Positions 1 through 52,330 of a stretch of 52,330 nucleotides of DNA are shown piece after piece. Made by a program: the position numbers and the translations under genes. The notes under the pieces are model-generated. The model saw nothing but the letters and a program-made list of their open reading frames with translations, was not told where the DNA came from and did no database searches. Origin of the DNA: Mycolicibacter heraklionensis (GTDB lineage: Bacteria; Actinomycetota; Actinomycetes; Mycobacteriales; Mycobacteriaceae); contig LZME01000126.1 of assembly GCA_001673575.1 (NCBI GenBank), forward strand, positions 1 to 52,330, read 5' to 3'. How positions within the stretch are numbered: the stretch's first letter is position 1; the number at the start of each line of letters is the position of its first letter.

Positions 1-1292
1 CCGCCGGCGATCCGCTCGTGCTCGGCGGCCAGCTCCTCGTGCAGCGCCTCGCGCTCGTGATCGGGCGCGGCGGCCAGCTTCTTCTTGTGCAGGATGCCGA
101 CCGCGGCCTTGGCGCCCATCACCGCGACCTCGGCGTCCGGCCAGGCGAACACCTTGGTGGCGCCCAACGACCGCGAGTTCATCGCAATGTAGGCCCCGCC
201 GTAGGTCTTGCGGGTCACCAGCGTGACGCGGGGGACGGTGGCCTCACCGAACGCGTGCAGCAGCTTGGCGCCGCGGCGCACCACGCCACCCCATTCCTGG
301 CCGACACCGGGCAGGTAGCCCGGTACGTCGACGATCACGATCAGCGGAATTCCGAACGCGTCGCAGAGCCGCACGAAACGTGCCGCCTTCTCGGCGCTCT
401 CGGAGTTCAGGCAGCCGCCCAGCCGCAGCGGGTTGTTGGCCAGCACACCGACGGTGCGACCCGACAACCGACCCAGCCCGACCACCATCGACGGCGCCCA
501 CTTGGCCTGGAACTCATCGAACGGCGCGTCGGCATCGAGCAGCCCATTCACCAGCGGGTGCACGTCATAGGCGCGTCGCGCCGACTCCGGCAGCAGCGCG
601 TGCAGGTCGATCTCGCCCGCCTCGGCCTTGTTGCGGTCGAAATGGCCCTGCTGGCAGAACAACCCGACCAGACGGCGGCCCCGCTCGTAGGCGTCGAGCT
701 CGTCGTCGGCGACGATGTGGCACACGCCGGACTTCTTGTGGTGGGTGTCGGGGCCGCCCAGCGCGGCCATGTCGACGTCTTCACCGGTGACGCTGCGCAC
801 CACGTCGGGGCCGGTGACGAAAACCCGGCCCTCCGGTGCCATCACGATGACGTCGGTCAGGGCCGGCCCGTAGGCGGCGCCGCCGGCGGCGAAACCGACC
901 ACCACCGAGATCTGCGGGACGAATCCGGAAGCCCGGATCATGGCCTCGAAGACCCGTCCGACCGCGTGCAGGGCTCGCACGCCCTCGGCCAGCCGGGCGC
1001 CGCCCGAGTGCCACAGGCCCACGATCGGGCTCTGCTCGGCGATCGCGGTGTCGTAGGCGTTGACGATGTGGTCGCAGCCCTCGATGCCCATCGCCCCGCC
1101 CATCACGGTGCCGTCAGTGCAGAACGCGATGGTGCGCACTCCGTTGACGGTGCCACCCGCGGCGAGCACGCCGGAGCGATCGCGCTCGTGCAGCAGTTCC
1201 ACGGTGCCGTCGTCGAAGAACGTCGACAGACGCAGCAGGGGATCGCGCGGGTCGAGCGATTCGCCCACCGTTTCGGGAGCCATAGTCGTCAT
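1..1292 (-). CDS. accD6: acetyl/propionyl-CoA carboxylase beta chain AccD6 (3' end cut by window)
   Basis: Carboxyltransferase beta subunit that makes malonyl-CoA for the FAS-II mycolic acid system in the cytoplasm. The minus-strand frame runs open from an ATG at 1292-1290 to the window edge, giving about 430 residues against roughly 470 for the family, so the C-terminus is missing. The translation reads MTTMAPETVGESLDPRDPLL and follows M. tuberculosis AccD6 closely. It shows crotonase-fold signatures such as SGGARLAEG and GFAAGGAAYGPALTD in the N-half, and VPGYLPG and TRKTYGGAYIAM in the C-half. An AAGGAGAGG Shine-Dalgarno sits 4-5 nt before this ATG; a second ATG at 1283 is also possible. 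It is the last gene of fabD-acpM-kasA-kasB-accD6, 55 bp after kasB. Confidence 0.96.
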   Translation of the reverse strand, partial: MTTMAPETVGESLDPRDPLLRLSTFFDDGTVELLHERDRSGVLAAGGTVNGVRTIAFCTDGTVMGGAMGIEGCDHIVNAYDTAIAEQSPIVGLWHSGGARLAEGVRALHAVGRVFEAMIRASGFVPQISVVVGFAAGGAAYGPALTDVIVMAPEGRVFVTGPDVVRSVTGEDVDMAALGGPDTHHKKSGVCHIVADDELDAYERGRRLVGLFCQQGHFDRNKAEAGEIDLHALLPESARRAYDVHPLVNGLLDADAPFDEFQAKWAPSMVVGLGRLSGRTVGVLANNPLRLGGCLNSESAEKAARFVRLCDAFGIPLIVIVDVPGYLPGVGQEWGGVVRRGAKLLHAFGEATVPRVTLVTRKTYGGAYIAMNSRSLGATKVFAWPDAEVAVMGAKAAVGILHKKKLAAAPDHEREALHEELAAEHERIAG

Positions 1293-1347
1293 CGCGCCTC
1301 TCCTTGGTTTTTGATCGCGGGTCTCGCTTCTGGTCCGTCTGGGGTCT

Positions 1348-2616
1348 TCAGTACCGGCCGAAGACGATTGCGACGTTGTGCCCGCCGAACCCGAATGAGT
1401 TGTTGATCGCGTACTCGTAGTTGCCAGGTCGCGGTTCGCCCGCCACCACATCCAGGTCGATCTCTGGGTCGAGGTTCTCCATGTTCCGAGTCGGCGGGAT
1501 GATCTGTTCACGCAGAGCCATCACCGTCAGGATGGACTCGACCGCGCCGACCGCACCGACCGAGTGGCCGAGTGCCGCCTTGGGCGCGTACACCGCGGCG
1601 TTGCCGCCGTGCGGGCCCAACGCGAGGTTGATGGCGTGGCCTTCGGCCACGTCACCCACCGTGGTTCCGGTGGCGTGCGCATTGACGTGGCTGATGTCGC
1701 CGGGTGTCAGCCCGGCGGCCTGGATTGCCCGTGTCATCGCCCGACCCGCGCTTTGGCCGTCGGGGTCCGGCGCGACGATGTGGTAGCCGTCCGAGGTGAT
1801 CGAGGCACCCATGATCCGGGCGAGGATGTTGGCCCCGCGCGCCTTGGCGTGCTCCTCGGTCTCGATCACCATCAGTGCGGCGCCCTCGCCGAACACGAAC
1901 CCGTTGCGGTCGCGGTCGAAGGGACGGCAGGCGCCCTCCGGGTCGTCGTTGCTGGTGGACAACACGATGCGCATCTGGGCGAATCCCGCGATCGGCACTG
2001 CTTCGATCCGGGTCTCCACACCACCGCAGATCGCCATGTCGGCCTCGCCGAGCACGATCTGCTGCCAGGCATGGGCGATGCCCTCGGAGCCGGATGCACA
2101 TGCCGAGATCGGAGTGATCACCCCGGCCTTGGCCTGCCGATCCAGACCGACTGCGGCGGCCGCTCCATTGGGCATGTATTTCTGCACGACCAACGGCGAG
2201 ACCGCCTTCAGGCCGCGTTCGCGCATGCCGTCATAGGCCCAGACGAGCTCCTCGCTGGAACCCATCCCGGTGCCGATCGACACCATGAGGCGCCGAGTGT
2301 CGACTTCGGGTGAGCCGGCGTGCTCCCACGCACGCCGGCTCAGCACCAAAGCCATCTTCTGCAGGTAGGAAAGCCGACGCAGCTCGGTCCGGTTCAGCCC
2401 TTCGTCGAACGACTCCGGGGTCTCGACGAGATGCCCGCCGATACGAACCGGCAGGTCATACTCCTCGACGAATGAATCGGTGAGCTTGCGAATGCCGCTC
2501 TGGCCGTCCAGCAGCTTCTTCCAGGTGTTCTCCCCGTCCGCGGCCAATGCCGTCGTCATGGCGTAGCCGGTGACGACGACGTTGGGGAGACCCTTTCCCG
2601 TTGCCAGCGTTGACAT
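1348..2616 (-). CDS. kasB: beta-ketoacyl-ACP synthase KasB
   Basis: FAS-II condensing enzyme that extends long meromycolyl-AcpM chains with malonyl-AcpM. The 422-residue length is normal. The thiolase-fold active site is complete: Cys173 in the SACASGSE context, His314 in NAHATGT, Lys346 and His351 in GHSVGA. The C-terminus [18 protein letters not shown] is the usual family tail. It lies 32 bp downstream of kasA on the same strand and is about 60% similar to it by eye. I assign KasB rather than KasA from the gene order (second synthase, next to accD6) and from the opening [17 protein letters not shown], which resembles M. tuberculosis KasB. The Shine-Dalgarno before the ATG is distant (GAGAGGGA), so translation may be partly coupled to kasA. 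Confidence 0.95.
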
Positions 2617-2648
2617 GGCTGTTGCGAACTTCCCTCTCTGATCCGGTG

Positions 2649-3902
2649 TCAGTACCGCCCAAAGGCGAGCGCGACGTTGTGCCCACCAAACCCGAATGAA
2701 TTGTTGATGGCGTACTTGTAATCGCCGTACCGGGGCTCGCCCGCCACGATGTCCAGATCGATCTCGGGATCCGGCGTCTCGTAGTTCAGCGTCGGGGGGA
2801 TGACCCCGTCACGCAGCGAGAGCACCGTCAACACCGACTCCAGCGCACCGACCGCCCCAATGGAGTGGCCCAGCGCCGACTTGGGTGCGTAGACCGCGGC
2901 GTGCTGGCAACCGGCTTCCCGGATCGCGTTCGCCTCGGCCGTGTCACCGATCGGAGTAGCCGTTCCGTGCGCGTTGATGTGATCGACGTCCTTGGCGGAC
3001 AGCCCCGCCAACTCCAACGACCGGGTCATCGCACGGCCGGCCCGCTTGCCGTCGGGGCCGGGAGCCACCATGTGGAAGGCGTCGGAGGTGATTCCGGCGC
3101 CCATCAGCCGGGCCAGCGGCTTGGCGCCGCGTGCCTTGGCGTGCTCTTCGGTCTCGATGATCATCAGCGCGCCCGCTTCACCGAAGACGAAGCCGTCCCG
3201 GTTCTTGTCGAACGGCCGCGACGCACCCTCGGGGTCGTCGTTGCGGGTCGACATCGCGCGCATCATCGAGAACGCCGCGATCGGCAGTGCCTCGATGCCG
3301 CCTTCGACACCGCCGCAGACCGCGAAGTCCGCGTCGCCCATGACGATCTGACGCCACGCGTGTGCAATCGCCTCCGAACCCGACGAACAGGCCGACACCG
3401 GGGTGATGACCCCGGCGCGAGCGCCGAGCTGCAGGCCGACCACCGCGGCCGCACCGTTGGGCATGATCATCTGAACGGCCAGCGGCGACACCTTGCGGGG
3501 TCCGCCTTCGTTCATCAGGTCATAGGTCTCGACGATCTTCTCGCCACCGCCCAGACCGGTGCCGATCACTACGGTGAACCGGTCAGGGTCCACCTCGGGC
3601 GTGCCGGCGTTCTCCCAGAGGCGAGTGCCGAGCAGCTTGGCCATCCGCTGGACGTAGGACATGCGCCGCATGTCCAGCCGGCCCATGTGGTCGTCGACCG
3701 GATCCTTCAAGTGGCCGCCGATCTTGACCGGCAGGTCCCACTTGCTGACGAACTCGTCTTCGAGCACGTGAATGCCGCTCTCACCGGCGAGCAAGCCCTT
3801 CCACGTGCTCTCGATGTCCGCCCCGACTGAAGTCGTGGCCTCAACGGCGGTTACCACCACACTCGGGTAACCGCCGTTGGCCGTAGAAGGCTGAGAGGAC
3901 AC
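2649..3902 (-). CDS. kasA: beta-ketoacyl-ACP synthase KasA
   Basis: Essential FAS-II condensing enzyme that elongates acyl-AcpM during mycolate synthesis; in the literature it is a target of thiolactomycin-type inhibitors. It has 417 residues starting at a GTG ([18 protein letters not shown]), one residue longer at the N-terminus than the M. tuberculosis protein. Catalytic residues are Cys172 (SACSSGSE), His312 (NAHGTATP), Lys341 and His346 (KSALGHS). The start lies 2 bp after the acpM stop, so translation is very likely coupled to acpM. Residue identity to M. tuberculosis KasA is high over the whole length, from memory. Confidence 0.97.
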
Positions 3903-3904
3903 GA

Positions 3905-4204
3905 TTAGCTCTCGGAACCGAACTTCTCGCGCAGCGCGGCGGCGGCCTCGGGGTTCTCGGCCTCGAGCTTCTGGATGTAGCCCACCACGTCACCGACGGT
4001 GCGCAGACCGGCAAGGTCCTCGTCCGGGATCTTCACGCCGTACTTGTCTTCGGTCTGAACCGCGATCTCCACCATCGACAGCGAGTCGATGTCCAGGTCG
4101 TCGACGAAGGACTTCTCGACGGTGACCTCGCTCGGCTCGATACCGGTCACCTCTTCGATGATCTCCGCGAGACCGGCGATGATTTCTTCCTGGCTGGCAG
4201 CCAC
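3905..4204 (-). CDS. acpM: meromycolate extension acyl carrier protein AcpM
   Basis: Acyl carrier protein that holds the growing meromycolate chain as a phosphopantetheine thioester. I choose the GTG at 4204 ([16 protein letters not shown]), preceded by a GAAGGGA Shine-Dalgarno 6 nt away, over an ATG 27 nt upstream, because it matches the M. tuberculosis N-terminus. The product is 99 residues. The phosphopantetheine serine is Ser41 in DLDIDSLSM. The C-terminal tail ([19 protein letters not shown]) is about 15 residues shorter than in M. tuberculosis AcpM (115 aa) but still longer than a typical bacterial ACP. It sits between fabD (90 bp) and kasA (2 bp). Confidence 0.96.
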
Positions 4205-4294
4205 TGTGTTTCCCTTCGGTTGGATCCGCACGGGGTGTGCGGGAGTGAATTACTGCGTATCTGGTTGTGCAGGTTGGAACGGGCTTGAAAAGGG

Positions 4295-5227
4295 CTAGAA
4301 CTCGGGAAGCCCGTCCAGATCCGCGGGAGATTTGACGGCGTGCGTCGGGGTCCCCCGAAGTTCGCGTTTCGCGATACCGGCCAAAGTGCCGGCGGGCGGA
4401 AACTCCACGATCGCCGTGACCTCCCGGGCGCGGAGCGTCTCGGTGCACAGGTCCCAACGCACCGGCCGGGTCAGCTGCGCCACCAGGTGCTCCAGTGCCT
4501 CGGCCGCCGACGTCACCGGCTGCCCGTCGCGGTTGGACAACAGGGTAGCGGTGGGTTCCGAAACGCCGGACGCCTTGACCTGCTCGACGGCGGCGGAGTA
4601 GGCATCCAGCGCCGGTGCCATGTACTGGGTGTGGAACGCCCCGGCGGTGGCCAGCTTGCGAACCCGAGCCTTGGCAGGCGGGTCTTCGGCGAGCTTGTCC
4701 AGTGCCGGCAGCGGGCCGGCGGCCACGATCTGACCGACCGCGTTGCGGTTGGCGGGGGTCAGGTCGAGTTGCTCGAGGCGGGTCAGCACCTCGGCCTCGT
4801 CGCCACCGAGCACCGCGGCCATGCCGGTCGGCTCGAGAGCGCAGGCCTTGGCCATCTCGCGGCCGCGGGTGGCGGCCAGCATGACGGCGTCGTCAGCGGA
4901 GATGACGCCGGCGATCGCGTACGCGGCGATCTCACCGACGGAGTGACCGGCCACGATCACGTCGCTGCCGCTTACCGGGCCGTTGCGCAGCTTGACCAGC
5001 TCGGCGTAGGCCAGCAGGGTCGCCGCCACCACCAGCGGCTGGGTGACCGCGGTGTCGGTGATCTCCTCGGCGGTCGCGGTGGTGCCCAGCGCGATCAGAT
5101 CCAGGCCGGCGATCTCCGACCAGGCGGCCAACTGCTCGCGGGCGGCATCGGCGCCGGCCGACTCCAGCCACGGCGCGAGCATGCCGGGGGTCTGAGATCC
5201 CTGTCCGGGAGCGAGCAACGCAATCAC
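4295..5227 (-). CDS. fabD: malonyl-CoA:ACP transacylase FabD
   Basis: Loads malonyl groups from CoA onto AcpM for the FAS-II cycle. It has 310 residues starting at a GTG (MIALLAPGQGSQTPGML). The GQGSQ motif is at the N-terminus, the nucleophilic Ser96 is in GHSVGE, and the catalytic His199 is in GAFHTQYM. It is the first gene of the fabD-acpM-kasA-kasB-accD6 operon. The 178-bp gap upstream carries the operator and promoter described separately. The Shine-Dalgarno is weak (TTAAAGAC). Confidence 0.96.
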   Translation of the reverse strand: MIALLAPGQGSQTPGMLAPWLESAGADAAREQLAAWSEIAGLDLIALGTTATAEEITDTAVTQPLVVAATLLAYAELVKLRNGPVSGSDVIVAGHSVGEIAAYAIAGVISADDAVMLAATRGREMAKACALEPTGMAAVLGGDEAEVLTRLEQLDLTPANRNAVGQIVAAGPLPALDKLAEDPPAKARVRKLATAGAFHTQYMAPALDAYSAAVEQVKASGVSEPTATLLSNRDGQPVTSAAEALEHLVAQLTRPVRWDLCTETLRAREVTAIVEFPPAGTLAGIAKRELRGTPTHAVKSPADLDGLPEF

Positions 5228-5272
5228 GTCTTTAAGAGAACATTGTGAAGCGCGATTTGCAGGATGTCCTAG

Positions 5273-5313
5273 ATTATGAACATTGTCTTATGTTTTTGTG
5301 GAGACCCTACAAA
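5273..5313 (-). promoter_or_regulatory. putative FAS-II operon promoter with MabR-type operator
   Basis: An inverted repeat TTTGT-N9-ACAAA occupies 5295-5313, in the only sizeable gap upstream of fabD. A possible -10 (CATAAT on the minus strand, 5278-5273) lies just downstream, so the repeat would cover the -35 region, as expected for a repressor or activator site overlapping the promoter. The form of the repeat agrees with what I remember of the published MabR operator in mycobacteria. The -10 assignment is tentative and no good -35 hexamer is visible. Confidence 0.6.
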
Positions 5314-5405
5314 CCTGCCGTTCGATGCGACGTGTTCGATACCGAACTGCGACAACTGTCCGCCGTTGGTGTGCACCCGTACGTGCCCGGGCTACCTCCG
5401 GCAAG

Positions 5406-6722
5406 TCACTCCTCCGGGCTGACCTGAGGTTCACCGGGACGGCCGGCGGACAGCGGCGAAGCGGCGTAGGTCACGTCTGCATTGCTGAAACTGGCGTGCT
5501 GCGCCTGGTTGGCCAACCGCCCGACCGTGGCGGCAACCCGCAGCACATAGGCGTCGCGCGGCACGGCCGGATCGCGTCCGGTGAAATCGGCAATCCGCTT
5601 GAGTCGGTAACGGACGGTGTTTGGATGAACGAACAACTTACGGGCGCACGCCTCGATCGCCCCGCCACAGTCCAAATAGGCGTCCAGGGTCTCGGTGAGC
5701 GTGGGCCCGGCCTCGGCCAGCGGTCGCATCACATCGGTGTGCAGGGCCGCGATCGCCGACGCATCGCCGATCAGTGCCCGCTCCGGAAGCAGCTCGCGCG
5801 CCAGCACCGGCCGCGGGGCCCCGGTCCAGCCAACGACGGCGTTCATCCCTGAGATCGCTTCGCTGGCACTGTGATAGGCGGCGGTCAGCGTCGGTGCCGT
5901 CGGTCCGATCACCACCGGACCGTCGGAGAACGCGCCGAGCAGGTCGGCGAGGAACTTCTGGGTGGGCGTCAGCGGGCCCGACACGATGGCCACCAGCCAC
6001 GTGCCGTGCACGTCGGTCAATGCCGCCCGGCCGTGGTGTTCGGCGACATCGCGGACGTCTTGGCTGGCCTTCTGTCCGGCGTAGGCGTCCGGGCCCGGCG
6101 GTGCGGTGCCCACCACGACGGTGGCGGGGGCGGTGGTGTCCCAGTTCAGCGCGGCTGCGCGGCTCAACAACTCCGGACCGGTGTCGCCGCGGACCACGGC
6201 GTCCACCACGCTGGCCTCCATTCGGGAATCCCAGGTGCCCCGGGCCTCCGCGGCGTCGGCGTAGGCGGAGGCGGCGGTGAACGCCAGGTCCCGGCTGTAC
6301 TTGAGGATGCCCACCGTCAGTGCGGTGACCTGCTCCTCGGAGCGGGCCAGCAGCGGCACGACCTCCTCGAAGAACTCCATGGTGACTCGCACCATGTCCA
6401 CGGTGTGCCGCAGCGCGATGTGGCGGGTCAGGTCCTGGGGAACCAACTCGAACGCCTGCGCGGTGTGGCTGACGTTGCCGTGCGGATCGTGCATCCACTC
6501 GGCGAAGTTGACCACCGCCGTCTGCACCACCAGGGCCACGCTGGCGCGCTGGGAGGCCTCGAGGTCGGCGAAGAACGGCAACCGGTCGCCCATCATGGAG
6601 ACCGCTTCGGTGGCCAGCCGGCCCGAGTAGTGCTTGAGCCGGCGCAGCAGGGTGTCCGGGACGGCGCTGAGCAGATCCAGCGTGGAGCGCGGCAGGACGG
6701 GGCCCGCCGGGTTGTCAACCAT
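5406..6722 (-). CDS. mabR: PucR/CdaR-family regulator of mycolic acid biosynthesis MabR
   Basis: Transcription regulator of the FAS-II operon, orthologous by gene order and sequence to M. tuberculosis Rv2242. It has 438 residues. The N-terminal two thirds has the GGDEF-like/PucR layout (LPFFADLEASQRASVALVVQ near residues 48-68). A C-terminal helix-turn-helix around residues 355-385 contains HPNTVRYRLKRI, the signature of this family, which is often acyl-CoA responsive. It lies immediately upstream of fabD on the same strand, and the gap between them carries a TTTGT-N9-ACAAA repeat that is its likely target. A 14-bp-stem hairpin separates it from aceE, so it probably has its own promoter in 6723-6774. 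Confidence 0.9.
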   Translation of the reverse strand: MVDNPAGPVLPRSTLDLLSAVPDTLLRRLKHYSGRLATEAVSMMGDRLPFFADLEASQRASVALVVQTAVVNFAEWMHDPHGNVSHTAQAFELVPQDLTRHIALRHTVDMVRVTMEFFEEVVPLLARSEEQVTALTVGILKYSRDLAFTAASAYADAAEARGTWDSRMEASVVDAVVRGDTGPELLSRAAALNWDTTAPATVVVGTAPPGPDAYAGQKASQDVRDVAEHHGRAALTDVHGTWLVAIVSGPLTPTQKFLADLLGAFSDGPVVIGPTAPTLTAAYHSASEAISGMNAVVGWTGAPRPVLARELLPERALIGDASAIAALHTDVMRPLAEAGPTLTETLDAYLDCGGAIEACARKLFVHPNTVRYRLKRIADFTGRDPAVPRDAYVLRVAATVGRLANQAQHASFSNADVTYAASPLSAGRPGEPQVSPEE

Positions 6723-6774
6723 TCCTAAAAGCTACGCCTATTTTCTGGTGACAACTGACAACAAGTGGTGATTC

Positions 6775-6813
6775 GGGTGCGATAGTTCCCGCTCAGCGAG
6801 AACTATCGCACCC
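6775..6813 (-). terminator. strong hairpin between aceE and mabR
   Basis: Perfect 14-bp inverted repeat (GGGTGCGATAGTTC at 6775-6788, its complement at 6800-6813) with an 11-nt loop. It lies 17 bp past the aceE stop. There is no run of T on either strand, as is common for mycobacterial terminators. It probably ends aceE transcription and insulates mabR. Confidence 0.7.
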
Positions 6814-6829
6814 AAATCTGCGGGGCCGG

Positions 6830-9619
6830 CTAGGCCACCCCGGAATCCGACGTCTGCTCGGGGGCCGCCAACACGTCGTCGATCTGGTACTGCGTGGCCG
6901 CAGTCACCGCCACGGACGGGTCGATGACCCCGTCGCGGCCCAGCGCCGCCAGCACCGCCACCACCACCGACTCGGCGTCGGTGTTGAAGTAGCGCCGCGC
7001 GGCCGGACGAGTGTCGGAGAACCCGAACCCGTCGGTGCCCAGGGTGACGTAGTTGCCGGGCACCCACGGCCGGATCTGCTCGGGCACCGCACGCATCCAG
7101 TCCGACACCGCGACGACCGGGCCGGTGGCATCCGCCAGCGCCCGGGTCACATACGGCACCGCGGCCGGGCGCTCGGGGTGCCGTAGCCGCTCGCGCTCGA
7201 TGGCGACACCGTCCCGGTTGAGCTCGCCCCAGCTGGTCACCGACCAGACGTCGGCGGCCACATCCCAGTCGGCGGCCAACATGTCGGCGGCCCGCAGCGC
7301 CTCGGGCACCGCCACCCCCGAGGCCAGGATCTGCGCGGTGTGCGACCGCGCGTCGGCGGCCTTGCGGAAACGGTAGATGCCGCGCAGCAGACCCTCGGGG
7401 TCAAAACCCTCGGGCTCGGCCGGCTGCACGTAGGGCTCGTTGTAGAGCGTGACGTAGAAGTACACGTTCTCCGGGTCCGGGCCGTACATCCTCTGCAGGC
7501 CGCTTTCGATGATGTGGGCGACCTCGTAGGCGAACGCGGGATCGTAGGAGACCACCGCCGGGTTGGTGGACGCCAACAACAGTGAGTGGCCGTCGGCGTG
7601 CTGCAGCCCCTCACCGGTCAGCGTGGTGCGTCCCGCGGTGGCCCCCAGCACGAAACCGCGCGCCATCTGATCGGCGGCCGCCCACAGGCCGTCGCCGGTG
7701 CGCTGGAAGCCGAACATCGAATAGAAGATGTAGATCGGGATCATCGGCTCGTCGTGGGTCGCGTACGACGTCCCGACCGCGGTGAACGAGGCCGTCGAGC
7801 CGGCTTCGTTGATGCCCTCGTGCAGGATCTGGCCGACTTCGCTTTCCTTGTAGGCCAGCATCAGGTCGGCGTCCACCGAGGTGTAGAGCTGGCCGTTGCG
7901 GTTGTAGATCTTCAAGGACGGGAACCACGAGTCCATCCCGAAGGTGCGCGCCTCATCGGGGATGATCGGCACCAGGCGCGGGCCTAACTGCTTGTCCCGC
8001 AACAACTCTTTGAACACCCGCACGGTCGCCATGGTGGTGGCGACCTCCTGGTTGCCCGAACCCTTCTTGACCGCCGCATAGGCGTCGGGGCCCGGCAGTT
8101 CGACCGTTTTGGCCTGGGTGCGGCGGTGTGGCACGAAGCCGCCCAGGGCGCGGCGCCGATCCAGCAGGTAACGGATCTCGGGGGCGTTCTCGCCGGGGTG
8201 GTAGTACGGCGGCAGGTAGGGGTTCTCTTCGAGTTGGGAGTCCGGGATCGGAATCCGCATCTCGTCGCGGAAGTCCTTGAGGTCCTGCAGCCGGAACTTC
8301 TTCATCTGGTGGGTGGCGTTACGGCCGGCGAAGTAGCTGCCCAGGCTGTAGCCCTTGATGGTCTTGGCCAGGATGACGGTGGGCTGGCCCTTGTGCTCGA
8401 TGGCTGCGCGGTAGGCGGCGTGGACCTTGCGGTAGTCGTGTCCGCCGCGCTTGAGGTGCCAGATGTCCTGATCGGACAGGTTCTCCACCAGCGCCTTGGT
8501 GCGCGGGTCGCGGCCGAAGAAGTGCTCCCGCACGTAGCCGCCGTCGTTGGCCTTGTAGGTCTGGTAGTCGCCGTCGGGGGTGACGTTCATCAGGTTGACC
8601 AGGGCGCCGTCGCGGTCGGCGTGCAGCAGGGCATCCCACTCGCGGCCCCACACCACCTTGATCACGTTCCAGCCCGCACCGCGGAAGAACGATTCCAGCT
8701 CCTGGATGATCTTGCCGTTGCCGCGCACCGGGCCGTCCAGGCGCTGCAGGTTGCAGTTGACCACGAACGTCAGGTTGTCCAGGCCCTCCAGGGCGCCGAC
8801 GTGCAGCAGCCCGCGGCTCTCGGGCTCGTCCATCTCGCCGTCGCCCAAGAAGCACCACACGTGCTGATCGGAGGTGTCCTTGATGCCACGGTCGTGCAGG
8901 TAGTGGTTGAACCGGGCCTGGTAGATGGCGTTCATCGGGCCCAGGCCCATCGACACCGTGGGGAATTCCCAGAAGTCGGGCATCAGCCGCGGATGCGGGT
9001 AGGACGGCAGCCCGCCGCCCGGGTGGCTGTGCTCCTGACGGAAGCCGTCGAGGTCGTGGGTGCTCAGCCGGCCTTCGAGGAAGGCGCGCGCGTAGATGCC
9101 GGGGGAGGCGTGGCCCTGGATGAACACCTGGTCACCACCACCGGGATGGTTTTTGCCGCGGAAGAAGTGGTTGAAGCCGACCTCGTAGAGCGTCGACGAC
9201 GACGCGTAGGTCGAGATGTGTCCGCCGACTCCCACTCCGGGGCGCTGTGCGCGGTGCACCATCACCGCGGCGTTCCAGCGGATCCAGCTGCGGTAGCGGC
9301 GCTCGGTTTCCTCGTCGCCGGGGAACCAGGGTTCCAGTTCGGTCGGGATGGTGTTGACGTAGTCGGTGGAGGTGAGCGCGGGGATCGCCACCCGCTGCTC
9401 GCCGGCGCGCTCGAGCAGTCGCAACATCAGGTAGCGGGCGCGGGCCGGACCGGAGCGGGCCAGCAGTTCGTCGAAGGACTCCAGCCATTCGGAGGTCTCG
9501 TCGGAGTCGATGTCGGGAAGGTAGGACGCCACCCCCTCGCGGATCACCCGGACCCGGTCGGATTCGGTTGTGCTGCTTGGCTTTTTGGCCTGATCCTGAT
9601 CTACGGCCTCAGTGGTCAA
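6830..9619 (-). CDS. aceE: pyruvate dehydrogenase E1 component (homodimeric type)
   Basis: Thiamine-diphosphate E1 subunit that decarboxylates pyruvate and passes the acetyl group to the lipoyl E2. It has 929 residues, the normal size for the homodimeric E1. The TPP-binding region is visible as [10 protein letters not shown] followed by [20 protein letters not shown] near residues 250-290. Characteristic blocks [33 protein letters not shown] and [17 protein letters not shown] follow. I choose the TTG at 9619 ([13 protein letters not shown]) because AAGGAG lies 7 nt before it and the residue count then agrees with M. tuberculosis; an ATG 60 nt upstream has a poorer context. It is divergent from the lipoprotein gene at 9807. 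Confidence 0.95.
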
Positions 9620-9806
9620 CGCATTGCTCCTTGGTTCGGAGGACAAGATGTGCCTCCCGGCTTGTGGCCAGGACGACACCGACCGATCGATTCGCCGGTC
9701 TCGTCTTTTCTATCGTGCCCCACCGGACACCCGACCGCCGGTGCGCCAGTGCCGCTGGGTGGGCTGATCTCGGCCTGGTGGCAGGTACGCGGTAACGTTT
9801 GAAGTT

Positions 9807-10394
9807 GTGCTGACCCGACGGCTGACTGCCTCGCGCGCCCAGACGCGGCGACACGCTCGGGCAGGCGCGTCGGTGGCCGGTGTGGTTGCGGCATTGGCGA
9901 TGGGTGTCGTCGGCTGTACCAGCATCATCGGCGGCACCCCGGAGGCGGACACCTCCGAAGCCCCGGCCTACCGCTCCTCGGTGTCGGCGTCGGTGTCGGC
10001 CTCGGAGGCCACTTCCAGCATTCGTGAGACCCAGCGTCAGCAGTCGATGACCACCCAGGCGGTCCGCGGCGCGTGCGGCCGGTTCGCCTCGAGCAGCAGC
10101 GACGCCGTCGACGTGGTGAACAAGTACGTCGAGGCGTTCAACAACGGCGGCGATATCTCCGGCACCGCCGGGCCGGCGGTGGAGGCGCTCAACCACAGCG
10201 CCGACGAGGTCGCCGCGGCGATCAACGAGAAGTTGTCGCAGGACCTGACCGACGCATTCAATACCTATGCACAGGCCGCGCGCGGCGTCGCGACGGCGAT
10301 CTCATCCAAGGCGCCGGTGTCGGTGTACAACGCCCGCAAGGATGAACTCAACCGGGCTCGGGACAAGGGGATGCAGCTGTGCAAAGCCTTCTGA
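9807..10394 (+). CDS. lipoprotein, Rv2240c-like
   Basis: Small exported lipoprotein of 195 residues, GTG start. The N-terminus has arginines (residues 4-18), a hydrophobic stretch (about 20-36) and a lipobox VVGC with Cys37 as the lipidation site. The mature part begins with a Ser/Ala/Thr-rich linker and continues as a helical domain with two cysteines (in RGACGRF and MQLCKAF) that could form a disulfide. Position and look match M. tuberculosis Rv2240c, whose function is unknown. It is divergent from aceE across a 187-bp gap and upstream of the DUF3052 gene by 84 bp. Confidence 0.85.
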   Translation: MLTRRLTASRAQTRRHARAGASVAGVVAALAMGVVGCTSIIGGTPEADTSEAPAYRSSVSASVSASEATSSIRETQRQQSMTTQAVRGACGRFASSSSDAVDVVNKYVEAFNNGGDISGTAGPAVEALNHSADEVAAAINEKLSQDLTDAFNTYAQAARGVATAISSKAPVSVYNARKDELNRARDKGMQLCKAF

Positions 10395-10478
10395 GCCCGC
10401 TGATCCCGCGCCGCACGGGGAGCTGTGCAACGATGATTCACATCACACACAGCGCTGACGATCGAGGGAGGTCACACG

Positions 10479-10901
10479 GTGGTCGCGGCGGATAACGCCC
10501 CGAGCTTCGCCCGCAAACTGGGCATCGAGAGCAAGCAGTTGGTCCAGGAGTTCGGCTGGGACGAGGACGCCGACGACGACATCCGTGTCGACGTCGAAGA
10601 GGCCGCCGGCAGCGAACTGCTCGACGAGGACACCGATGAGGTGGTCGACGTCGTGCTGCTCTGGTGGCGCGATGGCGATGGTGACTTGGTGGACACCTTG
10701 ATGGATGCGATCACCGCCTTGGCCGACGACGGGGTGATCTGGGTATTGACACCCAAGACGGGCCGATCCGGCCACGTGCAGCCCGCCGAGATCGCCGAGG
10801 CGGCGCCGACCGCCGGCCTGATGCCGACGTCGTCGGTCAACCTGGGGGACTGGAGTGCCAGTCGCCTGGTGCAGCCCAAGTCCCGCGCGGGGAAGCGTTG
10901 A
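10479..10901 (+). CDS. DUF3052 family protein, Rv2239c-like
   Basis: Cytoplasmic protein of 140 residues, GTG start with a GAGGGAGG Shine-Dalgarno 6-8 nt before it. It is acidic (DEDADDDIRVDVEEAAG near residues 26-42) and contains the DUF3052 core VVDVVLLWWRDGDGDLVDTLMDAI, ending in VNLGDWSASRLVQPK. No catalytic motif is visible and the function is unknown. The stop overlaps the ahpE start by one base (TGATG), so the two are translationally coupled; this pairing is conserved in mycobacteria, which suggests but does not prove a redox link. Confidence 0.88.
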   Translation: MVAADNAPSFARKLGIESKQLVQEFGWDEDADDDIRVDVEEAAGSELLDEDTDEVVDVVLLWWRDGDGDLVDTLMDAITALADDGVIWVLTPKTGRSGHVQPAEIAEAAPTAGLMPTSSVNLGDWSASRLVQPKSRAGKR

Positions 10902-11362
10902 TGCTGGAAGTCGGCGCGCAGGCCCCTGACTTCACCCTCAAGGACCAGAATCAGCAGCAGGTGACGCTGAGCAGCTTCCGGGGCGACAAGAACGTCCTGG
11001 TGGTGTTCTTCCCGCTGGCCTTCACCGGCATCTGCCAGGGCGAGCTGGATCAGCTGCGCGACCACCTGCCCAGCTACGTCAATGACGACAGTGTGGCGCT
11101 GGCGATCTCGGTCGGCCCACCGCCCACTCACAAGATCTGGGCGACCGAGAGCGGGTTCCTGTTCCCGGTGCTCTCGGATTTCTGGCCGCACGGTGCCGTC
11201 AGCCAGGACTACGGGGTGTTCAACTCCGACACCGGCTTTCCCAACCGTGGCACGTTCGTCATCGACAAGTCCGGCATCATCCGGTTCGCCGAGATGAAGC
11301 AGCCCGGGGAGGCGCGCGACCAGCAGCTCTGGCTCGACGCCCTGGGCGCCCTCACGGGCTGA
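10901..11362 (+). CDS. ahpE: one-Cys peroxiredoxin AhpE
   Basis: Peroxiredoxin that reduces alkyl hydroperoxides and peroxynitrite. It has 153 residues from the ATG at 10901; a TTG one codon earlier is less likely. The peroxidatic Cys45 is in FTGICQGELDQLRDHLP, with the conserved PLAFTGxC context. No resolving cysteine is visible, consistent with the 1-Cys AhpE class. The GPPPTHKIWAT and LSDFWPHGAVSQ blocks match M. tuberculosis AhpE (Rv2238c). It overlaps the upstream DUF3052 gene by one base and is followed by tRNA-Val. Confidence 0.96.
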   Translation: MLEVGAQAPDFTLKDQNQQQVTLSSFRGDKNVLVVFFPLAFTGICQGELDQLRDHLPSYVNDDSVALAISVGPPPTHKIWATESGFLFPVLSDFWPHGAVSQDYGVFNSDTGFPNRGTFVIDKSGIIRFAEMKQPGEARDQQLWLDALGALTG

Positions 11363-11408
11363 CCGTTTTGGGCCTGGGGTGCCGATCCAGGTAACCTGCC
11401 CGAGGCAG

Positions 11409-11483
11409 GGGCGCGTAGCTCAGTGGTAGAGCTCTGGTTTTACACACCAGCGGTCGGCGGTTCGATACCGTCCGCGCCCACCA
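11409..11483 (+). tRNA. tRNA-Val (anticodon TAC)
   Basis: Complete cloverleaf: acceptor GGGCGCG (11409-11415) pairs perfectly with CGCGCCC (11473-11479). The D arm is GCTCAGTGGTAGAGC. The anticodon stem CTGGT/ACCAG encloses the loop TTTACAC (anticodon TAC), and the T arm has GGTTCGA. CCA is encoded (11481-11483). Everything from just downstream to about 26.8 kb looks accessory, so this gene may have served as an integration site, although I see no duplicated tRNA 3' end. Confidence 0.95.
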
Positions 11484-11511
11484 GTAAACCACCTGGTAAA
11501 AGGTGGTTTAC
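11484..11511 (+). terminator. hairpin terminator after tRNA-Val
   Basis: Perfect 10-bp inverted repeat GTAAACCACC / GGTGGTTTAC around an 8-nt loop, starting directly after the tRNA CCA end. There is no T tract. It probably ends the tRNA transcript. Confidence 0.7.
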
Positions 11512-11575
11512 ATCTCCAATCCTTCGCTCACGCCGAACCCCCGGTGGGCCAAAAACGGGCCAAGGCATCGGCAGG

Positions 11576-12537
11576 TCAGCCGTCATCTGGACCGGTATCG
11601 CTTGTCGCTGCATATCGCCCGTCATCACCCGACGCGTCGGCTTCCGCGATCATGTCCTCCCACGGCCAGCGCAAAGTGGCATAGCGACGGTAGAGAAGCA
11701 GCTGATGGTCGACAACGCGCACACGGCCCTCGGCGTACGAGAGCACCAGCCCTCGGCCTTCGGAGTCAACCTGCAGCCGTTCGATGTTCCCCAATGCCGT
11801 GGTGAGGTTACCCCTCTTGATCCGCTCCTCACGGGCGTGCGCGACGGCGTAGATTTCCTGGTGCGGGATTCCGGCGATCAGTTTTGCGTCCGGCTCGTCG
11901 AGCACCGCCGCCATGGCGTGCGCGTAGATGCCAGTGGCGTTGTTCCGCCGACGAATTCCGCTCGCCACGTTCTGTGCGAACTTCTGGTAGACGGTGTTCA
12001 GTTCTTCGGCGTAGAACAATGCGGCGGCGTCCACGTGGGCGGCATCGTTCACCGATTGCCTCGACAACTTGCGCTCGTAGATTCCGGCGTGGTCCAGCGT
12101 GTCGATGGTGATGCGCTGCAAAATCCCGGCGTTGCCGTAGCTGATGTCGATCAGCTTCTCTCGCACCTCCTGAGACATGGAGATGTGCAGCGCGTCGCAT
12201 CCCTTGTCGAGGATTTTGCCCAAATCGGCCTCTGACCAGGTGATCGACACCTCACGCACACGCCCCGTCAGGTCTGGGTTCAAGTGGAGCAGCAAGTTGT
12301 TATCGCTCCACACGCCGACCACCACGACGTATAGGCCGAGGTCCCACATGGTCTTCAGATCGAAGGCGAATTTCTTGCGCTCTCTCTGGTCGAGGTAGTG
12401 ACGGTACAGCCGGGGAAAGGCGCGGGCCGGGGCCCATCCTTTTGGGCGTTGCCGCGCGACCGCCCCAGCAGGGCGTCACCAGCCGACGCCAGCGCGTCGT
12501 CGTACAGGCTGAACGCAAATCCCTTGACCATACGCAT
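11576..12537 (-). pseudogene. remnant of a P-loop ATPase (C-terminal part, frameshifted)
   Basis: A continuous frame 11576-12349 encodes about 257 residues starting MWDLGLYVVVVGVWSDNN. Read upstream of that ATG the same frame continues with RLYRHYLDQRERKKFAFDLK, the pattern seen after Walker B in STAND/AAA ATPases (RL...LK...L...VVGV), followed by an alpha-helical lid (EADLGKILDKGCDALHIS). No Walker A P-loop is present. A short stretch MVKGFAFSLYDDALASAGD begins at an ATG near 12537 in another frame, so a frameshift near 12400-12430 separates the pieces. I read this as a truncated, decayed gene beside the tRNA. The fragment at the 5' end may be unrelated. Confidence 0.55.
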
Positions 12538-12554
12538 GCTAGAAAGCGTATGCG
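12527..12554 (+). promoter_or_regulatory. cluster motif site 1 (upstream of CruF-like gene)
   Basis: ACCATA (12527-12532), 16-nt spacer, TATGCG (12549-12554). It lies 38 bp upstream of the gene at 12592. Same half-sites and spacer as sites 4, 6 and 7 of the cluster. Probable operator or shared promoter element. Confidence 0.55.
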
Positions 12555-12591
12555 CTCTGCCGGAGGTCATGCGGAGGAGCCGGAGGCGCGT

Positions 12592-13500
12592 ATGAAATCG
12601 ATCAACACACTCGTCGGCGTAGCCTGCGTTGTCTTCATCGGCCTCAGTGGGTGGGCGGTCTCCGTACCTGGAGGTGCGGCGTTACCTCCAGCGGCCCTTC
12701 TGCTCATGGTGGTCGCGCTCGCCGTGTTGTTGATCGGGCACATGTGGATGCATCTGGGGTGGTCGCTGATGGCGGGGTTCGTTGCCGTGGCAGCCGTGGT
12801 CGAGTGGGCGTTCGAGGAAGGCAACATTCAGCTGAACGGCTTCATCTGGGGTGACATCCGGTACGGGAGTATGGCGGTGTTCGGCGTGCACATCGGCAGT
12901 GTGCCTGCGGCGGTCCCCTTCTTGATGGCCGTCATACTCTGGCCCACCTACGCGGCGGTGAACCTCGCCCTGGATGGTCGCGTCGTCGTCGACCCTCGAG
13001 GCATCACGTGGTGGCAGAACCTCTGGCGTTGCGTTCTGTATGGATTCGTCCACTCGTGGATGATGTTGACGTACAACGAACTATGCGAGACGTGGGGCGT
13101 GTATCGGTGGGTGGGCCACTCTACTGAGAGGCCCACCGACGACATGTTCCTCGGCGACCCAGCGGCGCCCGGCGGGTGGTTGAGCTACGTCGTCGTCAGC
13201 ATGCTGCTGTTCGCCGCTCTGTTGGCACATCGGTGGGGACGTGGCGCCGTCGCACGGTCTCTGACGCGGAAGCCGGCGTGGTCGGATGGGGCGCCCATTC
13301 TCTTCTGGACTGTGATCGCGCTGCAGAACTACTTCAATCCCATCAATAACGCCACGGTCGCCAATGTCGCGATGTGGACCATGGGCTTTTTTGCGGCGTT
13401 CGCCGGTTACCGGTTCGTGGACGTCATGCGTACTGCGAAGCGCAGCGACTCCCTGCTGATGGATTCCGCCGGCACCGTCATCGACGGGCAATCACCATGA
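12592..13500 (+). CDS. polytopic membrane protein, CruF/DUF422-like (carotenoid biosynthesis protein-like)
   Basis: 302 residues from the ATG at 12592, with GGAGG 5-9 nt before it. An N-terminal hydrophobic segment (residues 4-24) and at least six further membrane segments are visible. The middle, GFIWGDIRYG...VHIGSVPAAVPFLMAVILWPTYAAVN, resembles the CruF/DUF422 family of carotenoid hydratase-like membrane proteins (G.P.G.Y then a P..YP.Y segment). The later part (LTYNELCETWGVYRW) carries an acidic/Trp motif where that family has its D..W.W block. Similarity is weak, so the reaction is not assigned. It is the first gene of the co-regulated accessory cluster. It could also belong to a family distinct from DUF422. 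Confidence 0.6.
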   Translation: MKSINTLVGVACVVFIGLSGWAVSVPGGAALPPAALLLMVVALAVLLIGHMWMHLGWSLMAGFVAVAAVVEWAFEEGNIQLNGFIWGDIRYGSMAVFGVHIGSVPAAVPFLMAVILWPTYAAVNLALDGRVVVDPRGITWWQNLWRCVLYGFVHSWMMLTYNELCETWGVYRWVGHSTERPTDDMFLGDPAAPGGWLSYVVVSMLLFAALLAHRWGRGAVARSLTRKPAWSDGAPILFWTVIALQNYFNPINNATVANVAMWTMGFFAAFAGYRFVDVMRTAKRSDSLLMDSAGTVIDGQSP

Positions 13501-13510
13501 TGCCATTGGG

Positions 13511-13536
13511 CATACCATAATAAAAAGATGTATGGT
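13511..13536 (+). promoter_or_regulatory. cluster motif site 2 (upstream of first Pfam10118 gene)
   Basis: CATA (13511-13514) then TATGGT (13531-13536) at the 16-nt spacing; a perfect ACCATA also lies nested at 13514-13519, giving an 11-nt spacer. It is 50 bp upstream of the GTG at 13586. TATGGT could itself serve as the -10. Confidence 0.55.
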
Positions 13537-13585
13537 CTAGTGATTAGCGCCACGTGACCGAATGCGCACGACAGGGGGCCCTGCT

Positions 13586-14527
13586 GTGACGGCTGATCTC
13601 ACGGTGCGGCGGGTACGCTTCGACCTCGCCGCAGACGACATTCCGTTCATCTGGCAGCCAGAACGCCCATTGTTCAGCGTGACCACCAACTACATGTCTT
13701 TTATCGCACCGGGTTTCGAGAACATGATCGTCGACGCAACCCGCGAGGCTATACCGCTGATGTCCGATCCCGAAGCGATCGCGGAAGCAAACCTCTTCCT
13801 CCGCCAGGAGGCGCAGCACTCGTCGGCGCACATCCGGCATATCAATGCACTGATTCGTCGCTATCCCGGCCTGCAGGAGACGTTCGACGAGTTGATGGAC
13901 TCGTACAAGCAACTCACCGCCACCAAACCGCTCCTGTGGCGGCTGGCCTACACCGCGGTCCTGGAGAACACCTTCACTCCGTACTTCAGCGTCTACCTGA
14001 ACCACGAGGACAAGTTGTTCCGCCCAGGTGATGATCGGGTGGCGTCGCTGTTCCTTTGGCACTTCTGCGAGGAGATCGAGCATCGCAGTTCGGCAATGGT
14101 GGTCTACAACGCCGTGCACGCCGGTTTCGCCTATCGGCTCAGAGCGATCGCAAGCGTGGTCAAACACATCAGCGCCACCACGGCGATGGTTTCGCGCGGG
14201 TTTCAGGCGCACGTCCCCGCGGAGGAGGGCGGGTGCTACGGGGCACTTCTTCCGGAGGGCATCACGTTCAAGGGGATCGGAGGCGCACGCCGCGCACGGA
14301 AGCGGCTGCGACAGGGCGCCGACCAGGCCATGTGGGCCGGGGTTCCACGGCGGGAGATTCTGACCATGATCGTTGGCCTGATTCGTTCGCAGGGACCGCA
14401 CGCGCTGCACACCGACGAGGACGTGCCGATGTTCGCGCACCAGTGGTTCCGCCGTTACAACGCCGACCCCACCGCTGTGTCGCACTGGTACACCGCCCGA
14501 ACCGATAATCCGATCACGCCGGCGTGA
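13586..14527 (+). CDS. Pfam10118-type predicted metal-dependent hydrolase, copy 1
   Basis: 313 residues from the GTG at 13586 (MTADLTVRRVRFDLAADDIP), chosen because GGGGG precedes it and because it aligns with copy 2 (24133-25053), which opens LTVRRVRFDLAGDDIP. It has a ferritin-like metal-ligand pattern: Glu75-x2-His78 (RQEAQHS), Glu127 (LENTFTPYF), and Glu163-x2-His166 (EEIEHRSS). These are the features of COG3687/Pfam10118, annotated as metal-dependent hydrolases but by fold more like di-iron oxidases. It is 25 bp upstream of the tandem Rieske genes and probably co-transcribed with them. Substrate unknown. Confidence 0.82.
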   Translation: MTADLTVRRVRFDLAADDIPFIWQPERPLFSVTTNYMSFIAPGFENMIVDATREAIPLMSDPEAIAEANLFLRQEAQHSSAHIRHINALIRRYPGLQETFDELMDSYKQLTATKPLLWRLAYTAVLENTFTPYFSVYLNHEDKLFRPGDDRVASLFLWHFCEEIEHRSSAMVVYNAVHAGFAYRLRAIASVVKHISATTAMVSRGFQAHVPAEEGGCYGALLPEGITFKGIGGARRARKRLRQGADQAMWAGVPRREILTMIVGLIRSQGPHALHTDEDVPMFAHQWFRRYNADPTAVSHWYTARTDNPITPA

Positions 14528-14552
14528 CGGTCGACTACCGAAGGAGCACCCC

Positions 14553-15692
14553 ATGCCGCAGCCGGAAGCCGCCGATCTGACCCGGCGAGTGCTCGCCCAT
14601 GTGGATGCGAACACGTTCGACACCGAGAAGGCGGTGTGGTTCGAGCCCGCAGAGGCGTTCGTCAGCCAGAGGCGTCACGATGCCGACGTCGACATGTTGA
14701 AGCGAACACCGCACGTGGTCGGCTGGGCCGGGGAGGTGGCGGAGCCGGGCGAGTTCGTCACCAGGGACGTGCTCGGGGTCCCGATCGTCATAACCCGGAC
14801 CAGAGACCGCGTGTTGCGGGCCTTCGTGAACGTCTGTGCGCATCGGGGCGCCGTTGTGGCCGAAGGCTGCGGCAAAGCGCGTGCGTTCACTTGCAACTAT
14901 CACGGCTGGACGTACGGACTCGATGGACGGCTGACCGGAGCGCCGGACCGCAGGATGTTCGAAGGGGCCCATCTGGAAGAGCGCGGTCTGCGGGAGATCC
15001 CCGTCTCCGAGCGATGCGGGCTCCTCACAGTCGGCCTCGACGCTGCTGTCGACGTCAAGTCTCATCTCGTTGACGTCGAAGATGCGTTGTCGCACTATGA
15101 CTTCGGGAGCCGCCGGCACTATGAGACCCGGCGCTTCGACGTCGCAGCCAACTGGAAGCTCAACCTCGACATCAACTTCGAGGGCTATCACATCAAGTAC
15201 GCGCACTCCGAAACGCTCGCTCCTCTGGTGTTGGACAATTGCGTTGCCGATACGTTCGGGCGACACGCACGCTTCGGTATCCCGTTCCGCCATATCGTCG
15301 ATCTTCGGGATATGCCCGAATCCGACTGGTCTCCCGACTTCCCCGGCATCCTCGCGTGGTTCCTCTTCCCCAGCACCGTGCTCATCGAGGTACCGGGAAG
15401 CGTGCAGATGATCCGCGTGTATCCAGATTCCGGTCCCGATCGCTCGGTCACATATCTGACTCAAGGGGCTCTCGGTGCGGTCGTCAGCGACACGGACCGC
15501 GCGTGGCACACCGGATTGCTGGATGCCAACTGCGAGGTACTGGTCGGAGAGGACATCCCACAGGCGGAGTCGTGTCAGCGTGGGCTCCGCACTGGACTTG
15601 ACCACGTGGTGTTCGGACGTAACGAGCCGCTGCTTCAGCACCTGTCTGCGGCCTGGCTTGAAGCGATCAGCGAGCCGACGGTCTGTGCGTAG
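14553..15692 (+). CDS. Rieske non-heme iron oxygenase alpha subunit, copy 1
   Basis: 379 residues, AAGGAG 6 nt before the ATG. The N-terminal Rieske [2Fe-2S] domain has Cys95-x-His97 (CAHRG) and Cys114-x2-His117 (CNYHGW). The C-terminal SRPBCC catalytic domain has NWKLNLDINFEGYH...H, giving Glu210-x2-His213-x4-His218, the mononuclear iron ligand motif with the bridging acidic residue. It hydroxylates or dioxygenates an organic substrate with O2. No dedicated ferredoxin or reductase lies nearby, so electrons must come from elsewhere. It is about half identical to the next gene by eye; the pair looks like a tandem duplication. Confidence 0.9.
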   Translation: MPQPEAADLTRRVLAHVDANTFDTEKAVWFEPAEAFVSQRRHDADVDMLKRTPHVVGWAGEVAEPGEFVTRDVLGVPIVITRTRDRVLRAFVNVCAHRGAVVAEGCGKARAFTCNYHGWTYGLDGRLTGAPDRRMFEGAHLEERGLREIPVSERCGLLTVGLDAAVDVKSHLVDVEDALSHYDFGSRRHYETRRFDVAANWKLNLDINFEGYHIKYAHSETLAPLVLDNCVADTFGRHARFGIPFRHIVDLRDMPESDWSPDFPGILAWFLFPSTVLIEVPGSVQMIRVYPDSGPDRSVTYLTQGALGAVVSDTDRAWHTGLLDANCEVLVGEDIPQAESCQRGLRTGLDHVVFGRNEPLLQHLSAAWLEAISEPTVCA

Positions 15693-15744
15693 GGCCAGCA
15701 GTCACATTTCGAAATCCGTCTGTCGGTGACCGGAAGGAACGACG

Positions 15745-16893
15745 ATGCCCAGAGCGGAAGCTCTAGACCTGACCCGCCGAGTCCTCAAGCTGATGGACAG
15801 CGACACGCTCGACATCGCCGACGAGGTGTGGGTTGAGCCCAGAGAGGCGTTCGTCGATCGGCGGCGGTTCGAGGCGGAGTTGGCGATGCTGGTGAACGTT
15901 CCTCACGTCATCGGCTGGGCGGGAGAAGTCGCCGACCCCGGTCAGTACACGACCAAGGACGTCATGGGTGTTCCGGTTCTCGTGACGCGGGCTCGGGACG
16001 GCGCGTTGCGCGCGTTCGTGAACGGGTGCGCCCATCGTGGCGCGCAGGTCGCCGCAGACTGCGGAACGACCAGGCTGTTCACCTGCCCCTACCACGGATG
16101 GACCTACGGCCTCGACGGTCGGCTGACCGGGGCACCCGCGAGGAAGATGTTCGCCGGCGCGGCTGAAGGTCGCGGATTGACGCCCTTACCGGTAAGTGAG
16201 GAGGCCGGTCTGATCGTGGTCGGACTGCGGCCGGATGTCTGTGTCCGCAACGTCTTCGGTGAGGTTGGCCAGCATCTGGTCGAGTACGACTTCAGCACCC
16301 GTCACCACGCGGAGACGCGGCGCTTTACTATTGCCGCGAATTGGAAACTGGCTGTGGACGTCAACTTCGAGGGCTATCACTTTCCATTCGTCCACGCCGA
16401 CACTCTGGATCCGATCGCCGTCAACAACTCGGTGTGCGACATTTATGGCCGACACAATCGGTGGGCGTTCCCCTTTCGCGACATTATCGACCTCCGAGAC
16501 GTTCCGGAAGGCGACTGGCCCGACCAGTTCTTCGGCACTGTGGTCTATGGTCTGTTCCCGAGTTGCGTCCTTATCGAGGCCCCCGCCTCGTTTCAGATGT
16601 TACGGGTCTATCCGGGCAACGCCCCTGGTGAAAGCATCGTCGAGGTGACGTACGGGTCGCCTTCTCCGGTCACGACAGAGCAGGACCGCACTTGGTACGC
16701 ACTGCTGATGGATGCCGTGTGCAACGTGTTGTCCAATCAGGACTTTCCCATGGCCGAGGCATGCCAGCGCGGCCTTGAAGGCGGTGTCCCGGAGGTCGTG
16801 TTCGGACGCAACGAGCCGATGCTGCACCATCTCGCAACGGTGTGGCAGCAGGCATTGCACGGTTCCGACGCGCTGCCTGACCACCGGGCTTGA
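15745..16893 (+). CDS. Rieske non-heme iron oxygenase alpha subunit, copy 2
   Basis: 382 residues, GGAAGGA before the ATG. The domain plan is the same as copy 1: Rieske ligands Cys95, His97, Cys114, His117 (CPYHGW) and the iron motif Glu209-x2-His212-x4-His217 (NFEGYHFPFVH). Both copies open with a near-identical N-terminus (LDLTRRVL...VWxEPxEAFV). Differences cluster in the catalytic domain, for example HIKYAHSETL versus HFPFVHADTL, which suggests different substrates, or a hetero-oligomer in which both subunits are active. It is convergent with the acyl-CoA synthetase gene, 58 bp apart. Confidence 0.9.
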   Translation: MPRAEALDLTRRVLKLMDSDTLDIADEVWVEPREAFVDRRRFEAELAMLVNVPHVIGWAGEVADPGQYTTKDVMGVPVLVTRARDGALRAFVNGCAHRGAQVAADCGTTRLFTCPYHGWTYGLDGRLTGAPARKMFAGAAEGRGLTPLPVSEEAGLIVVGLRPDVCVRNVFGEVGQHLVEYDFSTRHHAETRRFTIAANWKLAVDVNFEGYHFPFVHADTLDPIAVNNSVCDIYGRHNRWAFPFRDIIDLRDVPEGDWPDQFFGTVVYGLFPSCVLIEAPASFQMLRVYPGNAPGESIVEVTYGSPSPVTTEQDRTWYALLMDAVCNVLSNQDFPMAEACQRGLEGGVPEVVFGRNEPMLHHLATVWQQALHGSDALPDHRA

Positions 16894-16951
16894 GGGATTC
16901 GCTTCGCCCCGAGTCGATCGGGCAGCTGCAACTCTTCGGCCGACTGACCGC

Positions 16952-18613
16952 CTACTGGTGAGGACCTCCGCTGGCCGCGGCGATCGCTTTGGCCCAGCGG
17001 TAATCGGCCTTGCCGGAGGGGGAGCGCTGCACCTTCGCGCTGCGCAGGATCGCCTTGGGCAGCTTGTACCTGGCCACCGCCCGGCTACAGACCTCGATGA
17101 GTTCCTCGTCGGTCGGTTCGGCGCCCTCGACGAGCTGCACGATGGCCACGACTTCGTTGCCCCATCGCTGCGACGGGCGGCCTGCGACGACGACGTCGTA
17201 GACATCGGGATGTGCGGCCATCGCGGCCTCGATCTCTTCGACGAAGATCTTCTCGCCCCCGGAGTTGATGGTGATCGAATCGCGGCCCAGGAGTTCGATG
17301 GTCCCGCCCGCCAAGACGCGGGCACGGTCACCTGGCACCGACCACCGAACGCCGTCGATCACGGGAAATGTACGCGCTGTCTTGTCCTCGTCGTTCAGAT
17401 ATCCGAGCGGGATGAGATTTCGTCGTGCGAGCCAGCCGGGCCCCTCTCCGGGACCGAGCACTGTCGTGAGTTCCTCACTGATGACGGCGGTTTCGGCGCC
17501 CGGCGTGAACAAGCCGACGTCGACGGGTGCGTTGGCCGTGGAGACCGAACTCATCTGCAGCCCCGACTCCGATGCGCCGGCATTGTCGATGAATACCAGG
17601 TTGGGAAGCTGGGCCGTGAAACGCTGCCGTACCGAGGCGCTCAGGGCCGCGCCACCATTGCTGATCGACATCAGGCCCGACAGGTCGTAATCTCCTCGCT
17701 CGAGCTCGTCGATCAGTGGGCGTGCGATGGCGTCGCCGACGACCGGAATGCTCAGCACGCGTTCCCGCTCGGCCAGCCGCAGGATCTGGTCGGGCCGCAT
17801 CGTCTCGACGTCGTCGGGGAAGGCCACCCAGCCGCCCATCGACATGACCTGGAACGCACCCCACTGGGCGGCGCCGTGCATCAGCGGGGGGACCAGCAGT
17901 ACGGAGGTGAAACCCGGTGCTGCCGTGGCGCGCGCGGCGAGCTCGGCATACGAGGAAAGGGCCTCATCGGTGCCGAAGTTCCTTCCCCCCATGGAGGATA
18001 CGAACACGTCGTGCTGTCGCCACAACACACCTTTGGGCATCCCTGTGGTGCCGCCGGTGTAGAGCAGGAACAGGTCGTCCGGGCTGGGTTCGGGCATGCC
18101 CGAGGCAGGGGCAGGTGTCCCGATGATCGACTCGTAGTCGACCGCTCCTGGCAGCAGCGGTGTGTCGGTGTGGTCGGCAACCTGGATCAGGAACTCGAGC
18201 TCGGGCAGTTGGTCGCGGATCGCGGCGACACGCGGCGCGAACTCCGCGTGGTATACGAGAGCGCGGGCGGACGAATTCTCCAGCAGGTAAACCAGTTCGG
18301 CTTCGACATAGCGGTAGTTCACGTTGAACGGTGCCAGTCGAGCGCGGTAGCTCCCGATCATGGCCTCAAGGTATTCATTTCCGTTACGCAGGTAGAGGCC
18401 GAGGTGATCCTGGCCGGATTCGTGATTGGCCAATTCGGATCGTTCGGTGTGACACCCGAGGCCCAGCGTCGCCAAGTAGTGGGCGACGCCGTCCACCCGC
18501 GAGTTCATCTGCGCGTAGGTGAATTCACGATCCCGCCAGATCAGCGCCCGGTGGTCGGGCAGTGCCGCCGTCAGCGTTTCGAAGACGCCCGAGAGGGTGA
18601 ACTGATGGTCCAT
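16952..18613 (-). CDS. FadD19-type acyl-CoA synthetase
   Basis: ANL-family enzyme that forms an acyl-adenylate and then an acyl-CoA. 553 residues, AGGAG before the ATG. The AMP-binding signature YTGGTTGMPKG is at residues 185-195. The Asp/Arg hinge region is SVPGDRARVL and the catalytic lysine is in SPSGKADYRWAK. The C-terminal pattern (LLGRDSITINSGGEKIFVEEIEAAM) is the one seen in FadD17/FadD19, which in M. tuberculosis activate steroid side chains, so a bulky or branched substrate is likely. An insert of about 15 residues (CHTERSELANHESGQ, near 54-68) lies between two strands where FadD19 has none. Divergent from the monooxygenase gene. Confidence 0.87.
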   Translation of the reverse strand: MDHQFTLSGVFETLTAALPDHRALIWRDREFTYAQMNSRVDGVAHYLATLGLGCHTERSELANHESGQDHLGLYLRNGNEYLEAMIGSYRARLAPFNVNYRYVEAELVYLLENSSARALVYHAEFAPRVAAIRDQLPELEFLIQVADHTDTPLLPGAVDYESIIGTPAPASGMPEPSPDDLFLLYTGGTTGMPKGVLWRQHDVFVSSMGGRNFGTDEALSSYAELAARATAAPGFTSVLLVPPLMHGAAQWGAFQVMSMGGWVAFPDDVETMRPDQILRLAERERVLSIPVVGDAIARPLIDELERGDYDLSGLMSISNGGAALSASVRQRFTAQLPNLVFIDNAGASESGLQMSSVSTANAPVDVGLFTPGAETAVISEELTTVLGPGEGPGWLARRNLIPLGYLNDEDKTARTFPVIDGVRWSVPGDRARVLAGGTIELLGRDSITINSGGEKIFVEEIEAAMAAHPDVYDVVVAGRPSQRWGNEVVAIVQLVEGAEPTDEELIEVCSRAVARYKLPKAILRSAKVQRSPSGKADYRWAKAIAAASGGPHQ

Positions 18614-18655
18614 CGACTACTCCTGCTCCGCGCTCGGCGGTCTCGACCTTGACAA

Positions 18656-18679
18656 ACCATAATTGGAAAAGCGTATGGT
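18656..18679 (+). promoter_or_regulatory. cluster motif site 3 (divergent acyl-CoA synthetase / monooxygenase promoter)
   Basis: Perfect ACCATA (18656-18661) and TATGGT (18674-18679) with a 12-nt spacer. The site lies between the divergent starts at 18613 and 18739. A TTGACA (18649-18654) immediately precedes it. It could control both genes. Confidence 0.6.
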
Positions 18680-18738
18680 GACAAGATGCCCCCCATCGTG
18701 CGCCACGTGACCTGGCCGCGAAGAATTGGAGACGCGGA

Positions 18739-20217
18739 ATGACCCGCTTCGACGCTGTTGTGGTCGGTGCTGGATTCTCCGGAATCGGCGCGGCGATCCA
18801 GCTGAAAAGCTTGGGTTATGAGGATATCCTCGTCATCGAGCGCGAAGACGATCTGGGCGGCACCTGGCACGTCAATCGCTACCCCGGTGCCGCCGTGGAC
18901 ATCATGTCGGCGGCCTATCAATACCATTTCGAGCCGAATCCCACGTGGTCCAGGCTGTACGCGAAGGGCCCGGAGCTTAAGCGCTACGCCGATCATGTGG
19001 CGGACAAGTACGACGTGCGCCGTCACATCAGGTTCGACACATCGGTACTGGGTGCGGTGTGGGATGAGGACGCCGCACTATGGCGTGTCTCGCTGTCGAA
19101 CGACGAGACGGTGGATACCCGATTCCTGGTCAACGCGAGCGGGTTTCTCTCGCAGCGGCATTATCCCGACATCCCCGGCCTCGAGGCCTTTGCGGGTGAG
19201 ATCGTCCACACCACCTGGTGGGACCAGGACAACGACTTCACCGGCCGTCGGATCGCGGTGATCGGCACCGGCGCGACGGCCGTCCAGCTGTTGCCCGAGT
19301 TGGCCAAGCAGGTCGACTACATGACGGTCTACCAGCGCACTCCGATCTGGGTGACGCCGAAGATCGATGTGTCCCTGCCGAAGAACGTCCTGCGCTCGTT
19401 CGCCAGGTTTCCGGCAGCGCACAGGTTCCTGGCGATCATGACGACTCTTCTCTACGATTTCTGCTTGAACACAGGCATTTTGAACTACCGGCGATACCAC
19501 GCGTTGACACGGTTCGTCGAGTATCAGTGCCGGATCCTGATGCTGCTGACGGTGCGCGATCGGAAGGTGCGGCGACAGCTCACTCCCGACTACTCGCTTG
19601 GTTGCAAGCGGCCTGCGGTGTCCAACCTGTACTACCGGACGTTCGCACGTCCCAACGTCCACCTCGAAACTGGTGGGATCGAACGGATAGAGCCGGATGG
19701 CATCGTCGGCCGCAACGGGACGAAGACCCCGATCGACACCCTGGTATTGGCAACGGGCTTCAACGTGTGGGACCACAACTTTCCGGCCTTCGAGACCATA
19801 GGGCGTGGCGGAGTCGATCTGGGAAAGTGGTGGATCGAGCAGAGATACGCTTCTTATCAGGGCATTACGGTGCCGAACTTCCCTAATTACCTCGCGATGA
19901 CGAGCCCTTGGGCCTTCACCGGTTTGTCCTTCTTCAACACCATTGCGGTGCAGATGAAGCACATGAGCCGATTGCTGGGGGAGGTCCGCAAACGCGGCGC
20001 GTCGACATTCGAAGTGACCGATGCTGCCTGTCAGCGCTTCACCGGCCGGATGCGCTCGATGATGGGTCCGACGGTCCTCTACAGCGGGCAGTGCTCCAAC
20101 GCGAACAGCTACTACTTCAACAACGAAGGCGACGCGGCGTGGTTTCGGCCGACGACCCGTCGGAATGCACTGCGCGAGCAAGAGATCTTCCCGCTCACGG
20201 ACTACTCGATCGCGTGA
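18739..20217 (+). CDS. flavin-containing Baeyer-Villiger-type monooxygenase
   Basis: FAD- and NADPH-dependent monooxygenase that would insert oxygen next to a ketone. 492 residues, GGAG 9 nt before the ATG. The FAD dinucleotide motif GAGFSG is at 10-15. The NADPH motif GTGATA is at 176-181. Between them is the Baeyer-Villiger fingerprint F-x-G-x3-HT-x2-WD at residues 151-162 (FAGEIVHTTWWD). The C-terminal half (SPWAFTGLSFFNT, NANSYYFNNEGDAAW) matches mycobacterial BVMOs. A ketone made by the neighbouring dehydrogenase (26067-26828) and an ester cleaved by the esterase (25140-26060) would fit a ring- or chain-cleaving route. Confidence 0.9.
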   Translation: MTRFDAVVVGAGFSGIGAAIQLKSLGYEDILVIEREDDLGGTWHVNRYPGAAVDIMSAAYQYHFEPNPTWSRLYAKGPELKRYADHVADKYDVRRHIRFDTSVLGAVWDEDAALWRVSLSNDETVDTRFLVNASGFLSQRHYPDIPGLEAFAGEIVHTTWWDQDNDFTGRRIAVIGTGATAVQLLPELAKQVDYMTVYQRTPIWVTPKIDVSLPKNVLRSFARFPAAHRFLAIMTTLLYDFCLNTGILNYRRYHALTRFVEYQCRILMLLTVRDRKVRRQLTPDYSLGCKRPAVSNLYYRTFARPNVHLETGGIERIEPDGIVGRNGTKTPIDTLVLATGFNVWDHNFPAFETIGRGGVDLGKWWIEQRYASYQGITVPNFPNYLAMTSPWAFTGLSFFNTIAVQMKHMSRLLGEVRKRGASTFEVTDAACQRFTGRMRSMMGPTVLYSGQCSNANSYYFNNEGDAAWFRPTTRRNALREQEIFPLTDYSIA

Positions 20218-20268
20218 GGCGGTTGCCGAAGAAGGGTGGCGCGGGGTGACCTGCGTCGCCGGTACCGA

Positions 20269-20766
20269 TCAGCCCGAGACGACGTGAGAGCGCCACCACC
20301 TGTTGTTGATCTTGCCCTGTGCCACTATCACCGACGGGCCGACGGTGGTGCCGTTCGCATCGGTTATTGACACCTCGGCATGGGCTGCGTCGACGGTGAT
20401 CAACTCGACCGTGCTGGCACCGGCCGGCGTGCCCACGATGTACCGCGGCCGCCGTTCCAGCCCCGCCGCCCACAGGAAGTGCGCGAAGAGTCGGAGGCCG
20501 GCGGTGGGTTCCGGTGTGGCGGAGCCCCTCGCCCCGCGCCGGTCCAGGTACCAGTCATCGGCCGTCACGCCGTCCGGCAGGAGGTCGAACACCCCGGCTT
20601 CACGGGCGGACCCGGCGACGGTCACTCGGGCTACGGCGTCGGCTCCGAGACCGTGGCGCCGGTCGCACAAGACCTGTACCGAGCGGGCTTCGAGCGAGAG
20701 GGCTGAGGGAGGGTCGAGCAACAGCAGGAAGTCACTGCGCCCTTCGTAGCCCTTGGCGAAATCCAT
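20269..20766 (-). CDS. shortened DapF-like protein lacking the active-site cysteine
   Basis: 165 residues from the ATG at 20766, with GAAGGGA upstream. Residues 1-105 follow the N-lobe of mycobacterial diaminopimelate epimerase: MDFAKGYEGRSDF, LCDRRHGLGADAVARVT and DDWYLDRRG. Where DapF has its catalytic NADGSAAQMCGNG, this protein has ARGSATPEPTAG, so the Cys is gone. After LRLFAHFLWAAGLERR the sequence jumps to a DapF-like C-terminal end (AEVSITDANGTTVGPSVIVAQG...WW). About 120 residues, including the second half-site cysteine, are absent. The frame is intact with normal codon use, so it may be a functional non-catalytic protein rather than a pseudogene. Function unknown. Confidence 0.7.
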   Translation of the reverse strand: MDFAKGYEGRSDFLLLLDPPSALSLEARSVQVLCDRRHGLGADAVARVTVAGSAREAGVFDLLPDGVTADDWYLDRRGARGSATPEPTAGLRLFAHFLWAAGLERRPRYIVGTPAGASTVELITVDAAHAEVSITDANGTTVGPSVIVAQGKINNRWWRSHVVSG

Positions 20767-20889
20767 CCGGAATCCCTTCGTTGCGGCTGGGCCGGCCACG
20801 GGTGGACAAGCACCTGTGACGGTCACTGCCCGCGTGTATCGCATCGGACATCGATGGTGGGTAGTCGATTTCGGGGGCGCAGCTCGCAC

Positions 20890-22047
20890 CTAGTCTCCGG
20901 ACCCTACGGAAAGCCGGGGGCCGGGGCCCGGCGCCCCGACGAGTCTCCCGGTCCCGCGGTATGCCGTGGCCGTCAGAACCGCCGTCAACACCGCGGCGGC
21001 AGCGCCGAACGTCAGCGAGCCGGTTGGGTTGCCCGATGGCGCCACGCCGTCGACCGCATCGAGATAGCCGGGGATGGCTGCGCCCCAGAACAACACGCCG
21101 AATGCGAGGTAGACGGAAACGGTGACCGCTGCGAAACGGTCACCGCGCGCGCCCGCCGGCACGATCGACGGATCGGTGAGTCGTGCGCGGTAGGCACCGT
21201 AGAACGCCCACGCGGTGATGGCGAGGCCAGCGACGATGAAACTCCAGACGCTGATACCACGTGCGGTCAGTGTCGAGAGTCCGATCAGCTCCAGGACCTT
21301 GCCCGGAAGATTCATCAACATGAACAGTGGCCACACCCCGATGCTGACGATGGTGATGTCGCGGGCCAGTCTCCGCCCGCCGCGCCCGGGTGCCCCGGTC
21401 ACCCAGCGAGTGAGCAGTGCAATGCCGAACGGCATCACCAGCGAGAAGGCCTGCAGGCTCAAATAAGGGATCGGACCCATCGATGGCTGCGATGTCGGCA
21501 GATCCTCGTTCCATACCCACCAACCCCACTGTGGGCCAACGGTATCGACCACCTCAAAGAGGCACATGAACACGAACGCGACGCATACCGAACTGATGAA
21601 GGCGTTGTATCGCTTGAGTATTCCCGTGCGCTGTACCAGCACGTAGGCCAGGTACCCGTACACCGGGTAGATCGCGACGATGTACAGCGGCAGCCGGTCG
21701 TAGAGGAACTGAATCGAGAACTGATTGTGGATGAACGTCAGACCCAGGGCATCCTCGAGGCCGAACCACTGCGGGAAGTACGTGATGGGTTCGATGAACA
21801 GCAGCGCGAGGATCAGGGATCCCCAAACGACCAGGTTGGACGAATCGCCCTGGCGGCGGTACCAGCGGATGCCGTGCGCCAGGCAGGCAATGGCGCCCGC
21901 GATCAGGAGCATCTCGATCACGGGGAAGGTCCAGTTCTGCAGACTGAATGGGTTGTGCAGAGTCAGGATGGGATTGGAGTCGCAGCGCACCAGGGGCGCG
22001 TGGACGGCCAGCCGGGCGAACTCCTCGGTGCAGGTCTCCATCGACAT
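20890..22047 (-). CDS. polytopic membrane protein of the accessory cluster (A)
   Basis: 385 residues, GGAGG 5 nt before the ATG. About nine hydrophobic segments span residues 40-360. A central block reads LPLYIVAIYPVYGYLAYVLVQRTG, then FVFMCLFEVVDTVGPQWGWWVWNE, then PYLSLQAFSLVMPFGIALLTRW. The order of a P..YP.Y helix, an acidic residue in the next helix and a W.W motif echoes the CruF-like gene at 12592 and the membrane gene at 22145. I do not recognise a named family. Downstream of motif site 4, 123 bp upstream of the DapF-like gene. Confidence 0.75.
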   Translation of the reverse strand: MSMETCTEEFARLAVHAPLVRCDSNPILTLHNPFSLQNWTFPVIEMLLIAGAIACLAHGIRWYRRQGDSSNLVVWGSLILALLFIEPITYFPQWFGLEDALGLTFIHNQFSIQFLYDRLPLYIVAIYPVYGYLAYVLVQRTGILKRYNAFISSVCVAFVFMCLFEVVDTVGPQWGWWVWNEDLPTSQPSMGPIPYLSLQAFSLVMPFGIALLTRWVTGAPGRGGRRLARDITIVSIGVWPLFMLMNLPGKVLELIGLSTLTARGISVWSFIVAGLAITAWAFYGAYRARLTDPSIVPAGARGDRFAAVTVSVYLAFGVLFWGAAIPGYLDAVDGVAPSGNPTGSLTFGAAAAVLTAVLTATAYRGTGRLVGAPGPGPRLSVGSGD

Positions 22048-22081
22048 CGTGTCCTCCGGTCGATCGTCTCAGCTCTGGAAC

Positions 22082-22109
22082 ACCATGCGTAGTGACGAGA
22101 TCGTATGAT
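22082..22109 (-). promoter_or_regulatory. cluster motif site 4 (upstream of membrane gene A)
   Basis: ACCATG (22082-22087), 16-nt spacer, TATGAT (22104-22109). It is 35 bp upstream of the start at 22047. One mismatch in each half-site relative to the consensus. Confidence 0.5.
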
Positions 22110-22144
22110 CGATCGATCCCGTGGTCCGCGAGTTCGCCGAATCG

Positions 22145-23161
22145 TCAGGGCAGCGCATCCGACACGACGTCCTCGTGGGTTGTCTCCGGTGCCGGCACTC
22201 GGCGCGCCCACAACTGGAAGGTGGCCATCGCGACCACCCCGACGAGGCCCAAGGCCTGCACCACGACGTAGAGCGACACCGTGCCGTCGCGCATGACGTT
22301 GGCGATGATCATCGCGCCGAACGCCACTACGTAGAGTGCGATCCATGCCGAGAGCAGCCCATCGGGCCGACCGGAAGGCGGTGTCGCGGAACGCAGTGCG
22401 CTGATCGTGATGACGGCGAAAACCGTGACCAGCACGACCATGAACGGCCACTGGCGGCCGACCAGGAATGTCCAAATGGTCAGCGGTGACAGCAACAAGG
22501 TTCCGATGACGAGCACACTGACAGCACGCACGGGCGCCTCCACACCGAATGCGCGCCCCGCCGTCCAACGTTCTCCGACAGCACCGTCCACGCGGCTTCG
22601 TGCACCGAGCATCAAGTAGTAAAAGACCATGCCCCACACGGCCTGCCACGCCATGTCGACCAGTGGCCAGCCCAGCCAGTACTGGAACAGCGAGAAGTCG
22701 GCGCGCCACGTCCACCAGACGACGTGGCGAAGGTTGCCCTCAATGATGTACGGCGCGTCGAGCAAGATCATGAACATGCCGCCGGCAACCGCGGCCTTCC
22801 ATCGGGTGGCGATTCCCAGCGCCTCGATGACCTTGAAGCCCACCGAGAAGATCACCGGATAGAAGAGGGTGACGTACAACGGCATCGCCGTCGTCCCCTC
22901 GAACAGGGGAAGGACGGGAAAGTTCAGCATGACCAGGAAGTCGCCCTGCTGGTACATGTTGAGCGTGGCCATGCCGGCCAGTTCCAGCACGACCCCGTAG
23001 AACAGCGCCGCCACCAGAACGAACGCGTACATGCGCACACCGCGGCGGAACTCGATAACGGCGTTGATGACCGCGCTGACGAAGAGGACGAAGACCAGGG
23101 AGTCGTAGACGATGGTCTGCCACGGCAACTGCGCCGGATTGTTGATGATCAGGAAATTCAT
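22145..23161 (-). CDS. polytopic membrane protein of the accessory cluster (B)
   Basis: 338 residues with about eight membrane segments and a short cytoplasmic tail. The central part reads GTTAMPLYVTLFYPVIFSVG, then MFMILLDAPYIIEGNL, then VVWWTWRADF and YWLGWPLVDMAWQAVWGMVFYYLML. The layout of P..YP helix, acidic residue, W.W, and a final Pro-containing helix parallels membrane gene A and the CruF-like gene, so the three may be distant paralogues. No named family recognised. Downstream of TetR on the same strand with 205 bp between them; that gap contains motif site 5. Confidence 0.75.
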   Translation of the reverse strand: MNFLIINNPAQLPWQTIVYDSLVFVLFVSAVINAVIEFRRGVRMYAFVLVAALFYGVVLELAGMATLNMYQQGDFLVMLNFPVLPLFEGTTAMPLYVTLFYPVIFSVGFKVIEALGIATRWKAAVAGGMFMILLDAPYIIEGNLRHVVWWTWRADFSLFQYWLGWPLVDMAWQAVWGMVFYYLMLGARSRVDGAVGERWTAGRAFGVEAPVRAVSVLVIGTLLLSPLTIWTFLVGRQWPFMVVLVTVFAVITISALRSATPPSGRPDGLLSAWIALYVVAFGAMIIANVMRDGTVSLYVVVQALGLVGVVAMATFQLWARRVPAPETTHEDVVSDALP

Positions 23162-23229
23162 GCGTGCGCGAGCCTTTCCGCATCCGTCACCTCGGCCGGC
23201 GGTCGCCCTGTACCGGTCGCCTCCTCATG

Positions 23230-23251
23230 ACCATACACAATCGCGTATGTG
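23230..23251 (-). promoter_or_regulatory. cluster motif site 5 (upstream of membrane gene B)
   Basis: ACCATA (23230-23235) and TATGTG (23246-23251), 10-nt spacer; the inner CATAC/GTATG halves are perfect. It is 69 bp upstream of the start at 23161. Spacing differs from the 16-nt sites, so the site may be read through one half only. Confidence 0.45.
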
Positions 23252-23366
23252 TAGACCTAGTGTCGCGGACAGGGGAATTGATGGCACGAGGGAACGCCGT
23301 AAGGACGCCGGGCGTCAGCGAGATCTGTCCCGCATCATCGGCCCCGGCGCCTACGGTGCGGGCCGT

Positions 23367-24038
23367 CTAGGAAGCCGTCCGGCGTCGTGGCCGTCGCGGT
23401 GCGGTGATCTTCGTCAGAGAGTCCATGGCGCCGGCGAAGCGTGGATAGATGATCGCCGGGCCGAGCCACCGCGCCAGGTACTCACGAAGTTTCGCGGGAT
23501 CGCGCGGCGCATGGCCGCGGTCGATGACGAACGAGTGCAGTATGCGCAGGCAGAACTCCGCGAGTTCGTCGAGTGCGGCCGCGTCGAAACCGTTTTCCTC
23601 CCAATCGACCTCGAACCGATGAAGCATTGATCGGCCGAACGCCAGCGCGGTGTCGGACGTGATGGATGCGGAGATGCCACCCAGGGTTCGCGTCGTCAGC
23701 ATGGCGCGGATCTGTTCGTCCTCACCGATCTGTTCGATGCCGAAGGCGACGCCCTCGACCATGGCGGCTACCGGATCGGTGATGCCGCGGACACGGGTGG
23801 CGAGCTGTTCCAGGAATCCGTTTCCAGAACGCATCGCCGTGCCCAGGAGAAGTGCGTCGGTACTGGGAAAGTAGCGGTAGACAGTCTGTCTCGTGACGCC
23901 GAGTGTTCGCGCGACGTCCGCGATCCGCATGCTGGTGCCGCGTTCGGCGATGATGTCATCAGCCGCGTTCAGGATCCGGTCGATCGCCTCCTCGTCGGAT
24001 GCGGGCGTATTTCCCGACCAGCCATGACTACGAACCAC
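23367..24038 (-). CDS. TetR/AcrR-family regulator
   Basis: 223 residues from a GTG with AGGTGAG upstream. The N-terminal helix-turn-helix is at about residues 22-60 (MRIADVARTLGVTRQTVYRYFPSTDALL); the rest is a helical ligand-binding domain. It is the only regulator inside the accessory cluster and therefore the best candidate to bind the ACCATA/TATGGT sites. I see no copy of that motif in its own upstream gap (24039-24132), so it may not be autoregulated through it. The C-terminus is basic (TAPRRPRRRTAS). Confidence 0.88.
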   Translation of the reverse strand: MVRSHGWSGNTPASDEEAIDRILNAADDIIAERGTSMRIADVARTLGVTRQTVYRYFPSTDALLLGTAMRSGNGFLEQLATRVRGITDPVAAMVEGVAFGIEQIGEDEQIRAMLTTRTLGGISASITSDTALAFGRSMLHRFEVDWEENGFDAAALDELAEFCLRILHSFVIDRGHAPRDPAKLREYLARWLGPAIIYPRFAGAMDSLTKITAPRRPRRRTAS

Positions 24039-24132
24039 GACTCACCTCACCGCGCCGGCCTTGCATGCCGCAATCATATCCGTGTGCTGTCGGCAGTCGC
24101 GGCTTCACACCCCAACGGTCTCGCTGATTCCG

Positions 24133-25053
24133 TCAGGCTTGGGCACCCACGCTGTACCAGCGTGCGGCGCTCTTGGGTTCCTCGCCGTAGCGGCGGAACC
24201 ACTTGCCGGCGAAGGCCGGCAGTTTTTCATGGGCGGGGTCGTGGCCAGGACCCTGTGAGCGGATCAGACCGATGATCATGCCGATCAGCTCGCGGCGGGA
24301 AACGCCGGCGTAAATACCCTGCCCCGGCCGCTGTAGTCGCCTGGCATCCTTCATCTGCGCGCGGATTGCGGCAAGCGACAGCCCGTCTGGCAGCAAGCGT
24401 GCGAACTCGCCGCCCTCCTCCGCTGGAACGTGCGCGAGGAAACCGTTGCGGATGATCGCCACGATCTCGCCGAGATGCTTGACTACGCCGGGAATGGCCC
24501 GAAGGCGATAGGAGTAGCTGGGATGAATGGCGTTGTAGATCGTCAACGCAGAACTCCGGTGCTCGATCTCCTCGACAAAGTGCCACAGAAACAGTGAGGC
24601 GACGCGCTCGTCGCCGGGCTCGAAGAGTAGGTCCTCGTGGTCGAGAAACACCTTGAAGTACGGGGTGAAGGTGTTCTCGACGACTGCGGTGTACGCCAGC
24701 CGCCACACCAACGGCTTGGTGGCGGTGAGGCGATCGTAGGAGGCGACGACTTGGTCCATGGTTTCCTGCAGTCCAGGCCACCTCCTGCAGAGTGCGTTGA
24801 TGTGGCGGACGTGCGCTGCCGAGTGCTGGGCCTCCTGACGGAGGAAGTCGTTGGCCTCGTCGGCGACAGCGGGATCGGCGATCAAGGGCATGGCCTCGCG
24901 GGTCGCATCCACAATGAGCTTCTCGAAACCCGGAGCGAAGAACGACACCACGTTGTTGTGCATGCTGAAGGCGGGACGCTCGGGTTGCCAGTTGAAGGGA
25001 ATGTCATCGCCGGCCAGGTCGAACCTCACGCGACGTACCGTCAGGTTGCTCAT
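24133..25053 (-). CDS. Pfam10118-type predicted metal-dependent hydrolase, copy 2
   Basis: 306 residues from the ATG at 25053 (MSNLTVRRVRFDLAGDDIPF); an ATG five codons earlier is less likely because motif site 6 lies there. The same ligand pattern as copy 1 is present: FLRQEAQHS, VENTFTPYF and EEIEHRSS. The two copies are roughly 60% identical by eye and flank the cluster on opposite strands. Differences are concentrated in the C-terminal third. The second copy may act on a different intermediate, or the two may form a heterodimer. Confidence 0.82.
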   Translation of the reverse strand: MSNLTVRRVRFDLAGDDIPFNWQPERPAFSMHNNVVSFFAPGFEKLIVDATREAMPLIADPAVADEANDFLRQEAQHSAAHVRHINALCRRWPGLQETMDQVVASYDRLTATKPLVWRLAYTAVVENTFTPYFKVFLDHEDLLFEPGDERVASLFLWHFVEEIEHRSSALTIYNAIHPSYSYRLRAIPGVVKHLGEIVAIIRNGFLAHVPAEEGGEFARLLPDGLSLAAIRAQMKDARRLQRPGQGIYAGVSRRELIGMIIGLIRSQGPGHDPAHEKLPAFAGKWFRRYGEEPKSAARWYSVGAQA

Positions 25054-25059
25054 GAAATG

Positions 25060-25087
25060 ACCATACACCCATGATCTAGCGTATGGC
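25060..25087 (-). promoter_or_regulatory. cluster motif site 6 (upstream of second Pfam10118 gene)
   Basis: ACCATA (25060-25065), 16-nt spacer, TATGGC (25082-25087). It ends only 7 bp before the start codon at 25053. If TATGGT on the minus strand (25065-25060) is the -10, the transcript would be leaderless or nearly so. Confidence 0.55.
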
Positions 25088-25139
25088 CATGGTTGAGGTT
25101 ATGCCCTGAGGCGGAACCGGCGTCGGCAGCCGACGGCGG

Positions 25140-26060
25140 TTACGCGTTGAGTGCGCAGCGCAGACCGTTGCACAGACTCGCGAAGAATGCCGCGGACACC
25201 GGTGCGTTAGGGGCGAACTGGTCGAACGCGTGGAAGGCGCCCTCGGCTATCTCCTCGTGGACCTTGATGCCCGCCGCGCGGAGGCGCGCTGCGTATTCCC
25301 GGCACTCCTCGTAGAAGAGGTCGAGGGTGCCGACACCGATCCACGCCGCGGGTAGGCCGGACAGATCGGCGCGCCGTGCAGGCACTGCCCCGATCGGGTC
25401 GGCACCGTTGAGGTACCAATCCCACGCGCGTTGGTTGTCGCTCTCCGACCACATGATTCGCCGGCGGCCGTCGCCGCTTCGTCCCGTGCGATCATCCAAC
25501 ATCGGGTAGACGAGCAGCTGGTAGATCGGCTGAGCGGGGCCGCGATCGTAGGCGATCTGCGCCACCGCGGCCGCGAAGTGCCCACCGGCGCTGGCTCCGC
25601 CGACGGCGAGGCGTGACGAGTCGGCCCACGGCTGCTCGGCGAGCCATTGGAAGGCCGTGTGGCAGTCGTTCACCGGTGCCGGGTAGGGGTGCTCGGGGGC
25701 CAACCGGTGTTCGACCGCTGCGACCGCTACGCCGGAGAGGTGCGCCAGTTTCCGGCAGTAGCGGTCGTCTTGAGCCGCGGTGCCCATCACTGTGCCGCCG
25801 CCATGAATCCACAGCAGCGCGGGAGCCGATTCGGGTAGTGCGGCGGGCCTGTGGAGGCGGACTGTGACGTTCTCGTCCACTCGGTGGACCGGTACCGTGC
25901 GGTCGCGGGCGAGCCTGCCGAGGGCGTTCATCACCGCGCGTTGAGGTCGCAATCCCAGCCGCAGCGCGTAGCCGCGCGGGAGCATGCGAGCTATCCGGCG
26001 GAGGTCCGGGTCGAGAGATTCCGTCGATGTGAACGCGTTGCGGCGAGAGGCCTCGGTCAT
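25140..26060 (-). CDS. HSL-family alpha/beta hydrolase (esterase/lipase)
   Basis: 306 residues, AAGGGG directly before the ATG. The oxyanion motif HGGG is at 86-89. The catalytic triad is visible: Ser157 in GGASAGG, Asp247 in VGTLDLFY, and His277 in GAFHAFDQF. These are features of the hormone-sensitive lipase group that includes mycobacterial LipN/LipU-type esterases. It starts 6 bp after the dehydrogenase stop, so the two are one operon. In this context it could hydrolyse the ester or lactone made by the Baeyer-Villiger enzyme; this is inference. Confidence 0.88.
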   Translation of the reverse strand: MTEASRRNAFTSTESLDPDLRRIARMLPRGYALRLGLRPQRAVMNALGRLARDRTVPVHRVDENVTVRLHRPAALPESAPALLWIHGGGTVMGTAAQDDRYCRKLAHLSGVAVAAVEHRLAPEHPYPAPVNDCHTAFQWLAEQPWADSSRLAVGGASAGGHFAAAVAQIAYDRGPAQPIYQLLVYPMLDDRTGRSGDGRRRIMWSESDNQRAWDWYLNGADPIGAVPARRADLSGLPAAWIGVGTLDLFYEECREYAARLRAAGIKVHEEIAEGAFHAFDQFAPNAPVSAAFFASLCNGLRCALNA

Positions 26061-26066
26061 CCCCTT

Positions 26067-26828
26067 CTAGTCCACCTCGACGGCGCTGAAATCCTTGTGG
26101 CCCAAACCGGCTACCGTGCCGCCGTCAACCACGAACTCCGAACCCGTCGAGTAGCTGGACTCGTCGCTGGCGAGGTAGAGGACCAGACTGGACACCTCGC
26201 GCGGCTCGGCGGCCCTGCCCAGCGCGGTCTGGAACAGATCGTCTGGGACGAAGTCGGTCATCGGGGTCTTGATCAGACCGGGGTGCACTGAATTGACCCG
26301 AATTCCGAACGGGCCCAACTCCAAGGCGACCGACTTCGTCAGTCCGCGCACGGCGAACTTGGAGGCGGTGTACCCGTGGCACGCCATAGTGCCGGCAAGT
26401 CCCTCGATCGACGAGATGTTGATAATGGATCCGCGACCGCGTTCCTTCATCGGTGGGGTGACGGCGCGAATCCCGAGGTAGACGCCCGTGAGGTTGACGT
26501 CGATGATGCGTTGCCACTCGGAGATCGGGTAGTCCTCGATGAGCCCGAAGTTGAGGATGCCGGCGTTGTTCACCAGGACGTCGACCGAGCCGAACTCGCC
26601 GAGGGTTGCAGCTACTGCGGCATCCCACTGTTCTGGATCGGTGACGTCGAGGTGCACGTACCGGGCTGCGCCGCCGAGGTCGTCCGCCACCTGCTTGCCC
26701 TCGTCGTCGAGCACATCGCCGATAACGACCTGAGCGCCCTCGGCGACGAGTTCTCGCGCATGCGAGGCGCCCATTCCACGTGCGCCACCGCTGACGAGTG
26801 CGACCTTTCCTGAAAGACGTTTTGGCAC
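26067..26828 (-). CDS. short-chain dehydrogenase, FabG3 (Rv2002)-like
   Basis: 253 residues from a GTG (MPKRLSGKVALVSGGARGMG), AAGGAG 7 nt before it; the longer upstream reading frame lacks a better start. The Rossmann motif SGGARGMG is at 13-20, NNAG at 87-90, and the active site has Ser139/Ser140, Tyr153 and Lys157 (YTASK). The sequence tracks M. tuberculosis Rv2002, a 3-alpha/20-beta-hydroxysteroid dehydrogenase, through to GGTVAGLGHKDF. A hydroxysteroid or other secondary alcohol is therefore a plausible substrate. Motif site 7 lies 70 bp upstream. Confidence 0.9.
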   Translation of the reverse strand: MPKRLSGKVALVSGGARGMGASHARELVAEGAQVVIGDVLDDEGKQVADDLGGAARYVHLDVTDPEQWDAAVAATLGEFGSVDVLVNNAGILNFGLIEDYPISEWQRIIDVNLTGVYLGIRAVTPPMKERGRGSIINISSIEGLAGTMACHGYTASKFAVRGLTKSVALELGPFGIRVNSVHPGLIKTPMTDFVPDDLFQTALGRAAEPREVSSLVLYLASDESSYSTGSEFVVDGGTVAGLGHKDFSAVEVD

Positions 26829-26897
26829 GTGGCTTCTCCTTAGTCGTTGGGGGCGGGCCGTGTGTGCGTCGGCGGTAGGAGAGTCCGCCACAGCCAC

Positions 26898-26925
26898 ACC
26901 ATACATACTGACCGATTCGTATGGT
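26898..26925 (-). promoter_or_regulatory. cluster motif site 7 (between dehydrogenase and fadD8)
   Basis: Perfect ACCATA (26898-26903) and TATGGT (26920-26925), 16-nt spacer, in the 275-bp divergent gap between 26828 and 27104. It is nearer the dehydrogenase; fadD8 begins 178 bp away and may have its own promoter. Confidence 0.6.
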
Positions 26926-27103
26926 TGTGATCGGATGTGCGTTCGCGGGCCGGTCGCGGCCAAGCGCACCTGTGGCCGACCAGGCACGAGGCAGTCGACC
27001 GGTGGGGCCTGGGGGGATGTCAACCCCGGCTCGTCCCATGAGTGGGTCTGGCTGCCGGTAGTGTCCAGCGGGCAGGTCGTCACGCACCAGTGGAGGTAAC
27101 TCG

Positions 27104-28696
27104 ATGTCGACGCAGTCACTGCGCCAGCCCATTCACTCCGGACATCTCACCGTGGGCGCCCTCAAGCGCAACAAAGACAAGCCGGTGCTGTTTCTCGGTG
27201 ACACCACGCTGACCGGTGGTCAGCTCGCGGAGCGCATCAGCCAATACATCCAGGCCTTCGACGCGCTCGGCGCTGACGCCACCGGCCTGCTGTCGCTGAA
27301 CCGGCCCGAGGTGCTGATGATCATCGGCGCCGGGCAGATCCGGGGATATCGGCGCACCGCATTGCACCCGCTGGGGTCGCTCGACGACCACGCCTACGTG
27401 CTGGCCGACGCCGAGGTGAGCACGCTGATCATCGATCCCACCCCGGCCTTCGTCGAGCGCGCCCTGGGTCTGCTGGACAAGGTGCCGTCGTTGCGCCAGG
27501 TGCTCACCATCGGGCCGGTGCCCGCGGAACTCGAGGGCAAGGCCGTGGATCTGGCTGCGGAGGCGGCCAAATACGAGCCGCAGCCACTGGCGGCCGCCGA
27601 CCTGCCTGCCGACCATATCGGCGGTCTCACCTACACCGGTGGCACCACCGGCAAGCCCAAAGGTGTCATCGGCACGGTGTCGTCCATCACCGCGATGACC
27701 ACCACGCAGCTCGCCGAGTGGGAGTGGCCCGAGCACCCCAAGTTCCTGATGTGCACCCCGCTGTCGCACGCCGGCGCCGCGTTCTTCGTGCCGACGATCA
27801 TCAAGGGCGGCCAATTGGTGGTGCTGACCAAGTTCGATCCGGCCGAGGTGCTGCGGGTGATCGAGGAGCAGAAGATCACCGCCACCATGCTGGTGCCGTC
27901 GATGATCTACGCGCTGATGGATCACCCGGACTCGCACACCCGCGACCTGTCGTCGCTGGAGACGGTGTACTACGGCGCCTCGGCGATGAACCCGGTCCGG
28001 CTCCAGGAGGCCATCGACCGGTTCGGCCCGATCTTCGCCCAGTACTACGGCCAGTCCGAGGCGCCGATGGTGATCACCTACCTGGCCAAGGGGGACCACG
28101 ACCAGAAGCGACTCACCTCATGCGGCCGACCGACGGTCTTCGCCCGGGTGGCGCTGCTGGGCGACGACGGCAACCCGGTGCCCCAGGGGGAGGTCGGCGA
28201 GATCTGTGTGTCCGGACCCCTGTTGTCGGGCGGCTACTGGAAGCTTCCGGAGGCCACCGCCGACACGTTCAAGGACGGCTGGATGCACACCGGCGACCTG
28301 GCCCGGGAGGATGAAGACGGCTTCTACTTCATCGTGGACCGCACCAAGGACATGATCGTCACCGGCGGCTTCAACGTGTTCCCCCGCGAGGTCGAGGACG
28401 TTATCGCCGAGCACCCGTCGGTGGCCCAGGTGTGCGTGATCGGAACCCCCGACGAGAAGTGGGGTGAGGCGGTGACCGCGGTGGTGGTGCTGCGCCCGGG
28501 CGTGGACAGCGATGCCGCCGCGGTAGCAGCCATGACCGCCGAGATCCAGGCTGCGGTCAAGGAGCGCAAGGGGTCGGTCCAGTCGCCCAAACAGGTGATC
28601 GTCACCGAATCGGTGCCGGTGACCGCGCTGGGCAAGCCGGACAAGAAGGCCGTGCGCGCCCAGTTCTGGTCCGGCGCAGAGCGTTCCGTCGGCTGA
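27104..28696 (+). CDS. fadD8: fatty-acid-CoA ligase FadD8
   Basis: ANL-family acyl-CoA ligase, 530 residues. It opens MSTQSLRQPIHSGHLTVGALKR and follows M. tuberculosis FadD8 (Rv0551c) nearly throughout. The AMP-binding motif YTGGTTGKPKG is near residues 181-191. YYGQSEAPM and GDLAREDEDGFYFIVDRTKDM are the later core motifs, and the catalytic Lys is in ALGKPDKKAV. In M. tuberculosis the gene lies elsewhere, so its place beside the accessory cluster is a rearrangement. GGAGG precedes the ATG. It may or may not belong to the cluster. Confidence 0.9.
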   Translation: MSTQSLRQPIHSGHLTVGALKRNKDKPVLFLGDTTLTGGQLAERISQYIQAFDALGADATGLLSLNRPEVLMIIGAGQIRGYRRTALHPLGSLDDHAYVLADAEVSTLIIDPTPAFVERALGLLDKVPSLRQVLTIGPVPAELEGKAVDLAAEAAKYEPQPLAAADLPADHIGGLTYTGGTTGKPKGVIGTVSSITAMTTTQLAEWEWPEHPKFLMCTPLSHAGAAFFVPTIIKGGQLVVLTKFDPAEVLRVIEEQKITATMLVPSMIYALMDHPDSHTRDLSSLETVYYGASAMNPVRLQEAIDRFGPIFAQYYGQSEAPMVITYLAKGDHDQKRLTSCGRPTVFARVALLGDDGNPVPQGEVGEICVSGPLLSGGYWKLPEATADTFKDGWMHTGDLAREDEDGFYFIVDRTKDMIVTGGFNVFPREVEDVIAEHPSVAQVCVIGTPDEKWGEAVTAVVVLRPGVDSDAAAVAAMTAEIQAAVKERKGSVQSPKQVIVTESVPVTALGKPDKKAVRAQFWSGAERSVG

Positions 28697-28698
28697 GA

Positions 28699-29562
28699 TC
28701 AGCGCAGCGCCGCGGCCAGCTGCCGCCACTGCTCCCGCGGGAAGGCGCGCGGGTCGGCATCCAGCAGCTGGACGCAGACGTGGTCGGCTCCGGCGGCCTG
28801 GTGCTCGGCGACCCGGCTGAGCACGGCCTCCGGGGTTCCCCAGGCGATGATCGCGTCGAACAGCCGATCGCTGACTCCAGCGATGTCGTCCTCGGAGAAA
28901 CCTGACCGCAGCAGGTTGTTGGCGTAGTTGGGCAGCGCCAAATAGGAGCCCAGCCACTTGGTGCCGATCGCGCGTGCTTCGTCGCGGCTGGTGCACAAGA
29001 TCGCGGTCTGCTCGGGCAGCAGCAACGGCCCGTCGCCCAGCTGCTCGCGGGCAAACCGGGTGTGCTCAGGCGTGGTCAGGTAGGGGTGGGCGCCGCGGCT
29101 GCGGGAGGCGGCCAAGTCGAGCATCTTGGGGCCAAGTGCCGCGAGCACCCGCGACTCGACCGGCACCGGCGCGTCGGCGGCGTCGAGCCCGTCGAGAAAC
29201 TCGCTCATGGCGCGCAGCGGGCGGCGGTACCGCCCGGGATCCCCGGCGTCGATCAGCGGAGCGTGGCTGACCCCGATGCCGAGCAGGAACCGCTCACCGT
29301 GTGCCGCGGTCAGCGTTGCATAGGACGCCGCGACGTCGGCCGGGGTGTGCATCCACAGGTTCAGGATGCCGGTGGCGATGACCGCGCTGCGGGTGGCGGC
29401 CAGCAGGTTGCCCACCGCGTCGAACACCGGACCGCCGACGTCGGGTATCCACAGCACGCCGAAGCCCAGTTCCTCCAATTCGGCGGCCGCTTCGGCAGCC
29501 TCGCCCTGATCGCCGTAGCGCAGCGGCGCGCTCCAGATCCCGACACCCGAAATGTTCACCAT
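28699..29562 (-). CDS. LLM-class F420-dependent oxidoreductase (MSMEG_4141-type)
   Basis: 287 residues with a luciferase-like TIM-barrel pattern: LGFGVLWIPDVGGPVFDAVG, ATGILNLWMHTPADVAASYA, GIGVSHAPLIDAG and ALGPKMLDLAASRSRGAHPY. This arrangement is that of the TIGR03620 family of probable F420-dependent oxidoreductases. It would use F420H2 or F420 for hydride transfer to an unknown substrate. It is convergent with fadD8 (2 bp apart). The start is uncertain: ATG at 29562 or the next GTG; neither has a strong Shine-Dalgarno. Confidence 0.82.
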   Translation of the reverse strand: MVNISGVGIWSAPLRYGDQGEAAEAAAELEELGFGVLWIPDVGGPVFDAVGNLLAATRSAVIATGILNLWMHTPADVAASYATLTAAHGERFLLGIGVSHAPLIDAGDPGRYRRPLRAMSEFLDGLDAADAPVPVESRVLAALGPKMLDLAASRSRGAHPYLTTPEHTRFAREQLGDGPLLLPEQTAILCTSRDEARAIGTKWLGSYLALPNYANNLLRSGFSEDDIAGVSDRLFDAIIAWGTPEAVLSRVAEHQAAGADHVCVQLLDADPRAFPREQWRQLAAALR

Positions 29563-29593
29563 GGCCCCAGGATGGCACAGCGGTGTCGGTGGC

Positions 29594-30430
29594 CTAGCGG
29601 CGCCGGCCGTATCGGTCGGCGAGCTTCTGCTCGACGGTCATCGGTGGCGCGGGCTCGTCCGAGCCGGCCTCGGGTTGCGTCGCGGCGCGCTCCGCCCGGC
29701 GTGCCCGCAGCTCGGCGAACGCGAAGTACCCCAGACCTATTGGCGCCAGGATCCCGAACGCAATCCACTGAATCCCGTAGGACAGGAACGGGCCGGCATC
29801 CCGGCGCGGCAGCGCGATCACACCCAAGCCGCCGGGCTGATCTTCGACGAGCTGCAGGTAGGACCCGGTCAGCGCGACGCCGGTCACCGCCGCGACCTGC
29901 TCGGTGTTGATCGAGTACACCTGGCGAAAACCGTTCTCGGTGAACGGGTTCTTGCCTTCGATGGCGCCTTGGGAGTCGCGCAGCCGCGCGGTGATGGTGA
30001 CCTCGGCGGCAGGCGGTGCCGCAATGTCCGGCAGCCGCGAGCCGCCGTCGTCGGTGCGCACGAAGCCGCGATTCACCAGCACGGTCGGCCCGTCTTTGAC
30101 CGCGAACGGTGCCAGTACCTCCACCGCGGGCACTCCGTCGACCGACCGCAACCGCACCAGCACTTGCTTTTCGGCCAGGTAGTGCCCGGTGGCGGTCACC
30201 GGCCGCCACTGCTCGTCCGGCGCGGACGAATCCTGATGCGGCAGCAGCGTGGTCACCGGCACGGGTTCGGCGGTCAACGCGTGCTCGAGTTGGCTGTTCG
30301 CGCGAGACGTGGTGGTGTTCTTGCCCAATTGCCACGGTGCCAGCACGGTGAAACACAGGTAGGCGAAGCCCAGCACCACCGCCGCCAGAGCCAGCCAGCT
30401 CGGGCGCAGCAGGAAGGCCAGGCGTCGCAT
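29594..30430 (-). CDS. SURF1 family protein, Rv2235-like
   Basis: 278 residues with the SURF1 plan: an N-terminal membrane helix (residues 11-32), a large extracytoplasmic domain (WRPVTATGHYL, VLVNRGFVR, VYSINTEQVAA), a second helix near 218-240 (GPFLSYGIQWIAFGILAPIGLGYFAF) and a basic cytoplasmic tail. SURF1 proteins assist cytochrome c oxidase assembly. The ATG overlaps the ptpA stop (TGATG), as in M. tuberculosis. Confidence 0.92.
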   Translation of the reverse strand: MRRLAFLLRPSWLALAAVVLGFAYLCFTVLAPWQLGKNTTTSRANSQLEHALTAEPVPVTTLLPHQDSSAPDEQWRPVTATGHYLAEKQVLVRLRSVDGVPAVEVLAPFAVKDGPTVLVNRGFVRTDDGGSRLPDIAAPPAAEVTITARLRDSQGAIEGKNPFTENGFRQVYSINTEQVAAVTGVALTGSYLQLVEDQPGGLGVIALPRRDAGPFLSYGIQWIAFGILAPIGLGYFAFAELRARRAERAATQPEAGSDEPAPPMTVEQKLADRYGRRR

Positions 30431-30924
30431 CAGCCGCTCTCGCCCAACGCCAGCTGCCCGTCGACCCAGGCGTGCAGGCCCGGCAGGGCGGCCGCAATGA
30501 CGGTGAACGCCTCCACGAAGTCGTCATGGCCGCCGTAGTACGGGTCGTCGACGTCGGGCACGGCCGCTCCCGAACGCGGGTCGAAGGACCGCAGCATCCG
30601 GATCCGCTCGGCCGGAATCCCCAACCCCTGCAGCAGCCCGACATGGTTGCGTCCCAGCGCCACCACCAGATCCGCGGCCTCGTGGTCGGGCCCGACCTGG
30701 GCGGCACAGTGCTCCACCGGGTAGCCGTTGTCGCGCAGCACCCGGTTGGTGCGTTCGTCGGCGCCCTTGCCCACGTGCCAGTCCGCGGTGCCGGCGCTGG
30801 TCACCCGCACGGTGCCGCCCAGCCCGCGCTGCGCGAGCTGGTGGGCGAACATCTTCTCCGCCATCGGCGAGCGGCAGATGTTGCCGGTGCAGACGAACGT
30901 GACATGCAGCATCGGCTCAGACAC
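30430..30924 (-). CDS. ptpA: low-molecular-weight protein tyrosine phosphatase PtpA
   Basis: 164 residues from a GTG ([20 protein letters not shown]), GGGAGG 6 nt before it. The phosphatase loop is Cys12-TGNIC-Arg18-Ser19. The general acid is Asp127 in DVDDPYYG, followed by Tyr129 and Tyr130, which correspond to the phosphorylated tyrosines of the M. tuberculosis enzyme. In pathogenic species PtpA is secreted and acts on host proteins; here only the enzyme identity is supported. It overlaps ptkA by 8 bp and surf1 by 1 bp. Confidence 0.95.
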   Translation of the reverse strand: MSEPMLHVTFVCTGNICRSPMAEKMFAHQLAQRGLGGTVRVTSAGTADWHVGKGADERTNRVLRDNGYPVEHCAAQVGPDHEAADLVVALGRNHVGLLQGLGIPAERIRMLRSFDPRSGAAVPDVDDPYYGGHDDFVEAFTVIAAALPGLHAWVDGQLALGESG

Positions 30925-31600
30925 CGAGTACCTCCCGTAGTTCGGCGACGGTCTGCACGCGGGCGAGGGGACCGTCGGGGGAATCAAGACCGGCATCGGC
31001 GGTGTCCGCATAGTCGGCCTGGCCGTAGCCCCAGCCGACCAGCACCGTGTCGATGCCGTGCGCGGCCGCACCGTCCACATCATGGCGTCTATCGCCCACC
31101 ATCAGCACCCGCGCGGGCAGCGGCGCCAGCTGAGCCAGGGCGTGGGCCACCACCTCGGACTTCGCGGCCCGGGTGCCGTCGACGCTGGCGCCGGCGACCA
31201 CCTCGAAATAACCGGCGAGCCCGAAATGGGCGAGGATCTTGCGCGCTGTCGGCTCCACTTTGGAGGTGGCCACGGCCAGCCGGACCCCGGCGGCTTGCAG
31301 GTCGCGCAGCAGCGCGGCGACGCCGTCGAACATGGTGTTCATCTGCCATCCGCGGCTGGTGTAGTCGGCGCGGTAGGCGGCGACCGCGGCCTCGGTCTGC
31401 TCGCCGAGGCCCATCGCGGCCAGCGTGTGGTGCATCGGCGGGCCGACCAGCCGAGCAGCCAGATCACCCTCGGGAATCGGCGCGCCGATGTGGTCCAGCG
31501 CGTGCCGGAAACTGGCGACGATCCCGGCCGCGGAGTCGGTCAGGGTGCCGTCGAGGTCGAAGATGACCAATTCGGCGGCGGCGGTGCTCGTGCGCGTCAC
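30917..31600 (-). CDS. ptkA: HAD-superfamily protein, PtkA-like (Rv2232)
   Basis: HAD-fold protein corresponding to M. tuberculosis PtkA, described as a tyrosine kinase acting on PtpA. HAD motif I is [10 protein letters not shown] with Asp15 and Asp17; motif II is ATSK, and motif IV is GDRRHDV. I take the GTG at 31600, giving 227 residues, because the longer frame (to 31687) would run over the divergent Nif3-like gene. M. tuberculosis PtkA has a longer, disordered N-terminus, so an upstream start cannot be excluded. Overlaps ptpA by 8 bp. Confidence 0.85.
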
Positions 31601-31661
31601 GGTCCCATTGTCCCCGACGTGCGCGAAGAGCTCGCCGGGTGGCGCACTACTGTCTTGCAGT

Positions 31662-32795
31662 GTGACCGCGCGGCTGGCTGACGTCATTGACGTATTGGAT
31701 GCGGCCTACCCGCCCGGGCTGGCCCACTCCTGGGACTCGGTCGGGCTGGTCTGCGGTGACCCCGACGACCCGGTGAGCTCGGTGACGATCGCGGTCGACG
31801 CCACATCGGCGGTGGTCGACGAGGTGCCCGACGGCGGCTTGCTGCTGGCCCACCATCCGCTGTTGCTGCGCGGGGTGGACACCGTGGCGGCCAGCACCCC
31901 CAAGGGCTCGCTGGTGCACCGGCTGATCCGCACCGGTCGGGCGCTGTTCACCGCCCACACCAATGCCGACGCGGCCTCGCCCGGGGTCTCGGACGCGCTC
32001 GCGGCAGCGCTCGGGCTGACCGTGGAGTCCGTGCTGGAGCCGGCGGGCCCGCGGGCCGACACCGACAAGTGGGTGATCTACACGCCGGCAGAGCACGCCG
32101 AGGCGGTCCGGGCCGCGGTGTTCGCGGCGGGCGCGGGTCATATCGGTGACTACGCGCAGTGCAGTTGGAGTGTGCCGGGCACCGGCCAGTTCCTGCCCGG
32201 TCACGGTGCGACGCCGGCGATCGGACGAGTGGGCCAGGTGGAATTCGTTCCCGAGGACCGCGTCGAAGTGGTGGCGCCGGCGCGGGCCCGCGGTGCGATT
32301 CACGCGGCGCTGCTGGCCGCCCATCCCTACGAGGAACCGGCGTTCGACATCTTCGCGTTGCAGCCGCTGCCCGCTGGGGTGGGGATCGGCCGGATCGGCA
32401 GCCTGGCCAACCCGGAGCCGTTGAGTGCGTTCGTCGCCCGCGTCGCCGCGGGCCTGCCGGCCACCTCGTGGGGCGTGCGCGCCTCGGGAGACCCCGACCT
32501 GGTGATCTCGCGGGTGGCGGTCTGCGGCGGCGCGGGGGACTCCCTGCTCGATGTCGCGGCCGCCGCCGACGCACAGGTCTACGTCACCGCGGACCTGCGC
32601 CACCATCCGGCTGACGAGCATTCCCGCCGGTCCGCGATGGCGCTGGTCGACGTGGCCCACTGGGCCAGTGAATACCCGTGGTGCGCGCAAGCCGCCGACG
32701 TACTCCGCTCGCACTTCGGTGCGACGCTGCCGGTGCGTGTCAGCACACTGCGCACCGACCCCTGGAATCTCGCGCACGAAGGAGACCGGTCATGA
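31662..32795 (+). CDS. Nif3-like dinuclear metal centre protein, Rv2230c-like
   Basis: 377 residues from a GTG ([25 protein letters not shown]). Metal ligands of the Nif3/GTP cyclohydrolase-like family are visible: [12 protein letters not shown] near residues 65-76, [11 protein letters not shown], and the C-terminal [16 protein letters not shown]-like insert lies between ([14 protein letters not shown]...[10 protein letters not shown]). The biochemical role is not established for the family. Divergent from ptkA across 61 bp; ATGA overlap with the next gene. Confidence 0.9.
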
Positions 32796-33526
32796 AGGCT
32801 GCTGTAGCTCAACAACGTTCACTGTTGGAATTGTTGGAGCTGGATGCCGAGCTGGCCCGGATCTCCCACCGCGCCAAGAATCTTCCCGAACAGCAGGACG
32901 GCGAGCGCATTCAGGCCGAGCACACCGCGGCCGCGGATCGGCTGGCCGCGCTGGAGTTGGCCTTGGAGGACTTGGACGCTCAAGCCGGTCGATTCGAGTC
33001 GGAGATCGACGCGGTGCGCCAACGCGAGGACCGCGACCGCGCCCTGCTGGACTCGGGGCAGGCCAGCCCCAAGCAGGTCGTCGATCTGCAGCATGAGCTC
33101 GAGACGCTGCAGAAGCGCCAATCCAGCTTGGAGGACTCGCTGCTGGAGTTGATGGAGCAGCGTGAGCAACTGCAGACCCAGGCGAACGCGGAAGCAACCG
33201 TGATCGAAGGCCTGGCCGCCGATTTGGCCCGGGTACAAGAGGCGGTCGGCACGGCCCTGGCCGAGATCGAAACCACCCGCGGGCAGCGCGCCGCCAGCCG
33301 CGACGAGTTGGCCGCCACGATCGACGACGAGCTGTTGGCGCTTTATGAGCGGCAGCGGGCGTCCAGCGGGGTCGGCGCGGGACCGCTGCGTGGGGGGCAG
33401 TGCGGCGCCTGCCGGATCGAGATCGACCGCGGTGAGCTGGCCCGGATCTCCGCGGCGGCTCCCGAAGAAGTGTTGCGCTGCCCCGAGTGCAGCGCGATCT
33501 TGCTGCGGGTCAAGGACTTCGGTTAG
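32792..33526 (+). CDS. coiled-coil zinc-ribbon protein, Rv2229c-like (DUF164)
   Basis: 244 residues from the ATG at 32792, overlapping the previous stop by 4 bp. Residues 5-185 form long Leu/Glu/Arg-rich heptads (coiled coil). The C-terminus has a four-cysteine zinc ribbon: CGAC near residue 205 and CPEC near 231. This is the DUF164/zf-RING_7 pattern; function is not established in mycobacteria. Conserved neighbours are Nif3-like and RNase HI genes, so a nucleic-acid-related role is possible. Confidence 0.9.
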
Positions 33527-33551
33527 TCCGCTGGCCGGTGAAGGTGGGGGG

Positions 33552-34646
33552 ATGAAGGTCGTCGTTGAAGCCGACGGCGGGTCGCGTGGAAACCCGGGCC
33601 CGGCCGGTTATGGGGCGGTGGTGTGGTCCGCCGATCGCACCTCGCTGCTCGCCGAGGTCAAGGAGGCCATCGGTGTTGCCACCAACAACGTTGCCGAATA
33701 CCGGGGCCTGGTAGCGGGATTGACCGAGGCGGCCCGGTTGGGCGCCGCCGAGGTCGGGGTGTTCATGGACTCCAAGCTGGTGGTCGAACAGATGGCCGGC
33801 CGGTGGAAGGTCAAGCATCCGGACCTGATCACGCTGCACCGGCAGGCCCGCGAGCTGGCCGCGAGGTTCGACCATGTCCGCTACTCCTGGATTCCGCGGG
33901 AGAAGAATTCCCATGCTGACCGGCTGGCCAACGAGGCCATGGACGCCGCTGCCGGGATCGGGGAACCTGAACCGCAGCCGGTGGAGACGGCGCCGGCGCC
34001 TGCCCCGACAGCTCCCGGCTGGACCGGCGCGACGGGAACGGCGACTCGGCTGCTGTTGCTGCGCCACGGGCAGACCGAACTGTCGGTGAACCGGCGCTAC
34101 TCAGGACGTGGCAACCCGCCGCTGACCGACACCGGCCGGCGGCAGGCCGATGCCGCCGCGCGCTACCTGGCCCAGCACGGCGGCATCGCCGCGGTCATCA
34201 GCTCGCCGCTGCAGCGCTGCCGCGACACCGCCGAGGCGGCGGCACGACTGCTTCGGCTGGATGTGACCGTCGATGAGGACCTGACCGAAACCGACTTCGG
34301 CGCGTGGGAGGGGCTGACCTTCGCCGAGGCCGCCGAACGCGATCCCGACCTGCACCGCCGCTGGCTCAAAGACACCTCCACGCAGCCCCCCGGTGGGGAG
34401 AGCTTCGACGCCGTGCAGCAGCGGGTGCAGGCCGCGCGCGACCGAATCGTCGCCGACCACGCCGGCACCACCGTGCTGGTGGTGTCGCATGTGACACCGA
34501 TCAAGACCGTGCTGCGCCTGGCGCTGGACGCCGGCCCCGCCATCCTGTACCGGCTGCACCTGGACCTGGCGTCGCTGAGCATCGCCGAGTTTTACGGCGA
34601 CGGGCCGGCGTCGGTGCGGCTGGTGAATCAGACGGCTTATCTGTAG
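33552..34646 (+). CDS. bifunctional RNase HI / CobC-type phosphatase, Rv2228c-like
   Basis: 364 residues, the same length as M. tuberculosis Rv2228c. The N-terminal RNase HI domain (1-135) has the active-site acids Asp8 (EADGGSRGNPG), Glu49 (NNVAEYRGL), Asp73 (FMDSKLV) and Asp123 (NSHADRLAN). A Pro/Ala linker at about 138-163 leads to a histidine phosphatase domain with Arg171-His172-Gly173 (LLRHGQTE), CRDTAEAA and a late His in VVSHVTPIK. It degrades the RNA strand of RNA-DNA hybrids; the second domain acts as alpha-ribazole phosphatase in cobalamin synthesis in characterised homologues. Confidence 0.95.
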   Translation: MKVVVEADGGSRGNPGPAGYGAVVWSADRTSLLAEVKEAIGVATNNVAEYRGLVAGLTEAARLGAAEVGVFMDSKLVVEQMAGRWKVKHPDLITLHRQARELAARFDHVRYSWIPREKNSHADRLANEAMDAAAGIGEPEPQPVETAPAPAPTAPGWTGATGTATRLLLLRHGQTELSVNRRYSGRGNPPLTDTGRRQADAAARYLAQHGGIAAVISSPLQRCRDTAEAAARLLRLDVTVDEDLTETDFGAWEGLTFAEAAERDPDLHRRWLKDTSTQPPGGESFDAVQQRVQAARDRIVADHAGTTVLVVSHVTPIKTVLRLALDAGPAILYRLHLDLASLSIAEFYGDGPASVRLVNQTAYL

Positions 34647-34663
34647 CCGGCGGCCTGCGCGCG

Positions 34664-35239
34664 TCAGTCGTGCAGGTGCACGCGTTCGCCGTGGGTTCCG
34701 AAGATCACGATGGCCTCGGCCGGACCGTCGACCGCACCGAACCAATGCGGTGTCCAGGTGGAGAACTCGACCGCCTCGCCGGGCCCGATCAGGAAATCAT
34801 CGTCGCCCAGCACCAGCCGGAGTCGGCCGGACAGCACGTACATCCACTCGTGGCCTTCGTGCACCGGCAACTCGGCGGGGCGCCGGCGGCGCATGCCGAC
34901 CCGGATCTTGAAGGCATGCAAACCCCCGGCCGGGCCGTGGCGGGTCAGCGGCCAATAGGTGATGCCGTTGTGACTGTGCGAGGCACCCCGCACCCGCGGG
35001 TCCTGGTGCTGCGGGGCGCGCAGCAAGTCGTCGGTGCTGACCGACAGTGCCTCGGCCAGCCGGGGCAGATGATCCAATGCCAGGCGTCGCTTGCCCGATT
35101 CCAGCCTGCTCAACGTCGAGACGTCGATACCGGCGCGCGTCGCCACATCCTCCAGGGTCAGCCCCTGCTGGGTGCGCAGCTCACGCAGTCGACGCCGCAC
35201 CAGTAGATCCACGCCGCCGTCGCCAGTGTTTGCCTGCAT
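34664..35239 (-). CDS. XRE-family regulator with C-terminal cupin domain
   Basis: 191 residues from the ATG at 35239; an ATG seven codons earlier is possible. The helix-turn-helix lies at about residues 12-70 (LRELRTQQGLTLEDVATRAG, STLSRLESGKRRLALDHLPRLAEAL). A cupin fold follows at about 100-185 (HEGHEWMYVLSGRLRLVLGDDDFLIGPGEAVEF, HWFGAVDG), likely binding a small ligand or metal. The usual role of such regulators is control of the neighbouring divergent gene, here the YeiH-type transporter operon. Confidence 0.88.
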   Translation of the reverse strand: MQANTGDGGVDLLVRRRLRELRTQQGLTLEDVATRAGIDVSTLSRLESGKRRLALDHLPRLAEALSVSTDDLLRAPQHQDPRVRGASHSHNGITYWPLTRHGPAGGLHAFKIRVGMRRRRPAELPVHEGHEWMYVLSGRLRLVLGDDDFLIGPGEAVEFSTWTPHWFGAVDGPAEAIVIFGTHGERVHLHD

Positions 35240-35248
35240 AGCAATCCA

Positions 35249-35336
35249 GGTTGCCAGCACCTTCGGTGGGACGGCAACCGTGAGTGCGACTTTTCAGCGA
35301 CGGTGATTTGAACTCTGTCATCGCGCACCGGCGATG
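35249..35336. promoter_or_regulatory. two inverted repeats in the XRE / YeiH divergent gap
   Basis: GGTTGCC-N17-GGCAACC spans 35249-35279, starting 10 bp from the regulator start, and CATCGC-N6-GCGATG spans 35319-35336, 40 bp before the small ORF at 35376. Both are perfect. They are the likely operators of the XRE-cupin protein. No clear -35/-10 pair is visible. Confidence 0.5.
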
Positions 35337-35375
35337 TCATACCGTTACGCCCGAACCGCTGACGAGAGGCCGCAG

Positions 35376-35471
35376 ATGAAGTGGTTGGGCGTGGACGGAT
35401 GGGCGAACCTCGTGGTCGGCGTGCTCATTGCGCTGGCCCTGGCCGATGTGCTCCCGAAGATTCCGTGGTGA
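35376..35471 (+). CDS. 31-residue single-helix membrane peptide ahead of YeiH-type transporter
   Basis: ATG at 35376 with GAGAGG 6-8 nt before it, TGA at 35469-35471. The peptide reads [20 protein letters not shown] then [11 protein letters not shown], that is one membrane helix of about 18 residues with short ends. The stop is 4 bp before the transporter ATG, whose Shine-Dalgarno (GAGG) overlaps the stop, so the two are translationally coupled. It may be a small transporter subunit or a leader that controls transporter synthesis. It is below normal gene-calling length and could be missed. Confidence 0.6.
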
Positions 35472-35475
35472 GGAA

Positions 35476-36597
35476 ATGACCACGACACAACCCGAATCCG
35501 ACCACGCCGAACCAGAGGCGATCTTCACCAGCCGGCGCCCGCTGGACTATCTGCCCGGCTTTGCCTTGCTGCTGACTGTGGGACTGCTCGGCAAGTATGC
35601 CCAGCGGTGGTGGCTGGCGCTGGGCCATCAGCTGCACGCGACGGTGCCCGACATCGAATATGTGTTGTGGGCCATCGTCATCGGACTCGTGATCCGAAAC
35701 ACCGTGGGACTGCACCGGGTCTTTCTGCCGGGCGTGCTGACTTACGAGTTCTGGCTCAAGATCGGCATCGTCGCGCTGGGCTCTCGCTTCGTGCTCGGCG
35801 ACATCGCCAAACTGGGCGGGATCAGCCTGATCCAGATTCTGCTGGACATGACGATCGCTGGCGCGATAATCCTTGGCGCAGCGCATCTTTTCGGCTTGTC
35901 GGGAAAACTCGGGTCACTGCTGGCGATCGGCACCTCGATCTGCGGGGTGTCGGCGATCATCGCGTCGAAGGGAGCTATCCGAGCCAAGAACTCCGACGTC
36001 AGCTATGCGATTGCCGCCATCCTGGCGCTCGGTGCGGTGGGCCTGTTCGTGTTACCGCCGCTAGGCCACCTGATCGGGCTGAGCGACCATGAGTTCGGGT
36101 TGTGGGCAGGCCTATCGGTGGACAACACCGCGGAGACCACCGCCACCGGTTACCTGTTCTCCGATGAGGCCGGCAAGATCGCGGTACTGGTGAAATCCGT
36201 GCGCAACGCCCTGATCGGGTTCGTGGTACTGGGCTTTGCGGTGTACTGGGCGGCGCGCGGACAGGCCGACCAGGTGGCCTCCGGGTTTCGGGCCAAGGCG
36301 GCGTTCATCTGGCACCAGTTCCCCAAATTCGTCCTGGGCTTCCTGGTGGTGTCCACGGTGGCCACGCTGGGGTGGCTGGACAAGGCTCAGCTGGCCAGCC
36401 TGGGCAACGTGTCGCGATGGGCGTTCCTGCTGACGTTCGCCGGCGTCGGCCTGTCCACCGACTTTCGGCAGATCGCCCGGGCGGGTTGGCGGCCGCTGCT
36501 GGTGGCTGTCATCGGCCTGGTGGTGGTGGCCACGGTGTCGTTGGGGCTGGTGCTGGTCACCTCGCGCTGGCTGGGCTGGGGAGTGGCTGCCTCCTGA
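35476..36597 (+). CDS. YeiH/UPF0324-family putative sulfate or anion exporter
   Basis: 373 residues with about ten membrane helices. Family motifs include [42 protein letters not shown], the re-entrant-like [16 protein letters not shown], and a last part with [13 protein letters not shown]. YeiH-type proteins are annotated as sulfate exporters; some related proteins carry sulfite- or taurine-related anions. I choose the ATG at 35476 because the small ORF upstream ends 4 bp before it. Divergent from the XRE-cupin regulator and 77 bp upstream of the flavoprotein. Confidence 0.87.
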
Positions 36598-36674
36598 AAG
36601 CCGGGCCCCGGGGGCCGTTTGCCTGGATGGCAAACGAGCGTGCTGTTTTGCGCTACAGGCTGCATGCTCGATGT

Positions 36675-37640
36675 ATGAGCGAAATCTGGGATTGCATCGT
36701 GGTGGGCGGCGGCGCGGCAGGGCTCAGCGCCGGTCTGGTACTGGGCCGAGCCCGGCGAAAGACCTTGCTGATCGACGCGGGCCAGCAGAGCAACCGCGGC
36801 GCGCACGGAATCGGCGGCCTGCTGGGCCACGATGGCCGCCCGCCGCTCGAACTCTATCGGCTCGGCCGCGACGAACTCGCCTCCTACGGTGTGCAGATCC
36901 GCGCCGGTGAAGTGGCAGACATCGAAACCGTCGACGGCGAGTTCGTGGTGCGGCTTGCCGGCGGTCGCGCAGAACGAACACGCCGGGTGCTGTTGGCCAC
37001 CGGAATGGCCTACCTGCCACCGGATCTCCCCGGCATAGCGCAGCTGTGGGGCCGATCGGTGTTTCACTGTCCCTTCTGCCACGGCTGGGAAGTGCGGGAC
37101 CAGCCGTTGGCGGTGCTGGCCGACGGCGCCCGGGCCGTTCACCTGGCGCTGCTGCTGCGGTGCTGGAGTGACGACATCGTGGTTCTCACCGGCGGTCCTG
37201 CCGAGCTCGGCGCGGACGACCGCACCCGGCTGGCCAATGCCGGCGTCCGGGTAGACGAGCGGCCGGTGGCGGCGCTGGACGCGCACGACGGCGAGCTGTC
37301 GGCGGTGGTGTTCGCCGACGGTGAGCGATTGCCCAGGCGCGGACTTCTGGTCGCGGCGGCTCTGCGGCAGCGCGATCAACTGGCCGAGCGCCTCGGCGTG
37401 GCCGTTACGGCACCGGGTCCCGTGGCGCACGACCCGGTCGGCGTCGATCCGTTGTGCCGCACCTCGATTCCCGGAGTGTTCGCCGCGGGAGACCTGACGG
37501 GGGAGATGCCACAGGTGGCTGCCGCGATCGCGGCGGGCTCCCGCGCCGCGGCGGCGGTGGTGCAGAGCCTGGCCGCCGACGACTACGGATTGCCGTTGCC
37601 TCCCGGCAACGCAATGACGGAAAAGGAAGTGGACCGATGA
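36675..37640 (+). CDS. thioredoxin-reductase-like flavoprotein
   Basis: 321 residues (MSEIWDCIVVGGGAAGLSAGL). It has the FAD motif GGGAAG near residue 11, a CPFC redox pair in FHCPFCHGWEV near 135, and the C-terminal FAD motif GVFAAGDLTGEMPQ. The NADPH-binding Rossmann motif is degenerate (LADGARAVHLAL), so it may use another reductant or a different partner. Such proteins sit with methyltransferases in actinobacterial redox operons. It shares an ATGA overlap with the methyltransferase gene. Confidence 0.85.
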   Translation: MSEIWDCIVVGGGAAGLSAGLVLGRARRKTLLIDAGQQSNRGAHGIGGLLGHDGRPPLELYRLGRDELASYGVQIRAGEVADIETVDGEFVVRLAGGRAERTRRVLLATGMAYLPPDLPGIAQLWGRSVFHCPFCHGWEVRDQPLAVLADGARAVHLALLLRCWSDDIVVLTGGPAELGADDRTRLANAGVRVDERPVAALDAHDGELSAVVFADGERLPRRGLLVAAALRQRDQLAERLGVAVTAPGPVAHDPVGVDPLCRTSIPGVFAAGDLTGEMPQVAAAIAAGSRAAAAVVQSLAADDYGLPLPPGNAMTEKEVDR

Positions 37641-38278
37641 CCGACGCCGTGCGCGACCCACGGGAATTCTGGGACGAGTTCTACGGTGGCGACGATCCGG
37701 TGTGGAGTGGGCGGGTCAACGTTCAGCTCGCCGAGATCACCGCGGACCTGGCTCCGGGCCGGGCACTGGATCTGGGCTGCGGTGAGGGCGCCGACGCGAT
37801 CTGGCTGGCCGAAGACGGCTGGCAGGTGGTGGCGGTCGATGTCTCGGCCAACGCGCTGGAACGGGCCCGCGCCGCTGCCGAGCGGCGGGACCTGTTGTCT
37901 CGCATCCGTTTCGAGCGCCACGATCTGTCCACCAGCTTCCCCGCCGGCCGATTCGACCTGGTGTCGGCGCAGTTCCTGCACTCGCCGGTGCCACTGGAAC
38001 GCGAGGCGGTGCTGCGCCGGGCCGCCGACGCCGTGGCGGTGGGCGGGCGACTGCTGATCGTCGACCATGCCGCCGCGCCGCCATGGGCCGGCGAGCACGT
38101 GCACGAGCATCACTTCGCTACGGCCGAAGAGGTACTGGCGGGATTGGCGCTCGATGACGCGCAGTGGGAGTTGCTACGGCTCGGGACTGCAGAGCGCGAC
38201 GCCGTCGGACCCGACGGCCAGACCGGCGTGCTGACCGACAACGTGATCCTATTGCGGCGTAAGGCGGCGGTGCGTTAA
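37637..38278 (+). CDS. class I SAM-dependent methyltransferase
   Basis: 213 residues, overlapping the flavoprotein stop by 4 bp. Motif I is LDLGCGEGADAIWLA near residues 43-57, motif II is VVAVDVSANALERAR, and post-motifs include FDLVSAQFLHSP and GGRLLIVDH. The size and the FWDEFYGGDDPVWSGRVN opening match small actinobacterial methyltransferases of the TehB/thiopurine type. Acceptor unknown. Convergent with the 2OG oxygenase gene, 10 bp apart. Confidence 0.87.
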   Translation: MTDAVRDPREFWDEFYGGDDPVWSGRVNVQLAEITADLAPGRALDLGCGEGADAIWLAEDGWQVVAVDVSANALERARAAAERRDLLSRIRFERHDLSTSFPAGRFDLVSAQFLHSPVPLEREAVLRRAADAVAVGGRLLIVDHAAAPPWAGEHVHEHHFATAEEVLAGLALDDAQWELLRLGTAERDAVGPDGQTGVLTDNVILLRRKAAVR

Positions 38279-38288
38279 GCGGTGTCTT

Positions 38289-39014
38289 TCAAGCGGCGTC
38301 ATGGAAGATCAGCCCCAGGGTGACGCGCTCACCCGAGCGGATCGGTGAGACGCCGTGGCGCACCGGCGCCGTCGACCAACCGCGGGTGGAGCGCACCGGG
38401 CGATCGCGGGTGGTGAACACATAACCGTGCCCGTGTGGCAGCTGCACGGCCACGCCCCGAGACTGCGCACGTGGGCGCTGCTCGACGAGCAGAAATTCAC
38501 CCCCGGTGTAGTCGACGGCGGGGTCGCTGAGATTGATCACCACCTGTAGCGGAAACACCAACTCGCCGTAGAGGTCCCGGTGCAACGCATTCCAGTCACC
38601 GGGGCCGTAGCGCAACATCAACGCGGTCGGTTTGGTCTGACCGGCCCGGTGACACTGCTCCAGCCACTCGTCGAAGTCGTCGGGCCAGGGCGCGTCCCGG
38701 CCCAGCCGGGTCGCCCAGTCCCGGGCGATCGGCAGCAGATGCGGGTACAGCGCCCGCTTGAGCGCATCGACCGGATCGGGTGCCGGCGCCGCGAAATAGC
38801 GGTACTGCCCGGACCCGTAGCGATGGCGCTGCATGTCGACCGTGGCACGGAAGCGCGCGTCGTCGGCGTAGCACCGCCGCAGCCGGGCGGCCTCGGCGGC
38901 GGTCAGCAACCGCGGCAGCAGGGCGCCGCCGCACTCGTCGAGTTCGGCGGCGACGGTCTCCCAGTCGCCGGCATTCACTCGCCGCTCCCAGCGCGTGACC
39001 GTCGTCGCCATCAC
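38289..39014 (-). CDS. 2-oxoglutarate/Fe(II)-dependent oxygenase
   Basis: 241 residues. The iron facial triad is visible as His-Arg-Asp in LHRDLYGELVFPLQV (H-x-D) and a distal His in PVRHGVSPIRSGERVTLGLIFH, with the 2OG-binding Arg in SGERVTL. The N-terminal YGSGQYRYF and the WLEQCHRAGQTKPTALMLRY part agree with the proline-hydroxylase-like group annotated only as 2OG-Fe(II) oxygenase. It hydroxylates an unknown substrate. Two Met codons at the start leave the exact N-terminus open. Confidence 0.85.
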   Translation of the reverse strand: MMATTVTRWERRVNAGDWETVAAELDECGGALLPRLLTAAEAARLRRCYADDARFRATVDMQRHRYGSGQYRYFAAPAPDPVDALKRALYPHLLPIARDWATRLGRDAPWPDDFDEWLEQCHRAGQTKPTALMLRYGPGDWNALHRDLYGELVFPLQVVINLSDPAVDYTGGEFLLVEQRPRAQSRGVAVQLPHGHGYVFTTRDRPVRSTRGWSTAPVRHGVSPIRSGERVTLGLIFHDAA

Positions 39015-39192
39015 CTGGAATCCTTCCGATCGGGTGCTATCGAGTGTGCGCCACGGCCCGCGAACCGCGCTGCGGGACGCGAATGAGTGCCGTCGTTCGG
39101 GTCGGTTCGATTAAATCGCCGTGCGCCAAATCGCCGGCGCCTGGCAACCAGCAGCTTCCGTGAACAGCGCGGTAGTAGGCCGTTTGGGGTCG

Positions 39193-39221
39193 TTGACAGC
39201 TAATTCCTGCACTTCTACTGT
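39193..39221 (+). promoter_or_regulatory. candidate promoter of the yrbE-mce operon
   Basis: Perfect -35 hexamer TTGACA (39193-39198), 17-nt spacer, -10-like TACTGT (39216-39221; 3 of 6 to TATAAT). It lies about 150 bp before yrbEA and 29 bp before the leader ORF. Confidence 0.45.
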
Positions 39222-39249
39222 TCGGCCAACTACAGGAGGGGAGTGCCGA

Positions 39250-39342
39250 ATGCGCGGGAGATCAGCGGTGACATGCGCATCGGGTGGGGCAGTGGCCGAA
39301 CTGTCATTGACCGGTCGGCGCGTGCGAGCACGAACGGGCTGA
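39250..39342 (+). CDS. 30-residue leader ORF ahead of yrbEA (tentative)
   Basis: ATG at 39250 with AGGAGGGG 8 nt before it, the best Shine-Dalgarno in this gap; the stop is 31 bp before yrbEA. The peptide reads MRGRSAVTCASGGAVAELSL then TGRRVRARTG, basic with one Cys. It could be a regulatory leader or chance. An overlapping frame starting at GTG 39243 runs into yrbEA and is less likely. Confidence 0.3.
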   Translation: MRGRSAVTCASGGAVAELSLTGRRVRARTG

Positions 39343-39372
39343 CGCGTTGGCGAACTTCAGAGGCAGGCAGCG

Positions 39373-40137
39373 ATGAGCGGGCCCTCCTGGACCAAGCCCG
39401 CGATCGCGGTCGGCGATTTCGTCGTGCTTGCCGGCGAGACGTTCGCGGCCATGGCGCGACCCCCGTGGGCGTGGCGTGAGCTGATCAATCAGATCTGGTT
39501 CGTGGCCCGGGTGTCGATCGTCCCGACGATCATGCTGTCGATTCCCTACACCGTGCTCATCGTCTTCACGCTCAACATCGTGCTGCTGGAGATCGGCGCC
39601 TCCGACCTGTCCGGCGCCGGCGCGGCGCTGGCGGCCGTCACCCAGGTCGGCCCGGTAGTGACCGCCATCGTCGTGTCGGGGGCGGGCGCCACTGCCATGT
39701 GCGCTGATCTGGGTGCCCGCACGATTCGCGAGGAGATCGACGCCATGAAGGTGATCGGGGTCAACCCCGTCGAGGCACTGGTCGTTCCCCGCGTGATCGC
39801 GGCGACATTCGTTGCGGTGATGCTCTATTCGGTGGTCGCGGTGGTGGGCCTGACCGGAAGTTATGCCTTCGTGGTGTTCGTGCAGCACGTCACGCCGGGC
39901 GCTTTCGTCGCCGGGATGACGCTGTTGACCGGCCTGCCGCAGGTGGTGGTTTCGCTGATCAAGGCGCTGCTGTTCGGCCTGTCGGCCGGGCTGATCGCCT
40001 GCTACAAGGGGTTGTCGGTGGGTGGTGGCCCGACGTCGGTGGGCAATGCGGTGAACGAGACCGTGGTGTTCGCGTTCATGGCGCTGTTTCTGATCAACAT
40101 CCTGGCCACCGCCTTCGGTGTGAAGGTCGCGCCGTGA
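39373..40137 (+). CDS. YrbE (MlaE-like) permease A of the mce operon
   Basis: 254 residues, integral permease subunit of the Mce lipid importer. Five or six membrane helices follow an amphipathic N-terminal segment (WAWRELINQIWFVARVSIVP). The YrbE signature REEIDAMKVIGVNPVEALVVPR is at about residues 117-138, the coupling loop that would contact the MceG ATPase. It begins the mce block; the next gene's GTG overlaps its stop (GTGA). Gene content downstream suggests yrbE3A, but I leave the symbol open. Confidence 0.92.
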   Translation: MSGPSWTKPAIAVGDFVVLAGETFAAMARPPWAWRELINQIWFVARVSIVPTIMLSIPYTVLIVFTLNIVLLEIGASDLSGAGAALAAVTQVGPVVTAIVVSGAGATAMCADLGARTIREEIDAMKVIGVNPVEALVVPRVIAATFVAVMLYSVVAVVGLTGSYAFVVFVQHVTPGAFVAGMTLLTGLPQVVVSLIKALLFGLSAGLIACYKGLSVGGGPTSVGNAVNETVVFAFMALFLINILATAFGVKVAP

Positions 40138-40937
40138 CGGCCGCGGAGACCGCCCGGCGGGTGGGCGAACAGACTGCCTTCTACGGCGCCGCACTGGCCG
40201 CCATCGGCGACGCGGTCCGCCGCTACCCCGGCGAGGTGCTGCGGCTGATCGCGGTGATGGGAATGGGCGCCGGCGCGCTCGCCGTCATCGGCGGCACCGT
40301 GGTGATCGTCGGCTTCCTCACCTTGTCCACCGGGGCCCTGATCGCCGTGCAGGGCTACAACACCTTGTCCAACGTCGGAATTGAAGCACTGACCGGTTTC
40401 CTGGGCGCCTTCCTCAACGTCCGGTTCATCGCCCCGGCCACCGCCGGGGTGGCGCTGGCCGCGACCATCGGTGCCGGTGCGACCGCGCAGATCGGTTCGA
40501 TGCGGATCAACGAAGAGATCGACGCGCTGGAAGCAATGGGCATTCGGTCGATCACCTACCTTGCCGCCACCCGGATCGTGGCCGGCGTGCTGGTGGTGAT
40601 CCCGCTCTACACCGTCACGGTGCTCATGGCGTTCTTGGCGACTCGCTTCGGCACCACCGTGATCTACGGGCAGTCGCGGGGCGTCTACGACCACTACTTC
40701 TCCACCTTCTTAGAGCCCACCGATCTGCTGTGGTCGTTTCTGGCCGCGCTGTCGATGGCCACCGCGGTCATGGTGGTGCATACCTACTACGGCTTCACCG
40801 CCAGCGGTGGCCCGGCCGGGGTCGGCGAGGCTGTTGGCCGCGCCGTGCGCACCTCGGTCACCGCAACGGTGTTTGTGCTGCTGACCATCACACTGTCCGT
40901 CTACGGACAGTCCGGCAATTTCCATCTGTCGGGGTGA
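40134..40937 (+). CDS. YrbE (MlaE-like) permease B of the mce operon
   Basis: 267 residues from a GTG overlapping the yrbEA stop. It has the same fold as its neighbour, with the coupling motif RINEEIDALEAMGIRSITYLAATR near residues 123-146. Five or six membrane helices are visible (VVIVGFLTLSTGALIAVQGY; VVIPLYTVTVLMAFLATRF; TAVMVVHTYYGF). It is expected to pair with yrbEA as the heterodimeric permease. It ends 4 bp before mceA. Confidence 0.92.
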   Translation: MTAAETARRVGEQTAFYGAALAAIGDAVRRYPGEVLRLIAVMGMGAGALAVIGGTVVIVGFLTLSTGALIAVQGYNTLSNVGIEALTGFLGAFLNVRFIAPATAGVALAATIGAGATAQIGSMRINEEIDALEAMGIRSITYLAATRIVAGVLVVIPLYTVTVLMAFLATRFGTTVIYGQSRGVYDHYFSTFLEPTDLLWSFLAALSMATAVMVVHTYYGFTASGGPAGVGEAVGRAVRTSVTATVFVLLTITLSVYGQSGNFHLSG

Positions 40938-40941
40938 GGCG

Positions 40942-42219
40942 ATGAATATCGGTACCCGCAACAGATCCCGCCGCGGCGGGATCGACCCGATCTGGTGGTC
41001 GCCCGTCCTGGTGGTGGTGATCACGGCCTTGTGCGCCATGACCGCCCTGCTGTTCTCCGGAGCGTTCCGGGGCTATGTCCCGCTCACGCTGGTCTCCGAT
41101 CGAGCCGGTTTGGTGATGGAGGACGGGGCGAAGGTGAAACTTCGCGGTATCCAGGTCGGCGAGGTGAGATCCATTGGCAGCCAACCGGGGAGCGACCACT
41201 CCCGACTGTCCACCCTGAATCTGAAGATGTACCCGCGGCCCTTCGGATATTTGCCGAGCAACATCGAAGCCGAGATCAAGTCCAGTACGGCCTTCGGCGC
41301 CAAGTACGTCGATTTGGTCATCCCCTCCGGCGGCCCCAGTGGCCAACGGCTCAAGGCCGGCGCGGTGTTGCGCTCGCGCAACGTGACGGTGGAAGTCAAC
41401 ACCATGTTCGAGAACCTGCAGGCGGTGGTGCACGCCATCGACCCCGCCAAGCTCAACTCGGTGCTGTCGGCGGTGGCCGAATCGGTGCGGGGCAGGGGAG
41501 ACGTCATCGGGCGGGCGATCACCGGAGCCAACACGATGCTGACAGCGGTGAACCCACGCATGCCGACCGTGCAGCGCGACTGGCAACTGTTCGGCCAGAC
41601 CACCGGAGCATATTCCGTTGCCGCGCAGAACATCCTGGAAATCCTGGACTCCGCCTCCACCACCAGCACCACCCTGTCCGGCCAGGCCGGCGAACTCGAC
41701 GCGCTGCTGCTCGCCGCGGTCGGGTTCTCCGCGACCGGAATCGACACCATCGGCGCAAACCAGCCCGGACTGGTTCAAGCGCTCAACCTGATGGCGCCGA
41801 CCACCGACCTGCTCGAGGAGTACTCGCCGACCTACACCTGCCTGTTCCAGGGGGCGCAATGGTTCCTGGAGAACGGCGGACGAGACGCCATGGGCGGCAA
41901 CGGTAGATCGGTCATCATGGACGCCGCGATGCTCGCCGGCGACGACCCGTACCGCTACCCCGACAACTTGCCCTTGGTCAACGCCCGGGGCGGGCCGGGC
42001 GGCAGACCCAGCTGCGGCTCGCTGCCCGACGTGAGCAAGAACTTCCCGGTGAAGTACCTGGTGACCGACACCGGATTCGGCACCGGCCTAGACGTTCGGC
42101 CCAACCCGGGCATCGGTTTTCCCGGCTTCGCCAACTACTTCCCGGTCACCAAACCGGAGCCGGAACCGCCGAGAATCCGCTACCCCGGACCGCCCGCGCC
42201 CGGGCCGGAGTCGCCATGA
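40942..42219 (+). CDS. Mce family protein A
   Basis: 425 residues. The N-terminal membrane anchor (about 19-40: PVLVVVITALCAMTALLF) is followed by the MCE/MlaD domain (about 50-135: LTLVSDRAGLVMEDGAKVKLRGIQVGEV ... FGAKYVDLVIP). A helical region follows, then a Pro-rich, disordered tail (PEPEPPRIRYPGPPAPGPESP). MceA-F form a heterohexameric periplasmic tunnel for lipids. GGTGAGG precedes the ATG; ATGA overlap with mceB. Confidence 0.92.
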   Translation: MNIGTRNRSRRGGIDPIWWSPVLVVVITALCAMTALLFSGAFRGYVPLTLVSDRAGLVMEDGAKVKLRGIQVGEVRSIGSQPGSDHSRLSTLNLKMYPRPFGYLPSNIEAEIKSSTAFGAKYVDLVIPSGGPSGQRLKAGAVLRSRNVTVEVNTMFENLQAVVHAIDPAKLNSVLSAVAESVRGRGDVIGRAITGANTMLTAVNPRMPTVQRDWQLFGQTTGAYSVAAQNILEILDSASTTSTTLSGQAGELDALLLAAVGFSATGIDTIGANQPGLVQALNLMAPTTDLLEEYSPTYTCLFQGAQWFLENGGRDAMGGNGRSVIMDAAMLAGDDPYRYPDNLPLVNARGGPGGRPSCGSLPDVSKNFPVKYLVTDTGFGTGLDVRPNPGIGFPGFANYFPVTKPEPEPPRIRYPGPPAPGPESP

Positions 42220-43244
42220 GAGGCAATATCGGCAAGACCTCGACCTGGGTCGTGTTGTTCACGGTGACGTGCTTGGTGTTCATCTTCATCCTGGTCACGG
42301 TGTTCGGACAGTTCCGATTCGACTCCCGGGTCGGCTATCGAGCCGAGTTCACCAACGTGTCGGGCCTCAAGGGCGGCAACTTCGTTCGCATCGCCGGTGT
42401 CGAGATCGGCAAGGTCACCAAGATGGCATTGCGTCCCGACGGCACCGTCACGGTCGACTTCTTGATCGACCGGGGGCTGACGCTCACCGAGGGCACCCGG
42501 GCCGCGGTGCGCTACGAAAACCTCATCGGCGACCGCTACCTGTCGTTGGAGCAAGGCGCGGGGTCGGTACGCACTCTGCAACCGGGCCAGACCATTCCGC
42601 TGACGCGGACCGAACCCGCACTCGACGTGGATGCTCTCATCGGAGGATTCCGGCCCCTGTTCCGGGCGTTGGACCCCGTCCAGGTGAACGCGCTCAGCGG
42701 TGAGCTGCTCAAGGTATTTCAGGGCCAGGGCGGCACCATCGCCTCGGTGTTGTCGCAGACCTCGGCACTGACCACGACACTGGCCGGCCGCGACGAACTG
42801 ATCGGCCAGGTGATCACCAACCTCAACACCGTGCTGGGCACCTTCAGCACCCGCGACCGCGAGTTCGGCCACGGGCTGGACTCACTGACCCAGATGGTCC
42901 AGGGCCTGGCGGATCGCCGCACCGACATCACCAAGGGCGCGGCCTACATCAACGCCGCCGCCGGCTCGGTCGCCGACCTGCTGACCGTGGCCCGCGAACC
43001 CATTCGTGATGTGGTGGTGCAAACCGATCGGGCCGCCGGCCAGGTGATGGCCGACCGCGACTATGTCGACGATCTGGTCAAGACACTGCCCGACGCGTAC
43101 CAGGTTCTGGCGCGCAACGGGCTCTACGGCGACTACTTCGGCTTCTACATGTGTGACCTGGTGATCAAGGTGAATGGCAAAGGCGGCCAACCGCTTTACT
43201 CCAAGATCATGAACCAGACGACCGGACGGTGCGCCCCGAAATGA
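42216..43244 (+). CDS. Mce family protein B
   Basis: 342 residues. The membrane anchor is at about 10-32 (WVVLFTVTCLVFIFILVTVFG), followed by the MCE domain at about 38-118 (YRAEFTNVSGLKGGNFVRIAGVEIGKVTKM, RYENLIGDRYLSLEQG). A long helical part continues to a C-terminus with two cysteines (FYMCDLVIKVNGKG, TTGRCAPK) that could pair. It starts inside the mceA stop (ATGA) and ends overlapping mceC in the same way. Confidence 0.92.
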   Translation: MRGNIGKTSTWVVLFTVTCLVFIFILVTVFGQFRFDSRVGYRAEFTNVSGLKGGNFVRIAGVEIGKVTKMALRPDGTVTVDFLIDRGLTLTEGTRAAVRYENLIGDRYLSLEQGAGSVRTLQPGQTIPLTRTEPALDVDALIGGFRPLFRALDPVQVNALSGELLKVFQGQGGTIASVLSQTSALTTTLAGRDELIGQVITNLNTVLGTFSTRDREFGHGLDSLTQMVQGLADRRTDITKGAAYINAAAGSVADLLTVAREPIRDVVVQTDRAAGQVMADRDYVDDLVKTLPDAYQVLARNGLYGDYFGFYMCDLVIKVNGKGGQPLYSKIMNQTTGRCAPK

Positions 43245-44509
43245 CCAGACCGAAACTGCCGCGGATCACCATCAAGCCGCTGGCCGAGCGCAATCGGCCC
43301 GCGGTCGGCGTCACCGGCATACTCCTGCTGATCGCCTTGGTGGTCGCGGTGTTCAGCTACGACAGGCTGCCGCTGGTCAAGGGCACCTCCGACTACGCCG
43401 CCTACTTCACCGAGGCCGGCGGCATCAAATCCAACAGTGACGTCCGGGTGTCGGGGCTCGACGTCGGCCGGGTTGCCGGTCTGCGGCTGGAGGGCAACCG
43501 GGTCCGAGTGACGTTCACGGTCCGCAAGGGAGTCGTGCTCGGCGACCGGACCGAGGCCGCGATCAAGACCGAAACGGTGCTGGGCAACAAGTTCCTGGAA
43601 CTGACCCCGCGCGGCGACGGCCACCTCACCGGTCCGATACCGGTCGAACGCACCACGTCCCCCTACGATCTGCCGGATGCCCTGGGAGATCTGACCGCCG
43701 TCATCAGCGGCCTGGACACCACCCAGCTGTCCTCGGCGCTGACCACTTTGGCCGAGACCTTCAAAGACACGCCCCCGGACCTCAAGATGGCGCTGCAAGG
43801 AGTGGCTCGCTTCTCCGACACCCTCGACAAGCGAGACGCCACACTGCGTCAGCTGCTGGCCGACGCCAACAACGTCACCGGGGTGCTGGCGCGGCGCAGC
43901 GAACAGATCGCCGGCCTGGTCGCCAACAGCAACGCCCTGCTGAGCGAACTGTTGTCACAACGCAATTCCGTCGACGCGCTGATGGCCAATCTGACCGCGG
44001 TGTCGCGACAGGTGTCGGCCGTGGTCGACGACAACCGTCAGCAACTCAAGCCCGCGGTGGACAAGCTCAACGGCGTCCTGGAGATCCTCGACAACCGCCG
44101 AGCCGACCTGCAGCGCACGCTCTACCTGTTTCGCCGCTACGCCATGTCGTTCGGCGAGGTGCTGGGATCCGGGCCGTTCTTCAAAGCCTCAGTGGTGAAC
44201 CTGATTCCGGGCCAGTTGGCGCAGCCGGCCATCGAAGCCGCCTTCTCCGATCTGGGTCTGGACCCCAATGTGCTGCTGCCCTCGCAGCTGAACGACCCGG
44301 CCGTCGGCCAGCCCGGCACCCCACCACTGCCGATGCCGTTTCCGCGCACCGGACAGGGCGGCGAACCCAATCTGACCTTGCCGGACGCCATCACCGGCAA
44401 GCCCGGGGACCCGCGTTATCCCTACCGGGAGCCGCTGCCGGCTCCGCCACCGGGCGGACCACCCCCGGGCCCGCCCGCGCTCGGCCCGGCGGCAGACGGG
44501 GGCAACTGA
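43241..44509 (+). CDS. Mce family protein C
   Basis: 422 residues from the ATG at 43241, which overlaps the mceB stop; an ATG four codons upstream is unlikely. The membrane anchor is at about 21-41 (GVTGILLLIALVVAVFSYD), the MCE domain at about 50-130 (YFTEAGGIKSNSDVRVSGLDVGRVAGL, VLGNKFLELTPRG). A coiled-coil-like region (QLLADANNVTGVLARRSEQIAGL) and a long Pro/Gly-rich tail (PAPPPGGPPPGPPALGP) follow, the tail being a typical MceC trait. Confidence 0.92.
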   Translation: MTRPKLPRITIKPLAERNRPAVGVTGILLLIALVVAVFSYDRLPLVKGTSDYAAYFTEAGGIKSNSDVRVSGLDVGRVAGLRLEGNRVRVTFTVRKGVVLGDRTEAAIKTETVLGNKFLELTPRGDGHLTGPIPVERTTSPYDLPDALGDLTAVISGLDTTQLSSALTTLAETFKDTPPDLKMALQGVARFSDTLDKRDATLRQLLADANNVTGVLARRSEQIAGLVANSNALLSELLSQRNSVDALMANLTAVSRQVSAVVDDNRQQLKPAVDKLNGVLEILDNRRADLQRTLYLFRRYAMSFGEVLGSGPFFKASVVNLIPGQLAQPAIEAAFSDLGLDPNVLLPSQLNDPAVGQPGTPPLPMPFPRTGQGGEPNLTLPDAITGKPGDPRYPYREPLPAPPPGGPPPGPPALGPAADGGN

Positions 44510-44510
44510 C

Positions 44511-45812
44511 ATGGGCACTCACTCCGTGGCCGGTGTAACCGTGCCGGCCAACCGCGCGCGACTGTTGCGGCTGGCGACCGCGGCCGTATTGGTGTCGAGC
44601 CTTGTCATCGCAGTGTTGCTGGTGGCCGGCCTGCCCTGGGCGCAGCTGCGCAAGCACGTCTACACCGCCTACTTCACCAACACCAACGGGCTCTACACCG
44701 GCGACGAGATCCGCATCCTGGGGGTTGCCGTCGGCACCGTCGAGCGCATCGAGCCGCTCCCGGACACCGCCAAGGTGACCTTTTCCGTCGGCGGCCGGTA
44801 CCAGGTACCCGCCGATGTGCGGGCGGCGATCCTGTCGCCGTCGTTGGTGAGCGCCAGGGCGATCCAGCTTGTCCCGGCTTACACGGGTGGTCCCGAACTG
44901 GCCGACGGTGCCAGCATTCCGCAGGACCGCACGGCGGTTCCGGTCGAATGGGACGACTTTCGGCAGCAGCTGGAGAAACTCACCGATTCCCTGCAGCCGT
45001 CTGACACCGCCGGCCGCAGCGCCGTCGGCGCCTTCGTCAACACCGCGGCAGCCAACCTGCGGGGCCAGGGCGACACCGCACGCGAGGCGGTGATCAAACT
45101 GTCGCAGGCGATGTCGGCGCTGGGCGATCACAGCACCGACATCTTCAGCACGGTCCGCAACATGCAACTGCTGGTCTCGGCGCTGACCTCCAGCAGCGAC
45201 CTGTTGGCGGCGTTCAACGTCAACCTCGCCGATATCACCACCTTGCTGAACAATTCGCCCCGCGAATTCGCCGACGCCATGACGAGCCTCGACGGCGTGG
45301 TCAACGACCTACGCGGATTCATCGGCGAGAACCGGGAGGGCTTCGGCGTCACCGTCGATCACCTGACGGCGATCACCTCCGCACTCAACGAAAGCCGCGG
45401 CGACCTCAAACAGGTTCTGCACATTGCCCCGTCGGTGTTCCAGAACTTCGTGAACATCTACCAGCCGGCCCAGAGTGCGATCACCGGGGTGATGGCGCTC
45501 GGGAACTTCGCCAACACCGTCCAATTCATCTGCAGCGGAATCGAAGCCCTGGCGCGGGCGAATTCACTGCAGGCCTCGAAGTTGTGCGTGCAGTATCTGG
45601 CGCCGATCATCAAGAACCGCCAGTACAACTTTCTGCCGATCGGCGGCAACCCGTTCGTGGGCACCGCGGCGCGGCCCAACGAGATCACCTACAGCGAAGA
45701 CCGGCTCCGGCCCGGCGCTGCCCCACAACCGGCCGAGCCGCCCGGCCAGCCCGTCGACCCCGAGCTGGGCCTGCCCGGCCTGCTGCTGCCGCCACCGGAG
45801 GGCCCCCCGTGA
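44511..45812 (+). CDS. Mce family protein D
   Basis: 433 residues. The membrane anchor is at about 21-43 (LATAAVLVSSLVIAVLLVAG), the MCE domain at about 48-125 (AYFTNTNGLYTGDEIRILGVAVGTVERIE, LVSARAIQLVPAY). A helical region follows (residues 150-330), with an FICSGIEALAR...SKLCVQYLAP stretch carrying two Cys, and a Pro-rich end. It begins 1 bp after the mceC stop and ends overlapping mceE (GTGA). Confidence 0.92.
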   Translation: MGTHSVAGVTVPANRARLLRLATAAVLVSSLVIAVLLVAGLPWAQLRKHVYTAYFTNTNGLYTGDEIRILGVAVGTVERIEPLPDTAKVTFSVGGRYQVPADVRAAILSPSLVSARAIQLVPAYTGGPELADGASIPQDRTAVPVEWDDFRQQLEKLTDSLQPSDTAGRSAVGAFVNTAAANLRGQGDTAREAVIKLSQAMSALGDHSTDIFSTVRNMQLLVSALTSSSDLLAAFNVNLADITTLLNNSPREFADAMTSLDGVVNDLRGFIGENREGFGVTVDHLTAITSALNESRGDLKQVLHIAPSVFQNFVNIYQPAQSAITGVMALGNFANTVQFICSGIEALARANSLQASKLCVQYLAPIIKNRQYNFLPIGGNPFVGTAARPNEITYSEDRLRPGAAPQPAEPPGQPVDPELGLPGLLLPPPEGPP

Positions 45813-46924
45813 GGCTCGTGATCATCGCGCTGAGCATCACCGTCGCCTTCGGGGCCAGCGGCTGCCAGTGGCGGGGCCTGAACTCGCTGAGCCTGCCGGG
45901 CACCGGGCGCGGCGACGGCACCTACACGATCTCGGCCCAGTTACCCGATGTCGTGGTCATTCAACAGAACTCACGGGTGCAGGTCGCCGACGTCAACGTG
46001 GGCAATGTGACCAAGATCGAGGTCCAGGACTGGCACGCGCTGGTGACCATGCGCATCGACAACAGCGTGCACCTGCCGGCGAACAGCACCGCCAAAGTCG
46101 GACAGACCAGCCTGCTCGGTTCGATGCATATCGAGTTGGCGCCACCGACCGACGAGCCGCCGCGCGGCGAACTGCAAGACGGCGCGGTCATCCCGCTGTC
46201 GAGGGCCGCCACCTATCCGACCACCGAGCAGACCCTGGCGTCGGTTTCGCTGCTGCTCAACGGCGGCGGACTGGCACAGCTGCAGGAGATCAACCAGAGC
46301 TTTGCTCGCGCGCTGGCGGGACGTGAGAGCGACATGCGCAGCCTGCTCACGCAATTGGACACCTTCATCGCCGCACTCAACGATCAGACCGATGACATCA
46401 TCTCGGCCACCGAGAAGCTGAACGGTCTGGTCGGCCAGTTCGCCCGACAGAACCAAACCGTCGACAAGGCGCTGACCACGATCCCGCAGGCACTGGCGGT
46501 GCTGGCGCAGGAGCGCACCAAGATCGCCGACGCCGCTGACGCGCTCGGAAAGTTCAGCGCCATCGCCGTCTCCACCGTCGAACAGAGCAGGGAGGCCCTG
46601 GTGGCGAACCTGCGCAACATCGCCCCGGTGTTGCGCTCGCTGGCCGACGCCGGTCCGGCGCTGACGCAGGGCCTGGACTTCTTGTCCACCTATCCCTGGG
46701 TCAAGAGCAACATCCCCAATTGGTTTCGCGGCGACTTCGCCAATATCAGCTTGGTCGTCGACCTGACGTTGAGCCGGATCGACAGCGGCCTGTTCACCGG
46801 AACACGTTGGGAAGGAGACCTCACCGAGTTGGAACTCCAGTGGGGGAGAACCGTCGGTCAGATGCCCAGCCCGTACACGGCCGGCAACCCGTTGGTCGCC
46901 CCCTACCACTTCGGGGGGTACTGA
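45809..46924 (+). CDS. Mce family lipoprotein E
   Basis: 371 residues from a GTG that overlaps the mceD stop. A lipoprotein signal peptide is clear: MRLVIIALSITVAFGASGCQ with the lipobox ASGC and Cys19 as the lipid site. The MCE domain runs at about 35-115 (YTISAQLPDVVVIQQNSRVQVADVNVGNV, GQTSLLGSMHIELAPP). The opening CQWRGLNSLSLPGT resembles Mce3E/LprM of M. tuberculosis. A helical region and a GYTAGN-like end follow. MceE is the lipid-anchored subunit of the complex. Confidence 0.93.
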   Translation: MRLVIIALSITVAFGASGCQWRGLNSLSLPGTGRGDGTYTISAQLPDVVVIQQNSRVQVADVNVGNVTKIEVQDWHALVTMRIDNSVHLPANSTAKVGQTSLLGSMHIELAPPTDEPPRGELQDGAVIPLSRAATYPTTEQTLASVSLLLNGGGLAQLQEINQSFARALAGRESDMRSLLTQLDTFIAALNDQTDDIISATEKLNGLVGQFARQNQTVDKALTTIPQALAVLAQERTKIADAADALGKFSAIAVSTVEQSREALVANLRNIAPVLRSLADAGPALTQGLDFLSTYPWVKSNIPNWFRGDFANISLVVDLTLSRIDSGLFTGTRWEGDLTELELQWGRTVGQMPSPYTAGNPLVAPYHFGGY

Positions 46925-46925
46925 G

Positions 46926-48362
46926 GTGTTTCGACTGTCCCGCACCGTCTGGACCCAACTGGCGATCCTGGCGACGGTCACCCTGGTCGCCGGCGGGGTG
47001 ATGGCGTTCGGCTTCGTCAAGGTCCCGGCGCTGTTCGGCATCGGCCGCTACACGGTGACCGTCGAACTGCCGGCGTCCGGCGGTCTGTACCCGACATCGG
47101 TGGTGACCTATCGCGGCACCGAGATCGGCCGGGTCAGCGCCATCGACGTCGACGCCGACGGGGTGCGTGCGGTGCTGAAACTGAACTCCTCGATCAAGGT
47201 GCCCGCACAGCTGACCGCCGCGGTGCACAGCCGCTCGGCGATCGGGGAACAGTTCCTCGAACTCACCCCGACCGCCGGCGCCGCCGAGCACCGGATGCTG
47301 CGTGCCGGTGACGTGATCCCGGCGGACAAGGTGCGCATTCCCGCCGACATCGCCAACCTGCTCGACGCCACCAACCGTGCGCTGTTGGCGATCCCGCACG
47401 ACGATCTGCGCACCGTCATCGACGAGGCCGACAAGGCGGTGGGTGGTCTTGGTGCGGAACTGTCCCGCATCGTCGCCGGTTCGACGTCGCTGGCCATCGA
47501 AGGCGGCGAGGCCGCGCAGCCTTTCGCGCAGTTAATTGATGAGACCCCACCGGTCCTGAATTCCCAAGTCGATACCGCGGGTTCGATCGCGACGTGGGCG
47601 CGGCGGCTGGCGTCGATCACCGGTCAGCTCAGCGCCGAGGATCGGGCGTTTGCGGGCCTGCTCAGCGTCGGTGCCCCGGCGCTCGATGAGGCCAATGCGC
47701 TGCTGGGCCGGGTGGCTCCGGCGCTGCCGGTGTTGCTGGCCAACATGGTCAGCCTCGGTCAGATCGCGGTGACGTTCCGCCAGGGCATCGAGCAGCTGTT
47801 GGTGCTGTTTCCGCAGGGGACCGCGGTGATGTCGGCGATCGCACTGGCCGATTCGGGCCTCAACACGCCCTATCGCGGCATCTATCTGGACTTCAACCTC
47901 AATATGAATTACCCGCCGCCGTGCAACACGGGATTTCTGCCGGCCCGCCAGCAGCGGGCCCCCAGTTCCGTCGACTACCCGGACCGGCCAGCCGGCGAGC
48001 TGTACTGCCGGGTTCCGCAGGACTCGGACCTCAATGTGCGTGGTGCACGCAATATTCCCTGCGAGAACGATCCCGCCAAGCGTGCGCCCACCGTCGAGAT
48101 GTGCGAGAGCGACGAGTCGTACATCCCGCTCAACGACGGCTACAACTGGAAGGGCGATCCCAACGCCACCTTGTCCGGTCAGGCTGTGCCGCAGGACCCG
48201 CCGCGCGCCCCTGCGCCGCAGCCGCCGGTCGCCTTCGTGCCCTACGACCCGCGGACCGGCAGCTATGTGGGCCCCGACGGCAAGCGCCAAACCCGGGCCG
48301 ATCTGGCCCCCCAGCGGAAGGATCAGACATGGCAGACGCTGTTGTTGCCCCCGAGCGAATAG
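46926..48362 (+). CDS. Mce family protein F
   Basis: 478 residues from a GTG 1 bp after the mceE stop (TGAGGTG). The membrane anchor is at about 8-34 (WTQLAILATVTLVAGGVMAFGF), the MCE domain at about 42-118 (YTVTVELPASGGLYPTSVVTYRGTEIGRV, AIGEQFLELTP). The C-terminal third has four Cys (PPPCNTGF, LYCRVPQ, NIPCENDP, EMCESDES), probable disulfides, and ends in a Pro-rich stretch and YVGPDGKRQTRADLAP, typical of MceF. The 3' end overlaps the next gene by 34 bp. Confidence 0.93.
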   Translation: MFRLSRTVWTQLAILATVTLVAGGVMAFGFVKVPALFGIGRYTVTVELPASGGLYPTSVVTYRGTEIGRVSAIDVDADGVRAVLKLNSSIKVPAQLTAAVHSRSAIGEQFLELTPTAGAAEHRMLRAGDVIPADKVRIPADIANLLDATNRALLAIPHDDLRTVIDEADKAVGGLGAELSRIVAGSTSLAIEGGEAAQPFAQLIDETPPVLNSQVDTAGSIATWARRLASITGQLSAEDRAFAGLLSVGAPALDEANALLGRVAPALPVLLANMVSLGQIAVTFRQGIEQLLVLFPQGTAVMSAIALADSGLNTPYRGIYLDFNLNMNYPPPCNTGFLPARQQRAPSSVDYPDRPAGELYCRVPQDSDLNVRGARNIPCENDPAKRAPTVEMCESDESYIPLNDGYNWKGDPNATLSGQAVPQDPPRAPAPQPPVAFVPYDPRTGSYVGPDGKRQTRADLAPQRKDQTWQTLLLPPSE

Positions 48363-48835
48363 ACCGCCGAGCGGCGGCAGGCGCGATCCTGGCCGTGGCG
48401 GCGCTGGCCGGTGCGGTCGGCTGGCTCGGCTACCGCGACCACCAGATCCAACAGGCGCAGCAGCAGCGCGAGAGCTACGTCCAGGTGGCGCGTCAAGCGG
48501 CGATCAACCTGACGACGATCAGCTATGCGCAGGCCGACGCCGATGTGCAGCGCATCATCGATTCGACGACCGGGGCGTTCCGCGACGACTTCGGCCAGCG
48601 ATCCCGGCCCTTCGTCGACGTTGTCAAACAAGCTCAGTCGGCATCGGAAGGCACCGTCACCGAGGCCGGCCTGGAATCGGTGGACGGCGACCAAGCCGAT
48701 GTCCTGCTGGCGGTCTCGGTGCGCACCACGATCGCCGGGGAAGTCCAACCGGAACCGCGCCGCTGGCGGATGCGAATCAGCCTGCAAGACACCGGCGAAG
48801 GCCCCAAAGTATCCAACATCGCATTCGTCCAGTGA
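48329..48835 (+). CDS. Mce-associated membrane protein 1
   Basis: 168 residues from the ATG at 48329, which lies 34 bp inside mceF. One N-terminal membrane helix (about 13-35: AAAGAILAVAALAGAVGWLGY) precedes a periplasmic domain of the NTF2/Tim44-like Mas type (TISYAQADADVQRIIDSTTGAFRDDFGQRSRPFVDVVKQAQS). Such proteins follow mce operons, including mce3 (Rv1972/Rv1973) in M. tuberculosis, and help stabilise the complex. Coupled to mceF by the overlap. Confidence 0.88.
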   Translation: MADAVVAPERIDRRAAAGAILAVAALAGAVGWLGYRDHQIQQAQQQRESYVQVARQAAINLTTISYAQADADVQRIIDSTTGAFRDDFGQRSRPFVDVVKQAQSASEGTVTEAGLESVDGDQADVLLAVSVRTTIAGEVQPEPRRWRMRISLQDTGEGPKVSNIAFVQ

Positions 48836-48849
48836 GCAGGGGGTTCACC

Positions 48850-49341
48850 GTGTCGAGAACGACTCTGCGGCGCTGGTCGCTGGTAGCGCTGCTGCCCGGC
48901 GTGATCCTGACGCTTGCGATTGCGGTCGGTTATTTGAGATGGCAAGACGTCTCCGCGCGGGTCGCACACGAGGCGGCCGCACAGTCGATACAGACCGCGA
49001 CCGAGGCCACCATCGCGATGCTGTCGTACCGCCCGGACACCGTCGAGTCCGCGTCGGCGGCCGCCGCCGAGGGCATGACCGGCGCCTTCCGCGACGAGTA
49101 CACCCAACTGATCAAGGAAGTGGTGGCGCCCGGCGCCAAACAACAGCACATTTCGACCGTTGTGACGGTGCCGGCGGCGTCGTCGGTGAGCGCGAGCGCG
49201 CGCCACGCGGTGGTCCTGCTCTTCGTCGACCAGGCGACCACGATCGGCAACGGGCCGCCGACCACGACCGCATCGAGTGTGCGGGTCACCTTAGACAAGG
49301 TCGGAGGCCGGTGGCTGGTCTCGCAGTTCGACCCGGTGTAG
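48850..49341 (+). CDS. Mce-associated membrane protein 2
   Basis: 163 residues from the GTG at 48850, preceded by AGGGGG 6 nt away; a GTG at 48832 overlapping the previous stop is an alternative start (169 aa). An N-terminal helix (about 8-31: WSLVALLPGVILTLAIAVGYL) precedes a Mas-type domain (MLSYRPDTVESASAAAAEGMTGAFRDEYTQLIKEVVAPGA). Same architecture as the preceding gene, with about 30% similarity by eye. Confidence 0.87.
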   Translation: MSRTTLRRWSLVALLPGVILTLAIAVGYLRWQDVSARVAHEAAAQSIQTATEATIAMLSYRPDTVESASAAAAEGMTGAFRDEYTQLIKEVVAPGAKQQHISTVVTVPAASSVSASARHAVVLLFVDQATTIGNGPPTTTASSVRVTLDKVGGRWLVSQFDPV

Positions 49342-49355
49342 GGGCTAGGTGGCCG

Positions 49356-49847
49356 ATGGGAATTGATGTGTGCCGCGCCGCGGTGTTGGCGATCATGATT
49401 GCCGGGGCGGGGGCGCCGCCCGTTGCCGGTGCCGACAACTCGCGTCTCAACGACAGTGTCGTGACCAACGTCTACACGGTTCACCACCAGGCCGGCTGCG
49501 CGGAGAAAGTGATGGTCGATCCCCGGCTGGTGCTTGCCGCCGAGTGGCACGCCAAAGACGTTCTGGGACATCGGGATCTGGACGGCGACCTCGGCTCCGA
49601 CGGATCCACACCGCAGACCCGCGGGCAGGCCGCCAGCTTTCGGGGGACGATAGCCGAAACCGTGGCGATCAACCCCGCCGTGGCCATCAGCGGCATCGAG
49701 ATCCTCAACCGGTGGTATTACAACCCCGCGGATTTCGCGATCATGTCCGACTGCGCCAACACCGCGATCGGCGTGTGGTCGGAGAACAGCCCGGACCGAT
49801 CCGTGGTGGTCGCCGTTTACGGTGCGGCATTGCCGGGCACCGCGTAG
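49356..49847 (+). CDS. secreted CAP/SCP-like protein of the mce3-type locus
   Basis: 163 residues. A signal peptide is visible (MGIDVCRAAVLAIMIAGAG, cleavage after about Ala25 in PVAGADNS). The mature part, VVTNVYTVHHQAGCAEKVMVDPRLVLAAEWHAKDVL ... GDLGSDGSTPQTRGQAASF ... VAISGIEILNRWYYNPADFAIM ... CANTAIGVW, follows the CAP domain order (AA.WHA.D, DGSTPQ.R, helix, W.NS). Two Cys may pair. Position after the Mas genes resembles Rv1975 near mce3. Last gene of the block, 14 bp before rnpB. Confidence 0.75.
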   Translation: MGIDVCRAAVLAIMIAGAGAPPVAGADNSRLNDSVVTNVYTVHHQAGCAEKVMVDPRLVLAAEWHAKDVLGHRDLDGDLGSDGSTPQTRGQAASFRGTIAETVAINPAVAISGIEILNRWYYNPADFAIMSDCANTAIGVWSENSPDRSVVVAVYGAALPGTA

Positions 49848-49861
49848 TACGGTGATCAGCG

Positions 49862-50260
<399 letters not shown>

Positions 50261-50572
50261 CTCGTTGACCAGGCAATATGTAGTTGTTGTGGCTTTGCAG
50301 TACGCAGATACTACGCACGGCGGTGCGCAATCGGGGCCGCGAAATGGGCGCGGCCGTACGCGCAGCGCCTCAAAAGCAGCACAACATCTGAATATGCGAC
50401 AGGCGTTTTGAGGCAGCTTCTGCGCCAGATCGGCCTGGGCACTATTTGGGGCCGTGTGTTGGGCGGTCACGGTGTTTCAGTTCTTTAGTTCTGAAACTGG
50501 CTGTCGGTTGCGCCTGGAGATGCATCCCCAACGGTGGGACGCAGAACGTTGCCGCCTACTTTTCAACCGGCC
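50261..50572. other. noncoding stretch of the small island, with an inverted repeat
   Basis: About 310 bp with no supported gene. It contains GCCTCAAAA (50367-50375) and its complement TTTTGAGGC (50406-50414), separated by 30 nt; this could be a late terminator of rnpB or a repeat of the island. Base composition is less GC-rich than neighbours. Confidence 0.4.
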
Positions 50573-51238
50573 TCAGTCAAGTCGTCGAGTTGCGCTAACT
50601 TCTAGCAGATTCTGTGTAATGACGAGACGCGCGCGTGTCGACTGGTCGGCTGCGGGTTGCAGTTCGGATAGCGTGAGAAGTCCGGCGTTCAGGTCTGCAA
50701 TGACGCTCTTGCTAATCGGCCGAACCCGGTTCTCGTACATGAAGTCCCGGACCGTCTTCACATGCTGTTCAAATGCCGCGACGATTCCGGTGTCATCCTC
50801 TGGTTCGGCTTGAACGCTCAGCACGAGCCTCAGAGCGGCGTGGTTGCGCGCTCCCGATGGGAAGGCAAGAACGGTCTCGACTGACTCGAACTCCGAGCGC
50901 TTCCTATGAGCAACATGGCCGTGTCTCCAGTCCAAAATCCGCTCGTGGAGTGCGATGCCTTCGTCCCCTGTTGCTTCCCTTACCAACTCCTTGAACGGGA
51001 TATCTCGTTTCTGGTCGCTGACCGAACAGCGTCCGTACGAGATAACCGCAGACTCCCATAGCGCTCGACGGTGAAACACTGTCGACGGTTTGGCAGGTAG
51101 CTCATGGTGTTCCAGAAGGGCCATGTCAGCATGCAGGAGGTCGGCCCATGCCGAGCACCAACGCTGCAACAACGTCACGTTGTTGAGCCTTTGAGGGTCA
51201 CCGGTCATCTTCGCCCACGACTCGGAAGCATTAGCCAT
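50573..51238 (-). CDS. hypothetical protein with HEPN-like motif
   Basis: 221 residues, alpha-helical by eye. I do not recognise the family. The central part ERILDWRHGHVAHRKRSEFE near residue 95-114 contains an R-x5-H arrangement in the (L)R.(K/H).(V/I)AH(R) style seen in HEPN/AbiU2-like proteins, many of which are RNases of defence or toxin systems. The upstream ALWESAVISYGRCSV also fits such helical domains. It is the only gene between the two 14-bp repeats, and its codon use is less GC3-rich than the backbone. No partner antitoxin or nucleotidyltransferase is visible. The start lacks a good Shine-Dalgarno; the promoter would lie across the right repeat. Confidence 0.6.
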   Translation of the reverse strand: MANASESWAKMTGDPQRLNNVTLLQRWCSAWADLLHADMALLEHHELPAKPSTVFHRRALWESAVISYGRCSVSDQKRDIPFKELVREATGDEGIALHERILDWRHGHVAHRKRSEFESVETVLAFPSGARNHAALRLVLSVQAEPEDDTGIVAAFEQHVKTVRDFMYENRVRPISKSVIADLNAGLLTLSELQPAADQSTRARLVITQNLLEVSATRRLD

Positions 51239-51253
51239 GAGGGCAGACCGTAG

Positions 51254-51267
51254 CTCGTCCGCCCCGC
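51254..51267 (+). repeat. 14-bp direct repeat (right copy, attR-like)
   Basis: Identical to 50247-50260 (end of rnpB). It lies 16-29 bp upstream of the start of the orphan gene on the minus strand. No integrase gene lies between the copies. Confidence 0.55.
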
Positions 51268-51405
51268 AGTGTTGAGCAGTCCATGCCCATTGGGAGCTGT
51301 CTCGACGGCACTGGAGTTCCCAGCCGGGGCTGCCCGGTCTTGACGCTGTCGCCTCGGGCCGCGGGCTGACTGCGCGAGGGGGGATCGCGGTTTAACTTGT
51401 CGTCC

Positions 51406-52206
51406 ATGACGAGCGAGGAACAACTCCGGCACATCGCCAGGGACGTATTCCCGGATTGGTCGCGTCCGCCGAGGACTGTGGTCGAGCAGATCGGCGAGCT
51501 GGTAAGGCGCTGGCCGGTCGAAGGTTTCGCTCGCGAGATGCTGCCAGATCGGCAGTGCCGTCTTGTCTGGATCGACAGACACGTGATCGGACAGCTGGAC
51601 TACCTTGCGGACGCTGCGGAGGAGCAGAGTCTCGCTGCGGTGATCCGCCCGCTGAGTCAGGTCACTGGGGTTTACGTCAACGCCTACGGTTCGGCGGAAG
51701 CGATCGGGGAGCGGACGTACCGGCGCGCCATCGTAGGGTGCTTCGGATTGGGGGACTCGGTCAAGGTCGACACCACCGAAAGCGCCAATCACAGTCTGCG
51801 TGGTCACGCTGACAGGTTCATTGATGTTGTGTTGATGCACTGGCAGGTACTTCCATCGTCGGTTAACCGAGCCTCACCGAACCGCCCGGTCGAGCTTGCG
51901 CAGCGCGGGCCGCAGCTCCGCACGGCACCGCGCGGCGGCCTCGCGGGCATACAGCAACCCGTAGGTGAAGGTGTCTTCCCCGACGGCGCGCTGGCCCACC
52001 AGGGCCAGGTCGAGTTGTCCCGCGGCGTGCTGTCGGCCAAGCAGCGGCCGATGCTGGGCGGGCAGGCGTTCGGCTGGGACCGCAAGGCACCCGGTTCGTC
52101 GGTACTGGTCGCGGCGTCGCTTGCACTGTGGGGAGTCAGCTGCTTCCGGCCGGCGCGGCCCTACGTGCGCCGGACGGGTCCGCGGGAGGCCCTCATCTTG
52201 TCCTAG
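51406..52206 (+). CDS. hypothetical protein; C-terminal part probably not native
   Basis: ATG at 51406 (MTSEEQLRHIARDVFPDWSR); a second ATG three codons earlier is possible. The first 145 or so residues look like a real small protein (QIGELVRRWPVEGFAREMLPDRQCRLVWIDRHVIGQL, YVNAYGSAEAIGERTYRRAIVG). No family recognised. From about 51850 the frame carries on through DNA that reads better as coding on the minus strand, and through the first arm of the terminal inverted repeat, until a TAG at 52204. The native stop is probably lost or displaced, so the annotated end is doubtful. Confidence 0.45.
   Translation: MTSEEQLRHIARDVFPDWSRPPRTVVEQIGELVRRWPVEGFAREMLPDRQCRLVWIDRHVIGQLDYLADAAEEQSLAAVIRPLSQVTGVYVNAYGSAEAIGERTYRRAIVGCFGLGDSVKVDTTESANHSLRGHADRFIDVVLMHWQVLPSSVNRASPNRPVELAQRGPQLRTAPRGGLAGIQQPVGEGVFPDGALAHQGQVELSRGVLSAKQRPMLGGQAFGWDRKAPGSSVLVAASLALWGVSCFRPARPYVRRTGPREALILS
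51874..52104 (-). pseudogene. C-terminal fragment of an unidentified protein
   Basis: The minus-strand frame ending at TGA 51876-51874 reads AGQLDLALVGQRAVGEDTFT then YGLLYAREAAARCRAELRPA and LRKLDRAVR, with strong GC3 bias (coding-like). Further upstream it runs into the inverted repeat, where the sequence loses a coding look. I take it as the 3' end of a gene that has been cut at about 52104; the family is not recognised. Confidence 0.4.
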
Positions 52207-52328
52207 CTTTTGGTGCTGGGGCACCGTGGGATTGGCCCATCGGGCCCCGATAAACCCGTCCGGCGCACGTAGGGCCGCGCCGGCCGGAAGCAGCTGACTC
52301 CCCACAGTGCAAGCGACGCCGCGACCAG
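52105..52328. repeat. 75-bp perfect inverted repeat at the window end
   Basis: Left arm 52105-52179 is the exact reverse complement of 52254-52328, with a 74-nt spacer (52180-52253). The two bases outside (52103-52104 versus 52329-52330) no longer match, so the repeat appears to end there. It could be a real palindrome such as element ends, or a fold-back assembly error. Confidence 0.85.
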
Positions 52329-52330
52329 GT

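Follow-up and report, generated by a model that had tools for sequence, protein, structure and literature searches.

In Mycobacterium tuberculosis, the Rv3160c–Rv3161c pair has been described as a TetR repressor and its target, a putative oxygenase, located in one operon (PMC7810876). Half-site spacing is reported to be crucial for AmtR of Corynebacterium glutamicum, and TetR and AmtR are described as having a common core half-site with one spacer base different (PMC2723105).

Here we analyse a 52,330-nucleotide stretch of Mycolicibacter heraklionensis DNA (hereafter the window). With a probability of roughly 85%, seven sites in this window are putative operators of a TetR-family regulator encoded in the same gene cluster (23367–24038). 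No description of this operator or of the TetR subfamily was found among the matches listed from the open-licence PMC literature. Our analysis provides a specific predicted operator, and with it a regulon that lends itself to testing, for a TetR subfamily that is widespread in mycobacteria and often adjoins Rieske oxygenases, flavin monooxygenases and PF10118 proteins.

Gene content and organization of the island

The cluster lies in an accessory catabolic island (11486–27003). The close relative G022 has nothing corresponding to it where the two genomes are collinear. FadD8 (27104) was considered as an island member and rejected, being collinear with its right-hand neighbour in G022. A plasmid origin is not supported: one plasmid record out of 72,556 gave a TetR match (E ≤ 1e-20), at 47% identity.

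On the plus strand, the island encodes TM1 (12592–13500, with the start at 12592 as our choice), which is a membrane protein by sequence with no Pfam family; MH1 (13562–14527; PF10118); the Rieske oxygenase alpha subunits RHO1 (14553–15692) and RHO2 (15745–16893); and an FMO-like flavin monooxygenase (18739–20217). On the minus strand, it encodes an AMP-binding ligase (16952–18613); a membrane protein by sequence (20890–22047) with a weak DUF7802 match below the cut-off; TM2 (22145–23161), also a membrane protein by sequence; the TetR-family regulator proposed as binder; MH2 (24133–25053), a PF10118 predicted metal-dependent hydrolase; an alpha/beta hydrolase of the hormone-sensitive lipase type (25140–26060); and a short-chain dehydrogenase (SDR; 26067–26828, start set from the HMM match). 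MH2, for which we chose the start at 25053 (the longest ORF begins at 25068), lies directly upstream of tetR and is its conserved partner.

The regulator, encoded on the minus strand, carries the helix LGVTRQTVYRYFP and a TetR_N domain (PF00440; 45.9 bits against a cut-off of 24). Its AF2 model has ten helices at a modest pLDDT of 75.6. The fold is all-helical, of about 200 residues and of TetR type: the best 50 of 58 PDB matches (E ≤ 0.001; TM-scores 0.27–0.43) are TetR-family proteins, judged in part by title.

Predicted operators in the window

The initial annotation had described seven sites with ACCATA and TATGGT arms, and we located all of them. Both hexamers are exact at three of the seven (13514, 18656 and 26898), and the other four deviate: in one arm at 12527 (TATGCG), 23230 (TATGTG) and 25060 (TATGGC), and in both arms at 22082 (ACCATG...TATGAT). 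Exact ACCATA...TATGGT pairs with hexamer spacers of 8–18 occur three times, compared with none in 100 shuffles. The operator consensus is ACCATAC-N14-GTATGGT; the 16-nt spacer originally given is the same gap counted between hexamers. Five sites (12527, 13509, 22082, 25060 and 26898) are spacer-14 dyads between heptamers. The shorter spacers proposed for the other two (10–12 nt between hexamers) are not a feature of the family. According to our gene models, the sites lie 6–69 bp from the nearest gene start (7–70 bp had been claimed), and all seven fall in the non-coding 8.1% of 12442–27003; longer ORF starts (12442 and 25068) would make a coding frame overlap sites 12527 and 25060.

The first predicted operator (12527–12554), 37 bp upstream of TM1, combines a strong left arm (TGACCATACG) with a weak right arm. 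The second (13509–13536; GGCATAC-N14-GTATGGT) lies 25 bp upstream of MH1, the first gene of MH1–RHO1–RHO2. The third (18652–18679) occupies the gap from which the AMP-ligase and FMO genes diverge; its right arm is strong, and the position of its left arm is ambiguous, fitting either spacer 10 or spacer 14. The fourth (22082–22109) lies 34 bp upstream of the membrane protein gene at 20890–22047, and the fifth (23230–23251) lies 68 bp upstream of TM2, with one perfect arm (TGACCATACA) and the other off-spacing or degraded. The sixth (25060–25087), 6 bp upstream of the MH2–tetR pair, is the window's top dyad by matrix score. The seventh (26898–26925) matches the consensus exactly. It precedes the SDR gene of the SDR–esterase unit by 69 bp and is 178 bp from FadD8; because FadD8 is outside the island, this site would mainly serve SDR–esterase. 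Sites 18656 and 23230 fit the spacing of the TetR clade poorly.

We then scanned the window with a half-site matrix trained on 64 sites, taken only from other genomes and only from spacer-14 dyads; the extended half-site is TGACMATACR. The eight best half-sites all fall within the seven reported places, and the seven best spacer-14 dyads are exactly the seven sites (31.6, 27.0, 17.2, 17.2, 15.1, 13.2 and 11.5 bits). In 25 Markov-simulated windows, spacer-14 maxima range from −2.2 to 15.4 bits, with a second highest of 10.7.

Site 18656 scores nearly equally at spacer 10 (15.7 bits) and spacer 14 (15.1), and site 23230 scores higher at spacer 8 (18.8, between heptamers) than at spacer 14 (11.5). 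The TetR protein might tolerate short spacers, with both sites acting as full operators as spaced: 15.7 bits exceeds the maxima of 24 of the 25 simulated windows, and 18.8 exceeds all 25 (highest 16.8). We consider this unlikely, since spacers 8–12 together give 3 matches versus 37 at spacer 14 (at least 12/14; 22 loci of relatives), and since the two sites keep their places in the top seven of the window when scored at spacer 14. For each of them, a strong arm paired with a degraded one is the better reading.

Elsewhere in the same genome, the motif is rare. ACCATR-N9..15-GTATG occurs at 11 distinct places, seven of which are these sites; at spacer 14 with at most two mismatches, five of seven places are inside the cluster (three places for the reversed-pattern control). 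The motif is thus nearly confined to the cluster, and the equal frequency upstream of unrelated genes that the initial annotation had named as grounds against a regulon is not what we see.

Recurrence in related genomes

Across 346 genomes, there are 35 exact dyads (reversed control, 1), of which 27 have a tetR of the same family no more than 3 kb away. No family tetR was found near the other eight; six of these are beside a Rieske or FMO gene and two beside neither. A loose −10 element, TANNNT, accommodates TATGGT, and the initial annotation had raised the alternative that TATGGT is a shared −10 promoter element with a fortuitous ACCATA partner. Site 25060, 6 bp from the MH2 start, is also where a leaderless −10 could lie. 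We reject this explanation as very improbable: the two arms are symmetrically conserved at a preferred spacer, the spacer follows the TetR clade, and most exact dyads have the family tetR nearby.

The spacer preference is evident in the 80 best named loci ranked by TetR match. Dyads of at least 13/14 number 24 at spacer 14 versus 4 at all other spacers from 0 to 40, and those of at least 12/14 number 36, whereas no other single spacer has more than 4. The core ATAC-N14-GTAT occurs 33 times, its spacer-7 form 13 times and every other spacer from 2 to 30 at most 6 times. After the dyads had been seen, we divided these loci into groups A (16) and B (64). Against the proposed assignment, many relatives lack the strict dyad. 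Group B loci have TetR proteins of 53–67% identity with the same helix, and ATAC-N14-GTAT occurs in them only four times; three (L167, L181 and L211) have an MH2 homologue, and many have a relative resembling ATCATAC-N14-GTCYGGY at −110 to −155. The group B ATAC-N7-GTAT matches were rejected as operators: the 12 matches in 64 loci are mostly near-identical in sequence and kilobases from tetR (10 lie 5–8.5 kb downstream and two 1.3–2.1 kb upstream).

In 22 loci of relatives, dyads number 30 at spacer 14 versus 4, with 2 for an everted-arm control. Three of these loci (L143, L147 and L148) come from further down the TetR list and were chosen in the knowledge that they have exact dyads, and without them the count falls to 26 versus 4. 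L061 and L062 are the two retained from the first 20, the rest of which (TetR 62–65% or below) had few dyads; named and unnamed loci overlap partly in source genome. A spacer-14 dyad of at least 12/14 is present in 19 of the 22 loci, and this strict dyad was not found in L138, L142 and L146. Conservation extends to bases beyond the selected core (73 sites): R reaches 99% just inside the arm, and G and T reach 65% and 62% just outside it.

The dyad recurs in relatives upstream of MH2–tetR and of esterase–Rieske genes. In loci with no MH2 match (L131, L140 and L148), it lies directly upstream of tetR, and in L147 a TM2 homologue (53%) is preceded by two spacer-14 dyads. Poor conservation in orthologous clusters, which had been named as grounds for abandoning a single regulon, is thus not what we find.

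Comparison points to a candidate palindromic operator beside tetR and its neighbouring genes. The proposal of a single regulon, probably bound by the cluster TetR, gains support, as the dyad both tracks the TetR clade and recurs in relatives. The same proposal had exempted tetR itself. The gene is probably inside the regulon, because MH2–tetR is a conserved gene pair with an operator in front.

Spacer length among paralogous TetR proteins

The genome of the window encodes three further TetRs of the subfamily at E ≤ 1e-40 (C36 twice and C139 once), two of which have dyads of their own with spacers 13 and 16, so that cross-binding is possible. Across the subfamily, paralogous TetRs have near-identical recognition helices and clade-specific spacers of 13, 14, 15 or 16 between heptamers, fixed within most clades: 14 in the window clade (where 20 of 22 members have such a dyad in the scanned upstream stretch) and in a Rieske-divergent clade, 13 in the C36 clade and 16 in the C139 clade. 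Spacer labels on a tree of 95 proteins change 7 times, versus about 35 in shuffles. After removal of one short row (L017), this test used 175 rows, of which 95 were labelled; it required RQTVYRYF[PG] in the TetR and was confined to spacers 13–16, with best matches at spacers 9 (7 stretches) and 19 (3) excluded. These choices favour our reading, as do the grouping and selection of loci described above and the training of the matrix on spacer-14 dyads. A search free of the helix condition found 116 loci, namely 107 with RQTVYRYF, 8 with RQTIYRYF and 1 with neither, the last 9 being outside the label test. The best dyad has spacer 14 in the eight RQTIYRYF loci and spacer 16 in the remaining one (L320).

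A possible explanation, to which we give even odds on these comparative grounds, is that the members of a TetR subfamily expanded in mycobacteria retain one recognition helix (RQT[VI]YRYF) and differ little in half-site, their regulons being separated by spacer length. If true, one genome would run several parallel oxygenase regulons told apart by dimer geometry rather than base contacts, the window's genome would have three such codes (13, 14 and 16), and the case would show how repressors can escape cross-talk after duplication although their recognition helix has hardly changed. Alternatively, the main reader of the seven sites could be a different TetR of the subfamily (C36 or C139), or several of them could share the sites, given that the recognition helices are near-identical, the half-site is common to all and other genomes have orphan dyads with no tetR nearby. 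This seems improbable, however, because C36 dyads have spacer 13 and C139 dyads spacer 16, the spacer is largely clade-specific, and the good dyads of the cluster have spacer 14, matching the clade of its own TetR.

With the cluster's own TetR as the preferred binder, we infer a model in which homodimers would recognize TGACMATACR as their half-site. A pair of half-sites whose centres are 21 bp apart, or two helical turns, would form a 28–32 bp operator over or near each promoter, which may hold two dimers, as in QacR. In the absence of inducer, TetR would most likely repress the TM1, MH1–RHO1–RHO2, ligase, FMO, membrane-protein, MH2–tetR and SDR–esterase units, tetR itself being among the repressed genes. 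Release would come from a compound of the oxygenase pathway, either a substrate or an intermediate.

Comparison with known systems

KstR-type motifs are short, near-contiguous palindromes, and QacR of Staphylococcus aureus is a multidrug-efflux regulator. Compared by description, Rv3160c resembles the present case in that a mycobacterial TetR accompanies an oxygenase gene, and it is reported to bind both inverted repeats and the −10 region (PMC7810876). It differs in that the inverted repeats described there, of 12 bp and 8 bp, lie in one 50-bp segment of a single promoter (PMC7810876), whereas here ACCATAC-N14-GTATGGT is predicted to serve seven promoters. Like the mycobacterial KstR, KstR2 and BkaR regulons, in which TetR repressors of catabolic gene sets are described with palindromic operators (PMC4482099; see also PMC3068626 and PMC3920632), the island would pair a TetR with palindromic sites, but the operator sequences differ and the arms here are 14 bp apart. 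A survey of mycobacterial TFTR motifs similarly reports palindromes, obtained with MEME, in the upstream regions of divergent TetRs from mycobacteria (PMC4482099). The same source describes QacR as binding a 28-bp palindrome as a tetramer (PMC4482099). That operator length is shared here, and the two-dimer reading is suggested by analogy solely from this length (28 bp, arms 21 bp apart). Finally, the AmtR case is, as described, a comparison of two proteins (PMC2723105), whereas here spacers of 13–16 appear, by comparison only, to sort paralogue clades within one genus.

Operator-like sites and gene content of the island

Comparison with a close relative (G022) delimits an island: positions 1–11485 and 27004–29901 are collinear in both genomes (91–95% in long blocks), and 0.9 kb in G022 takes the place of 11486–27003. 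The gene models comprise TM1 (start 12592, +), MH1-RHO1-RHO2 (13562–16893, +), an AMP-ligase (start 18613, −), an FMO-like monooxygenase (start 18739, +), a DUF7802-like membrane protein (start 22047, −), TM2 (start 23161, −), MH2-tetR (25053–23367, −) and SDR-esterase (26828–25140, −). An ORF at 20269–20889 (−), immediately 3′ of the membrane protein gene (20890), has a weak DAP-epimerase match (23.8 bits, under the cut-off of 34.7). None of the island enzymes reaches the NCBIfam equivalog cut-offs among those shown. The combination of hydroxylases, a dehydrogenase, a Baeyer-Villiger-like oxygenase, an esterase and a CoA ligase suggests, from family knowledge, that the pathway's likely breakdown target is an alicyclic or terpenoid-like compound.

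All seven inverted sites proposed in the initial annotation (starting at 12527, 13511, 18656, 22082, 23230, 25060 and 26898) are present. The ACCATA and TATGGT half-sites described for them are both exact at three sites, but not at the other four. The main spacer is 16 counted between these hexamers and 14 between the heptamers ACCATAC/GTATGGT; the heptamer count is used for spacers here. At site 13511, a GGCATAC-N14-GTATGGT dyad lies in register at 13509–13536. As claimed, the sites are upstream of genes: all are non-coding, 6–69 bp from the nearest gene start, and fall within the 8.1% of 12442–27003 that is non-coding in our gene models, a placement that depends on the start choices at 12592 and 25053. 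The search for FadD8 (27104) covered 37 genomes, 23 of them from the genus, and gave matches at E ≤ 1e-200 in 21, all within the genus; the gene is outside the island, so site 26898 mainly serves SDR-esterase. Sites 18656 and 23230 do exist, but spacers 8–12 are not enriched in relatives' loci. Each has one strong arm; we interpret both as weaker sites whose second arm has degraded, and hold them less confidently than the other five.

Rarity of the motif and conservation in relatives

A half-site matrix trained on 64 dyads, none from this genome, recovers exactly these sites: across the window, the top eight half-sites all lie inside them and the top seven spacer-14 dyads are the sites themselves (scores 31.6 to 11.5). 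The top spacer-14 scores of 25 simulated windows lay between −2.2 and 15.4, with 10.7 as the next highest. Pattern scans of the whole genome (4.72 Mb) addressed whether the motif is common elsewhere: seven of the 11 distinct ACCATR-N9..15-GTATG matches are the cluster sites, as are five of seven places at spacer 14 with at most two mismatches (control, 3). There are four exact copies of ACCATA-N10..16-TATGGT: three are in the cluster, and the fourth lies on contig C36, in the ~110 bp between the match to a paralogous tetR and that to a Rieske gene.

Spacer-14 dyads recur at the same cluster in relatives. Among the best 80 TetR loci, 24 dyads with at least 13/14 positions have spacer 14 versus four at all other spacers from 0 to 40; at 12/14 or better there are 36, and at most four at any other spacer. 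A second set of 22 loci gives 30 versus 4 (everted-arm control, 2), or 26 versus 4 without three loci chosen with dyads in view. The dyad is present in 19 of the 22 and was not found in L138, L142 and L146. Carriers include M. triplex, M. asiaticum, M. gordonae, M. setense, M. barrassiae, M. novocastrense and others, with dyads between FMO and MH2-tetR and also ahead of esterase-Rieske genes. Three loci (L131, L140 and L148) have no MH2 match and carry the dyad directly upstream of tetR, which therefore would itself be under operator control there. Group B (64 of the 80 loci, separated with dyads in view) contains only four ATAC-N14-GTAT, which counts against a simple story; an MH2 homologue is present in members L167, L181 and L211. 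An asymmetric relative of the operator, resembling ATCATAC-N14-GTCYGGY, lies 110–155 bp upstream of many group-B tetRs (L164–L200).

Association with the TetR subfamily

A scan of 346 genomes from the genus finds ACCATAC-N13/14-GTATGGT 35 times, distributed over 31 genomes (reversed control, once); 27 of the 35 places are within 3 kb of a subfamily tetR (43–72% identity class). By a hand tally, the other eight comprise four flanking Rieske genes (G132 C2, G106, G252 at a contig end, and G241), two ~0.5 kb before FMO genes (G265 and G166) and two flanking neither (G195 and G087). The half-site consensus is TGACMATACR (73 sites), of which R, G and T are outside letters used for site selection. 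This sequence comparison supports the proposal of one regulon with the cluster TetR (23367–24038, −) as putative binder. In another genome, aceE is a neighbour in L230 (G132:C2, about 1–10 kb) just as it is in the window: beside it are one membrane-protein gene and one Rieske gene together with two operator-like dyads, and no subfamily tetR was found within this 20-kb locus; this is possibly an integration hotspot with control in trans.

Two paralogous tetR loci of the window's genome have dyads with other spacers. In L059 (C36:6543–7189), tetR and a Rieske oxygenase gene diverge from a gap that holds an exact spacer-13 dyad; L060 (C139, 8680–9326) is divergent from a PF10118 gene plus a membrane protein gene and has a spacer-16 dyad. 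Its close orthologues keep a spacer-16 ATAC/GTAT pair at the same distance in 11/11 loci. A different palindrome, ATAC-N8-GTAT (e.g. TATACCCCGTAGGGTATA), lies 40–42 bp past the C139-type tetR stop codon in 11/11 loci (L297–L307) and is perhaps a terminator hairpin.

Each of 176 TetRs was assigned the highest-scoring dyad, at spacers 8–20, in the 1.6 kb upstream of it. Seventeen bits were reached by 106, versus four of 528 shuffled stretches (none at 13–16); 57 of the 106 have spacer 14, 26 have 16, nine 15, four 13, seven 9 and three 19. The spacer sorts by TetR clade: 14 in 20/22 of the window clade (none in two) and in 14/14 of the Rieske-divergent clade; 16 in 25/29 of the C139 clade, the remaining four also at 16 below threshold; 15 in 7/10 of another clade (one 16, two none); and 13 in the three-member C36 clade. 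One close TetR pair has spacers 13 and 14. On an IQ-TREE phylogeny of 95 labelled proteins, seven spacer changes suffice, versus 35 on average (at least 29) for shuffled labels. Near-copies inflate a contrast of this kind, and inherited promoters would also produce it, but inheritance alone is insufficient because spacer 14 is common to unrelated promoters within a single regulon in the window clade. TCATAC-N16-GTATGA occurs at 27 places in 23 of 248 genomes scanned (reversed control, 3); at 19 of these places a C139-type tetR lies no more than 130 bp away, at the other eight it does not. A second spacer-16 dyad (G155:C1:1978795–1978822) lies ~0.7 kb from a C139-type tetR, on its downstream side. 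The recognition helix is nearly invariant (LGVTRQTVYRYF versus LGVIRQTVYRYF in the spacer-16 set).

Proposed mechanism and comparison with known regulators

Most likely, the cluster TetR would cover the promoter region and repress each unit until a pathway compound releases it. A separation of 21 bp between the arms is wide for a single TetR dimer, which would make two dimers bound next to each other the likely geometry; a spacer change of 1–3 bp would then alter the contact between them. A TetR-controlled catabolic regulon is of a known type; the feature that merits testing is the way spacing follows clade. Half-site spacing has been shown to be crucial for AmtR (PMC2723105), and QacR binds its 28-bp site as a tetramer (PMC4482099), an arrangement that the operator proposed here would probably share.
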